Positions 1-64,000 of a stretch of 64,000 bases of DNA are shown here, one piece after another (positions within the stretch are counted from its first letter, which is position 1; each line of letters opens with the position of its first letter). The position numbers and the translations under genes are program-made. The DNA comes from Scenedesmus sp. ARA3. Taxonomy: Eukaryota; Chlorophyta; Chlorophyceae; Sphaeropleales; Scenedesmaceae. The notes under the pieces are model-generated. The model worked only from the letters and a program-made list of their open reading frames with translations. It was not told the origin of the DNA and did no database searches. Where the stretch lies: assembly GCA_004335835.1 (NCBI GenBank), contig RWJK01001870.1:1-64000 (forward strand). Direction: 5' to 3'.

Positions 1-62
1 TCGCTGGGCTAGTGCCTGGGGGCGGGTTCAGTCCCGAAAGTGTATTGTATTGTATTGTATTA
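1..62 (+). repeat. SINE-like fragment with (TGTAT)n tail
   Basis: The window opens inside a sequence reading GGGCTAGTGCCTGGGGGCGG, followed by a box-B-like GGTTCAGTCCC and then a tail of about four TGTAT/TATTG units (about 39-62). A second copy of the GGGCTAGTGCCTG core lies near 54120. A Pol III box B next to a short-unit tail is what tRNA-derived SINEs look like. The 5' part is cut by the window edge, so identity is inferred. Confidence 0.4.
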
Positions 63-249
63 TAAAGCTAGAAGCCAGCAGGTATGGCCTGCAGGCGGTG
101 GCGCTTGAGGTGACGAAGCTAGAGAGTTTTTGGTGGCGTTGGTGAGGGCGCAGGTGGCTGCACTTACAAGTGTAAGGGCCCCGACCGGCAAACTTTGCTC
201 TGAGCTATTCTCAAGTCGAAGCGCACAAGTGGCAACGTTGTCTGCTGAT

Positions 250-292
250 AACATTACATTACACTACAAGCTCCACTCAAACAAGGAGATGA
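250..292 (-). repeat. LINE-like 3' end with (TGTAA)n tail
   Basis: Read on the minus strand this is GAGTGGAGCTTGTAGTGTAATGTAATG. The same GAGTGGAGC(A/T)TGTA core followed by TGTAA units occurs at 55139-55172 on the same strand, there just after a stop codon. Non-LTR elements often end in such short-unit tails and are 5' truncated. No coding sequence is visible here. Confidence 0.35.
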
Positions 293-2043
293 TAAAGTGT
301 GCGGCAAGGATAATTACATGTGGTACTGAACAGTACCTGCTCCAAGAAAGGAGGCGCCTACGCCTCCACACACCAGCAACACAGCAGCTACGATTGCTAC
401 CCACTGGGTCCCTCCTGGCGGTAGGGATACTAACTTCTAACAACACCCCTTCGCTAAAATCCCGCAGTAAAGCAGGAGGTGCCCAATGATCATATGGCAA
501 AACATGCGCACATGCTTTTCCCAGCTTGCAAGTGAAGGGCCTCTATGCCATGCAGCACGGCATGGAGCGGCTTGGCAGCCAGCAGCAAATGCACAGCTTC
601 AAACTGCAGCACCTGCTGCCAAAATCCAATTACGAAGTCCAGCATTTGATGCGCTTTGTCTACTTGGATCACAGGCGACGAGCGCGCCCAGCTGCGTATG
701 CTGAGATGTGCACGCTGCTGTAACAAACACCGTGACGTATGTTGCATGCCCGGGGCCATCATGTGCATGCTCCACTGCTCACGCTCTTCTGCAGATGCTT
801 GCGATGCACAGATCAGCAAGCGCCAGCCAAGCAGCCGCATCAGCTAATGCGGCTGCTCTGCCTGACCAGGCAGCAGCCGCCACGCAACCACAGCGCTAAC
901 CCATCAGCAGCCACCATATGCACACCACCAGCACGCTGCCTTTCCCTGTGATCACGATGTAGCAACCAGTGCATGCAGTTGTCCAACATTCTAGGCAGCA
1001 CTTGCATGCGTACGTGAGCTGTAGCCAACATGTACTCGCCTGCTAGCTTGCATGACATGAGCGCGGCTGCTGCACTCTATGATGCACCAAATGCTCCTGC
1101 TGCTGCTAAGCAGCAGCGCCCTGTGGATCTGCTGTGCAGGAAGAAAAGGGCTGCGCGCCTCAATGCCTTCATGCATGCATGCAGCAACAGAGCGCAGTTG
1201 CATCTCAAATTGATGCAAATGGCCTAGCACACGGCAGCGTGCAGCAGTCGCACTGCTGCATTGCCAAGTGATAGCCGTTGCAGCTGCAGAACTGTGAAGA
1301 CGCGCTAAGAGCTGGGCATGAATGCACACCCATGCACCATGCTCGTGTCCGCCTATGCGGATGCTGCTTATGTGGATGCTGCCAAAGAGCACCCGCACCG
1401 CATTCACTATCCCAAACAATTGGCATGCACAGAACGCGCAGGAAGACACAGCATATCACATCTATACAAACTCGCGCTGTACACTACCCCAGACAGCGAC
1501 AACGCGCCATCCCATGCACTACGATGCAGGGGCAGCCACAACCTAATCGGCTGCAGCAACGCGCATTGCCTGGTGAGGCACAACACCTGACAGCCCCACG
1601 GCGTCCTCAAAGCACCTGCTCACGAGACAGTGCAGGCTCCGAGTCAAGGCGCACTACAGTAATTATACAGTACGTATCAGAAAACGTGCCGTGGCCTAAA
1701 ACGAGCCACAACATCCGCACAATGCACGCTAGCTGCACACATGCTGCCGAGTAATGCCTCAAGGCGCTCTGCGCTGCATGCAGCAGCACTAGGTGTATAG
1801 TCAACATGCGTCCTGCGCCACCAGCCACTCGCCAGACGACCACCAACAGACTTCCACTGCCCTTCTGCCTTGGTGTCTTCAAATCAGACGACTGCAACAC
1901 CCCCACCGCGCCCACACTGTACATAAGTTCGGCCAATGAGAATTATGTATAAGCTGCACCGCTAGTACATGTGCAGCTGTAGCCATGGCCCCTCACACAC
2001 ACTGTTTCTCAACCCACACGCCAGCAACAGCTGGCCCATACAC
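293..2043. other. Non-coding spacer
   Basis: No recognisable gene on either strand. The open frames here are short and low in complexity, and none matches a family I know. The last part (about 1750-2043) would be the 3' untranslated region of the minus-strand LisH gene. Confidence 0.5.
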
Positions 2044-5000
2044 TCACGCACTGAACCCGCAGGGAGAGATGCAGCCTGCGCCACCAACCAGCGTCATGTC
2101 TGCTGCTGCATCCAGATCACCGCTGATGGACCGCAGGTAGCCTTCACTATCCAAGCTCACTGGCAGGCTCATGGCAGCAGACAGCCCTGGCAAGCTTGGT
2201 GGGCTGCACAGCCCAAAGCCCGCCATGCCAGGAATATCCAGACCACCATACTCAATAGCTTCCGGCATGGCTGTGCTGGCCATCGCGGCAGCAGCTGCTG
2301 CTGTGCTCATCTCAGCGCTGATGCCGCCGCTGCTGCTGCACGTGACAGGGCCCAGGCCCATGCGCGCAGCAAGTGAAGCGCTGAAGCTGCTTGCGCCGCT
2401 GCTGCCGCTCCCGCCTGCTGCTGCTGCGGAAACAGGCGGCGGCGCCAGCATCGATGAAGGCACCTGCAGCGGCGGCGGCAGCACCAGGCCACTGCGCGGC
2501 CCCACTGCAGCACTTGCGTCTGCTGCTGCTGCAGCCGCCGCAGCAGCATGGCTAGTGAACCGCCTGCTGCTGCGTGTGCCGCCGCAGCCGCTTCTGGTAG
2601 CGCCGCTGCTGCTGCTGCTCCTGCTGCTGCGGTGGCCGGGGAGGCTGGCGCTGGCCGGTGGGTTGCTGTAGGGTGTGCGCTGGCTGCGGTTTTTGAAGAA
2701 GGTGGAGATGGTGGCCTTGTCTATGCCGTAGTGCTCCAGCAGGAACTCGCGCGTGGTTTGATTCACGTTGCGGCTGCTCCAGCCAATGTCTGTGCAGCCC
2801 ACCAGCGCATACATGACCTCCTCCTGCGGCACAGGGCAGGAGAGCACACATATACAGTCAAGAGAAGTCTAGAACTGACCACAACTCATAATGACCTCCT
2901 CCTGCGGCGATGAAAGATAGAGACAGCAGCACACATACAGTCATGTCAAAATTGCCTGAGCAAGACCACAGCGCATACATGAACTCCTCCTGTGGCACAG
3001 GGCAAGCAGGGATAACCAGCAGCACACAAACAGTCGATCAATAGTGCAACTGTGATCCGATACAGTAGTGGACGGCGCACGTCCGCACAGCTGCAGCGCT
3101 GCCGACAGCACTTGCAGGCACCACACTACATGCACGATCAATGCATCACAGTCGCCACCAGCCACAGCCAGCAGCAGCATATACACCCACCTGGATGTCA
3201 TTGGCATTAAGCCTCTCCGACTTCTTCTGCGACTTGGCTGCCTTGGGCCGCACCGGGTAGCGGAAGCTGAGGTACTTGCCTGGCTGGTCACAGGCAGGCA
3301 CGCCCCGCAGCACAGACACAAAGCCAGCCTGAAGGGGCAGCAGGAGATGGCGGTGAGGCAATGCAGCAAACGATACGGCGCTGTCAGCGCATTGATGGTG
3401 TAGGTGCACATTTCAGGAGAAAAGCATGTCTGCAGCAGCAAGAGAAGCATGTGCATTGCCCTTGCGCATACCCAAGCAGCTGCTGTTGCTTGTATGGTTG
3501 TGCATCAGCGACTGCTCTGCAGGACCAAGAAACTGCGTGCAACAGCAGCGCTCAATCCCCCAGGTCCCAACACCCAATGCAAATCGACAGCACTCGCCTG
3601 ATCCAGGGGCTCCAGGGTGCCCAGGCGCATGGTGCTGCCCTGGCTGTGCTTCATGCCCAGGCTGCTGCGGTTCTGCCACCGCAGGCTCAGCGGCACCTGC
3701 CTCTCCCTTGGAGGCTGCAGATCCGCTTTCTCATCCAGCTGCTGCTGCTGCTGCTGCTGCTGCATCCCCAGCTGCTGCTGCTGCTCCTGCAGCGTGAGCC
3801 GCTGATGCATGCCGACTGCCTGCGGGCTATGCCTGCCAGCAGCGGCTGCTGCAGCAGCTGCGGCAGCCACTGCAGCATCCAGCTGCATGCTGCTGTCCAT
3901 TGGGGCTGGCATTGCAGCTGATGCAGGCAATGGTAGCACACATGATGCCTGCGAGGCAATGTTTGGAGTGTGCACTAGCAGCTGCGGTGCTGCAGCAATG
4001 CCTGTCTCCTGCGGTGCCTGCGGCTGCTGCTGCATCTGTTGCTGTTGCATCTGTTGCTGCTGCCCTGAGTCTGCCTGCTGTTGAGGCTGCTGCATCTGCA
4101 TCTGCTGCTGCTGCTGTGGCTGCTGCTGCATCTGCATCTGCTGTGAGCTTGCCGCCGCTGCTGCTGCAGCCACCTGCTGCATATGCAGAGCATGCATTTC
4201 CTGCAACGCTGCCTGCTGTAGTTGCTGGCCAGGCATCTGCTGCTGCATCTGCATTCAGCAGCAGGTGTGGCACAATGAGTACCAGGCAGCAACGTACAGG
4301 GGAAGCTGCACACGAATCATGCAAAGCAGAGCATGTCAACATGGCATGCCTGATCCCTGGATGCAACACAGGCATGCATTTGCCACAAGAGACCGCTGGC
4401 AGGCCTGCTCTGTTGAAATTGCAAGTTCACACACTGTGAAACTTGCAAGCTCTGAAACCCATGCCTTTGCAATTGCAAACATGCAGCAGCAGCAGGACGT
4501 CCCCGTCGCACCTGGTAAGCCAGGGGTGGCTGGAAGTTGCGCCGTATGAGCTTGGGATACCTCCCAAACTTGGAGTGGTAGTAGTCGACAAACTCTTGTA
4601 CTATCGTCATCAAGTCAATGTTGTCAGCAGCATCCACCTGCCATGCAGCAGAGCATACAAAGCAGCATAGCCTCAAGAAGTGCGAAACAATCAGCTGTGC
4701 TACTGCCTGCTTGCAGGAACAGTGTGCCGTGATTTGCTGCCAGCTGCTGTGTGTGCACAGTAGCTCTCCACGTGAGGGCTATCACAAGATAGAAAACACA
4801 ACACACATGTTGCGTTCTGCTGCTGTGCCATGCCGTTGGTATTGCTGTGCCTGCAGCTAAGACTCCAACATCAGTGCAGCAGCAGCCCTTGAAGCAGCAG
4901 CTGATCTGTCCCACCTGGTCCAGTGTCATAGAGGCCTCTGCACACAGCGACTGGTAGGTGACCAGAAAGCCATAATCTGCCAGAAACCGCATCACGAGCA

Positions 5001-5097
5001 CCAGAATGTCGCGCTTGCGCTCGTTGCATTTGTCTTCCTCTGTCATAGTGTCTGGAGGGCTCATGCTGAGCGCAGAGTTCAGTACGCCAGCAGCCAT
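2044..5097 (-). CDS. LisH-domain, Gln/Ala-rich protein with katanin-like-2-type N terminus
   Basis: Five exons by eye: 5097-4915, 4637-4512, 4248 to about 3598 or 3574, 3328-3191, 2823-2044 (about 625-633 aa). Exons 1-2 form a LisH motif (ERKRDILVLVMRFLADYGFL) followed by DNIDLMTIVQEFVDYYHSKF and GRYPKLIRR, which closely matches the N terminus of katanin p60-like 2 as I know it. The AAA ATPase that should follow is absent. Instead come a polyQ/polyM exon, a short basic exon (KAAKSQKKSERLNANDIQ), and a last exon with ATISTFFKNRSQR, faintly like a homeodomain third helix, then an Ala/Ser-rich tail. The exon 3 donor is uncertain: a GC donor (CAG|GCGAGT, exon end 3598) or TGG|GTGTTG (3574); both keep phase 0. 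The start is also uncertain, because methionines at 5064 and 5046 are in frame. A microtubule or nuclear adaptor role would be inference only. Confidence 0.6.
2886..3012 (-). repeat. Copies of the last-exon acceptor of the LisH gene
   Basis: The last exon begins at 2823 as CCGCAG|GAGGAGGTCATG. Upstream in the intron lie two more versions: about 2886-2912 (GAGGAGGTCATTATG) and about 2969-3012 (CCACAG|GAGGAGTTCATGTATG, preceded by a copy of the CTTGCCCTGTG tract). Both are direct copies that keep the splice acceptor. Confidence 0.7.
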
Positions 5098-6430
5098 GTG
5101 TCCAAAAGCGTGGTTGATTGATATATTATCAAGATTTAGACGAGCAGACAACACGTGGGGGTGAAACAAGCGATGGTGTTGGCACGTAGTGTGGCGTGAG
5201 GCTGCTGCGCATAGGCGTTTCAACACAACATTACTTGCATGCTACACGTTGCTGTAAAGACGTTGGCAGAGGGTGAACACGCCCACTTCTGCAAGATATC
5301 TTTCAAACAAGTGACATGACACTCCGTTGACAAGCCTGGTTGACGATAAAATGATATATGCTTCACTGCTATAAATTCAACTGAAAACGAAGCACTTGCA
5401 ACCATGGCTGCCGAGCGCGGGAACGCTGTGTGACCTGTGATCGCAGTCGCACTCAGGCCGTGCAATGCAACGAAACTTGTAGAGTTACATTTTGACAGCA
5501 TATAACACTTTTCAGAGCCGACGCAGTGACTGCAGTAGTGCCCTGTTGCTCAGCAGTGCTGCTCAAGCACAACATGCTGCCACAGCTGCCAGGCAGGTGC
5601 ATCAAGGACTGAGCAGCAGTCTGCTTCACAGACGCCATAAAGGCGCCTTGAGACCAAGCTGTTACCAGCAACACCAGCATGCACAAGCTTTACATGAAAG
5701 CAATCATGTAGCGGCCACGACTGAACGGTGCAGTATCTGTTTCAAGCAGGCAATGCCTGCATGGTCTTCACTGCCTTGACATCATGCTAGGAACCCCCAG
5801 CACAAGCTTTAAAACGCCAAATTTTGGCCCAGCAAGGATGCCCAGCATGATGCGTTTGTCAAACAGGCAAGCCAAGTTGCCGGGGGCATGTGCCACACGT
5901 CCCGACTGCAGTGAGTCGTTGTATCTGCCACACACATATTTGTACCTCCTGTGGCAGAGCAACATCTGCTCAGCATGCTGTAAAAGCCTCGAACCATTTA
6001 AATACCATGAAGGATGCCGAACACGCATCCGATCTGAGTCAGCAGTGTTGACTGTACCATGCTGCTAGCACGGTGCACTGCAGCATGATGCTGTGCTGAC
6101 GGGACACAAAACCAATCCACCCTGTCAGTGCACCAATGCGTTCTGTCCGTCCTGTCAGACCAACTTTCAAGCAGAGCAGCATCGACAGAAAGGTCGCTGC
6201 TGATAGATACATGCAGCCCATCAGGCAAAGCTGCAAGCGGGCCCACAGATGCTGGCTGCCTTGCCATTTGCGCCTTGCTCACACTATCAAAGTCACATGG
6301 CATGTTGACTGATCACCAGTCGGAGGTTACGCACCCCCTCCCCCATGCCTCGCACTGCAATGCCCACTGCCTATGTAGCAAGCCAAACACATGCTCATCA
6401 GCACACGAGCACACCTGCCATCGCAGCAGG
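5098..6430. other. Spacer between LisH and ArfGAP genes
   Basis: I see no gene. It should contain the promoter of the minus-strand LisH gene (just above 5097) and the 3' untranslated region of the ArfGAP gene (just below 6431). Confidence 0.5.
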
Positions 6431-7936
6431 TCAGATCAGCGTGCTGCCCGTGCCGCTGCCCACCAAGCCATTGCTCAGCCCAGCCGCGCTGCCACCAGAC
6501 GGCACCACTGGCATCATCACCGACATGGGGTGGTGTGTGAAGCCACTGCTGCCACTCGCCACGCCAAACTGCTGCTGCTGCTGCACAGGCGGCCGAGGCG
6601 GCTGCTGCGGGCCTGGCCTGGGCACTCCTGCCACACCAGCCGGCATGAAGCCATACTGGGGCTGGCCCACAGCCCCAATGGCCGCAACAGGCGCCGCCAG
6701 CGGCTTCTGCTGCATGGGTGCATCGTACAGCTTCAGTATGTCCTCTGCTGTCTTCTTGGGCGTTGCTGCTCCGCTGCCGCTGTTGCTGCGGCTGTGCTGT
6801 TGCTGCCCAGTGCTGCTGCCTGCAGACGCCGCCGGGCCGAGCGCTGCTGCTGGTGCGTTGGTGCTGACAGCCATGGTCTGGATGCTGCTGATCAGGTCGT
6901 GCGACCCTAGGCTGGCAAAAGGGTCTGCTGCACCTGCAGCTGCTGCTGGTGGCGTTGCAGACTCCTGCTGCTGCTGCTGCACCTGCTGTGTTGACGCAGC
7001 AGAGAAGGGGTCTGCTGGTGCTGCTGCCGCTGCCTGCACTGGCTGCGTTGCCGGACCCGACACGCTGCTGAACGATGCCGAAAAGGGGTCCGCAGCTGCT
7101 GCCACCGTTGACGACACTGATCCTGACACAGACGAGGGCACAGCGCTGACACTGGGCGCTGATGCAAAGTCGTGCCAGTCATCGTGATCCAGCAGGTTGA
7201 GCGGTCCTGCGGCTGCTGCTGCTGCTGGTGCGGCTGCTGCTGCTGTTGGCTGTGGTGCAGGGCTGTTGCTAGCGCTGCCGGCGAGGAGGTCAAAGGGATC
7301 AACTGAAGCTGCTGCAGCTGCTATAGCTGGGCTTGCGTTCCGACTGCTGTTGCTCGGCGGCGGGTGCAGCGACAGCAGGTCTGCTGCTGCTGGTGCTGCC
7401 TGGGCACTGCTAGAAGCTGGCGGAGGCGTAGCTGTGCGTGCTGCTGCTGCGTCTGCCTGCTGCTGCTCCGGTGCTGGCGCCTGCTGCTGTGGCACATACG
7501 GGTGCCCTACATAGTTGTTTATGTCCGGTGGCGGCGCATCGCTGGCTGCATAGCGCCTGTCATTGTACTTGGCACGTATGAATGAGGCCAGCTCTGGGTT
7601 GGGCTGCCCTCCAGGTGGCCTTTTGAAGTGGTCTGGCAGCTGTGCTTCCCAGTACAGGTTTGCCTTGCTGTTGCCCATGGCCCGCACAAACTCCACCTGC
7701 CGCGGCAGCCACGTGTCTAAGTTGCATGAACGCACTTGCGAGATGTGCACGCCCAGAGAGCGATGGATGCCACTGCAGGTCAAGCAGACGAACACGCCCA
7801 GGTTGACGCTGGCCCAGGTCGGGTTGCGTGTGCCACAGTCTGCGCACGTCCTGTTCCCATCCTGCTTCAGCACAGCAGCAAGAATGCGTCTGTGCCGCTC
7901 GTTCTGCTCAAGACTGACGTCTCTCTTGCTGTTCAT
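6431..7936 (-). CDS. ArfGAP-domain protein (AGD5/SMAP-like), Q/A-rich C terminus
   Basis: A single open frame of 501 aa. Residues about 10-130 are a typical ArfGAP domain: zinc finger CX2CX16CX2C (Cys31, 34, 51, 54) and the arginine finger in GIHRSLG (Arg59), followed by SCNLDTWLP and [16 protein letters not shown]. ArfGAPs stimulate GTP hydrolysis on Arf GTPases at Golgi and endosomal membranes. The N-terminal domain with a disordered tail of about 370 residues resembles plant AGD5 (NEVERSHED) and animal SMAP proteins. The tail has Ala/Ser/Pro/Gln runs and repeated DPF- and DPFS-type motifs, which in known trafficking proteins bind clathrin adaptors; that role is inferred here. It is the only intronless multi-domain gene in the window, and it also lacks the exon-edge copies found in the others. 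Confidence 0.93.
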
Positions 7937-10659
7937 GCTGCTCGAGCCTTTCGCACTGCTAGCGGCAAACAGCTGTACACGTCACGTAGCTGCAGAGTAG
8001 TAAAGGTCACTGGCTTCTAGTAAGTCTCAACGTGCCACGTGGGCAAACCCCATGTCACGAACATGCTGCGGTTATGTCATTTGCCAGGTTGCTGACTCCA
8101 GTGGGGTTTTGTGCTCGATGGTCAAGTTGAGCTCCAGAGGCAGATGTTAGTGAAGGGCCTAGTGTTGCCAAATCTGCAAGAATCTGCTCCACAGGGCCAG
8201 CTGTCTGACTGCAGCAGACCGACAACCATGCTCTACGCGCTCAGGACTCAAGTGCAGGCAGTGCTGCAACTGCAGCCGCTGCACCCATGGACAGCAGCTG
8301 CCAGTGTGCACACACAAGTGAAGGCCACGACGCCAGACAGAAACCAGTTCGTAAACAGGCCACCAATCCTAGCCTGACCTGGATCTAGTGGTGTAAACAG
8401 TCACTCTCTGGCAGAAGTCACCAGCGCAGGCCAACCCCCTCCCCACCAAGCTTGCCAGCGCGGCACAGCGCCAGCTGTTTGATGAATCTGGGATGAATCT
8501 GGGAAGAACCCCAGCAATGCACAAAACAGCATGCCAGGCCCTGCCACCATCTTGGTGAGAGGATCTCACAAGATCAAGGATTAGAAGCTGGAGCGTGCCT
8601 ACCACACACAGCAAACCCAAGCTGGGATTTTTTCAAGTGCAGTGCAAGGGCAACGCTGGCTTCCACCACGCATTGCCACACCAGCCGCACCTAGACTGAC
8701 AAGGAAAGCGGCACGTCACACTCACAGCACGAGCGGTGTGGCAGGTAATTCCGCTACACTGCTCCAGTGTTGCACAGACACACAGCATGTGCAGCAGACA
8801 GGCCGAAACCACACGGACAGTGTCGCAATCCTACATGACAGCAATACCTCAAAGCATGCAGCATGTATATATGACAACATAACACTCGGCAGCAGGTGCT
8901 GGAGTTGCAGCCTGCTCAGCATGCCTCGCAGGCAGCTCCTGAAGTTCTTGGTGTGAACTCTCAACAAGCAGCAGCAGCACCTCACTGACAGTGCATGCAC
9001 AGCTCCAACTATCGACAACCACTCGTCCGTTAAGAGTGCTGGCGACGGGCCAGCTAATACCGCCCGGCCCGCGCAGCAATGTGCTGCCCTGCCCTGCCTG
9101 CCTGCTCGCCTGCAGCGCCAGGCATGCTGCAGCAGCAGCCAACACCACAACGTAATCGGCGCAGACTAACACAAGCACAGTAATCAGCAGAGCTGCATCT
9201 ACAACACTCAGCCACATCAAAAATGACTGAGCAGCTGCTACATGCAACAGCACGCAGCATGGCTAATGAGCTGCTGCTGCCCAATACAGCCATGCCATTA
9301 TCAAACACCCTCTGCTAGCCCAACAAAGCAGCGGCAGCTGCGCAAACGCAGCGCAGCAAGCCGGCCGGAGTTTGTATGGCAGCATTCGCGCCGCCGCTGC
9401 TGTATGGCAGCTGCTGAATGAGTGATGCATCATGCAAGTGCAGTTGAGTTGCATGTAGAACAGCACACCCCCAAACCACAGATACTCGATTGAACAGACA
9501 GCAACAGACACGTCACCGAAAAACGCACACCACAGAAAGCACAGGTTTGGCATGCCAGCTGCAATCAGCAGAAAGCGCTCAACACAGACATGCGCAATCA
9601 GCCCAGCCTGAAGCTTCCACACGCATCTACAAGCATTTGCCGTGGTTGCAAGTAGGCGCTGCGCAGCATGCTACAGCATTGGGCAAGCTGTGACTGCTGC
9701 GGCAGCCTGCAAGCCGCAAAAGCCCCTTCCAATGCATCAGTGCATGGCCAACTGCCATACATACAACACGTGCAAGCAGGAAGCGAGGGGCCAGCAAGAA
9801 GCATCGACACTAGCGCTGCACGGAATCTCTTTGCGTGCAGCCTGCATCACCTCTGGTTCAAAAAGCTGAACAGCAATTGGTGTTCACAGGCAGGCGAGGG
9901 GGCCGAGCAAGCCACCCACCACTCTCCCAATGTGCATGCTAAAACTCAAACACCACACTCTCACGAGTCCCGCCTCAAAAGTAACCCCCATCTCTCATCA
10001 AAATGCAAATTAGACAATGCACATGGCGCTGCTGCCAGACACAGGCACACAGCACCACCCAAGAACCCACGATACGAGGGAGAGAGATTGAACAAATGTA
10101 ACAGAGTAAAAAGGCTGCGGCACATTTGCAGCTGCTGCTGCTGCCGCCGCCGCCAAAGCTGCAATGTCAACAGGCACAGCAGCAACTGTAGCAGGGCCAA
10201 GAGCCCCTGTCTGGTGCCCCTGACTCTGCTGCTGCCGCTGCTGCTGTATAAGTTGCATGTTCGGTTTAAACACCATACCACCTGCTGCGCTGTTGCTGTG
10301 AACTGCAGCCCTCTCTGCCTCACGCTTCGCCTGCTGCTGCAGCTGCCGCTGCCGCTGCCACACACAGCGTACCGCCCCAACCCAGAAGCACAAGAATTCA
10401 ACAAATGTAAACAGAATCAACAGGCAACACCACAGGGCCAGCAAACACGGGGCATCAAACAGCACCACACAGTACGTGCCAAGCATACTGCCACACGAAC
10501 ACCACCCCACCCCTGCTGCTGCTGCTGCTGTCAACCAGAGCTACCCTCTCACACATTACCATGCACACCACCACTGGATGCAAGCCCGCGCCTTGCAGCT
10601 GAATTGCTGCAAACACGGCCCAGCCTGCAGCTGCACACTGCAGCCTACAGGCCAGTCCA
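7937..10659. other. Spacer with a diverged copy of a Q-rich gene segment
   Basis: No convincing gene. At about 10120-10260 there is a degraded copy of part of exon 6 of the neighbouring Q-rich gene. On the minus strand it reads GALGPATVAAVPVDIAALAAA, against GALDPAAAAAAPVDEAALAAA near 13110-13190. It lies 400-540 bp beyond that gene's stop codon and in the same orientation. Confidence 0.5.
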
Positions 10660-13600
10660 TCAATTCATGCGCGCAGCTGCATCACCTAGCCCAGCAGCAG
10701 CCCATGCCATGGGCTGTGAAGACAGTGCTGCCATAGCCTGCATTTGCTGACTGTACAGATCTGCACCAGAGCCAGGCAGGGCCCCCAGCATACCCTGCAC
10801 CCCCACCGGCAGCGACAGCCCACCCTGCTGCTGCTGCCGCTGCTGCTGGTCCTGCTGCTGCAGTGACTGCTGCCGCTGCATGGCGACAGCAGCAGCAGCA
10901 GCTGCAGCCATAGGGCCGCCTAAAGGCATGCCCAGCTGCCCGCTCGCCAGCTGCTGCTGCAGCTGCTGCTCCTGCAGCTGTTGCATGGCTGCTTGCTGCA
11001 TGTCAGGCGGCCAGCCCTGCTGCTGCTGCTGCATTGCTGCTGCCAGGCCTTGCGGCCAAGCACCGAGTGCCTGCAGCCCCGCTAGGTTTGGCAGCAGCGC
11101 AGCAGCAGGGAAGCCCTGCAACATGGGAAAGCCTGCCATGCCCGGCCCAAACATCCCAGCAGCAGCAGCCTGGGCAGCAGCTGCCGACATGTCCCCGGCA
11201 GCAGCAGCAGCTGCTGCTGCAGCCGCAGCAACTGCCCTGCTGCTGCTTTTGTGGCCGTGTGCATGTGATGCATGGCTCCGACTGCCGTGGTGGCTGTCAT
11301 GGTGGCCATGTGCCCTGCTGCTGCCAACATGCTTTGCTGCAGCAGCGTGATGGTGGCTGCCGCCAGCATGCTGCTGCACATGCTGCTGCTGCTGTTGTGG
11401 CAGCGGCAGCGCGTGCTGCTGCTGCTGCTGCTGCTGCGAGGGGTCGCCGCCACTGAGGAGGCTGCTGCTGCCTGGCAGGGAGGAGTAGTGCTGCTTCGTG
11501 GTGCTCTTGTGCTGCCACGGCTCTATCGGGCTCGACAGCAGCACGCGCAGTGAGTGCCGCCAGCACACATCAGCAGCCTCTGACAGCTCATCTGCTGAAG
11601 GCGTGCTGCCTGCTGCTGCTGCTGCTGCTTTGCCGCTGCTGCCACCTGTGGCTTTGCTGTCGTGCCGTAGCTGATCCTGCGCCAGCTGCAGCAGGTGCTG
11701 CTGCACGTCCATGCGCACGTGGTGCGGCAGCTTGCCTGCAGCAGGGAGCAGCACAGGTGGCAATATCAACATTGGCACCCAGTCAGCGACTTAGGTCAAA
11801 GCAGAGCGCAGGCAACAGCTGCCCAGGCACCAAGTCCACAGCAGAGCAGCAAGCAGTGCCCGGCAGCGTCGCGGGGAAGATACGTGCACCAAGACATGCT
11901 TGCAATGCTCGTTGACCGTGGCAGCCTCACAAAAGCGCCCTGCCAACCCACCAATCAGCCCAGCCACCTCCGCCAGCAGCGCCTGCTCCTCTTCCAGAGC
12001 CGCTGGAAGAGGCTCAGGGGTCAGCACAGGCTCATCAGCCGGCAACACCCCGAGACACCCGGCGACAACCCCGCAACACCCTGCAACCCACCAATCAGGC
12101 CAGCAACGCCCTGCACAACGCCGCAATGCCCTGCAACACCCCGCAACACCCTGCAACAGCCCGCGGCACCCCGCAACACCCCGCAACCCACCAATCAGCC
12201 CAGCCACCTCCGCCAGCAGCGCCTGCTCCTCTTCCAGCGGCTCAGGGGTCAGCACAGGCTCGTCAGCAAGCTGCATCGACAACAGCAGCTGCTGCGCATC
12301 GCAGCACTCGTTGCCAGCAGGCGCAGTCAGCCCCGTCAGCGCACTGGTCTGCGGCAGGCTCTGCTGCATGCCCTTCTGCTGCGCAGCCGCCATCAGCTGC
12401 AGCAGGCTCAGCTGCTGCAGCATCTGCGCCTGCTGCGTGGCAGCAGCCTGCGTCTGCTGCTGTGCTGCCGCTGCCGCTGCTGCCGCTGCAGCAGCGTCTG
12501 CAGGCTGCTGCCTGCCGTCTGCTGCTGCTGGGGAGAGCTGTGCAAGGTTGGCCAGGGATGGTTGCGAGCCAGGCAACAGCCCCACACTCAACAAAGCAGG
12601 TACCCCAGGTACCCCAGGTACCCCAGTCCCAGCTTGCTGCTGCAGCAGTGCTGCCTGTGGCGCTGCTGCTGCTGCCGCTGATGCTGCTGCAGCTTGCAGC
12701 AACGGGCTTGCAGCCACTGCTGCAGCTGCTGCTGCTGGCAATGGGCCATGCAAGGGCAGCTCATCCACAGGCAATGCAGCAGCTGCTGCGGGGTCCACAA
12801 GCTCCTCTTTTAGCTGAACTGCTGCTGCTGCAGCTGCTGCAGCTGCTGCTGCCGTCCGTGCGTCGCCCTGACCTTGCTGCTGCCGCTGCCGTTCAGCTGC
12901 TGCGTCTTGCTGATCAGCAGGCGGCGCGCCTGCTGCTGCACCCGGGAGTGCAGCAGCGGCAGCGACATCCACAGAAGCAGGCACCAGCTGCTGCTGCTCA
13001 TGCTGCCCGGCCTGCCTGCTGCTGGCCTGCTGAGCAAGCTTTGCAGCAACAGCCTCAGGTATGGTGGATGCAGCAGCAGCAGCCCGATCAGCAGCTAAGT
13101 TGGCTGCTGCCGCTGCTGCTGTTGCTGCCGCCAGCGCTGCCTCATCAACAGGCGCAGCAGCAGCTGCAGCAGGGTCAAGAGCACCTGCCTGCTGCCCTTG
13201 GATCTGCTGCTGCTGCTGCTGCTGCTGCTCCGGCCACCACACACCAGGACTCACAGCTTCCGCAGCAGCAGCCGCGTGCGAGAACAGCTCGGCGTTCCTG
13301 TCACCGACCCGCGGCGTGCCTTGCTGCTGCTGCTGCTGCTGTTGCTGCTCAGCCAGCTGTGCCAGGCCTGTGCCATGGCTGCCCGGCAGTGTCACGCGTG
13401 GCGGTGGCGGCATCGCGCCAGCACCATCTGCTGACGTCGTGCGTGCCACCTTGTAAGGCTGCGCGCAGCAGGCAAGCACGGCAGCAGCATGCACGTCAAA
13501 GGCAGCAAAGGCATGAAACACAGCAACTGTCCTTTACGCTGCCAGAAGAGCAAGTGACGCGATACATGGCGGGCCTGCAACAGCACACCATCATGCCGAC

Positions 13601-14451
13601 CAGCAAGCTGCAACCGTTGTCGTACAGCATGGCTCGAACAACATCGACTGGCCGTGCGATGCCAGCCATCCACAAACACAGGTGCTTTTCCTGTCGCGCC
13701 TCACACTGTTTCTCTAGTCAGTGCCCAGGCTGCCCTCACCTGTATCGAGTCCGTACTGCCGGCCGGCTGCCGCTTGTGCACGCCCCCGGAGCTGCTCCGG
13801 CCGTCAGCACCAGCAGTGCCCTGCATACCTCCCGGCCCGCCCATACCATCAAACAACGACAAGTCAGGGGCACCGCCTATGGCCCCATACTGCGAAGCAC
13901 TCTGGACAGGGCCACCGCCGGCGTCCACTGCTGCTGCCGCTGCAGCCGCCGCCGCAGCCGCCTGCAGCTGCGCCGCCGCGCTGTTGGCCTGCGCGGTGAT
14001 CCAGCTGCTCGCCTGCGCTGCCATCAGCTGCTGCAGCCACTCAAAGGGGTTGGTGGCTGAGCCAGGCATCAGCACTGGCGGCGCGCCTGCGCCGCCTGCT
14101 GCTGCTGCTGCAGCTGCCGCTGCTGCCTGCTGCAGGAATGGGTTGCCTCCCAGAGCCCCCATTGCGCCCAGAGCTCCCAGCACTCCTGCAGGGCTTGTGG
14201 CAGCGGCAGCAGCAGCAGCAGCAGCAGGCCCGCCAGGCCCACCAGGCAAGCCAGGGAAGCTGGGGAGGCCAGGCAAGCCAAACCCTAGCATGGGGTTGGC
14301 AGCAGCAGCTGCTGCAGCAGCTGCTGCAGCAGCCATGGCTGGGTTGCTGCTGCCAGGCGTGCCATCCGGTTGCATGCCTGCGTAGCCTGCTCCGTTTCCG
14401 GCTGGCCCGCCCTGCCCCATGACACCATACGGGTCTGGCGGCTGCTGCTGT

Positions 14452-14483
<32 letters not shown>

Positions 14484-16836
14484 CTGACGCTGCTGGTTGT
14501 GCTGCTGCTGTTGGTGCTGCGACTGTTGCTGCTGCGCATCGCTGCTAGGTACCGAGGGTGACCGCGTGCCAGCAGCACCCCCAGATAGCGCATCTAACTG
14601 CTGCTGCTGCTGCTGTTGCTGTAGTTGCTGCTCCTGCTGCTGCTGAGCCTGCTGTTGGACCTGCTGCTGCTGCTGCTGTGCGGTCTGTGGCAGCTGCGGC
14701 TGCGGCATCGGCTGTAGCAGGTTGTGATGCCGCAGCAGCTGGTTCTTGAATGCCTCAAGCCGCTGGAACTGCATCAGCAGGTTCTGCTGCTGCGCCACAA
14801 TGGCCTTGAACTGCTCGTGGAGTGCTGCCATGGGGTTGCCCTGCACACAGACAAAACAACAGGCACGTGAGCAGCGAAAGCTAGGCTTCAGAAGGCAGAT
14901 ATACTTTCTATCACACATTGGCACGGAACAAGACACCGGTACACATGATGTTGATTACACAGCCTACTCTAAATAGGACGATTCTAAGCATGGTAAAGCA
15001 TAACCGTTGTTGCACGTGCTGACACTGGCGCACAGCATGCATCAACGTGTAGTGCTCTGCCTCCAAACACATGTGCAGCAGCACCTCAGCCTGCACACTG
15101 CAAAAGCTAGGCTTCAGCATGCAGATATAAATTGTATTACACATTGGCACCGAACAAGACACAGGTACACATGACCATCGTGCTGATGCTGCTGTGCCCG
15201 GCGCCTCTGCAGCTCACCGACTGCTGCAGCAGCTGCTCCGACAGCTGCATGCTGAGGCCTGTTGTGTCTGCAGTGTCCTGGTCAAACTTGGTCTCCGAGC
15301 CTGGGAAGAACACTGGCAGCAGCAGCAGCAGCAGCAAGCACACAGCAATCACATGTTTGAAGTAGTATTCAAGGTTGACTCAGTGTGCATATGGACGTTA
15401 TGGGGCAATGCTATGGCACACCAGGCAGTACATACACACAGACAGCGACAAAACTCTATTCATGACATACACAGGCTCTGTCACGTTCGCGCGCACGGCC
15501 TCACACATCACGCAAGCCAGGTCAACGCATGGTCAATCCTCCCGCCAGTTGTCACTCACTGCTCATGTCAGGCTGCATCTCCTTGGCTCCAAAGCCGCCA
15601 GGGGCCCGCATGCCTGGCATCGCCATCCCCGGCATGCCCATACTCATACTGAGCCCGGGTGGCATGAAGCCAGCAGAGCCTAGCCCAGGCGGCAGCGATG
15701 GCGGCAAGCCCACGCCCTGCTGCTGCCGCTGCTGCTGCTGCTGCTGCAGGTCCAGCTGCTGCAGGCGCTGCTGCGACGCAGACAGCTGCTGCTGCTGCGA
15801 CGTGGCATGCTGCTGCTGCTGCTGGAAGTCCTGCTGTAGGTCCGGGAGGTCTTGGCTGATGCTGCTGGGCACCTGCTGCAGGCTGCAGGAGCGGTTGAGC
15901 GCTGCCTCTACATAGTCTGCTGCTGCATGGCCCTGCCTGCCAAAGGCCTCCCTGCAGGAGCCATGTAAAAAGTTTGCAGGAAGCAGCAGAGGATGCACAA
16001 GACTTGAGGAGTGCACAGGGGAGATGCCCAACAGACAGCTTAGCAGCACTTCTAAACATAGATGTTGCGGCATGCGGGTGAGTGCAAGCGTGACGAGTGT
16101 GACGCAGTATTTGTGTTGGGTGTTGCGGTTGCGAGTACTAGCTGCGTATGCTGTGATGCTGAACTCCACGTGCGAGCTGCACACAAGCGGCATGCTTGCA
16201 GCCTCAGGCAGCGGCTGCTGCTGTGCTGTCCTGCAAGCACTGCACGTGTGACTGCCTGCAATCTTTGCTGGCAGTGCAAAACAGATCCCTCTGCTGTCAA
16301 CGTGTATCCTGACAGCGTAAGCTGCTTGGAAACTCAAAGGCTCGGCTCAGGTGCATGCATGGTGTAGAAGATGGCAGGCCATTACAGCAGCAGCACGATG
16401 CACAGCCAAGCACACAGTGCCCAGCTGCAGAGAGCTCTACAGAGCACCATCTCCGTGGCCATGAGCATCCCTTCTGCTGCAATATGATGGTGTGGCATGC
16501 CCACAGACACTCACCCCCACGGAGGAGCACGGTCAGCAGCACGCCCCGCTGCTGCTACCTCCGCAGGCTCGCTGGCACCACGCCCAGACAGCAGCTGGCC
16601 CCCGAATACATCTTCGGTGGCGTTCTGAAAGTCCTGCAAATCAAAGGCAACAGGCAGCTGTCAGGGACAGGCTGGTCCCAGGCGCCGGGTGAGAGTGCAT
16701 CGTGCTGGCTGGGCTGCATCACCTGGTAGTCCGGCCAAGATGTGTTGAGCTCATCGATGTTATCCAAAAACGCCAAATCGCTCTTGTCTGTGAGGGGAGA
16801 GCCAGCACCTCCATTTCCATTGCCTCCCTGGAACAT
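10660..16836 (-). CDS. Glutamine/alanine-rich protein of unknown function (1383 aa)
   Basis: Seven exons with consistent phases: 16836-16723, 16633-16515, 15951-15560, 15300-15218, 14840-13740, 13458-12192, 11735-10660. No catalytic domain is recognised. Ordered-looking pieces are an acidic N terminus (DLAFLDNIDELNTSWPDY), DYVEAALNRSCSLQQV, a helix-forming stretch (HEQFKAIVAQQQNLLMQFQR) and a late segment (KLPHHVRMDVQQHLLQLAQD then ADELSEAADVCWRHSLRVLL). The rest is polyQ, polyA, GMPGM-type Gly/Met/Pro runs and a His-rich stretch. The composition suggests a nuclear transcriptional co-regulator or a condensate-forming protein, which is inference. The start at 16836 is the first ATG of the frame. 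Exon 6 ends in a duplicated donor region (see the repeat at 11940-12245). Confidence 0.72.
11940..12245 (-). repeat. Copies of the exon 6 donor of the Q-rich gene
   Basis: The exon end coding EEEQALLAEVAGLIG with its donor (ATTG|GTGGGTT) lies at about 12192-12245. A second copy with a longer flank, coding PADEPVLTPEPL and the same motif, lies at about 11948-12045, and a short third copy (GGCCTGATTG|GTGGGTT) at about 12090. Between them runs a degenerate array of CCCTGCAACACC/CCCCGCAACACC units (about 12055-12190). All are direct repeats. Confidence 0.8.
14872..15190 (-). repeat. 75-bp direct repeat inside an intron
   Basis: About 14875-14950 and about 15105-15180 share the string from AAAGCTAGGCTTCAG through GCAGATATA to ACACATTGGCAC and AACAAGACAC. 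They are about 230 bp apart in the intron between exons 4 and 5 of the Q-rich gene. Unlike the exon-edge copies, this repeat is purely intronic. Confidence 0.75.
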
Positions 16837-17590
16837 TTCAGTTCGCACGCAGCCGTGCGCGCGATCATTTCACCATATAGACCGATCAAGGACCGCAGGC
16901 GCACGAACAAGTGCCTCTGCGGCCTACGTTGAGCCAAGTTCAAAGCACCTCTCTTCTGCTTGGTGATGTTTGCGATTATAGTGATGTTGCTTGCAATAGT
17001 AAAGCATGATCAGTGTGCAGGTGATAGAATTGGCGTGACTTATGATGCTGGTGCCCAAATTGTCACGTTAGTGTGTATGTAGAGTCCACCACCGCCAAGA
17101 ACAGCTGATAGCTTGTTCCACAGCAACAGCGATTGCAAAATACCAGGTATGTTCACCAAGGTCACAGCTGTTCAGCGATCAGCAAGTTGGCAGTCAAAAA
17201 CCCCACTGCAGTACTTCGTTACAGTACGCATGTCAGCCAGCTGGCCATGTGCCCATGCCTGATGCCCCAGCCTGTGTAGCCTGTGCACAACCTGCCTGGC
17301 AACAAATATGTGAAAGGCATCAAGCTGCCTTTTATAGCGGCAACGTGATCACAAAGGTCACCATGTGATGCCATGCATGTGTGCGGCCGGCCACAGCTGC
17401 GGCGGCAGCCTGAGAATGCTTGCACATGTGCTAATGCATGAGTGTTATATATTGTGCGCACGGACAGACAGCATTCTAGACAGCACCTGCGCCCACCTTG
17501 GCCACTGCAGTTGTTTGACTATTCACAATTCACCTATGCTAGTGTACACATGCTCTTGGATCAATGAAAAAACACAGTCTGACGCTGCGG
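16837..17590. other. Spacer: Q-rich gene promoter, dehydrogenase 3' region
   Basis: No gene is supported. TTACA at 17219-17223 (TGTAA on the minus strand, the usual green-algal poly(A) signal) could serve the dehydrogenase gene, although it lies about 520 bp past that stop codon. Confidence 0.4.
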
Positions 17591-17850
17591 CAGCACTGCC
17601 CGCCTCGCCGCGCCAGCAGCTGCCTCATGCAGCAGCCTGCTTGGCTGCTGCTGGCGCTGCAGCCGACGCTGGCGCTGGCAGCGTGGCAGATGTTGCCAGG
17701 CAGGCACAAGCAGCGCGCATCTCGCCGCTCCGCCAGCTACCTCATGCAGCAGCCTGCTTAGCTGCTGCTGGCGCTGGCACTGGTGGTGGCGGCGTGGCAA
17801 ATGTTGCCAGGTAGGCAGCAGCAGCGCGCATCTCGCCGCGCTTCTTATGG
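17590..17850 (-). repeat. Tandem duplication at the 3' end of the dehydrogenase gene
   Basis: Two adjacent units of about 125 bp (about 17595-17720 and 17722-17845) share CCTCATGCAGCAGCCTGCTT, GGCGTGGCA(A/G)ATGTTGCCAG and GCGCGCATCTCGCCGC. The upper unit contains the coding end and stop codon (17742) of the dehydrogenase; the lower unit lies wholly beyond the stop. So the repeat spans the end of the reading frame. Confidence 0.75.
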
Positions 17851-20800
17851 CCACTCCACCTCAGCTCAGCTGCCATGAGCTCAGCCACCTGCGGGACAAG
17901 AGAGGACACAATGGCGGCAAGCACAGTATCGAGTGTGCATTATGCTGCGGCAGGTGAGTGGCAGAGCTGAGCAGCTATGCATCTCCTTTCACTGTAGCTG
18001 CTCCAACCTCAGCTCAGCTGCCATGAGCTCAGCCACCTGCAAAGCAAAAAGAGGGCACACGCACAGCATTGCGTGTGCATATTGCTGCGGCAGGTGAGTG
18101 GCAGAAGTTAGCAATTACGCATCTCTATCCGTTGCTTCCACCTCAGCTCAGCTGCCAGCAGCTCAGCCACCTGCAGGGCGGCAGCAGCATGATAAGAATA
18201 GGCTGATTGTAAGCCACACCTTTCAGCATCGGCACTGTGCCTCTCCCTTTATAAAGCAGAAACTACGACTAATATTGCCCCTTATTCAGTGCAAAGTAGC
18301 CCACCCAAACCCTGACGCGGCAGCAGCAAGCACAGCAGCAGCAGCACAGGTGCGAGTGCTGCAGCAGCGTGTTGTTTGCATCGCACTTACTACACAAGAA
18401 GTGCGTGTCAGTGCGTGCCAGTCCCAGCCAGCGTGTGCAGCTTGCTGCAGGTGATTTATATACGCAACCATCACATATCGATTCTGGCATGCATGCATGC
18501 TTATGCAGCGCCAGCTCACCCGTGGCACTGCTGCTGCTGCCGCCTTTGCGTCCAGGAAAGCCAGCCGGGTGCGCCGCGCCAAAAAGTCCTCCACAGACAT
18601 GCAGTACTCATGCCTGCAGCCACAGCAGCAGCAGCAGCAGGTATAAATTATAGCTTACCACAGGTTGACGCAGTGTTTGTGGACTTGAACATGTAGGTGC
18701 AGCACACAACCGGCCAGTAACAGAGGATGGAGTGCACAAGCAAAGCAGACGCTTCACAAGCTGACAGCCACAATAGTAACCTTGATGCCGCCAAGCAGCT
18801 CAACCCAGCTTGATCAGTGAACAGCAGAAAGTGCACACGGCGCCAGGCATGTCAGCCCAGCCAACAACGCTGCTGTTGTAGCAATCACTGCTGTTTGGTC
18901 GGACGATGATCAGCAGCAGCCGCTGCTGCAGCTGCGTTTTCAGCAGTGACAATGCAGGAGAAAAGGATTGAGCAGGACCCACCTGACTGCCCACACCACT
19001 TCGGACCAAGTATGGGTGCCCCGGCACCAGCAGCTTGCCCAGCTGCTGCGCGGCTGCCAGCTGTTTAGCTCGAACGACGTTTGATGGTCAAACATGAAGC
19101 AGCGCCCACTTGACTGACCACACCAGGCACCTCATGAACCAACCATCAGCAGAAATCACACACGGCGCCAGGCATGTCTAACGAAGAGGCTCGCTGCTAG
19201 TGAAGCAATCGCTGCTGTGCAAGCGGCACCCACCTGACTGCCCACACCACCTCGGCCTCTAGGTAAGGGTGCCCCGGCACCAGCAGCTTGCCCAGCTGCT
19301 GCGCGGCTGCCAGCTGCAGCACGTGCTGCGCCTGATCACCATAAGCAGCAGCCAGGTGGCGTGCTGTGGTGCTGCTGCAGGCTGGGCTGCTGGGCAGCAT
19401 CTCAGACGCCTGCTGCGCGACCTGCAGAGGATGCAGCAGCAGCAGCAGCAGCACATGCAGCGTGTGAAGAGCGTGTGTGCATAGAGCTGCTATGAGCTGT
19501 CTACATAGCGGTCGTTGGTATGTAGACATCGACATGCAGCTGCCAGGCGCACATGGCGGCAGCGCAGCAGCTTGCTGAACACCGGCCGTTGCTGTGTGTG
19601 TGATGCTGATGCCAGCATGCTGTTGGCTGCTGCAGGCATACGCCAGCATGCGCCGGTGCCCTGGAACCGCAAACATCCGGCAGCTGATGTAAGGCACCAG
19701 GTATCCCTGCTGCAGCTGTTGCGCCAGCATTAGATACAAAGCCTGCTATTATACTTCACAACGCCCACCTCTGCGTGCTGCGTGTGCTTGTAGGCCTGGC
19801 CTCCCAGCAGCTTCAGGCGCGAGGTGGTGCACTGGTGAGCCACCTGCACCCGCCCAGTGGCCAGCGCGACATCCACGGCATCCTCAGCCATGCGCCGGTA
19901 GGTGGTCCACTTGCCGCCTGCAGCACAATTAAACGTAACAATGTCTTGTAACACAGGCGTTCATTGTTTTGGTCAGCGCGGCATCCACGGCGTCCTCAGC
20001 CATGCGCCTGTAGGTGGTCCACTTGCCGCCTGCAGCACAGCACAGCGTTCTGTGTTGTTATGTGTGTCGTTATACAGGCGTATATTGTTTTGGCCAGCGC
20101 AGCATCAATGGCGTCCTCAGCCATGCACCGGTACGTTGTCTACTTGCCGCCTGCAGGATATAAAATAGGAGAGCATTTTGTTATGCAGCCATTCAATATG
20201 TTGCTGCCAGCGCAGCATCAACGGCGTCCTCAGCTATGTGCCAGTATGTGGTCCACTTGCCGCCTGCAGCACACCACAGTGGCAGAATGCGTTGGTGAAC
20301 AGGGTGTAACTGAGCCTGTTGTTGGCTCTGCCAACTGAGCTGTTCACTCCTGTGCTGAACAGAGTATGCAACGTGGCGCAATGGGGTGTCATGTGGTTCA
20401 GTTGCAATTCACCCTCAGCTGATCCCTGCCGCACCAATGTGTGGGGATAAGGCAGTCTGTCAGTTATCTGTCGGTTACTAACAGTTAAAGTCACGACTAC
20501 TGGCCACTGCACCTGTGATGGTGATGAGGCCGTTAGGCTCTGTGAAGATGAGGTGGTCCCGCACAATGTTGCCGGTGTTGCCCGCATCCTGTGCTGTGGG
20601 GTCAGCCGCCAGGGGCCGGATGCCACTCCACGTGGACAGCACGTCTGCGTGCCGCACCTGCAGCGGCAATCATCATCATGCATCAGATTAGCAGTTGTGC
20701 TGAGTCACAGCATCGTTGATGCCAGTGGCCCTATGCCCTCAGGGGTGACTCAGCTGCCAGGGGCCGGATGCCACTCCACGTGGACAGCACATCAGCGTGG

Positions 20801-23800
20801 CGCACCTGCAGTGGCGATTACATTACCATGCTTGGTCAGCGCAGCACCAACAGGCAAGCCGCAGCAGCAGCTGATCACATCCTGCAACAGGCACCCTGCT
20901 CTGTCGAGCACAATTCCAAATCCAGCGCCAACATCCGCAAAATCAATTATGAATCACAGGATGCTGAAACACAGCACACAGCACCTTGACTTGCAGGAAG
21001 TCCGAGCCGTTACGAACAGGCCACAAATGGGCATTGCAAAATCACAACACACCAACTCCTTGCACGCACCTTGATCTGCAGGAAGTCCGAGATCGCGTCC
21101 AGTATGAAGGCTACTTCATCAGCAGACGCCTGAGGCCGCGCTGTCACTGGGCAGGGTGCATCAGTAGTGCCTGCAATGATTGAACCTTGGAAGGGCAGCA
21201 TGAACACTACGCGCCCATCCTGCAGGCAGCAAGCAGCAGCAAACATGTGAGTGAGCAGCATTTGTCCTAGGTGCTGATGGTTTGTGCAGCACCTGCTGAC
21301 ATGGATTACTTGGTCGATGGGGCCTCACGAGCGCAGGGGGCAGCCCACCATTTTGACCCAGTAGCACTGCCAGCAATATGCGAGCAGGTGTTGAACGGTG
21401 GCTTGCGCTGGACAGCAAAGCAATGTTCGCAAAGGTATCAACAGACAAATTGCAGCGACAGTGTCAACGGCAGCCAGCACAGGCCCACACCTTGATCTTT
21501 GGCACGATCATGCGGAGCCGTACCACTCAGGCATTTCCATCATCCTGTGGGCAGCTGCTGAGTAGTGTTCTGGCACATAAAGCACGCGAATTTCCCTGAC
21601 AAACAAAAACAGGAAGTTATACAGCAGCAGCAAGCGTGGCCTCTCACCTTGGTCTTTGGCACGATCATGCCGACCCCTGCGGAGCCGTACCACTCAGGCA
21701 GCGTCACGTGGGCGCCTGAGCTGGCCGTGACGGCATGCTTCACGCAACGCCCATTCAGGTCGCGCACCTGGTCCACAAAGGGACCTGCGCAGCAGCAGCA
21801 ACAGCAGCAGCAGCAGGCAGTTGTGTGACGCCATCTTCACTAGCCACCAATGGCAGCCGTGCACGCCGCCAGCAGCAGCAGCATGCATGCAGATGAATGC
21901 AGATGCTGCTCAGGTAGCCGCACGGCAGGCACCAGCTGCTGCATGCAGCCGAGCATGATGTGCTTTGCTGCATGCGCACCTGTTGCGTTGATGACCACTT
22001 TTGCGTGCACGTCAAACTTCTTCCCTGACTGCTTGTCGCGGCAGTGCACGCCAGTCACTTGACCGTTGGCATCCTGCAAGCAAGCAGACGGCCCGGAGCA
22101 TCAGCTGTTAGCGCATACCACACACACACTGCATGCACATTAGTCTTGTGACATCACACGTGCTGCACAGGCAAGCTGCATAGGATTGTGCGCCCGCCCT
22201 CTGCCTCCCTTGGTTTGCCTTCTGCTTCCTGCTTCCCTTCTTGCTTTGTTGTTACTGGCAAATTGGGTCAATGGACACCAGATGTGCGGCAACATCATGT
22301 GTAGCTCATGCGCAAATCAGCATGCACAGCAGGATCACATGTGTGCACCTTGATGAGGCCAGCCGCCTCCACAAAGTTGTCAAGTCAGCACCATTCAATG
22401 CATGGCATTGACAAAAGCTCGATCAAGTGCGCTGCATATGCACATCACAACGCACCTTGATGAGCCCCGTTGCTTCCACGTAGTTGGCCACAGCTGCGCC
22501 TGCTGCGGCTGCTGTGGTCGCCAGCGCCACGTTCAGCCGCGCGTCATCAAACTGGCCGTCATAGTACAGAATCTGGGGCATGCGAAGGTGCAGCAAGACA
22601 CAGAAAAAAAAGGCACAGCATGACGGTACGGCACAATCAGGTAAGCCAAACCTCTTGGACTGGCCGTCATAGTACAGGGCCTGGCGCAAGGCAAGGCAGC
22701 ACGTGAAACCCACAGAATAGCAGGGCACGACACAGCCAAACATCGAAGTGGCTGTCATAGTGCAGGATCTGGCACAAGGGAACGCACAGCAAGAACAGCA
22801 AGATAAAGCCCAGCACCGCACAGCAAGAGTGGTCCACGCAAGCATATGCTAGCTCTGCCACTGCCACCACCCTCCACAACACGCAGACGACACTGCGAAA
22901 GATGTCTAATAGACGCTCCAGCCCGTGGCATGGCCGTGGGCGCTGTGCTGTGGAGTGCATGTTATAATTGACAGCCATCCCCACTGACACTTTGGGTGCT
23001 TGTTGCTTAGCCGCTGAGACAATTGATGATCAGGCAGTCTGCGACAGCGCGACTGCCTACTACAGCGAGTCAGCTGTCAGCTGTACCCCACACAGGGACC
23101 AGCAGCATGTCGTGCTTGGATGGCTCTGCCATCTTACCCACAATTTCAAGGCAGACACCCACACATATTTTGGCAGGCCAAAGCAGAGAAGAGCAGCCAA
23201 CTCAAGAACTAGCCGCGTCATGCACCGTGCCTTTGAGGCTGCTGCTATCGTGGCCTGATGTCAAGGACTATTGTTGCATACAAAGTCAACAGGAATCTGG
23301 GTTCTTTGCTGGTCAAAGCTAGGCCAGTGACAGCCAGTCATTTCACGCCCCAAAGATAACCCCACGCACCGTGCCCTTGAGGCTGCTGCCGTCGTGGTTG
23401 GCCTCAGCCAGTGTGGGCAGCCGCCGCAGCGACTCGCTGGGCAGCAGGTAGTTGCTCCACGCCAGGTTGCGCGTGCCTGGGGCCAAAATGCAACAAAAGA
23501 CACATCAGTTTGAGCACCGGCAGCCAGATGCAGCTGTGAGCCTTGTATGGATTCATACTGGAAGCAGGCAGTTGATCCATGCCAGGTTGTGCGTGCCTAG
23601 TGCTGCAGGAGCAGCTACAGAAGCCTGTGCCTAGTGCTGCAGGAGAAGCTACAGAAGCCTGTAGCCGCAGCAAAGGCAAGTGTGAGCATGCGGCAAGCGC
23701 TGCAGGACCTGATGCGGCACGCAGGCATGCAGCATCACAAAACCGCTGCACGCACAAGCTGCCATCTGCTTCACATCCTGCACTGCGATGTTGTCAAGCG

Positions 23801-26003
23801 CCAAGCACAACTGGATAAGGGTGTCCACCAGGTGCTGCCGACTGCAGGAGCCAGATGAAATTGTAACAACGTCCATGTAACAATGTAACAGCTAAGTAAC
23901 GCACCCGCGATGAGGTCGTAGGCCTTGAGCCCCGCCCAGTAGAAGGGCACCTCCCACCACTTGTAGCACGGCATCAGGATGGGCAGCGTGGATGTCAAGT
24001 GGGGTGCGTTGTCCAGCAGGTCCCGGCGCTCCTGCAAGCCCAGCGTGCACGTGCATGAACACAGCAGGTTCAGTGAGTTGCAGCGTTGATGTCTGCTTGA
24101 GCCAGTGTGAGGTGAAGAGCCAGCAGGTCACAGCGCTCTTGCAAGCGCCGCCCATTCAAAACAGCAGCAGTGATGTGTTACCATCAGTGTAAAGCGTGAT
24201 GTGCTGCGCCTGCGAGTGACGGAGGCAGGGCAGCGTGGATGTCAAGTGAGGCGCGTTGTCCAGCACGTCACGCCGCTCCTGCAAGAGCAGCACGACACCA
24301 GCTGCTTCAAGATGGCTTTAATCAGCTGTCCGGAGCCTCAAATGTGGAACACCAGTGCTGCTCTGTGCTATCACGTCCAATGACATAGCACAAGCCACAT
24401 ACCAACGTCTGCGACGCTTGCTGCCACAAGCCGCACCTGCAGCGCTGTGTACACCAGCTTCAGCTGCAAATTGCCACACGAACCAGATATAAGGATCCGC
24501 AACTACTTGCCGCCGCAACCACTTGCCGCCTCAAGCCGCACCTGCAGTACCTCGTACACCAGCTTCAGCTGGCCTACCTTCCCGCACCCCAATCACAACA
24601 TTGCTGCGCTGTGGCAGATCAACCCCCGACACACAAACGACCAAGCAACATAACATTCAAGCCGCACCTGCAGTGCCTCATACACCAGCTTCAGCTGCTG
24701 AAACGCCACAGTAAAACAGATTCAAGGAGCCAGACACCAGACACGCTAGCTGCCACAAGCCCCACCTGCAGCGTCTCATACACCAGCTGCTTCAGAATTG
24801 TTGTGATTCGAAAACCCAAGTGGTGCTCGGTGCTTGTATTGTACCGCAAACCACGAGTCGCACCTGCAGCGCCTCGTAGACCAGCTTCAGCTGTCCATAG
24901 TCCAGGTTGAACACTGCCTTCTCTAGGTAGCGCACCCCACCATGCACCAGCTTGGTGGACTTGCTGCTGGTGCCGCTGCCAAAGTCCTCGCGCTCTATCA
25001 GCGCGGTGCGCAGGCCCCTGCAACAGCAGCAGCAGCAGCGGGGCACCAATGATCATTGAGATACACAGCAGGATGTTCATGTATGCTGCTGGTGCCGCTG
25101 CCAAGGTGCTCATGCTCAACAAGCGCGGTGCGCAGGCCCTGCAGCGCAGTATCGCAGCATCAACCACGGAACATGCTCTGCGAGCAGGTACGGACCAGCT
25201 GTCTTGACAACGATGCATACCAGAGGTTGCAGATGTGCTGCCGCTACTGCTGTTGGTGCTGCTATTTACATTAGCGTTGCGCCCAAGGCTACCCTGTGCT
25301 GCTTCTGCTGCTGGTGCTGTAGTTTCTGGCGCGCTTGCTCCGCAGCAATGTTTGGTTTGCAAGGATGTTTGGTTTGCAAGGCAACCAGCACTCTAGAGAT
25401 TCATAAAACGGGTTGCAGGCAAAGGCCAGGTATTGGCTAGGCGAAAAAGGGTGTGTGCAGGAAACATGTACGTGCCCTCCAGGGCAGTGGCACTATGCTT
25501 CTGCTGGGTGGTTCCCTTCAGTTGTCGGCCAGATGCAGGCAGTACAACGCATATGGTGCATGACCTGGTTGCTTCTGCTGCAACGTGGCAAGCAGGTTGC
25601 TTGCTGTCATATTAACAACACGTTCATGTTTGATAAGTTGAAGCCCCTGTGTGCTGATGCTGCTGGTGTTGCTGCTGCTGCTGCTGCTGCTGTCCCGCAG
25701 CCGAGGTTGTGCATGCTTGCTGCACGTGACATGACCAGCTGCTGCCAAGAGCGTGTGCACCCACCTGGTTGCTGCATCCACTGCAATACCTGTGCCCGTG
25801 GCTCCTCCACCAATGACCAACAGATCAAAGGGCTGGTTGGGCCTTGAAGTACTCAGAGCAGCAACTTGCTGCTGCCGGGAGGGAACAGCGGCAGCAAGCA
25901 TAAGGTGCTCGCCCTCCTGCTGCTGTGTCGAGTTGAGGAGGATGCCTCCGCCAGCTCCAAGTCCCAGCACGCCCAGCCATGGTGCTAGGCGAGCTGAAAT
26001 CAT
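17742..26003 (-). CDS. SDP6: FAD-dependent glycerol-3-phosphate dehydrogenase, mitochondrial (SDP6-like)
   Basis: Oxidises glycerol-3-phosphate to dihydroxyacetone phosphate and feeds electrons to ubiquinone at the inner mitochondrial membrane. Thirteen exons with closed phases: 26003-25765, 25017-24864, 24031-23905, 23476-23370, 22572-22456, 22073-21980, 21784-21648, 21219-21070, 20657-20513, 19917-19769, 19421-19234, 18613-18520, 17888-17742, giving 615 aa, close to plant SDP6. Visible motifs: FAD-binding GGGATGTG (residues 65-72), [79 protein letters not shown] and a C-terminal [14 protein letters not shown]. The N terminus has a hydrophobic stretch suited to mitochondrial import. No EF-hand is present, as in plants and unlike animals. 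About 21 partial exon-edge copies sit in its introns. It is divergent from the SufA gene, with 276 bp between start codons. Confidence 0.95.
18004..18175 (-). repeat. Copies of the exon 13 acceptor (dehydrogenase)
   Basis: The exon 13 start CAG|GTGGCTGAGCTCATGGCAG (17888) is repeated upstream in the intron at about 18004-18043 and, with small changes (GTGGCTGAGCTGCTGGCAG), at about 18136-18175. Each keeps the CAG acceptor. Confidence 0.85.
18981..19065 (-). repeat. Copy of the exon 11 donor (dehydrogenase)
   Basis: A copy of about 85 bp of the exon 11 end, coding [13 protein letters not shown], followed by GTGGGT. It lies in the intron below the true exon end at 19234. A shorter trace is at about 19107-19125. 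Confidence 0.8.
19975..20275 (-). repeat. Three extra copies of the exon 10 acceptor (dehydrogenase)
   Basis: The exon 10 start CAG|GCGGCAAGTGGACCACC (19917) recurs at about 19977-20037, 20097-20156 and 20212-20272, all direct. The copies read on as [36 protein letters not shown] and [19 protein letters not shown]. The CTGCAG or CCTGCAG acceptor context is copied as well. Spacing is close to 118 bp. Confidence 0.92.
20745..21010 (-). repeat. Copies of the exon 9 acceptor and exon 8 donor (dehydrogenase)
   Basis: About 20745-20815 repeats the exon 9 start (CTGCAG|GTGCGCCACGCTGATG, reading on through TGGAGTGGCATCCGGCCCC). About 20982-21006 repeats the exon 8 end, coding SDFLQ(V)K, followed by GT. 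Both lie in the intron between exons 8 and 9, each beside the edge it copies. Confidence 0.88.
21487..21545 (-). repeat. Copy of the exon 7 donor (dehydrogenase)
   Basis: This repeats the exon 7 end, coding PEWYGSA and MIVPK(I)K, followed by GTGTGG. The true exon end is at 21648. A few internal bases are missing, which would break the frame if the copy were used. Confidence 0.82.
22347..22780 (-). repeat. Copies of exon 5 edges (dehydrogenase)
   Basis: Donor side: about 22347-22383 repeats the exon 5 end, coding [10 protein letters not shown], followed by GTGCAC. Acceptor side: about 22655-22695 and 22741-22780 repeat the exon 5 start (CTGTACTATGACGGCCAG and CTGCACTATGACAGCCAC). Exon 5 itself is 22572-22456, so the copies flank it on the expected sides. 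Confidence 0.85.
23217..23608 (-). repeat. Copies of exon 4 edges (dehydrogenase)
   Basis: Exon 4 is 23476-23370. About 23570-23608 repeats its start (GCACGCACAACCTGGCATGG). About 23217-23255 repeats its end (AGCAGCCTCAAAGGCACG|GTGCATG). Each copy lies in the intron next to the edge it resembles. Confidence 0.82.
24119..24285 (-). repeat. Copies of the exon 3 acceptor (dehydrogenase)
   Basis: The exon 3 start CTTGCAG|GAGCGCCGGGACC (24031) recurs at about 24230-24285 (CTTGCAG|GAGCGGCGTGACG, reading on through [12 protein letters not shown]) and, more weakly, at about 24119-24150 (CTTGCAA|GAGCGCTGTGACC). Confidence 0.85.
24435..24800 (-). repeat. Four copies of the exon 2 donor (dehydrogenase)
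   Basis: The exon 2 end (AAGCTGGTCTACGAGGCG CTGCAG|GTGCGA, true end at 24864) recurs at about 24764-24796, 24666-24701, 24539-24575 and 24435-24470. Each reads like KLVYE(A/V)LQ|GTGCGG, with a donor directly after CTGCAG. Spacing is about 95-130 bp. Confidence 0.92.
25075..25145 (-). repeat. Copy of the exon 2 acceptor (dehydrogenase)
   Basis: CTGCAG|GGCCTGCGCACCGCGCT repeats the exon 2 start at 25017 and runs on through GGCAGCGGCACCAGCAGC. The copy is 5' of the true acceptor in the sense direction. Confidence 0.85.
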
Positions 26004-26279
26004 CTCAACGAAACCGAACGAGCAACGACAGCCCTAACCTACTGAACAGCTCAGCAGCAGTTCTTTAAACAGGAAAGTAGCGACATTTTGAGTGGTTGGT
26101 GACCATTTCAACAAGCGTGTTTGCGCTGGGGCTCAGCATGAAGTGCCAGAGTTTTTGCTGAGGTGGTGGAACAACGGTGTCAACACGATGCGAGTCCCTC
26201 CTCAGAGAGGTAAGATCATTTGTTTTTGGAACTGAGATTAGTAGCTCCGTTTCGAGTTGCTGCAAGACAGCTGACCACC
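26004..26279. promoter_or_regulatory. Divergent promoter region, dehydrogenase / SufA
   Basis: 276 bp separates the start codons of the minus-strand dehydrogenase gene and the plus-strand SufA gene, so both promoters must lie in or overlap this interval unless transcripts start further away. I see no clear TATA box. Confidence 0.5.
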
Positions 26280-28250
26280 ATGATTGCTCGTTGCCTCAGC
26301 GCTCGCACTCAGCTCCGTCCAGCGGCAGCCAGGAGTGTTAGGAGTAACGTAGTACAGGCAGCTAGGCCGGTGGCAGCGCAGCAGCAGCGGCGACTGGTGA
26401 CAGTTCGCTCAGGTGAGGTGCACCTGCTTCTGGAGCCTGCTGTGGCATGGGACTAGCAGCACAGCGTGCTTGAAGATCACATGTCTTGTGAGCAAGCCTT
26501 TATGATACATTGTAGGTCATGCTGCAGCACCCATGGGGCTGACATCGCCCAGAGCAGCAATCCTCCTACAGCAGCTGCATGCTGCAGTCCTGCAAGTGCT
26601 TTGCGTGCGCCACTGTGTGCCTCCGGTTGCCCTGTACTCATCACTCTTATTCTATACCATGTGCTGCATCCATTCTGACACGATCTATGTGCTTGGTGCT
26701 GGTGTCATGCTACAGATACGGGCAGCGCAGTGGCAACAGCAGCAGAGGTCGCACCGCAGCACGCCATCACGCTCACAGACAACGCGCTGTCTCACCTGCG
26801 CAAGCTGCAAAAGGAGGCTGGCAGCGAGAGCCTGCTGCTGCGTGTGGGCGTGAAGCAGGGCGGCTGCAGCGGCATGTCATACGTCATGGACTTTGAGACA
26901 GACGCAAACATCAAGGTGCGGCAGGGACTGGTCGCCTGAACACGGCCAGTACTAACAGTTTAGGCTGGGGTGTAGCAGGGATTCTTGTTAGAAGGCGCTG
27001 TTGAAGCTGCGGTGGGACATCAGCAGTCATGTGTGGCTGCAGCAACAGCAGCAGGCATGGCACAAGATACACCTTGGTTGTGGTGTGTCATCACATTCAG
27101 CAGCACAGTTTTGGTAGCTGCCAAGAGCTGGCGCAGCTATGTGTGGCCATCACACACAGCGCGCTTTGCTGCAGCTGTCAAGTTTGCTGCTGTCAAGTTA
27201 TCTAGCGGAGTTTTGGGTGCACCAGCAGCAGACGGCTGTGGCGTTGCTAGCTCTGTGCTGATCATCAGCAAGCGGCACCGATGTGCACATGTAAGGCACA
27301 GCCGTGCTCCTCCTGCATGACATTTCTCGTGTTGCTGCTGTGCCAAGCTTTGAACAGCCACTGCTGTTTGATGTGTGCCTGCATCTCTACAACACCATTA
27401 CCAGGAAGATGACTACATTCCAGAGTACGAGGGCGGCTTTCGGCTGGCCTGCTGTACCTCTTGCTGCTGTATCCATTTGCTGCGTCACTGCACCGCGTCA
27501 CTGCTCATCCCAACTTTAATGTGCCTCGCACTGTGTCCAACAGGAGGACGACTACATCGTGGAGTACGGGGGCGGTTTCAGGCTGGCCTGCGACCACTCG
27601 CAATGCTTGCTGAACCACTGTATGTGTGCCGCCGCCGCTGCAAAACTGAACAGGAGGACGACACCTTGCAAACAGGCGTTCTGTTGTCACGCGTCGCCTC
27701 GTTCGCTGCTGCTGTGGCAAGCAGCTACTATGGCCAGCTGCTTGTCATCTGACGTACATACTCTTTCATTTAACCTTATGCGCCGCAGGAGGACGACTAT
27801 ATTGTGGAGTATGAGGGCGGCTTCCGGCTGGCGTGCGACCCCAAGAGCCTGCTGTACCTCTTCGGCATGAGCCTGGACTACAGCGACGCACTCATCGGCG
27901 GCGGCTTCAACTTCAGGTATGCTTTGGCAGTGACCAGTCAACGTTTAGGGCTTGCTAGCTGTTGCGTTGGGCCTGCCAGCGTGCTGCGCACCACTGTCAA
28001 CTTGCGACAGGGTCATGCAGGTGTTGCAAGCAGCATCAGAAGGCGTGCGCCTAAAGCGCAGGGCAGCTTTTGCAGCAGTGCATCGCATGTAACCTCACCT
28101 ACTCCAGCACACTCCTCGACTCTGAAGATAACAGTCTGAAATGGGCAACCCTGGACTGATGTTGGTTTGCTGCCTGCCATTTCCTTGTTGCGCTGCAGCA
28201 ACCCCAATGCTGAGAGCAGCTGTGGCTGCGGCAAGTCTTTCTCTGTCTAG
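26280..28250 (+). CDS. SUFA: SufA/IscA-type iron-sulfur cluster A-type carrier, organellar
   Basis: An A-type scaffold or carrier that receives and passes on Fe-S clusters. Four exons with closed phases: 26280-26412, 26731-26915, 27789-27916, 28199-28250, giving 165 aa. About 45 N-terminal residues rich in Arg, Ala and Ser form a transit peptide, followed by the A-type core: [31 protein letters not shown] with Cys90, [31 protein letters not shown] and the C-terminal CGCG (Cys157 and Cys159). All three cluster-binding cysteines are present. The SDALIGGGF(N)FSNPNA ending is closest to plant plastid CpIscA in my memory; mitochondrial targeting cannot be excluded. The last exon is only 52 nt. Intron 2 holds three partial copies of the exon 3 start. 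Confidence 0.95.
27397..27670 (+). repeat. Three copies of the exon 3 acceptor (SufA)
   Basis: The exon 3 start GCAG|GAGGACGACTATATTG (27789) recurs upstream at about 27397-27460 (CCAG|GAAGATGACTACATTC, coding [14 protein letters not shown]), 27541-27600 (ACAG|GAGGACGACTACATCG, coding [16 protein letters not shown]) and 27651-27675 (ACAG|GAGGACGACACC). All are direct copies that keep the AG. The first two diverge after about 60 nt. Confidence 0.93.
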
Positions 28251-31200
28251 CCGCGCCAATGGCGCTGCGCCAAATGGCATGCAGCAGCAGACTCGAACAG
28301 CGGGGATGCTGGAGCAGCTGGTAGACAGTTATCCTGCCCAGGACCTTACAAGTTTGGGCGTTGCAAGGGCCCGTCGGCTCGGTCACTTTGTGTTGCAAGG
28401 GTGCATGCTCTTTGTGTATACTATGTTGGTGCAGCAGCGTTGGCGCATGTCAGGCTGCTGCGTACGTGTTTGTGTTGGGAGCGTATGGTTGGCTGGTATC
28501 AGGTAGACGGTACGGATGCAGGACAGCGCGGTTGAAGAGTGGAGCGCTGTTTGCTGCTTGTGTTCAAAACACGCCAGGCACTGTGGTACTGTGGCGTCTA
28601 CGTGGCGTCGGGTGGCGTCAACGTTTTGTTGGTGGTGAAGTGGCTGCTGTTTCACGCTGACAATACCAATGGGTGTTGTTTCTGGTGGTGCCGCGCATGT
28701 ACTTCAGACTGCGCGCTCAGCGCGTATGGCTTCTGGAGAATGGCAGGCAGATTGATCTTTGACTGCATGGTGGTTGTGAGTGCTGTAGGTCATGCAGTGC
28801 ACTATCAACGTGCATCGCATATGCCAGCGCTGGTTGCGCTTGCCACTGCATTAGCTCATGTAAATGCTGCGGGATTTGAAGTCACACTGCGAGGGCCCGT
28901 CCTTTGAGAGGCATGCATTTGATGCATGGAGCGTTGTCAGCACGCTGTGGACCAAAGGTGTTGATTGCCAGTTACTACTAGTAGGCTACGCAGTCAGCTG
29001 CAGTAGTGCGGCAGCTCCTGACCAAGCCGCTTGGCAAGACATGCAGCCATCATCTTAACTCCAGAAATGCACAGTAAGCACCGGCAGCACATGTGCTGTA
29101 CATAAAGCACGGCACAACAGCACCAAGACGTAATTTGCCTCAGGCCTCCGGCGAACACCAAGCTAGCTTAGTGTGTACACACCAGTAAGCAGTCCCTTTG
29201 TCAACGTGCGCGGTACTGGCAAGCTGCGTCGATTGGTTCGCACCTACCACAGATCGAACGTGCTGAGGATACTTCCATGCTTTCATGCTATATTCAAACT
29301 CTCTGTGAACAGCCTGTGGGGTACAGTGTACCCCAAGTAGGAAATGCAGTACACATGCCTTTCATCACTGGGAGTTCATGGCATCAAGCTAAAAACTAGC
29401 GACCGTATGACAGTCAACTCACCAAGACGGCTTTGCCAGGCATTATGACTCAAACAGGCAAAGAGGCAAAGAAGCAACGTTGTGCTCACTGTGATGATGA
29501 GTGTCATAACAGCCTCCTGCCATACCGCGTCACACACTGTTGCCAGCCACAGTAAGACGACATCATGCATTGCTGCCCAATGTAAACCACAACCAAAGCA
29601 CCCATTGTGGCTGCAACATGCAGCGCTTAACCCCGAAATGTCAATGCTGCGCAAGCTCAAAACATCAGTGCTGCTAAAGCTAAAACATCACCTTAGGACA
29701 GTGCTGCTGCCAGCAGTGCGCTGGCCTGCACAGGCATGGGTTGTGCATGGCAAGCGCAGCTGGATTCGGCAGTTGACGGTCCAAAGCCGCTGCAGCTGCT
29801 GCTGCAGCTGCTGGCCCACACCCATCAAGTGCAGTTTTCAAGCAAACCGTCAGGCACAGACTGTCCGAAAATGCACGATATCAACCATTCCTCAAGCACA
29901 ACAAACATAAGCAATATCCTGCATCCAATACAGACAAAGCCCCTGCGCAGCAGCACTGCCAGTAGGTGCACTGGCAAGCTCAAGGCAACACTCACACAAT
30001 GGCAAGAGTGGAAAATAGTGTGCAACAAAAACACATCCGCAGAAGCAACAGACTTTGCTGCGCACAGCCAAGCACAGTCAGTGGTGCCTAAGGGCTCCCA
30101 GTCCTGGCGGCTGCAACATGCCTGGCAGCAACTTGCTGTTGAAAACAAAACAGCACATGCAGCACACAGCACGCAGCAGGAGCGCAATCATGCCGTGCCA
30201 GCAGTGCCGCAAACTGACCCGAGCCATTGCCCAAGGTCAAGCTCAGGGACAACATCCCGGTAGTGGTCTCCAGCAAATCATCATGCAAACGGAAGGTGCA
30301 TGTATCGTAGCGCACAAAGGCTGATCTGCCATGGCATGCACACAGATACTACATCCAATGACTAGTACTCACCCTAAGTTGGCATGCCGTGCTGCGATAC
30401 AGCAAACAGACACGCAAGCTGAAACACACAGATGGCCACACAGATCGACAGATACAGTCTTTGGCCCAAGGGCAGGCCCACACCATTGCTCACAGCCTAT
30501 ATGCTTTGTCAACCTTGGTCAACCCCTGCAGTGCACGTTGGCAGCCAGCAAGGCCTACTGGCGTCAACCACGCTTGGTTGAAGCACTGCCACGCACACAT
30601 GGCTTCATGGTACGTGCCCCGTTGGGCTTGCACCCTGCACGGTGCTCGTCCAACAAGGCAATGCAGCAAGCCTAAAAAAATGCTCCCGAATCATGCACAA
30701 GGCAGCTGCATAGCTGCACAAGGGTGAGGCAACATAACACCCATCCGCACGATAGCCACCCAAAGTTTGGAAACTCGCCTTTACGCGCTGATCTACACCC
30801 AGCACATACAATCATCATGCATGCGCACAAATACCGCCAACCATCGGCTGTATCAACATATGACTTCCTACATGTAATGCAGCAGGTCACAGCAGTCACC
30901 AACATCAATCCCCTGCGATCCGGCCCTGTACTTCAACCTGCACCTTTTGAGTTGATCTAGCCATACAATTTCACCTAACCCTTCACACAACATAGCAATC
31001 CTCCCAACACTGTCTCAAAATGGGATGCTCATTTAAGCGTCTGCTGCACCCACCAAAGTTTGCAATGCCTCTGATACATGGCGCACTGAAGGCAGGAAGA
31101 TGTAACGTCACGTGACGTAACATAAACACACGACACTGAGGCTGTATTTTGCAGCGCCACACACTGCAGCCACCCTGCACAACAAACAGTGTGATGGTGG

Positions 31201-31570
31201 CCATGCTGGTGCCAAGCTGCAGCAGCAGCAGCAGCAGCAGCAGCAGATGCAGCAGCAGCAAGAAGACTTGTACCGCCCAGGGCATGTGCCATGTGCAGAC
31301 ACGTGCGCAGATGCACGAAACCAAGTGACTCAACATACTGCGGCCTGACACGGCGCAGCATGCAAGCACGCATGCATTGAGTTGCAACACACTCCACATT
31401 CCCAGCACGTCAGCCGCACACCACTGCAACGCCTGTAACACACTGCAGCAGCACGCGCTGCACAACAAAAGCTTGCTTACGCGCAAGGCACACACAAACA
31501 CCGAGCCAACATATGGTTACCACTGTGCGGTGTGATGGACATGCCCCGTGTTCCTCAGTGCCTAACACTC
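28251..31570. other. Long spacer without a recognised gene
   Basis: About 3.3 kb between two convergent genes (SufA +, kinase -). It probably includes both 3' untranslated regions; a TGTAA near 28859 is a possible but distant poly(A) signal for SufA. I found no coding frame that resembles a known family and no clear transposon. It contains a (CAG) run near 31219-31257. Confidence 0.45.
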
Positions 31571-31574
31571 ACGG

Positions 31575-31791
31575 CACCTCACAGGTCCAAGAGATGCAGC
31601 GCTCATGTGCCTCACGTGTCATGTGCCTCACGTGTCATGTGCCTCACGTGTGAGATGCCGCGTGACAGACATCCATCACAGGTCTAAGATGAAGCGCTCC
31701 TGTAACAAACATGCATTGATCCCTTCAGCGCCTCATGACCAGAGCGCCCCACAGGTCTGATATGACAGGTGCCGCACACAGACATCCATCA
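31575..31791 (-). repeat. Copies of the kinase C-terminal coding end and a 16-bp tandem repeat
   Basis: The kinase stop region (GAGCGCTTCATCTCAGACC TG TGA, about 31789-31815) is copied beyond the stop at about 31670-31704 (GAGCGCTTCATCTTAGACC) and about 31577-31605 (GAGCGCTGCATCTCTTGGACC), with a shorter trace near 31748. Between the copies, CATGTGCCTCACGTGT is repeated about three times in tandem (about 31607-31652). Confidence 0.8.
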
Positions 31792-33005
31792 CAGGTCTGA
31801 GATGAAGCGCTCCCGTGCCTCGCGGCTGTCCTGCATCACGCTGGTGAGCTGCTCAGCCAGCTGCGCCTCAACAGCAGCAAAGGACGGCCGCGAGAAGGGG
31901 TCGGCAGCCCAGCAGGCGGCCATCAGCTCTGCAGCAGCAGCAGCAGTGGCGAGACAATGACAGCAGCGGATGCACACGGCTGAGCATATGGCGGTGGCAG
32001 CAAGCAGCCCCTGAGAGGTACCAGCCATCCAGCAGTCGAGCAGCTGGCACACGGCTGAAGCTACAAATTATGAAGAGCCAAGTGCAGCTGCTACTGAGCA
32101 TGTGACTAGAAAGAGGATACCACGCATGATGCTGGTCTGGCTGCAGCGCTGCTGTGCACCTCACCTGCATAATCCTGGGGCATCTCTGGCGGCACTGGGG
32201 GCCGCTTCTGCCACAGCGCCACCTGCTCAAACACCTCGCCTGGCGCAGCAGCAGACGCAGTGGCAGTAGCAGCAGCAGCAGCGAGACAGCACACAAAAAA
32301 CGGTGAGCACCGGCTCTGTTTGATTAGAGTGTCCATCTGATCCAGCAAACAAATGAGAGGGTTCGGCTGCTGCACACTGCTCAATGTAGTGCAGCGCAAA
32401 GAAGACAGTCCTGGATGTGGAGACCTCCCACATGAGGCAGGCGCCACAACAAAACAACACAAAATTATGCTGCTTGATTGATTGAATGAACGAATGACAT
32501 TGTTCACCCACCGTAGTGCAGCCCGCTGAAGGCGATCTTGGGTGTGAAGACCTCCCACATGAGGTTGATGCCACAACACAGCAGAACAACAGAAACAGAA
32601 TGCTGCTCGACTCATCAGACCGATCACAATCCTTTGCCCACCGCAGTGCAGCCCTGAAAAGGCAATCTTGGATGTGAAGACCTGCCACATGAGGTTGATG
32701 CCGCAACAAAACAACAAATCAGATTGCTGCTCGACTCATCAGACCGATAACAATCCTTCGCCCACCATAGTGCAGCCCGCTGAAGGCGATCTTGGATGTG
32801 AAGACGTCCCACATGAGGATGATGATCACATCAACTTGAAGAGCAGCTTTTCTTTATGGTCCAATTGATATACAATTCAAAACCCACCGTAGTGCAGCCC
32901 GCTGAAGGCGATCTTGGATGTGAAGACCTCCCACATGAGGATGCCAAACGCGTACACGTCACCGGCAGGGCTCAGCCGCCCCAGCCGCAGCAGCTCCGGC
33001 GGACT

Positions 33006-33037
<32 letters not shown>

Positions 33038-34986
33038 CAATGCACAAATTCAACTTGCAGTACTTCCTAGCAGTGGCCTGCCGCCACAGCATCAGCGTGC
33101 CACCACACAGCACCGCGGTGATGCTGATCGGGTGTTGAACAGTTGCCCAGCACAAGCAAATGTTTGTACAGTAGTCCGTTCACGCACAGGACAGTGATGA
33201 TTGGCTGCAGCCGACAGCCAGCGCAGTGAGCAGCTGCATGGCTGCCAGCAGTACTGCCAACCGACGCAGTGCACCATAACCACAACCACAGGATGCACAG
33301 ATGTGTGCTTCATCCAAAGTTGTGCCCTGCAGGGCGGTTACAAAACAATCTGAACACCGCCAGGCCCCGCTCGCTCACGTGTGATTCATGGTGCCCATGG
33401 TGCGCGTGGACTTGTGTGACTGCCCCACCTGCAGCGCCCTGCAGCAGCAGCAGCAGCAGCAGCAGCTAAGATGAGAAGGTGCAAAGCATTGCTACTGTGA
33501 GCGAGAAGCACACCTACCAAACGTGCGATACGCCACCCCTAGCAATGCAGCCCTGGGTGTGCTACCACGCAGAAAGCACAAGTACAGCAGCTGCGCCACA
33601 CTCAACATCCAACGCGTGGGGCACCGTCAAATCAGCACAGTAAACGTTGCTTGCATCAATGGGATGCATTTGCTGGTTGCTGGATGCTGCTGGCAGGCTG
33701 CGCTCACCTGCTGAGCCCAAAGTCAGACACCTGGCAGCAGCAGCAGCAGCAGCAACCCAGCAGCGAGAGTGTCAATGATTGCCACGACTAGCAATGGTCA
33801 GCAGCAGCTGTCAAGCAAGCTACCCAGCAGCTAGGTGACAGGCGGGAACCTGCAAACAACAAGCAGGATCTGCATCTGAGCTGTCACATCTCAGCATTCA
33901 CAACGGATGCAGTAGCACGCCGAATCAAACCTCAGACCAGCATGTATGCAGAGCAGCGCTAGAGTTGGAGCACTTGCACTTGTAGGCTTGAAGTTGGAGC
34001 ACTTGCAGTTGTAGGCTCACCTTTGCAACACGCCCGTAGGGTGCTCCCTGCTCGTGCTTGATGAGCACGTTGCCTGCAGCAGGATAGCAGCAGCAGCAGC
34101 AGCAGCCACCGTTGGTGCAGCACTCCCGTGCTGAGGCTGTGCTAAGGCTGATGATCGTCGCACCAAGGCCAGCTGCGCTTGTCAGGCAACTGACACGTTC
34201 TGCGTGGCATTTTCAAGCGGACGTTTTCAAAACCACCACCACTAGCATCATCATAGTATTCTCCGCCAAGGTCGCACCAAACAACAGCAACAACTGCATG
34301 AATGAATGAGCTACGCGTGGTGTGTTGAAACTCGCCACCCACGTGTGTGTGTGTGTGTGTGACGATGAGGACACCCCATGCGCCTTCACGCTTGCTACTA
34401 AGCAACAACTGCCGCACCTGGCTTGAGGTCTCCGTGGATGACGCTCCTGCTGTGCAGGTAGTTCATGCCAGACGCAATGTCGCGCAGCAGCGTCAGCGCC
34501 AGCGCCTGCAGCCAGCAACAGCAGCTGAATCAACACAGGCACTTCCATTCTCAAAGCTGCCTTCCACTTGGTACACAGAGGCAATGCCCTTGCCAAAAAC
34601 TTCCCAGGAGTTTCACAACCCTATATTTCACTTAATTTCTGCCGCGCGCCAAAGCCAAGCAGGCAGGCATGGGCAGCCAGCACTGTGTGCAGCATCAACA
34701 GCGGCGCTGCAACTTGTCCCAGCTGCCTGATGAGCACTGGAAAGCATAACTGCAGCACGCTTTCAGAAACAGGTGCGATGCATTGCGCTGGCGAGCCATG
34801 CTTGACCATTAACCCAGTGTCAGCAGGAATGGCTACTGTCATACATGGCAGCAGCAGCAGCAGCGCGCACCATCTTGCGGCCCCCTCCCGGCCTGCTGCT
34901 CTCCAGCCTGCCATCAGTGAGCAGGTCCAGCAGTGTGCCGCCATCACAGAACTCCAGGATCAGCCTGCAGCAGCAGCAGCAGTAGC

Positions 34987-35021
<35 letters not shown>

Positions 35022-36329
35022 TGGGTGAAATGGGTGAGCAGGTGTAGCAGTGCGCCCTCATCAGAGCAGCCTGACAGTAGAATGCAGTAAACTGATAATG
35101 CGCCCAACTTGCTCTTGAGGAGCCTGCAGCACCACAATTGAAACCAACAACCTGCAGGACAACAACCTAAACACACATCTGCAGTGCCCAAACCAAAACC
35201 ACGAGCCCACAGCACCATATCCCAGCCCACACTGGCATGCACCACACACGAAATAACTACGCACCAAGTCTGGGCCTCAGTCGCCTTGCCACCCCGACCG
35301 CCGCCACCGCCCCGCCTGCCGCCGCCGCCGCCGCCTCCCGTCGCGCTGCCGCTGCCCTTGCTGCCCTGCCGCCCTGCTGTTGCTGTCGCGTTGCCACCCG
35401 TTGTGTACATATTTCCAAACTCATCCATCTCCAGATCATCCCCTACTGTCCAGCCAGATCCATTCACAGCCCCACCATGCTGTGGCTGGTTCAGCTGCAC
35501 AAACCCCGGACGAACCACAACCACGTGATCTGACTGCTGCTGCTGCTGCTGCTGCTGCTGCAGCAGCTGCCCGGCGCTGCCGTTGCTGGCAGAGTGCGGC
35601 CCTGACTGCTGCTGCTGCTGCTGCTGTGGCATGAAAGGAATCAGCTGCACCGCGTGATGACCAGCAGCATTGCTCCTCGCAGTGCTTGGAGGAGGCGTGC
35701 CCAACCCTGAAACACCTGCCATGCCAGGTGTACTGCCAGCAGTGCAACTCAAACCTGTGAGGCCAGCTGCATAGCTGCCACCAGTGGTGCTGCCTGCACC
35801 AGCCAGCAGCCCTGCTGTGCTGCCAGCTGCTGCTGCTGCTGCTGCTGGCCAGCCTGCTGCTGACAGGCCGGCACTACCACCACCAGCAGCAGCAGCAGCA
35901 GCAGTGGCATCACCACTGGGAGAAGCTGCTGAATTTGTCAGTGCCCTGCGTGCAGCAGCGCTGCTCGTCTTGATTGGCCTGAGGCCATTGCTGCTGCCTG
36001 ATAAGCTTGCTGCTGCTGCTGCTGCTGCTGCTGCATCATGCTCTGGGGCTGACAGGCTAAAAGTCTCTGCCTCATGACCCTCTGCTACTGCTGCTGCTGC
36101 TGCTGCTGCTGGTGTGCTGTCAAACGCCGGCAGCGGTGCCGACACGCCCAGCTGCTGCTGTGCTGCCATGCGCTGCTGCTGCTGCGGCAGCATGAAAGGG
36201 GCCTTGCCTGACGGGGGCCCGATTGCAACAAACAGCTCTGGGCTGCCAGCTGCATTGGCAGCAGCGGATGCGTCAGAGGCGTCATCTCCTGCCTGGATTA
36301 CTGCTGTGCTGCCGGCTGCATCATTGCAA

Positions 36330-36360
<31 letters not shown>

Positions 36361-37374
36361 TAGCAGCAGGCATATCAGACTCTGCTGCTGGTGCGGGCGC
36401 AGGTGCTGCTGCTGGCTCCGGTGCTGCTGCCGCCCTGACCCTGTTGCTGCCTGACGACCCCTGCCGTGCAACTGTATTGCTACAGCCAGCACCAGCACCA
36501 GTGCCAGCAGCAGCAGCACCAGCAGCAGCAGCACTGCCAAAGCCACTGACAAGAGGCAGCCCCACTACGCTGCTTCCTGCAGACGCATTGGATGCAGGCA
36601 CATGTGGTGTACTGCCTCCCACTGTATTGCATGGTGTACTGCCTGCAAGTGTACTGCCAAGTGTACTGCCTGTCACGACAACACCTGGCGGCTTGGGGAA
36701 GCTTTGCTTGCCGCTGTCATAGATGCTGCTGCTCTCTGTTACTGTCTGCATCTTCCGCCGCATGACTGCTGATGGCAGCTCATCTGTGCCTGAGCTAGGC
36801 CGCCTCGAATTTGGGGTGAGTAAAAGAGACGGTGACAGAGAGTTGGAAGAGGCTGTAGAAGGCTGGCCGTAGTGCTGCTGCTGCTGCTGCGGGAGGGGCG
36901 CTGTGTCATCAGCGCTGTCGCTTTGGGCCCATGTGACAAAGTGGTACGCTGCCACGATGTTGAGATGCCTGCAAGCATGCACAGCAAAACGAGTACAATT
37001 CAGCCACACGATCACCACAGAAAGATGTTGAGTGTCGCATTTGTGTGAGGCAGCAGCAGGCATGTGTATCAAGAGCACACTGCAGTGGCGCCGACTTCAA
37101 AGGCTGAATTAAGCCTGTACACATGCTTTGCACAGTGTTTGCCTGCACTGCCATGCCTGCTGCTGCCTCTGATGCTGTTGCTGCTGTGCAGCCCAACACC
37201 ACTGCTACTGGCTTCTGCACAATAAGAACACCACTGCTACTGGCTGCTGTATGGTTCACTTGGCTGCTGATCATGCTGCTGCTGTTGCTCCACTACTGCT
37301 GCTGCACTTGATCTTGATGAGAGACCGCGCATCATCACCTGAAGCTCATGACCAGGTCCACCTCGCTGGCCACA

Positions 37375-37430
<56 letters not shown>

Positions 37431-40400
37431 AACTACCAAATGCTGCTGATGCTGCTGCCCATGAAAAACAATACATGTACTACCTACTGCATCACCTGAA
37501 GCTAATGAAAAGGTCCACCTCACTTGCCACTGCTGCTGCCACTGCTGCTGCCACTGCTGCTGCTGCTGCTGCTGCTGCTGTGCTACTACCAATGCTACTG
37601 CAGCTGCAACCCCTGAAAGATGATACCTTTACTACCCACTGCCTCACCTGAAGCTCATGACCAGGTCTACCTCGTTGGCCACTGCTGCTGCCGTGGTGCT
37701 GTCATGCTGCAGCACCTTGACAGCCACCGCCAGGTCACGCCACACGCCCTTGTACACGCGCCCAAAGCTGCCGGCACCTGCAGGAAACACAGCAAGCCAC
37801 ACCAGAAGCAGGAGAGCTGTAGCCAAATTGCACAGCACGAGCAGCTGCAGCACCATGCATGAAGAAAGAGCTGTTCTACCTAGAGACAAAGCTTGTGAAG
37901 TGTCACTCGCTCCCTTCTCGCAGCTGCAGTGCTCACCCAGCAGCACGCCCAACCGGATCTTGTCATTCGGGGAAGGATCCCTGATTTCACTCACGTAAAT
38001 ACTCATGCCCTCACTCGCTGATCGCCTCTCTCTCTCTCTCTCGCTTACCCTTTTACTCTCTTACTCTCACTCACCCAGCAGCACGCCCAGCCGTATCATG
38101 TCAATTGGCTTGGCGTGAGAGGGAGAGTGACAGGGTGTGAGGGGTAAAGGCAGTGAGTACGACAGGGAGTGAGCGAGAGAGCAAAGGGCTGAAGGACTCA
38201 CCCAGCAGCACGCCCAGCCGTATCTTGTCATTCGGCGAGGCGTCCCTGAACTCTGGGCAGGTGTGGCAGGCCAGCAGCTGCCAGCCGCCGCCCCTGCTGC
38301 CCACAGCCAGCGACTCCAGCGTGCCCGCAGCACCCCTGCAGCAGCAGCAGCAGCAGCAACAGGCACAAGATGATGTTATGTAGTGTCTCGAAGCATGTGC
38401 ACCATCTCAGCACCTGGCAATCGCCAGCGCCAGCAGTCACTTTTACCACAGTAGCCCGCGCTGCAAATGCATTCTATGATGCTGTCCAATGGCTATTGTA
38501 CAGCAGGCAAGCACTGAAAGCCATCTAGAATCATTCTAGAATCATAACAAGTTGTTACGCGTGGGTCATGGCACCATCCAAATACGGGCTGGGACATGTT
38601 TGCTTTCATCACTGCAGACCCATGCTTTTCCCGCCCACTGCCCATGCATCTATGTGCTGCAACATAGCCGCAAGCAAGCACACACCCGCGGGCGCCAATG
38701 ATGCAAATTCCTAAGACGTCTTTTGAGGCGCAAGTGCCTCGCGTACTGCAGACCCAAACCCTCCCGCTCACTGCCAGTTCCCTGCTGCATTGTGATACAT
38801 TGTGACACATTGAGACACATTGTAACGCATTCTCGTGCATGCAACGCACCCGCGCGCCCCGATGATGTCACTCGGGTTGCTCTCATCCTGCAGCCCCTTG
38901 CTGCCAGCAGAAGCTGAGGGCGGAGGCTGAGGCTGGTAGCCTTCTTTTGCTGACTTTGCTGCTGCTGCCACTGACTCTGCTGCTGCTGCTGCCATGCGGC
39001 GCTTCTTGCGCTTGTAATACAGCAGCACTGCGGCAAGCGATGCCAGCAGCAGGACACCTGCAGCGCAGTGTAGGAGCAAGCAGCAAGTTGCACCGACTAT
39101 TTGCATCATGCTGTACGCTCAGCAATAGTCCTGTGGCCAACATGCATGTTAGCAGCCGCAACAAACAGTGCAACGCATGGCACGCATTCATCAGCTGGTC
39201 GCTGCACTCGCATTGACAGATCCAAGTTGCTTCATACTGAGCTAGTACAGCACTGCAGCACACCCTTCCCCACCCATCCCCTTCCCCACCAGCAACAACT
39301 GGCGTCTGCCCCTCACCTGCCACAACAACCGGCGCAGCAATTGCCGCCACATTGACGCCGCGCCCGCCACCCTGCCTTGCAGCTGCCTCCTCTGCCAACA
39401 GCGCATTCACCGCCTCATTCAAACACAGATCTCCGCCCCTTTCTGCCACACAAGCTTCTGATACATAGCTGAGGCACACTCGTGTGGTATTCAGCTGCTG
39501 CACGGAGTAGCCGGCATAGTAGGCTTGCGTGTCGGCCACGTCGCCGGGTGACACGATGCTGCTCACGTCAGACGCACGCAATGAGCCTGCATGCAGCAGG
39601 CAGGGGTGGCGTAGTGTGGTGAAGATGCAGCAGGTAGGCGGCGTTCTGTTTGTTGCGCTTGCAGGAACCAGCTGGTCAAGGCGCTTTGAGTAGTTGCAGG
39701 CACTGAATGTTTGCAGGAGCATGCATGCAGCAAGCCCTGCAAACGGCTTGCAGACTTCAGAAGTGTAGTGTTACTTCAGAAGTACAAACACAGTTGTAGG
39801 GAAGTTCCACAACCCTGCGGCCCCGCCTGCTGCACACCTGGGTAATCAATGCCTTTATACGTGAATGTGCTCAGGTTGACTTTGTTGCTGGCCACATCTG
39901 TGACGCCATGGCCTGGCGGCGCACGCGGCGTTGCTTGCAGCGTAGCTACAAGGTCTGCAGCACTCGGTGCACACGCCAGGCGCAGCCGCACCACATTTTC
40001 CATGAGCAGCACGGAGCTCGCGCCCTCCCCTGCGCACAGCAGCAGCAGCAGCAGTTGCGGCACCAAATGGCATTGCTGTGTGTTGCAGCCGCTGAACTGT
40101 CACAAAGAAGGGTGGTCTGCTACCCAGCATTTCATGGCTTCCACAAACTGCAGCAGCCTGCAACCCACTGCTGCTACGGCGCAGCTGCCTCAATGAGCAA
40201 GGCAAGGCACACAACACAAACACACACAAACACGCACTGCAGTACCAGCTGCAGGCAGCCATGAGACAAGCACCCATATAAAAGCAGCCCGGGGAGCTCC
40301 ATTGCAAAGCACCCCACACACTCGCAAAGAAGGGAGTGCCTTGATGCAAACACCACTCCTGCAACACTACATGCTGGCTAATGCTCGATGTGCATGGCCA

Positions 40401-41433
40401 CTGACGCACTACACTTGCCTCTCCTGCAAACATCTTTCCTGCAAACCTCTGAATGCCGGCTCTTTCCCAGCATCTCCGCTGCAAACAGACACACAAGACG
40501 GCTGCAAACAGACACACAAGAGCACCGCTGGTCCAGACTTGCAGTGCAGCGCACCCACCAGCAAAGAAAGGGATGCCTTGACCAGAGCTCCTGCGGGCCC
40601 TGCCCAGTGCTATGTCGCGCACTGTGACTGTTACATTCTTTGCTATTAACGCCCGGCCCTCCAGGAACTCCAAGTTAATGGACGCGTAGTTGCCGGCTGC
40701 TTGGCTGAAGTTTGCTGTTGCGAGGGTGATGTTGCGGCTCAGCCGAAGGGGGTCCTCTGCCGGCCACAGCCATGGCTGCAGGACAACACAGATGGCGTTG
40801 AAGCTACTGCTTTGACGAGTAACAACATGATTATGATGCTGATGATGACGATGATGCTGTAGGGCGACAGGCAGCAGGCATGGCTGTGATTCTGCAGGCG
40901 TGCTCGTTTGCTGTGCGCAACGTATAGGAACGGCATGGCAGGACGTCAGGCAGCACTGCATGGCATGCACACAGGCGTTGTTGATTGGCTGATATCTGAT
41001 GCCGTTACAGCTGCAGCTTTGACAGCAGCGCACAGCAAGGTGGTGAGCTGTTCTAATTTGAAATGTAAGTGAGCTATACAACTCGTAGAAGTGCATGTCG
41101 CAAAGCCAAGCACATCTGCTGCTGCTGTTCCATTGCCACATAGGAGCCTGATGGATTGAGGGCATGCTGCTTACACTGCAGGCTCAGACCACTCACCCAT
41201 ATTGAAACATCGTGTGTAAGCAGTATGGTATCATACTGTGGGGACGCCAGTGCTGCCCTCATTGTCTTGAATGTGCTGTTTGCTGGGGTGTCCTGCTGCA
41301 CAGCAGTGATTACGTAGGCCGTCCTGCCCTGCTGTGCTGCTACATGACCACCGATCGCAGCAATAAGAACCACCAGAAACCATCTGAGAACCGCTGGTGG
41401 CCATGCAGCACCTCCAGGCAGACCGAGCAGCAT
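31789..41433 (-). CDS. Receptor-like protein kinase, tyrosine-kinase-like (TKL/Raf-like) family
   Basis: A membrane receptor-type kinase of 1246 aa from 16 exons with closed phases: 41433-41197, 40775-40559, 40029-39838, 39586-39317, 39057-38850, 38335-38202, 37777-37648, 36968-35265, 34964-34871, 34505-34418, 34073-34021, 33730-33708, 33438-33379, 33003-32888, 32239-32165, 31928-31789. A signal peptide (WFLVVLIAAIGGHVAAQ) leads an ectodomain of about 270 residues with NIT, NFS, NVT and NLS glycosylation sites. A membrane helix follows (about residues 293-322, ending LLYYKRKKRR), then a kinase domain: glycine loop GAGSFGRVYKG, VAVK (Lys440), Glu455, HGDLKPGN (Asp1088), SDFGLS (Asp1112), GTMNHTPPELL, DVYAFGILMWE. 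All catalytic residues are present. One 1704-nt exon inserts over 500 Ala/Gln/Gly/Ser-rich residues between strands beta4 and beta5. HGD in place of HRD fits algal TKL kinases. The ligand is unknown. Confidence 0.92.
32380..32950 (-). repeat. Four copies of a kinase exon donor, about 125-bp period
   Basis: The exon end coding MWEVFTSKIAFSGLHYG with its donor (CACTACG|GTGGG, true end 32888) is followed in the intron by copies at about 32764-32818, 32640-32695, 32511-32565 and 32385-32437. The period is 124-129 bp. The linkers are also alike (GCTGCTCGACTCATCAGACC in two of them). Copies keep most of EVFTSKIAFSGLH; the last is the most diverged. Confidence 0.95.
33958..34015. repeat. Two 30-bp tandem units
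   Basis: GTTGGAGCACTTGCA(C/G)TTGTAGGCT(T/C) occurs twice in a row in a kinase intron, just after the donor of the exon ending at 34021. Confidence 0.85.
34343..34361. repeat. (GT)n microsatellite
   Basis: About nine GT units in a kinase intron. Confidence 0.9.
35030..35075 (-). repeat. Copy of a kinase exon acceptor
   Basis: On the minus strand TCAG|GCTGCTCTGATGAGGGC and on through CTGCTACACCTGCTCAC repeats the start of the exon at 34964, which codes LILEFCDGGTLLDLLT. The copy is degraded (CSDEGALLHLLT) and sits upstream of a CTG array. Confidence 0.7.
37335..37595 (-). repeat. Two copies of a kinase exon donor with CTG expansions
   Basis: The exon end coding VANEVDLVMSF with donor TTCAG|GTGA (true end 37648) recurs at about 37500-37535 and 37335-37372. 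Each copy is preceded by an enlarged GCA/CTG array (about 37536-37580; 37373-37431, about 19-20 triplets) where the true exon has only GCAGCAGCA. Unit spacing is about 150-165 bp. Confidence 0.92.
37930..38112 (-). repeat. Two copies of the kinase glycine-loop exon donor
   Basis: The exon end coding SPNDKIRLGVLLG and its donor (CTGG|GTGAGT, true end 38202) recurs at about 37931-37985 (DPSPNDKIRLGVLLG|GTGAGC) and about 38071-38105 (DMIRLGVLLG|GTGAGT). CT-rich and GAGAG-rich simple sequence separates them (about 38028-38070 and 38115-38185). Confidence 0.93.
38686..38712 (-). repeat. Copy of a kinase exon donor (IIGARG)
   Basis: ATCATTGGCGCCCGCGG|GTGTGT repeats the end of the exon closing at 38850 (ATCATCGGGGCGCGCGG|GTGCGT). 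Confidence 0.75.
40085..40345 (-). repeat. Two short copies of a kinase ectodomain exon donor
   Basis: The exon ending at 40559 (CAAGGCATCCCTTTCTTTGCTG|GTGGGT) has copies at about 40318-40345 (CAAGGCACTCCCTTCTTTGC, then GAGTGTGTG) and about 40085-40105 (CCACCCTTCTTTGTGAC). Confidence 0.7.
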
Positions 41434-42940
41434 GCCGTTTTGCTTGTCTTCAGCAGTCAGTAAGCCCAGCCCGCATGCTCTGGTTGTATATCAAGCATCA
41501 GCTTAGCATCATACAGCTGACGCGAATCAAAGACAGCCGGACAACACGGCACGGCAGCTTTGTGCACAGCCTTGGACACAGTGACTGATCAACCCGCTCC
41601 TATGAGACAGATAACACACCATAGATGTCAAAAGTCACAGCTACAGCGATCGAGGCGTATACAAGGACGATTTAAGCACAGAAATCAGTGACAGAGGCAC
41701 AGCAGCAAGTCGCGTCATGACTTCTCATTTCGGTTGCGCAGCCCACAAAGAGATCACGTCAGCGAATTTGATTGTTACTAGTGACAATGTGTGCGTTGTA
41801 ACTCATGGGACTTACCAACAGCGTTGCACGGCGCGGACAGGGGTTAGCCGTGGCCGGCATGGCCATGCTGGCTCCAAGTGCTGGCCAGGACCTAGGCTTG
41901 TGACCTCTGTCCCTCTGAGGTCCAGCGCGCCTGTCTGTTGATGCATGGCTATTTGGGCTCTTCTACAGCCTAATTTGAATCACTGATCAGGCCATCAACT
42001 GTACACAGTGGACATGTTCATGCAGCTGCCGAAGTTGCAGCGCAGCCGCAAGCCATCAGTTGCAGGCAGTCTGCAAGTGCTACACCTGAATGCACGGCCC
42101 CCATGACCCGCGCAAAACAAACTGTCACAGGCTCTGCTTATTAAAGCTGCCTGGGGTCTTGCAGTTGCACACCTGGATGCACCCGCGTCAACTTGATGTG
42201 GTAACAGACCGTCTGTAACCTTGTGCCGCTTCTTTGGGGGTGGGAGGTCAATGGCATCTACATGGGCCCTTGAGCCCTGCCTGCAACATTCAGCTGCTGT
42301 TGATGCATCAAGCATCATTGAACAAGTATCGGGTATTTGCAGTACCCGCACCTTGCTGCGGGCCAGCGACTCCATTACGTGGTGGCACTGATAGAAAGAG
42401 CCATGCACGTGCTCTATCGGAGCAGCCTTGCCAGATGCACAGCGTTGTGGCCCTACCACCAGCCTCAGCAGCAGCAGCAGCAGCTGGCAGTAACAGCACG
42501 CCGCAAATGTCTTTAAAGCCAGCCGACTGGTGGTTCCGGCATGCCACTTCAGCCTCAGGAAGGTGCATCAGTTGCCAGTCAGCAAGCGAGGCGCCTCTGA
42601 CGCACTGAAGGCACCATGCAGCTGCTGTTCGTTTTTGAAGCGATGCGTTGGCTTTGCTGTGAGATGCGGGCATTCACAAAAGACAACCCCCAAGCAGTTG
42701 TGGAGCGCTTGCAGCCAAGCTGTACATCATTCATGTGAAAAAGATGCATTCCCGTACGTGCACTCTAGTGGTCACCCCCAGGTTTCTGCAGACCGTCCGC
42801 ACAGGCTGTGCAGTGCTGCACAGCTATAGCATGCCATAGCGCACGGACGTTCTCCGGTCTGACGAACAGCCTTCGTGCCGAAAAAGTCATATGAATACAT
42901 TTAAGACGTATTGAATTGTTTGTTGCAGCTAACTTGTAGT
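41434..42940. other. Spacer, kinase promoter side
   Basis: No gene is supported. It should contain the kinase promoter near 41434-41900. A minus-strand open frame at 41995-42459 with a basic PPPKKRHK stretch has no visible family match. Confidence 0.4.
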
Positions 42941-42948
42941 GTTTGGTT

Positions 42949-43055
42949 GATGCACCCTGTTGGCGCCTTTGTGCACCTCGGACGCAACTGCCACCGCCGG
43001 AAGGGCATCCAACATGTCTGGGAGTATAATAAAATATGCGTTCCTAATCCACATA
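42949..43055 (+). promoter_or_regulatory. Shared upstream module of secreted-peptide gene A
   Basis: Contains GTTTGGTTGATGCA, TGTTGGCGCC, CCGCCGGAAGGGCATCC, GGGAGTATAAT and ATATGCGTTCCTAAT, ending about 185 bp before the ATG at 43238. The same blocks in the same order lie before gene C (49856-49960), and the last blocks before gene B (46893-46961). CTCGTACATAA near 43117 is also shared with gene B (near 47036). Confidence 0.7.
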
Positions 43056-43237
43056 CCCTGGAACTATGCGAGAGAATGTGCTGTTATCGCCGCCACTTTG
43101 CATCATCCTCACTGCGTAGCTCGTACATAAGTGCTGCAGCTCTGCGATTACTGCTAAACACTCGTGACACAATCCACACTGCAATCGGCCGTTTTCGTTG
43201 CTCAATTACGTTTCCGTGCAACATCTTAGCTTTAAAA

Positions 43238-44032
<795 letters not shown>

Positions 44033-45176
44033 AAGGCTACCCCACACCTTTGCAAGCACCCAACTGTGTTTCAAGTGACACTCTAGCAGCGCACCCTACA
44101 AGAGAGCCGGCAGCAGCCAGTAAGGATGGTAGCGCTGGATAGCGACTGCTGCTGCACTGTGACAGCCAGACTGCAGAAGCATCGGACCTCATACAGTGCC
44201 AGGCAAAGAGAATTGCACTGAAGATCGCATGCAGTGTAGCATGCAGGGACTCCGTTGATGTGTTGTTGGCGCGACCAATTGAAGCGTCACCTTGGTGTGG
44301 GCAATTAAGATATGACATAACTGTGTTACTGACAAAAGCGGTGACACTACTTTTGCGCTCTATTTTGCTGTTGATGTCGCACAGCGCGCAGCAGCGTGTG
44401 TGCCGCATCATCACCACCTAGCGTAGCACTTTGTGGGTTGCAGTCTTGGCTGCGATTGTCCACAGTCAATGCTTGAATTTGGGCGCGCAGGCGTGGGTCC
44501 TGCAGCCTGCTACAGCTGCAGCCTGCAAGTGATTCTTGGTGGTTGTGTAGCGAGTGGGTTTGGTGGTTGTGTAGCGAGTGGGTGGATTGGGATTTTGAGG
44601 CAAGTACGTTTGGGGGCCTGCAATAGGGCAGCAACATTCTCAGAGCTGTCACCCATCTTTTGAATGCCATGTGGATGCACACCCACAGTGCACTATGATG
44701 GTTTGCCTTGCCATGAGTGTGGGATTCTTGCCTTGGTATGCCATTCCAGATGGGCTGCGGCTGTAGATGATTATGCATGACTGTCACAGACCTTCTTTCA
44801 TGTACGAGTGTATGCAGCACTTGGGGCTTCACAGTCGGTGTTGGATTGTTCTTGTTCTAGCAGCAGTAACTAGCCTGCTTTATGGTGCTCATTTTGATGC
44901 TTGCACGGCCAGATGTTGATGATTACTGCGCTTTTGTTGTTCCTTGAAGTTGACCTATGTGCACATCCAGTCATGCGTGCCATGCCTGCTTGTTTTGGGC
45001 ACATCAAACTGCGGCGCTGCAAATAACGTACATAGTGTGTTTTGGCAGACGCTGGTTGCGGCAGCAGACGATGGCGTTATGTGCATCTTTAGTGTTGTGT
45101 TGCTTGAGCAGCCATTCGCAGAAGGGTTTTGTTGGCTCAAGAAACAGTGATGATGTTGCTAATCATGACCATGGCG

Positions 45177-45248
45177 GTAGCTGGGTAGCTGGCTGGCTGG
45201 CTAGCTGGCTGGCTGGCTAGCTGGCTGGCTGGCTAGCTGGCTGGCTGC
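45177..45248 (+). repeat. GGCTAGCTGGCTGGCT tandem array
   Basis: About four units of 16 bp built from AGCT and GGCT words. Clear by eye. Confidence 0.95.
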
Positions 45249-45990
45249 TCAGCTGCAGCAGTGCACTGCAGTTTGTGTTTTCAAGTGTCCTCAAGAGGCC
45301 TCCATCTGTGGGTGTCCTGCTTCTGGTGACGTATGTGCGGTCTGCTTTATTTAAGTGTGAGTGTGATGTCATAAATGACGCTAGATCTGGCCTCGTATGC
45401 GAATTCTCTCGACTAGCAGTGTTGCCAGCAGAGCATACTGTGCTGTTCCTGGGACTGTAGCCAGGCCACCTGGCTGGTTGTCACCAGAGCAGGGTCAATG
45501 ATGTTGCATTCACCTACTGTAGCGAGCGTTCATGTTATTTCAGCATGCCTACATGCATTTGACGATCGATTGGCATCTGCTTATCAATTGGCATGGTATG
45601 GCGAGTTCTCAGTGAGCGAGTCTTAGGGCTTAAGCCCAAATGGCATGGAAGGCTGTCGGAAGGCAGGATTTACCCGTGGCACCGGGGTGAGCCCGTTGTC
45701 CTTGGTATCATCTCACGATTCGGAAGAGGTATGGCAAGTATGCTACAGCAGCCCTTGTCGTAATCATTTCAAGCCTCGACATTTCCGTCTCTTGTCCCAC
45801 GAACACAGATACACTGTTGTTTCAGGGAGCTCAATCAATGAGTAAGATGAAACCAAGCGATGCAAGCCCTAGCTAAGCTTAGCGAACTCTCGTAGACACT
45901 GTCTACCAGACAGGCCATGGCGCCCAGATAAGCAGTCCGAGCAGCCATCATAGGCCTCCTAGATCAGCTTTCTTACGTCATAAATGGTAT

Positions 45991-45995
<5 letters not shown>

Positions 45996-46024
<29 letters not shown>
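45996..46024. repeat. (TA)n microsatellite
   Basis: About 14 TA units. Confidence 0.95.
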
Positions 46025-46027
<3 letters not shown>

Positions 46028-46737
46028 ATACCCACTTATCAGCTCGCAGCAATGTAATTTGCTTGACCAGAGTTTTACAGCAGGTTTTGCCTGAGAGTGT
46101 TGACAACACAGATGGTGCCTTGTGTTTGCTGCATGCAGGCTGCTGCGCTGGTTGAATGCGGTTGTTGAGCTTCAGCATCATTTCAAAGTTATATGTAACA
46201 GTATCAATGTCAAAAATGATCAATCCAGGTTGAAGCGGAGCTGCTGTCGTTATGCTGCTTGAGCCTGCTGCGGCAGTTGCCAGCTCGCAAAAGTGCCAAG
46301 TCTTGCAAGCTAAACAAACAATCGTACCTCTGAAGATGATACCCATGCACAGGGCTACGGAAAGGGTGCAACGAATACAGCAGCAAGCACACGGCAGAGG
46401 ATGTCCATCTAGATGGAAACAGATCTGTTTTCTGTACAGACGGCCACAGCTCAAAGCGCACAGCCCGCCCAACAGGTTGCCGTTGCCGTTTCAAGATGCA
46501 TTAGCAAAACTTGCACTGGATGAAGTAGGTGCATCCTGGTGCGCACGCTCAGCACACTTGCCACGCAGGCAGGCAGGCAGGCCTGCTCGGGCAGACTTGC
46601 AGTCAGCTGTGTGCACTGTCACGTGACAGCTTGACAGCTGCAGTGATTGGCAAGGTTATGGTTCAGCGATGACAAATCAAATACTGCAACTCTGGCGAAA
46701 ATATCATTGACTTCTATGGTAGATTGGTGTGGTAGCG

Positions 46738-46830
46738 AGACTCGTAGGGGAGCTCCTCGAGGGCGGGAGACTCGGTGCATGACCGAGGTTTTGTCTCTCG
46801 GCCCTGCCCTATGCCCTCCGTAATTTCGGC
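46738..46830. repeat. Arm of an inverted repeat around peptide gene B
   Basis: CTCGTAGGGGAG, GAGGGCGGGAGACTC and GGCCCTGCCCTATGCCCTCC, GTAATTTC in this order. The reverse complement of 49618-49700 has GTCGTAGGGGAAG, GGGCGGGAGTCCC and GGCCCTGTCCTTTGCCCTCC, GTTAATTCC in the same order. A third, shorter copy (AAATCACGGAGGGAAGAGGG) is at about 48260-48288. Confidence 0.65.
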
Positions 46831-46892
46831 TCTTTGAACATAAAACAATTTATTTCATACTTCGGCAGCAAAGCACGGTGCTGTTTGCGCAG

Positions 46893-46961
46893 AACGGCCG
46901 GCACACCTGCCAGCGCCGAACATTGGATCGGGGAGTAGAATATGCGTTCCTAATGCACAAA
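46893..46961 (+). promoter_or_regulatory. Shared upstream module of peptide gene B
   Basis: CACCTGCCAGCGCCG, CATTGGATCGGGGAGTAGAA and ATATGCGTTCCTAAT (46930-46961), about 180 bp before the ATG at 47143. This matches the modules before copies A and C. GGCTCGTACATAA follows at about 47034. Confidence 0.7.
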
Positions 46962-47142
46962 CAACCGACACCGATGCGAGTATTTTGCTTTATATATGCA
47001 TAATGTGTTGTATTTGAGCACTATCCGCTTGAAGGCTCGTACATAACCACTGCTGTCAGCGTTCCTCAACCGTGACACCAATTGCACTGCATCCGGCCCT
47101 CAATTGCCGTTCACTCTCCTGCACGGCAATCTCGCCATCAAA

Positions 47143-47227
47143 ATGAGCAACTCATCGTCCTGCAAGGCTGCCCTTACGCTGCTGCTGGCAGCCTGCCTGG
47201 TCATGGCTGCAGCCAGCCGCCCCCTGG

Positions 47228-47260
<33 letters not shown>

Positions 47261-47690
47261 CAGCCACCCTGCTAGACAGCAGCAGCAGCACTGGCATCCG
47301 AGCCCTGATGCAGCCCATTGGTACAGTTGCCCCGATGGTCTCTGCCCGCCACCTTCTTGCAAAAGTGAAGAACCAGGCGAACGACAAGCTTGTGTCTTCT
47401 CTCCTCAAATCAGCCAAGGTGAGCAGCAGCTCGCTGTCAGTGGATTTCCATCAATGACAACTGCCTTATCCTCTGCCCAATGAGCCTGTCATTGGCTCCC
47501 CAAAAGGGCAAGGTTACCTGTCAACCTCGAGATTGTGACAGCAACACTGCATATGACAAATCTCGGAGCTGGCAGCTGTCGTTCCATTGCTGAAACGTGA
47601 GAGTGTTGAGCGCATGCCAGTACCTTTGTCCTCAGCTCGAATACCTGAGTAGTGGCTAGCGCTTGACTTCCACCACAGCCACCTGAACCA

Positions 47691-47745
<55 letters not shown>

Positions 47746-47800
47746 CACCTGGCCACTGCTACCTCTGTCACCACAGAAAGCCCAGAAGGCAGGCCACTAG
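47143..47800 (+). CDS. Small secreted cationic peptide precursor, copy B
   Basis: Exons 47143-47418 and 47777-47800 (99 aa). Signal peptide CKAALTLLLAACLVMAAASRPL, a polyserine stretch (Ser x10), RHLLAKVKNQANDKL and a basic tail, SSLLKSAK joined to KAQKAGH. The exon phases, the 24-nt last exon and the donor AAG|GTGAGCAGCAG are the same as in copy A; the second-exon offset between the two genes is 3768 bp. The intron (358 bp) has a CTG array (47692-47741) just before CCACAG. Unspliced, the frame would end at 47457. The function is unknown; secretion is well supported by the leader. Confidence 0.75.
47692..47741 (+). repeat. (CTG)n array in the intron of peptide gene B
   Basis: About 16 CTG triplets ending 35 bp before the acceptor at 47776. 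Confidence 0.95.
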
Positions 47801-48334
47801 CGCCTAAAACAAGTCAAGTTGTTTTCCTCATGACACCCTGGGAGTGCAGCAGCAGCAGCAGCAGTGCTAGCAGCGGGCATTTTGACCTAATTGCCAGCAA
47901 GCAGCCATGTCACAACGGTTGTATGTGTGTGCACTGCGTAGGCTGCAGTCAGTCAGCACCTGGTCAGAAATGAGTAACAACAACAACTGGCGAGCCTGTC
48001 TGCCATGTAGTGCATTGGTACACTTGGCTGCACTTGATGTGACCTCAGGCATGTGAGTGAGTCAGAGGTTCGACTTGAGGGTGGCTGCACATGTGTACAG
48101 GTGCAACAGCGTCGTGTGCTTCTTTTGGCTGCTGGCAGCTGCACAGTCTGCATGGTTGTGTACGCTGCCTCAGCACCACCTAGCACCGCACCTTGTGGGT
48201 TGCAGCCTTTGCGGCAGTGTTTGAAGTTCCAAATTCAAAATTGTCTACGCCGAGGGCAGAAATCACGGAGGGAAGAGGGCACGGCAGTGTTCTCCAGTCC
48301 GGCAGCGTTGTCAGTGGTGCAGTCGGCTGTTTTT

Positions 48335-48740
48335 TCTGCACCTGTGTTCCTGCTGCAGTCACACGCAGCACATTATCCTGGTGTTCTTCCCTGGTGTTTT
48401 TGGTCTGGTGTCTTGACATGATTCAAGGGAAATGGACTGTTTTGCACCAACAACATGTTGCTGAAGTTTGGAGACACAAGGCAGCAGTGTTCAGGGGGTT
48501 CAAACAACTGGTCTGTTGCCGTGTGCGATTACGCACGCGGTGCACAAGGCTGTGCTTCTGCACCTATGTTCCTGCTGCAGGCGAGTGCCGCACATCATTC
48601 TGCTTCTGGGCATAATACAAGGGAAATGGGCTGTTTTGCTCCCACAAATATGTTGCTGAAATTGTAAGACACAGACAGCAGTTGTTTACAGGGTTTTGAC
48701 CAGTTGTTTGTTGCCATGTGCACGTTCACACGCGGTGCAC
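48335..48740 (+). repeat. 195-220 bp tandem duplication
   Basis: Unit 1 (about 48335-48540) and unit 2 (about 48553-48738) share TTCTGCACCT(G/A)TGTTCCTGCTGCAG, CAAGGGAAATGG(A/G)CTGTTTTGC, ATGTTGCTGAA(G/A)TT, GACACA(A/G), CAG(G/T)GTT and ACACGCGGTGCAC, offset about 195-220 bp. Confidence 0.88.
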
Positions 48741-49617
48741 TGCGGCGGCAGTAGCTGATAGCGATTTTGTCATGCGGATGCAGTGGTTGGCTGCTGGCCT
48801 TGTGCCAAAGGGCCGCTGTGCTACAGTCTGAATCAAAGGCAGAAACATGGTGTTTTCTGGGTCTCCAGTAGGTTGTATCTGCAGTGCAGCGCCTGAGAGT
48901 GTATTCTGCAGTCTCGGAGAGTGTTGTGCCAATGCTGGGGTGTTGGGCTCCACAACTTGACGGCTGGTGCCTGGATCTGCAGTGCACTGCAACATACTTG
49001 CTGCTGCAGGTGCCCTGGAGACCAGTTATGTTCTGTTCTGCTGTTGATTTGTTTGCAAGTCTTGTACAGGAATAACCACATTAAGCTTGTGGCACACTTG
49101 CAGTGATGCTGACTGGCTACTCAGGTGCATGTAGGTGTGGGTGTGCTTTCCTGGCTTGATGTCCGCTGGTTGTGCTGTGTTCGCGGATGCTTTTTGTGCC
49201 CGCCATCTGCTTGTACAGGCGAAGCCTATGGTGGTTTGGCACGCTGCAGCTGTACCTTTGGTAGCTGACACAAGCTGTTTCAGATCACTAGCAGCAAATG
49301 GCTCAGCCATTTGGCTCAGCAGTGCTGCAGCGTTGTAACACAATAACCTGCGCATTGCTACTGGAACTACCGAACACACTAGGTATCACGAGAGATTGTC
49401 TCTACACAGTGATCACCAGGCTTAGTAAGGATTCAGCACAGCTGACCAGTCCTGCAGTCATTGAGAGTGTCACCGCAGCACCATCATGGCAAGTGTGCCC
49501 GGTAGCACCGTGCAGTCAGATGCAGATTGTACGAGAGGCTGCACAGCTGCGTAACCAATCACATTACTGCCCTGGTCATAGGTGAAAGTTGAAAGTGTCT
49601 ACGCTCTCTTTGCAGGG

Positions 49618-49700
49618 AGTGGAATTAACGGAGGGCAAAGGACAGGGCCATAACACCGGGTAACAGTGCCACGGGACTCCCGCCCTTCCCCTACGACTGG
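49618..49700. repeat. Second arm of the inverted repeat
   Basis: GGAATTAACGGAGGGCAAAG, GACAGGGCC, GGGACTCCCGCCC, CTTCCCCTACGAC: the reverse complement of the arm at 46738-46830, about 2.8 kb away. Gene B lies between the arms. Confidence 0.6.
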
Positions 49701-49855
49701 TCAAAGGTGCATGCTGCTGGTCATGCCCAGCACCCTGGTCAGGTGAACTGTACGCCAGCAATCTACATGATTTTGTCTTCAGCGCTCTAAACCTTCTGTA
49801 CTTTTCAGTTTGCGGCAATGAAAGATGTCGAATGCTTGCATAGTGAGAAAGTGGT

Positions 49856-50003
49856 GTTTGGTTCAAGCAACCTTGTTGGCGCCATCGTGCGCACGTGCAC
49901 CTGCCGGCGCCGGGCATCGAATCCAATGGGGAGTAGGATATGCGATCCTCATACACGACACCTTCCGGAAGGGGAGTATAACATGCAATGCTGATACACG
50001 ACA
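49856..50003 (+). promoter_or_regulatory. Shared upstream module of peptide gene C, last block doubled
   Basis: GTTTGGTTCAAGCA, TGTTGGCGCC, CACCTGCCGGCGCCGGGCATC, then two versions of the last block: GGGGAGTAGGATATGCGATC (49929) and GGGGAGTATAACATGCAATG (49971), each followed by TGATACACGACAC or CATACACGACACC. The doubled block lies 241 and 199 bp before the ATG at 50170. Confidence 0.7.
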
Positions 50004-50169
50004 CTTCAAACCATGCTGCATACAAGCCGACTGCGTTTCCTGGGCATCATCTTCACAGCTCATTCATCAAAGGCAGCTGCTGTCCGTGCTCAACCATCCC
50101 GGCACGAATATCACAAAATACGGCCTTCCCGTTGGACTCGTTACTGCACGGCAATCCCACCATAACAAG

Positions 50170-50728
50170 ATGCACAAAACAATCTCCTGCAAGGCTGCGC
50201 TTGCGCTGCTGCTGGCAGCCTGCCTGGTCATGGCTGTAGCCAGCCGGCCCCTGGCCAACCGCCCCCTGGGGGCCAGCAGCAGCGCTGGCCTCGAGCCTGT
50301 GCTACAGCCCCCTGGCACATCACCAGTCACCCCGAAGTCGAACCGAAGTGTCCCCAAGCTCTGCAACCAGCTGAGCCAGAAGGCCGTGGTAGCTCTTTGT
50401 CAAGTCGTCCAAGGTGAGCAGCGCCCAACTGCCGGACAGTGCTGGCACGAGCAGCACCGCTGCTTGCAGCAGACAGCAGCTGCTGCAGCTTTTTTTGCAC
50501 TGCTGCACTGTCTGCTTAAGCCGGGCCAGCTTAAAAGAGGCAGCTTGATCGCTCACCGGATGGCTGTTGCACAACAACCATTGGAGCAGCTAGGCTTGTA
50601 GTGCCACTGGTTCCCATGCATTGTGCCAGGACTTCTGCCCATGCGAACACAGCAAGAGCTCAGCAACAGCAGGACATTAAATACTAGAAAAATTGAACAA
50701 TGGCTGGTCTTACTACAATAACAGAGAA

Positions 50729-50768
<40 letters not shown>

Positions 50769-50897
50769 ACTTCCAACCCTGCTGCCTCTTTTGTCCTCAC
50801 AGACGGAAAAGAAGGCAGCTACAGGCCCTTAGTGGCGTGCTTTTGGTACACAATGAGCTGCTTAGCTTTGCCTGACTTCCTGGAGGTGCAGCAGTAG
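50170..50897 (+). CDS. Small secreted peptide precursor, copy C, probably frameshifted
   Basis: Exon 1 is 50170-50413 with the family leader (CKAALALLLAACLVMAVASRPL), then NRPL, a short Ser stretch and SVPKLCNQLSQKAVVAL. Exon 2 starts at 50803 after CCTCACAG. Next to the donor, the bases CTCTTTGTCAAGTCGTCCAAG would code LFVKSSK in another frame, which aligns with LLKAAK and LLKSAK of copies A and B; in the frame from the ATG they code ALCQVVQ. So copy C carries an indel near codon 75. As read, splicing continues to a stop at 50895-50897 (about 113 aa) instead of the family stop at 50830-50832. It may be a pseudogene or a variant with a new tail. The CTG array at 50733-50760 precedes the acceptor. 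Confidence 0.55.
50733..50760 (+). repeat. (CTG)n array in the intron of peptide gene C
   Basis: About nine CTG triplets, 42 bp before the acceptor at 50802. Confidence 0.9.
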
Positions 50898-53040
50898 CGT
50901 CGCACTGTTGTCACGGCGCAAGGTCAAAAGGCAGCCGCTCCAAAGCTTTACCCGCCCCTGACTGTGCAGCCGCCACAACTGTGCAGCAGCCAAGGGACGC
51001 TGCTGGCAGACTGCAGCAGAGCCAAGAGAACATAGCAGTGAGCAAAGCAGTGCAGTCAAAGAATATTGCCATCATCAGAGCAGAGCTGTACTACCATTAC
51101 TAGTATCAGAGCCGTCAGCAGCCATTGCAATGCACTGCATTGAGCTGAGCTCAGTGGTTGTGCAATGCTGGACTGTGCCAGGCAGCACTTGAGCGAGTCC
51201 ATGCTTTTTTGTTTGTTTGCGTCCTAGATTGCTGGTTCTGAGTGGAGTTTTGGACTAAAAAACATGGGTTTAGCAATTCTGTGTTGGCGAGGCGCAAGAG
51301 CTGTGGTGCACTGGTGTGCTGCTTTTGGCGAGGCACAGAATGCAGTGGAATGCATGCGGCCTCAGTGGCACCTGGGTTCCAAAATTTGACAGTTTTGACA
51401 TTTTGAGGGTTTGTGGGCTTCAACCACAGCGGCAGTTACATTACGCAGTGTTATGTGACGATGCACAACATGCACAACATGAACGGCGCACACCTGTGTT
51501 CACGCAGCTTGCTGCGGTTACAGACAGCAAATAATCCCTTGGTTTGTTTCTTGACAGAAGAGCAATGCCTGGCTTTGCGGCATCCAGATACACACAATTT
51601 GAATGTTGAAGCAGGGCAGCAGTATTACTAATTTCGTGTCTATCACGTTTTTTGCCATATGGGTGAGTGGTGCATGAAGTATGCATGGTCATTCCACACT
51701 AGTTGAGGCACTTTCTTTCACGGGGATGCTCTGCTTGGCTGCTTCCCTGCCGTTTAGTGGGCGGGAACTATGTTGAATGATCATGGATTTCTCATTTTTT
51801 GCTGTGAAATACACAGCGCTGGGGGCCCTGTAACTCTTAATGATCATGCATGGCAGTGTTGGATGTTAAGTACAAAGCATTTGGGTGGGAAGTACGCCAT
51901 ATTCACGGTGAATAAGCATGCCTATGCATGCCGGTGCTTGATGTGAAGTACACACAATGTTTGGGGGCCATGGCCAATTGCGGACGACGACCATGCATGT
52001 TGTTGGATTTGCAGTACGCACGACAATTGCAGAGTGCCAGCAGTGAACGGCGATGCTTGACATAGCTTTTCACACGCTGGCGAGATGTGCAAGGTGACAC
52101 TTTGTGGCGTGTACAGCGCATACATTGCTTCATTGTCTGTCTGTAGAATGGTATGGCGGATGTTTCAACCAGCTGTGCATGCAGCATGCCAGCGCTGGGT
52201 GCGATAATGTGTTGGCTTGAACACTGTCATTAATGTGAAGAGTGTGTGCATGCATGCGCGCGCATGTGTCAAATTGAATTTCAAGTTGGAAGGGGCTGCC
52301 AGGTTCTGGCACTGTGGCCACAGGGCCAAGCATGGCCTGCACTGCAGCATGCACTAGCACTGCACCAGTTCTGCAGCGTTGCCGCGCAGCTGTCATGGGC
52401 CCCACTAAATGATGTACTATTGACTTTGCAGCCAGTCTACGAACTGATCATCATGCAGTTTTGTCATCAGATGTTTGCATGTTGGTTGTGAGGCCGTGTG
52501 TCATATTGCGGGCGTGCTGTCATGACATGAATCACGTCACATCATGTGATTTGAGCGTTGCCTGTGGATTCTGATGCCGTGTTGGCATGTAATTCCAATG
52601 CTTACATCACCCTAGGTGGCTGCAGCTGCCGAGCTCTTGATATGCAGCAGGCACTGGCAGGAGCAACTGACACAACTGCTGCCAGGCCTAAGTGCTGTGC
52701 ACCGCGTGTCTGGTACTCTTGGACAATCGCATGCAGCCTACGATGTACACATTTATTCTTTGTGAACCATTCACTGCTATAGTTTTTCAGTCTGACCGAC
52801 GACGCGCCATCGTCGACATCGGAGTTGCCACCCCGCCTCCTGCCTCCGCGGGATCGCCGGATCTGCGCTCAACGAGGTTGCCGCGGACGCCGCACGTGTG
52901 CTTCGTACTTATAACACGAGCTACTTAAACAAGGCTGTGTTAGCGCTTCACAAGGCGGTGTGTTCTTGCTTCTGATAAACAATTCACATCAACATCCGCC
53001 AGCACCACTTCAGCAGAATTACGAACCCGTGCCGCCCGAT
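50898..53040. other. Spacer between peptide genes C and D
   Basis: No gene is supported. A degenerate tandem array of about 75-bp units lies at 51782-52030. No module like that of genes A-C is evident before gene D. Confidence 0.5.
51782..52050. repeat. Degenerate tandem units of about 70-75 bp
   Basis: Four loosely similar units built around T(T/G)GAT(G/T)T(G/T)(A/C)AGTAC followed by a G-rich word (TTTGGGTGGG, TTTGGGGGCC, GCTGGGGGCC) and GACCATGCATG/GATCATGCATG. Judged by eye; the divergence is high. Confidence 0.5.
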
Positions 53041-53087
53041 CTTCCGGTTGCTTGCGTCTGACCTACCTGATATAAAACGAAAACACC

Positions 53088-53794
53088 ATGGTGCTTTCAA
53101 AGTCGTCCTGCAAGTTTGTGCTTGCTGGTGTTTTGGTCATCTGCCTGGTCATGGCTGTTTCCAGCCGCCCCCTCAGCAGCAGCTCTGGTCCTGCACACTC
53201 CTGTGGGGACAGCAGCACTGCTGTCAGGCCCAACTCCCTGCTGGACGCTGCAGGATGGGATGCTGTCCTGAGCTCTGTGCGGCGTCTGCTGGGAAGCGCG
53301 CCAGTCAACAAGGATCACATGAACCACATGAATGCCATCCGCAAGGAAGCAATCGTGGTAGGCTGCGTGATTTGCCACCTTGTCACCTGCATGGCACTTT
53401 CCGATCAACATCATAGAGAGCAAAGTCAAAGCTGCAGCTGCCTGTGTTGGGAAAAGCCTTGCTTCTGACTGCATCTTTTAGGCAGCAGCTGCAGTCTGAG
53501 TGTCATGTTGCTCGTGCCAGCAAACGGCAGTACCGCAAGTGAAGGTGCGGTGCAGCACTGGAGCAGCGCCCCAAGCCATAGCAAATCACCGATACTGCAG
53601 CCACATGCTTGTTTTCAATGAAGGCAATGTTTGAGATTGCCATGGCGATGTATAATTTGTTGTCAAGACATGAACATGCCACTGACCTGAGTTGAGTACC
53701 AGCCTTGCTGGTGCTCGACTCAAGGGAGATTATGCTGTGCTCAGTATCCGTGTCAGCAAAGCGGTGCTGCCCTCATGTTTTCGTGATTGAGAAC

Positions 53795-53850
<56 letters not shown>

Positions 53851-53909
53851 TGCTCCACCCGCACCAGCAGTTGGCGTTTCCCAAGGAAGCTGGTGCAGCA
53901 GGCGACTGA
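53088..53909 (+). CDS. Small secreted peptide precursor, copy D (diverged)
   Basis: Exon 1 is 53088-53357; exon 2 starts at 53871 or 53886 and ends 53909. Both acceptors (CACCAGCAG and TTTCCCAAG) keep the frame, giving 97 or 102 aa. The leader SSCKFVLAGVLVICLVMAVS followed by SRPLSSSS has the family signature CLVMAVxSRPL. The rest differs (VRRLLGSAPVNKDHMNHM), and the tail is acidic to neutral (KEAIV then EAGAAGD) rather than basic. The RRLL word and the CTG array before the acceptor (53797-53849) are kept. The oldest or fastest-evolving member; function unknown. Confidence 0.6.
53797..53849 (+). repeat. (CTG)n array in the intron of peptide gene D
   Basis: About 17 CTG triplets, 21-36 bp before the candidate acceptors. 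Confidence 0.95.
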
Positions 53910-55138
53910 ATTTGTGGCTGCAGCCTATTGAGCCTGGCCTCGAAAAGTCACTGTTGGCGTCACTAACGCGCTACGTTACCAGCCGGGCACTTGTGCCTGC
54001 GTGGTTCACATGCATATGCGCGCGTCCAGTGGCTGCCAGCCTGTCTGGATTGGTTATGTAGTGTTGCTGACGGCTGCAGCTACGCAGCTGTTCTATACTG
54101 AGCAGAGTGATGGCTCGCAGGGCTAGTGCCTGAGGCAGGGTCGCGTCTCGGAGGCCTTGTTAACAAGGCTGTTGTTGTGTTGTACTGAACGTTGTTGTGT
54201 TGTACTGAAGCAGGAGCTTCTGGTTGCAAATTTCTAACTGCCTGCATACGGCGGCAGCTGCCGTGTTGACAGCAGCAGCACCGTAGGGTACGTCAGCATA
54301 CAATGTTGCTGGTGTACAGGCCGCCTGACCTTTGATAGGTCTGCTAGCAGTTTTCAGCACAACTCTGTGAAGTTGTTGATGCTATGGCTTGCTAGGTAGC
54401 ATGATCATGATGATGGTGATGATGAAGTCTGAAGTTTTTGACAGTGAGGTTGTGGGGCGATACCGCACCGGTACACCGGTGTAGCAGAGGATGAACCCGT
54501 GGGTGAGAAATGCACTGTTATGGACATCTCGTTACTTCAGGGGGTTGGTAGCACGAGCTGTTCACTGCGCTCTGAATCATCCGATGATGCTAGCAGCAGC
54601 TGTAGTACTAGTAGTTTCTGCGGGTCCTATACCAGGATTTTTGGCCCCAGGTTGAACCGCATTTGATGAGCTGCCGTCTTGGACCGCATGTGCGTACGCT
54701 CACGTACCAGCAGCGCTGCGCTAGCCGGCGGTTTTGCATGCGACCCGCCTCATTTACTCCAGTCAGAGGGAGGAGTGGCAGGTGCTGAGGGAGCCGCCAG
54801 CACACAGTGGATTCAATGATGCTTTGATAGCTTTGACAGCTTGCTATGATGCTTTGACAGCCTGCCTTGCCAATCGACAAGTTGCCTGAATTTGAGGTGT
54901 GACAGGGCTTACACGTGGGCCGTTGCATACTTGAGATGCGTGTGTGCACATGTACTGCATGATGCAGTCCCTTTCAGGAAAGCTGCTTTGCTTGTAGAAC
55001 TGTTTCAGGCATGACTGCACTGCATTTGCACTGTGTGTTGCTATGATGTTATAAAGAGTTTCAGCGTGCATGATGTTCATGAGAGGTGAAGTTGAGCTTG
55101 CGTAACTGCAGCGCAACCTTGTGAAGTTTTCATACAAC
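53910..55138. other. Spacer with SINE-like copy
   Basis: No gene is supported. It holds a SINE-like core (54105-54160) and a 22-bp tandem duplication (GTTGTTGTGTTGTACTGAA twice, about 54170-54210). Confidence 0.5.
54105..54160 (+). repeat. SINE-like core, second copy
   Basis: GATGGCTCGCAGGGCTAGTG (box-A-like) followed by GCCTGAGGCAGGGTCGCGTC matches the window start (GGGCTAGTGCCTGGGGGCGG, GTTCAGTCCCG) over about 40 bp. Here the tail is not obvious. Confidence 0.4.
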
Positions 55139-55424
55139 ACATTACATTACATTACATGCTCCACTCAACGAGGAGTGGGAATCCCAGTCAGGAGCCAACG
55201 AGAGGCTCATAGGGGGAGGAAACATAGAAGAACAACTCATCATCGTCCAAACCGTCAGACGAAATCGCAGAAAAAAACTCATCAGCATCATCAATAGCTT
55301 GAGCAATAGCCTGAGAGGACAGAAGGACCTCAGGATCAGTGTCCGGGTGACACCGCATCAGATAGCAGCAGTGCACAAAAGCAGCCACCAAAGTTTTCAA
55401 GGCTTCTGGTGTGGCACTTGACAC
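55139..55424 (-). mobile_element. 5'-truncated LINE-like fragment
   Basis: On the minus strand a 78-aa open frame (55424-55188) rich in Asp, Glu, Ser and Ala (AIDDADEFFSAISSDGLDDD) ends with a stop, followed by about 20-30 nt, GAGTGGAGCATGTAATG and a TGTAA tail (55139-55160). The 3' sequence GAGTGGAGC(A/T)TGTA plus tail recurs at 250-292. A stop, a short trailer and a short-unit tail fit the 3' end of a non-LTR retrotransposon. No reverse transcriptase is present, and the open frame could instead be a small host gene. Confidence 0.35.
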
Positions 55425-57059
55425 CGTTGAATTGGCAGCATAGTTACCTAGTTAGTTATATATCAGTTACAAAACTGAGCTCAGGGTTCGGTGTCAGCCT
55501 GCTCAAATCAGGCTGCTTCCTGTTGAACACGCCTGCCAGACGGATTGTGCTTTCAACGCCGACTGTATGCAATGAGGCGCATCACGTGGGTGCCCAGGCA
55601 CCATAGTGGACGTGCGACGTGCAGAGACAGCTGATGCATACTCATCAGAAAACGTTTGTGCTGCTGAGCAACCTGGATGTGCAGGAGCACAGCTGCCGAC
55701 TAGTCAGCTGTAATGCGGCCGGCAGCTTTTGTTTTTGAACAGCAATGCCACAAGGAGCGCAACACCGTTGCAGTGTCTGTAATTGTGCATTGTGTGTGTC
55801 GTGCTTTGCTCCTCATACAACGACGCTACTGCACTTTCAAGACGGGAGGCACACTGCGACTCACACTGATGTAACACCAGTTGTTGCAATGGGCACTGCT
55901 GCCTGCACCTGCTGCCTCAATCTCAGAGTCCCCAGGGCTGAGACAGCCTGCCCAACAAGCAGCAGAACACACAGCCAGCTGAATACACAGAGCTGCTGCA
56001 GCTGTCTCGCATCAGTCAACATGCTGGCACGCGTTGCAGTCAGCAGTGCGCAACCACAAGGCGTGTAACAGCATGCTGTGTATTGCCAGTGCTCGGTGCA
56101 CACATCCTGTGTGGATTGGGCGGGCACATGATGATACCAAGTGCAGCAATCATGCTTCTAAGGAAGGCAGCATAGCAGTTTCCATGCTCCACACCTCAGC
56201 TGGCCCAAGCTGCAAAAGGTGGCCCACCAGCTGTCTCATTACTTCTGTAAACATCACTGGCAAGGTAGAGGGCGTGGAGCCCAGGGCACAGCCCCTGGCC
56301 ACACACGCCTTCTCCAGCCTGAACTTACCCAGGAGCTGCAGAGCTGCCTGGGTAGTCACTCACTCACTCACGAAGTCACTGCTGACTTATAATACATTGG
56401 CACTGTGACGCAGCATGCCATGCAATGTGTGCTGCTGGCAGGTCATGGAAACCACCACAGAAACCACCACAGAGAAACACCATTGCATCGCAGCAGCCAA
56501 TGTGCAAGAACTGCTGCAAGCTGGCGCCCAACATTTAAGATCCAGAGACAATTGCTCAAGGAGCAGGTGAGTGTGCCCACTGCCCCCAACTAGCTTCTCC
56601 AGTGCAAATGAAGTGGAAACACAATGCGTTCCCTGCTGCAGCCATGTAATATGACAGTTGTAGCATGGTAAATGCACAACCGTTCAGCTGCAAGCAATGC
56701 TGGTGCAGAAACACCATGCCATGTGCAGAATGCAATTTGCAGAAACAAACCGCAACGACGGTACTGCCAGCTGGCGTCGCGCGCATGCACGGCATGTGCG
56801 TGCATACGTAGAGTCCCGCAATTCCGATGACGTAGCAGGGAACAGCGGGAAGAGAGGGTGTTGCAGCAGCACGCCGCTAGTGCTGGGAAGCTTGGTAGTC
56901 TGTGATGTGTGGTCACCTGCCTCCCATGCCTGTTAGAAGCCGGCGTGGATTCTGCTGATAGGCGTGTGCACAGGTACGCCTGCTGGCCACACACGCCTTT
57001 TCCAGCCCTAACTGACCCAGGAGCTGCAGAGCTGTCTGGGTAGTCACTCACTCAATCAC
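55425..57059. other. Spacer with a 75-bp direct repeat
   Basis: No gene is supported. About 56290-56365 and 56985-57060 share GGCCACACACGCCTT, CCAGGAGCTGCAGAGCTG and CTGGGTAGTCACTCACTCA, in the same orientation, about 690 bp apart. Confidence 0.55.
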
Positions 57060-57557
57060 TCACAGGCAGCACTGGGTGGCGGTGGCGGCACCTGCCACAA
57101 GTGCCACAGCCAGGGCGTGTGATGATGGTGGCATGACGCTGCGAGGCATCTGCTGTCGGCAGAGCCCTGCTGCTCTTCCAGAACTTCCAGAACTTCCAGA
57201 ACTCTGCAGCGCTGCTGCAGGGGCGTCGTGCCTGTTGAAAAAGGTTGGCAGCGCTGGCGGCAGCAGGCTAGGCAGCTGTTCGGCATCATCTCCCGGCAGA
57301 CTCTGAGGCCTCCTGCTCCTCTGGCAGACTAGTCTGCTGTGGGCTGGCAGGGCTACTGCTTGGGGACGGTTTGCCAGTTGTGGCTGCGGCGGCAAGCTAG
57401 GCAAGCTAGGCAACCGCTGTAAATAATCTGCCGCCAGATTCTGTTGCCTCCCGCTGCTCCAGACTTTGCTGGGGGCTGGCAGAGCTGCTGGTGCCTGGCG
57501 TTGTGCCTGTTTGCAGCTGTGGCTGTGTTTGGCGAGGGCTGCGCAGCTGGTGTGGGG
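57060..57557 (-). other. 3' region of mini-RNase III with degenerate tail copies
   Basis: Beyond the stop at 57558 the minus strand stays rich in partial copies of the last coding segment. Words of the type GGCAGC, CTGCCAGCCC, CAGCAAA, AGAGG and CCGCAGA recur near 57300-57350 and 57430-57490. CTTCCAGAA is repeated three times near 57176-57202. They may be untranslated or alternative C-terminal exons. Confidence 0.4.
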
Positions 57558-58857
57558 TCACTCACTGGTTGCGGGATCTGCGGCCTCTTGCTCTTCCACT
57601 GTTTGCTGCGGGCTGGCAGCGCTGCTGCTGCCGGGCGTGCCTGGTTGTGGTGGCAGCAGCGCACCCACCAGCAGCTCTAGGCGGTGAGGGTCGCTTAGGT
57701 GCAGGTGGCCCACCTGCGACATGCACCGGTTGCAGCAATGTGGGCTTCCTTGCCTGATGGGGCATTTCTGCAACTACACGCATATGCACACGACCGCATC
57801 CGTAACTGTGGAAGCACCATTGCAGCCGCATGCAACGACACACGCCCACAAAGCAGCTGTGCATTGCCAGCGTAGCATAGGAGTCAGCGACCCACCAGGG
57901 CCTCCAGCATCTGTTTACCAACACCTGCCGCCACAATATGCAAGCATCACACAAGCAACCAGCCGGACACTGCCAGCCACCCACCAGCGCCTGCATCGCG
58001 GTCGCCTTTCTGTACGCCGTTGCTGCTACCACACGCATTAAACACATCCATACATAAACTCATCACTCTTGCAATAACCCACCAGGGTTTCCAGAGCTGT
58101 GGCCTTCCTGTACGCCTCTGCTGCTGCTGCAAGGCTTGCACGGCACAACCTTGTCACTGCCTTTGACCACCTTCAACAGCCACCAACTCCTTCAAGAAAA
58201 TACGTGCAAAGCAGCCAAGCAGCAACAGTGCAACTGCCAGCGACCCACCAGGGCCTCCAGTTCTGTTGCCTTCCTGTACGCCACTGCTGCCGCCACATGC
58301 AACACAAATACATCCACACATACACTCATCACTGTTGCAGCAACGCACCAGGGCCTCAAGTGCTGTGGCCTTCCTGTAAGCCTCTGCTGCCGCCACACAC
58401 AACACAAACACATCCACATCACAAATCACAGTATAACAATTGCAGCAACCCACCAAAGCCTCCAGAGCTGTGGCCTTCCTGTCCGCCTCTGCTGCTGCTG
58501 CAAGGTCTACACAGCACAACGTCCCTGCCTTTGACCACTTTCAACAGCCACCTCAAGCAGCACCGAAAAGCCAAAACACCGAAAAGCAGCCCAGCAGCAT
58601 CAGCAAAACAGTCAGCAGCCCACCAGCGCCTCCAGAGCTGCTGCCTTCCTGTAAGCCTCTGCTGCCGCCGCATGCAACACAAACACATCCATACATCACA
58701 CTACAACAGTTGCAGCCACCCACCAGGGCCTCCAGAGCTGTCGCTTTCCTGTACGCTTCTGCTGCTGCAGGGCTGTCGAAGCGCTTCCGCAGCTTGACAG
58801 CCTGCCAGGCAGCGATGCGGCGCAGCAGCGCAGCCTCAGCAGCAGTCAGCTGCAGCG

Positions 58858-58901
<44 letters not shown>

Positions 58902-59910
58902 AGCAGCTGATCGAACAAGGCTGCCTGCAGGTTGTGGGTTTGGGGAGTGAAGCAATGTATGCAGAGGGGTGCTGGTGAGCAGTGGGCAACAGCGTGATGT
59001 GTTACTGCTGGGTGTGACATGAGCATGTTGTGTATGGTATGCAGCCGTAGTAGCGTGCTGCACGGCCTGGCACATGCTGTTTGTTGTGCTGCTGGGTCAA
59101 ACGACTTGGTCATAGTTGTCCCAATAGTCAAGCAAAGCAGCGTGTGCCGTTACCTGTCCTTCTGCAGTCACGTAAGGCCGCACCGCGCTCTGGTACAGTG
59201 AGTGGTGCTTTGGGGGGTTGAGGAAGTGGCGCCGCACACACAGCTGCAGTGCAGGAGAACCAACAAGAAGCCCTCTGTTGTGTCAATGCTGGCACAGCGC
59301 ACAAGGTGATGAGCAGTGCTGATCTGGCCAGCTGTTGCAGCACTTTGCGAGTGAGCCAGCTCCAAAGAAGCTGTACTGCAGCTGCTGAAGCTCTACTCGC
59401 AGAGCGCCTCAACTAGCATGCAGCTGCAAAGGCAAGTGGCAGCCGCAGTAACACATGGGTGCTGCTAAAGAATTGTGTAGCAGACTGCAGGGCTGCTGCT
59501 GATGATGCTGCTCGATGGCTGACTGCTGCTGCTGCTGCTGCTGCTGCTGCCATTGTTGCAGGGAGCCGGGTGGCTCCTGCACACAGCTGGCCAATACAGC
59601 TACTACTCACACTCCAGATAGCATCGCCAAGGAAGGCTAGCGCCAGTGTATCGTCTGCTGTACTGCTGACAGCTTTGATTGGTTTGCTATTGCTGGCAGC
59701 AGCGGCTTGTATGCTTCTGCGAGGAGTGCGGCACGCTGCAAAGAAGCTGGCTGCTGGCCGTAACCTAGTTTGTGACGGCAGCGTTGATTGTTCAGCTAGG
59801 CTGGAAAAGCGTGTGAATCCAGATGTTGGTACAGTTGTGCTGCTGCATTTGTGCCTACACCCTGCTTGTCCGTGATGTTGCTGTAGCTGCGTCATGTTGC
59901 TGGCATGCAT
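57558..59910 (-). CDS. Mini-ribonuclease III (plant RNC3/RNC4-like), probably plastid
   Basis: A small RNase III without a double-strand RNA-binding domain; plant and bacterial relatives trim ribosomal or intron RNA. Four exons, phase 0 throughout: 59910-59611, 59243-59154, 58924-58724, 57713-57558, giving 248 aa. After a transit-like N terminus of about 85 residues come LALAFLGDAIWS (Asp96), LCVRRHFLNPPKHHSLYQSA, VRPYVTAEGQ, LTAAEAALLRRIAAWQAVK, the second signature AYRKATALEALVG with Glu195, and HLHLSDPHRLELLVGALL. This matches mini-RNase III in order and length. A run of about 14 serines is inserted after DQLLSS. The C-terminal end is uncertain, because ACCA|GTGAGTG at the stop could also be a donor. 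Seven copies of the exon 3 donor fill the last intron. Divergent from the ZIP gene, 361 bp apart. Confidence 0.88.
57885..58775 (-). repeat. Seven copies of the exon 3 donor (mini-RNase III)
   Basis: The exon end coding AEAYRKATALEAL with donor GCCCTG|GTGGGT (true end 58724) recurs in the last intron at about 58617-58665, 58449-58495, 58344-58390, 58246-58292, 58079-58125, 57976-58020 and, weakly, 57888-57925. Most copies keep GAGGC(T/G)TACAGGAAGGC and the G|GTG donor; several are preceded by a similar GCATGTGGCGGCAG word. Spacing is about 98-168 bp. Confidence 0.95.
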
Positions 59911-60271
59911 GCTGCAGCTTGTGCTACGCAGCAGCCTGGCCTGGCAGCACCAGAAATTGTCAACACACAGTTGTAGAGGGGATATAGCACAGATGATCTA
60001 TGATGGGGCTTCGGGTGGAGCAACTTTGACCGACTGTTACTGTCACACAGGGCACAGGGGTCAAGAGATGCTGGCTGCATCGTTCCGCAGGGCAAGTATG
60101 CCCATACCACGGATCTTTGTTACAACTGAACTGAGAGCGCACAAACAAGCAAACAGAGACCTGCGCAGGACAGCGTAGGGAGAGGCCACACTGGCCTGAG
60201 CAGACGTTAGCCATCCCTTGGGCGTTTTTTTCAGCGAGGCTTAGCCTTCGCTGTTCCCACGCCTTAAGGAG
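59911..60271. promoter_or_regulatory. Divergent promoter region, mini-RNase III / ZIP transporter
   Basis: 361 bp between the two start codons on opposite strands. No clear core element seen. Confidence 0.45.
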
Positions 60272-63200
60272 ATGGTGAGCATGGCGGGCAGCTACATTCA
60301 GCTTTCTTGGGACACCGGTCCTCTCACGCTCCCAGTCAGCCTCATTCGATCACCTCGTTCTGCAGGCAGTTCAAGGAAATGTTGCCCTGGCCTTCGGGCT
60401 GGTCGTGGCTGCCGGCATGTGCACATGCTTCGGAGCCATGCTGGTGTTCTGCACCAGCCTCGCAAACCACCGGGTGCTGGCTGCAGCACTGGGTGCTTCA
60501 GCAGGCGTGATGATGGTGAGAGATCGGCCAGCATCTTGAAGGCTGAACTAAGCATGGAATCTATCTAGCACAGTCAGCTCACTACAGCAGCTCACTGGAC
60601 CCGTCAACCCTGGACCTGTGTGCTTTGTTCTTGCAGCGGTGATGTCAGATGCACGAGGATGCAGTGCCACACCTCCAGTGGTTTGCAGCAGCATGCTTGC
60701 ATTGCTGCTCTGGCTGCACCCCCACATCCCATCACCCCTGACCCTCTCATCTCACAGCCCACAAGTCACCCTTCCTCCCTGCCATCTGCCACCTGCCATG
60801 CAGTACGTGAGCTTTGTTGAGATCACCAACAAAGCAGTCACCGCGTTTGCTGATGCCGGCATGCCCGCTCACGAGGCAGCCCGCTACGCCACCTTCTCAT
60901 TCTTCCTGGGTGTGGTTGCCACCTGGCTGCTGGGCAAGCTGGTGGACTGCCTTGCCACAGCAGCACGCGTTATTCAGGCCAGGAAGGTGCGAAGCATTCT
61001 GTGATGGATAACCAGATGTCAGTGGGTGCGTTGTCAGAGATAGGATGGCACACAGCATCCAGGACCAGACACCAATAGGCGCAAACAAGCAGCGAGGCAT
61101 GCGCTGTGGGGTGATGTTTGGTGTCTGTGGGCATCCGGCCCTTTTGCAAGGTTGTTTGGTGATCGTAATAGCATTCGGTTGCAATGCCATGGTTGCTATG
61201 CCATGGATTTTTTTTTGAGTGCTCACACCGGCCGTTGCTTGCTGCTTGCAGGAGCGTCTCGCTGCAAGCGGCCGTGCTGGACGCTGTGCGCAGTTCTCTC
61301 TGTGCTCCTGCATTCCTGGCGCTGGCAGCAAGGCAGCCGCAGCAGCAGACGTCGAGTCTGGCGGCGCAACTGCCACAGTGGTTACTGCCGGCAGTCTTCA
61401 TCATCAGCAGCTGGATGTTGACGCATGCGGCGCAGCAACAGACCAAGCAGCCAAGAACCACACCACCTCCTCTTCCGCAGCCGCTAGCAAGGGCCCTACA
61501 GTGTCAGCTGATGCAGCGGCCGTTGACCCGCTTGCTGCACCAGCTGTGCCGCCTATGGTGCTGGCTGCAAGCGGCTGCAAGTGCGGCTCTGCAGCATCGT
61601 CTGTGGATGGCTCTGTCACCATGTGCGACTGCTGCTGCGAGGGAGTGCCGCCTGCAGCACCCCTGGAGATCCCCCCACAGGTGAACAGGCTGCTTCGTTG
61701 TGGACAGAGAGTTTTCAGATAGCATGTAAGCATGTAAGTATCCTGAGCACGTCCGATCGAAATGTGGCGTAGTGCTGGCAGGGTGGCATGTGCAGCCACT
61801 GCTCTGATGAACCTGTCGCCTTGCAGGCGCCGTGTGCGGTGCACACCATTGGATATCGACTTGGTGCTGCCCGCTGACTGCCAGCTGAATGTGGCAGGAG
61901 CTGCTGCATGAGCATTTTTAAACTGTTGGATCGACTATACGGCGGCTGCTGCGTGTTGCTTCGGTTGCTTGCTTGCAGGAGAACCTCCAGCTGGCGTCCA
62001 GCCCTGCATGCAGTCGTCTGGCACGCAGGACACCAGTATTTTACTGTCTGCTGTGTGGTGAACCCAAGGTGGTTTGAAAGTGGCTTTCTCCTCTGAGTTC
62101 ACCTCTTGCTAGAAATACGTGTAATTGATTGATTGATTGTGTGGTGTGCGCTTGCAGGAGAACCAGCAGCTGGCGGCCATGATCGCGTCTGACCCGCACG
62201 CCGCTGACCTGGCGCGCACCGGGCTGCTGACGGGGCTGGCGGTGGGCCTGCACAACCTGCCTGAGGGCCTGGCCACGTTTGTGGCCACACTGGCCTCACC
62301 CTCTGCTGGCATTGCCATCGCTGTGGCCATGTGAGTGGTTATTTGCGTGGTTTGGATGTGTACTGAAGGCCTGGCCACCTTTGTGGCCACGCTGGCCTCG
62401 CCATCCGCTGGCATTGCCATCTCTGTCGCCATGTGAGTGCATCTGTGTGTATGGCATCTGTAAAGGGAGGCCTGGCCACGTTTGTGGCCACGCTGGCATC
62501 ACCCTCTGCTGGCATTTCCATCGCGGTCGCCATGTGAGTTGTGCATCCTGTGTGTATTCAAAATGTCAGGATGTCATGAGTATGCATGCGCGCCCTGCTC
62601 TACTTGCTTGCCCATTGCTTCTTGTTTGCATGCAGTGCGCTGCACAACATTCCGGAGGGCGGCGGCGTCGGCAAGCCCATCTACCACGCCACCCTCCTGT
62701 ACATACTCTGTACATGCCCTTGACTGTCCTGTTTTGCTGTTCCCTGCTGTTTGTTTGCTGCAGTGCGCTGCACAACATCCCGGAGGACGTCGTCGTGGCC
62801 ATGCCCATCTACTACGCCACCCTCCTGTACATGCCCTTGACTGTCCTGTTGTGCTGTTCTGTTCCTGTTTCGATGCTGCAGTGCGCTGCACAACATCCCC
62901 GAGGGTGTTGTTGTGGCCATGCCCATCTACTACGCCACTCCCCCAAATGCACTGCACCCTCAATATTGCATCACTTTTTCTGTGCATGCAGTGCGCTGCA
63001 CAACATCCCTGAAGGCGTCGTCGTGGCCATGCCCATCTACTACGCCACCAAGTCCCGCTGGCGCGCCTTTGGCTGGTCCTTTGTGAGCGGCGTTGCAGAG
63101 CCCATCGGCGGCTTGCTGGGCTATGCTGTGCTTGCAGGAAACGGCATGTCCCCGATCGCTTTTGCAGTCATGTTTGGCTTTGTGGCGGGCATGATGGTGT

Positions 63201-63331
63201 ACATCAGCGTGCGTGAGCTGATTCCAACCGCGCTGCGCTACGACCCGACAGATAAGGCGGTGACCAGCTCATGCATTCTGGGCATGGCAGTGATGGCCAG
63301 CAGCTTGCTGCTGTTCAAGGCGCAGGGCTGA
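60272..63331 (+). CDS. ZIP-family metal transporter (ZTP29/ZupT-like)
   Basis: Moves zinc or related divalent metals across a membrane into the cytosol; plant ZTP29 is an ER protein, and the location here is not visible. Six exons with closed phases: 60272-60274, 60366-60515, 60804-60986, 61252-61680, 62158-62330, 62992-63331, giving 425 aa. The first exon is proposed as the ATG alone (ATG|GTGAGC). Membrane segments include [39 protein letters not shown] and a cluster at the end. Both ZIP metal motifs are present: HNLPEG (His287) and HNIPEG (His316), then [16 protein letters not shown] and [13 protein letters not shown]. The loop between segments 3 and 4 (about 140 residues, exon 4) is Ala/Ser-rich with Cys clusters (CKCG, CDCCCEG) that might bind metal, which is inference. 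Intron 5 carries five exon-edge copies and intron 4 one. Confidence 0.93.
61972..62000 (+). repeat. Copy of the exon 5 acceptor (ZIP)
   Basis: CTTGCAG|GAGAACCTCCAGCTGGCG repeats the exon 5 start (CTTGCAG|GAGAACCAGCAGCTGGCG, at 62158) about 180 bp upstream. Confidence 0.85.
62368..62535 (+). repeat. Two copies of the exon 5 donor (ZIP)
   Basis: The exon 5 end coding [18 protein letters not shown] with donor GCCAT|GTGAGTG (true end 62330) recurs at about 62368-62432 and 62470-62533, each closing with GCCAT|GTGAGT. Spacing is about 102 bp. Confidence 0.97.
62625..62945 (+). repeat. Three copies of the exon 6 acceptor (ZIP)
   Basis: The exon 6 start GCAG|TGCGCTGCACAACATC (62992) recurs at about 62625-62720, 62755-62850 and 62870-62945. 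The copies code ALHNIPE(G/D) and PIY(H/Y)AT and include the pyrimidine tract before the AG. The first two continue with TACATGCCCTTGACTGTCCT before the next acceptor; only the last, true copy runs on into the transporter end. Confidence 0.97.
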
Positions 63332-64000
63332 GGGGCTGGCTGTTGGGTGGGCTGCTGTTTGCTTAGCGGCCACCAGTGTACGCGGTTGAGGGGGCCGGCT
63401 GACTGTGGGGTGGATTGCTGCTTTGCTTTCCGTCGTCAGTGTGTGCAGCTGGCGGCCGGCTGGCTGTGCGGTGAGTTGCTTTTTGCCCAGTCAGCAGTGG
63501 GGTTGTAACAAACAGTTGGTTTGTGGCGAGAGCAGAGCTGAGTGCGCTCCTGTCGTGGGACGGAGATGTTTGTCGTGTCAATTATCACTTTTGTCAATGT
63601 TTGGGTAGACGGCCAGCTACCAGCACAGTGTGCGGCGCATTGTGCAGTACAGGGCCAGCCAAGCGAGCGGCTTTTGGTGGATGATTACCGTGCAGCTGTA
63701 AGTGCTGCTGCTGCGTGATTTGCAGCAATTCTGGCGTCGTCAATGAAACTATGATACTAGTATTCCTGATGATGCAGCGAACACATGCGCGTCAAGCAAA
63801 CAGTGCTGTCGTTACGTGCTTGCCACAGCAGTGTATGTGGCATGTGTGCGTGTGTTTCAGAGTGTAGTCTCTGCACGACAGCTGTAGTTCTTCTTTGCAG
63901 CGATGGTTGCAGCGACAGCAGGCATGCCACCAACAATGGGTAACATGATGATGATGAGCAGGCATGCCACCAATCTGGTTGCTGCCAGGAGAGGCTGTTT
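63332..64000. other. 3' region of the ZIP gene
   Basis: No gene. TGTAA at 63504-63508, about 175 nt past the stop, fits the green-algal poly(A) signal. GCAGGCATGCCACCAA occurs twice near 63918 and 63959. Confidence 0.45.

Follow-up and report, generated by a model that had tools for sequence, protein, structure and literature searches.

Arrays of exon-edge copies, changed mostly at synonymous sites, in introns of a Scenedesmus genome

Introners are many repeats with splice sites spread across one genome, and decoy exons in detained introns (for example OGT) are exon-like, have intact splice sites, and mostly are not joined. Tandem duplication of an AGGT segment is described as a mode of intron gain (Rogers 1989; Hellsten 2011; as cited in the available text of PMC4974935), and the same text reports a single tandem duplication across an intron-exon boundary, in the potato RdRp gene. 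Here, we analysed a 64,000-nucleotide stretch of a Scenedesmus sp. ARA3 contig ("the window"), stretches spaced through the genome, and carB, a replicate gene chosen outside the window. The analysis reveals that segments straddling exon-intron junctions have undergone tandem duplication, often more than once, at many places in a Scenedesmaceae-like nuclear genome. Literature searches aimed at a report of such a systematic pattern of junction-edge arrays found none; the first-pass annotation, which knew of no description, agrees with these searches as to the systematic pattern and has to be amended for the single boundary-crossing case published for potato.

Exon-edge copies in the window and beyond

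Alignment with a fixed threshold (score ≥34) reveals 38 exon-edge copies in five genes of the window: dehydrogenase (17), kinase (8), mini-RNase III (6), ZIP (5), and SufA (2). At this threshold, the five genes contain one additional direct match away from exon edges and no inverted match. The features are as follows.

17742..26003, minus strand: FAD-dependent glycerol-3-phosphate dehydrogenase (SDP6-type) gene, exon model with 13 exons; 17 intronic copies of 12 exon edges
25084..25139, minus strand: dehydrogenase exon 2, 5′ edge, one copy, upstream of exon 2
24437..24697, minus strand: dehydrogenase exon 2, 3′ edge, three copies (24437-24466, 24542-24574, 24668-24697), each followed by a GT donor
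24228..24278, minus strand: dehydrogenase exon 3, 5′ edge, one copy
23560-23596, minus strand: dehydrogenase exon 4, 5′ edge, one copy
23226-23253, minus strand: dehydrogenase exon 4, 3′ edge, one copy
22659-22677, minus strand: dehydrogenase exon 5, 5′ edge, one copy
21491-21533, minus strand: dehydrogenase exon 7, 3′ edge, one copy
20985-21006, minus strand: dehydrogenase exon 8, 3′ edge, one copy
20750..20805, minus strand: dehydrogenase exon 9, 5′ edge, one copy
19970..20263, minus strand: dehydrogenase exon 10, 5′ edge, three copies (19970-20029, 20091-20150, 20206-20263), the middle one with an in-frame stop
18983..19063, minus strand: dehydrogenase exon 11, 3′ edge, one copy with a 2-nt deletion
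18001..18170, minus strand: dehydrogenase exon 13, 5′ edge, two copies (18001-18036, 18137-18170)
17625..17728, minus strand: last dehydrogenase exon, 3′ part including the stop codon, copied beyond the stop
27405..27595, plus strand: SufA-like (Fe-S_biosyn) exon starting at 27789, 5′ edge, two copies
37937..38116, minus strand: kinase exon 1, 3′ edge, two copies
37339..37563, minus strand: kinase exon 2, 3′ edge, two copies, fused to expanded CAG runs
32386..32821, minus strand: kinase exon 9 (32888-33003), 3′ edge, four copies, GT lost in the farthest
57985..58668, minus strand: RNase III-domain exon 58724-58924, 3′ edge, six copies
62363..62533, plus strand: ZIP exon 62158-62330, 3′ edge, two copies
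62636..62938, plus strand: ZIP exon 62992-63331, 5′ edge, three copies

The last-exon copy beyond the dehydrogenase stop obeys the same rule as the intronic copies. Junction-to-junction spacing in the arrays of the window is 85–251 bp (median 126), and, with short tandem repeats masked, the entire window contains 64 direct versus 2 inverted pairs within 2 kb. Queries did not include a low-complexity kinase exon of 1.7 kb, most outer gene ends, or the poly-serine stretch in the RNase III exon; the dropped rows comprise kinase exon 3 and, in some scripts, part of kinase exon 2.

In four genes, 26 of 72 pairings of an exon with its own neighbouring intron match in direct orientation, 0 of 72 match in inverted orientation, and only 1 of 1408 pairings with a non-neighbouring intron matches; chance is therefore excluded as the source of the copies. 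These comparisons confirm the first-pass annotation in its central claim, that introns are filled with direct copies of the neighbouring exon edge. Its counts (about 21, 12, 7, 6, and 3, for the five genes in the order given above) exceed ours, a difference due at least in part to weaker copies that our threshold misses; two weak copies, one of dehydrogenase exon 2 and one of ZIP exon 1 near 61971, were noticed by eye. Copies are present in five of the seven genes it named, and the other two, its Q-rich and LisH cases, may correspond to further junction-type pairs at 12191/11951 and 2989/2823. For the intronless ArfGAP gene, which it had described as free of copies, the list of pairs less than 3 kb apart agrees: the region of this gene, 4255-10112, holds only triplet-type tandem repeats.

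Extension past the window reveals the same direct repeats in spaced genome stretches (178 direct versus 0 inverted; 34 versus 0 in a second count) and in carB. The stretches were picked at spaced contig numbers, not randomly, and three of them, L020, L027, and L028, come from the contig that also holds the window. A splice-junction signature is present in 45.6% of 125 repeat units versus 18.5% of 2421 random placements (units >200 bp or containing N omitted). Genes of the window served to train the splice and coding model. Among repeat clusters above the score limits, the outer copy is the one that continues into coding-like sequence in 35 of 41 (15 of 19 donor-type, 20 of 22 acceptor-type), and polarity is against expectation in 6. 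One stretch, L015 (48 repeat pairs, by appearance a coding tandem array), was left out of the junction tests and the substitution spectrum. In carB, copies are present at 7 of the 24 junctions tested (of 32 edges, those that could not be fixed being dropped), and 4 additional direct matches lie more than 6 bases from any exon edge.

Misassembly, for example by the erroneous joining of haplotypes one after the other, is very improbable as the source of the copies. The contigs are short and the entire analysis uses assembled sequence, but misjoins are not expected to spare coding sequence or to pick one side of a junction, the copies differ from one another and recur at similar spacing, and the window contains zero N.

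Origin of the arrays and growth of introns

The copies are adjacent and direct, as junction-spanning tandem duplication requires, and the proposal of direct duplications that leave the outer copy in frame is borne out by the exon-intron matches (26 direct versus 0 inverted of 72) and by cluster polarity (35 of 41). The likely overall reading is serial junction-spanning tandem duplication, tolerated as splicing keeps the outer copy. In the sequence, the copy joined to the exon body, which lies farthest upstream at donors and farthest downstream at acceptors, keeps the reading frame, and the remaining copies lie in the intron and lengthen it. Splicing of the main mRNA would skip these inner copies, so that a duplication across a junction would be tolerated, unlike one confined to exon sequence. 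More speculatively, the inner copies could be coding-like because they are occasionally tested as part of the gene, perhaps most often when direct repeats recombine, the array collapses, and one of the intronic copies becomes joined to the body of the exon.

Junction-anchored extension gives intron-side homology of at least 30 bp in 19 of 38 exon-copy pairs; of 81 junction pairs that are unrelated, 33% reach this length by chance. Alignment of the intron side with free end gaps is uninformative, since unrelated introns scored alike. The intron side of the duplication is thus demonstrated for only some of the copies, and, because intron-side homology is often undetectable, others could have a different origin. 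If tandem duplication were random, many repeats lying wholly within introns would be expected. Three genes contain 17 junction families versus 1 intron-only family, at poor detection of the intron-only class (null ratios 0.42, 0.35, and 0.87); with exon-derived sequence masked, 4 families are left, the intron-only one among them. Within this limited detection, the imbalance suggests that tolerance may not be the only factor favouring junctions.

Mean intron length is 577 bp where copies are present (n = 17) and 297 bp where they are not (n = 20; p = 1.6e-5). Arrays cover 5218 of 15744 intron bp and account for the length difference, as the earlier claim of lengthened introns had it, and in these 37 introns they offer a concrete, testable route for intron growth. 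According to the available text of PMC5966456, mean intron length is 462 bp in Tetradesmus obliquus (Scenedesmaceae) versus 230–302 bp in three other Sphaeropleales, a lineage-wide difference for which one process might account.

Splice dinucleotides are intact in 46 of 48 copies. The dehydrogenase model and protein P0001, from a contig of ≤2437 bp, are both 615 aa long and differ at 3 residues; the short contig of P0001 is probably a spliced transcript, and this protein, from the one gene checked at protein level, includes no intronic copy. Mutually exclusive or cassette exons were rejected, because far-edge sites are weak or absent and frame-preserving lengths are not in excess: the best opposite-edge sites give lengths divisible by 3 in 3 of 19 donor-type and 2 of 9 acceptor-type copies, and 10 of 38 copies have no opposite-edge splice site at all. 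Read-through to a far splice site was rejected because unit spacing modulo 3 is even (26/25/24). The "spare splice sites" of the first-pass annotation thus hold up as intact dinucleotides, and P0001 and the search for in-frame opposite-edge sites argue against their use.

Substitution pattern of the copies and its explanations

That the copies have changed mostly at synonymous sites is new here. The ratio of nonsynonymous to synonymous changes (N/S) is 0.47 in the window and 0.45 in carB, and averages 1.3–2.2 in simulations of neutral decay or gene conversion. Neutral simulation on the edges of the window, as the reference for the window value, gives a mean N/S of 1.54 (2.5th percentile 1.02–1.07). 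Third-position excess is 3.2 for the window copies, 3.6 for those of carB, and 2.2 (1.8–2.8) in the genome stretches, versus a median of 1.4–1.5 and a 97.5th percentile ≤2.13 for simulated neutral copies. Controls for codon bias give 1.4–1.6 (complement) and 0.9–1.2 (reversed), and base composition was rejected as the cause (predicted relative rate 0.93). In hold-out stretches alone, codon bias is not significant (1.71, 0.94–3.17, at threshold 12; 1.46, 0.81–2.55, at threshold 15), and annotation-free mismatch periodicity in repeat pairs including L015 shows a slight excess only (0.479 versus 0.456). Copy-copy mismatch in 10 families is 0.113, 0.115, and 0.242 by codon position; the ratio of 2.14 lies outside the simulated neutral interval of 0.72–1.41, and neutral pseudo-exons, with equal substitution at the three positions, were rejected on this basis. 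In an ungapped profile, exon-side identity is 0.88, and it drops sharply across the junction, reaching 0.465 and 0.41 for intron bases 7–20. Frameshifts and stops number 5 and 1 in the 38 window copies and 2 and 1 in the 10 carB copies, and the copy beyond the dehydrogenase stop codon has 3, 5, and 2 mismatches by codon position, with no codon bias (one case).

Plain neutral relics, that is, random tandem duplications decaying freely, would explain orientation, polarity, and intron lengthening, and are compatible with the stops and frameshifts and with the hold-out stretches alone. They are nevertheless improbable, given the third-position excess relative to simulated neutral copies. One-way or two-way gene conversion yields an excess of only about 1.1–1.35 and N/S of 1.4–2.2, values compared as ratios, not levels, since the conversion runs diverged more than the observed copies, and modelled, for two-way conversion, without population-level selection. 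The simple duplication reading of the first-pass annotation accordingly lacks the mainly synonymous divergence; duplication followed by decay predicts otherwise.

Use of inner copies in minor mRNA isoforms, with peptide and splice sites under direct selection, is unlikely. The low N/S, the intact splice dinucleotides, the drop in identity at the junction, and the absence of codon bias beyond the stop would all fit, but frame-preserving opposite-edge sites are not in excess, repeat units are not spaced by multiples of 3, some copies carry frameshifts or stops, and the dehydrogenase protein is copy-free. Somewhat more doubtful still are imports from strongly diverged alleles, in which haplotype recombination would place the other allele's exon end in the intron. 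Synonymous differences would then date from allelic separation, and no intron function would be needed; a close relative, NREL 46B-D3, is likely diploid with separated alleles according to the available text of PMC7955037. Its identity to our carB model is 95.5%. Allelic import would, however, need very high synonymous diversity (estimated at about 0.2), divergence among the copies of an exon is no smaller than their divergence from that exon, and one 401-base DNA query found no second allelic place in the assembly.

Beyond serial duplication itself, the copies could, tentatively, serve throughout the genome as a stock of spare exon ends under protein-level purifying selection, acting via minor transcripts or array-collapse swaps. 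If so, intron sequence in this alga would be partly selected as protein code. The pattern breaks a usual assumption, in that a coding-type substitution pattern occurs inside introns without evident cassette exons, and it calls for a new splicing role or a new population-genetic explanation. Gene prediction would be misled by such coding-like intronic copies.

Comparison with known systems

Introners copy themselves into many genes, whereas every copy in the alga comes from its own neighbouring exon; introners or another dispersed mobile element were rejected, given the single non-adjacent match among 1408 pairings in four genes and one segment that matches its own locus only. Decoy exons resemble the copies in being exon-like intronic sequence with intact splice sites, but are complete exons, whereas the alga has arrays of copied edges. 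AGGT intron gain, in the available text of PMC4974935, likewise involves tandem duplication and leaves the protein unchanged, but there a new intron takes its GT and its AG from the duplicated exon segment itself, whereas in the alga existing introns grow. It was rejected here because every dehydrogenase array is confined to a single intron and nothing has been added to the protein (one gene, at protein level). Intragenic duplications, some including entire introns (via the same text), are likewise duplications inside genes. The potato RdRp duplication, as that text describes it, also crosses an intron-exon boundary, and the duplicate inherits splice signals; it is one case, in which a new intron was created and an extra exon piece retained. 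In the alga, by contrast, many genes are involved, no new intron arises where the protein can be checked, and the copies join an existing intron and stay coding-like.

Exon-edge copies in the window genes and in an independent gene

Introns of the window genes contain direct copies of the adjacent exon edge that span the splice junction; the outer copy stays in frame, copy-bearing introns are longer, and the copies diverge in a coding-like manner. Window gene models were rebuilt from reading frames and splice sites, and each exon was aligned against its own introns; Pfam backs the gene names (DAO and DAO_C for the dehydrogenase, ZIP, Fe-S_biosyn, an RNase III domain, and protein kinase). At a fixed threshold, five window genes yield 38 edge copies, all direct, one direct match away from exon edges, and no inverted exon-intron match, in agreement with the first-pass annotation, which had described copies as direct and located in the adjoining intron. 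As also claimed there, the intronless gene region assigned by Pfam to ArfGAP lacks copies: no junction-type repeat from this region is among the listed repeat pairs, and it holds triplet-type tandem repeats only. Junction-to-junction spacing in the window arrays is 85–251 bp (median 126). In the kinase, exon 2 edge copies at 37339–37563 adjoin CAG runs whose length varies from copy to copy, an apparent sign of triplet expansion within the array. At 43827–43959, 44 CTG units form a near-perfect run (98% matches).

In four genes, exon and adjacent intron match directly in 26/72 pairings and in inverted orientation in 0/72, and exon and non-adjacent intron match in 1/1408, more than chance would give for adjacent introns. 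Among 37 introns of four genes, those with copies average 577 bp (n = 17) and those without 297 bp (n = 20; Mann-Whitney p = 1.6e-5). Arrays cover 5218 of the 15744 intron bases, and their subtraction leaves ~270 bp per copy-bearing intron, consistent with the earlier claim that copies lengthen introns; longer introns give more room for matches, yet unrelated introns show almost none.

The carB gene was picked from E. coli independently of the first-pass annotation, and its algal homologue lies on genome stretch L035. Copies are present at 7 of its 24 tested junctions, comprising 10 edge copies, with 4 other direct matches and no inverted match.

Occurrence in sampled genome stretches and apparent junction preference

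Across twenty genome stretches, 196,375 bp in all and sampled by spaced contig number, non-simple repeats within 2 kb are direct in 178 cases and inverted in 0; the corresponding counts are 64 and 2 in the window, and eight additional stretches hold 34 direct and 0 inverted repeats. A splice-junction signature is present in 45.6% of 125 repeat units versus 18.5% of 2421 random placements (19 stretches; threshold 10, which passes 71% of 56 known junctions, the signature model having been trained on those same known genes). At threshold 14, 148 pairs are found versus 23 in reversed/complemented controls, L015 included. This stretch (G000:C1000:5001-15000), which was excluded from the junction tests, carries densely packed tandem arrays whose units of about 78 bp, a multiple of 3, probably encode a repeat protein. 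In an annotation-free analysis of 27 stretches, the upstream copy runs into more coding-like sequence in 15/19 donor-type clusters and the downstream copy does so in 20/22 acceptor-type clusters, the polarity expected if, as first described, the outermost copy stays in the reading frame.

In ungapped comparison, exon and copy share an identity of 0.88 across the first 25 bases on the exon side and 0.94–1.00 at the splice dinucleotides, which are intact in 46/48 copies (38 window, 10 carB); one of the two exceptions is, judged by eye, an alignment offset. Identity then falls to 0.465 at intron bases 7–20 and 0.36 at bases 21–40 on the donor side; the corresponding acceptor-side values are 0.41 and 0.28, and unrelated junctions give 0.26–0.31. 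Gap density is 1.4 per 100 bp in the exon part and 6.3 in the intron part, the latter figure inflated by forced alignment.

In three genes, 17 families are of the junction kind and 1 is intron-only, where random placement predicts junction/intron-only ratios of 0.42, 0.35, and 0.87. Intron-only cases are under-counted, because masking exon-derived sequence leaves just 4 detectable families, the intron-only one among them; by our arithmetic, about 6–8 intron-only families are still expected.

The first-pass annotation had proposed tandem duplication of junction-spanning segments. Direct, adjacent, junction-spanning copies agree with this proposal; intron-side homology is present in part of the copies only, and tandem duplication is their probable origin. 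Such duplications may be tolerated because splicing would retain the outer copy. Duplications also straddle coding-region ends:

17625–17728, minus strand: repeat of the last dehydrogenase exon including the stop, past the stop codon
31665–31816: similar repeat at the apparent kinase stop

The dehydrogenase copy suggests that the rule applies to any coding border, not to splicing only; this copy has no codon bias (mismatches 3, 5, and 2 by codon position).

Two further window features, in the 43200–53200 region, share a signal-peptide-like start, CKAALALLLAACLVMA..SRPLA:

42905–43504: small-protein ORF
49822–50601: small-protein ORF

They lie ~7 kb apart, and one overlaps repeat 50185/53106, whose partner is ~3 kb further on; the common start and the overlapping repeat suggest a local gene family.

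Coding-like divergence of the copies

Exon-copy mismatch by codon position is 0.056, 0.068, and 0.201, a third-position ratio of 3.25 (95% bootstrap 2.0–5.0, 19 families); copy-copy mismatch is 0.113, 0.115, and 0.242, a ratio of 2.1 (1.3–3.0, 10 families). Simulated neutral copies of a constrained exon give a median exon-copy ratio of 1.4–1.5, reaching 3.2 in 0/300 runs at each of five ages, and a copy-copy ratio of 1.06 (0.72–1.40). Nonsynonymous/synonymous differences are 0.47 versus a neutral simulation mean of 1.54 (1.02–2.24), and copies contain 1 in-frame stop in 584 codons versus 4–5.5 expected (P 0.025–0.085). The best simulated fit has a copy omega of ~0.3–0.5. The carB gene repeats the pattern in point values alone: 0.051, 0.043, and 0.169 by codon position and 0.45 for nonsynonymous/synonymous. 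The ratio in the genome stretches is 2.23 (1.80–2.78, 41 clusters); codon bias in the hold-out stretches alone (10 clusters) is non-significant. Base composition was rejected by calculation as the cause of the third-position excess, and simulated gene conversion schemes fail to reproduce the codon pattern.

We tentatively favor array collapse as the source of this divergence: collapse between direct repeats would make each inner copy a potential future exon end, and selection could thereby act on inner copies where the population is very large. Direct use of inner copies in minor isoforms would also expose them to selection; we consider it unlikely, and no excess of far-edge splice sites fit for cassette exons was found. 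Import of copies from diverged alleles appears slightly less likely again.

Gene models, relatives, and precedents

A database protein supports the dehydrogenase model from outside, having equal length (615 aa) and three residue differences; inner-copy sequence is absent from it. It sits on contigs of ≤2437 bp and the window gene spans 8262 bp, from which we infer an RNA source: it is probably a spliced transcript product from the same strain or one very close to it. The next-best match, at 73%, is from Scenedesmus sp. PABB004, with further green algae ranking below; the organism is accordingly a Scenedesmaceae-like alga. The partial carB model is 95.5% identical to a predicted Scenedesmus sp. 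NREL 46B-D3 protein, with exons 2–4 identical; at the protein level, that prediction has no added residues at joins 1-2, 2-3, 11-12, and 15-16, which are array sites in the Scenedesmus sp. ARA3 genome. The GC content of the genome stretches is 0.55–0.62, close to the 57% reported for Tetradesmus obliquus (PMC5966456).

A term search shows that the word 'intron' is missing from the main text of two Scenedesmaceae or Sphaeropleales genome papers (PMC12571836, PMC7955037). Among the papers listed by full-text searches of open-licence literature, no description of a systematic pattern of exon-edge copies in introns appeared; the nearest described case is one potato gene (PMC4974935).
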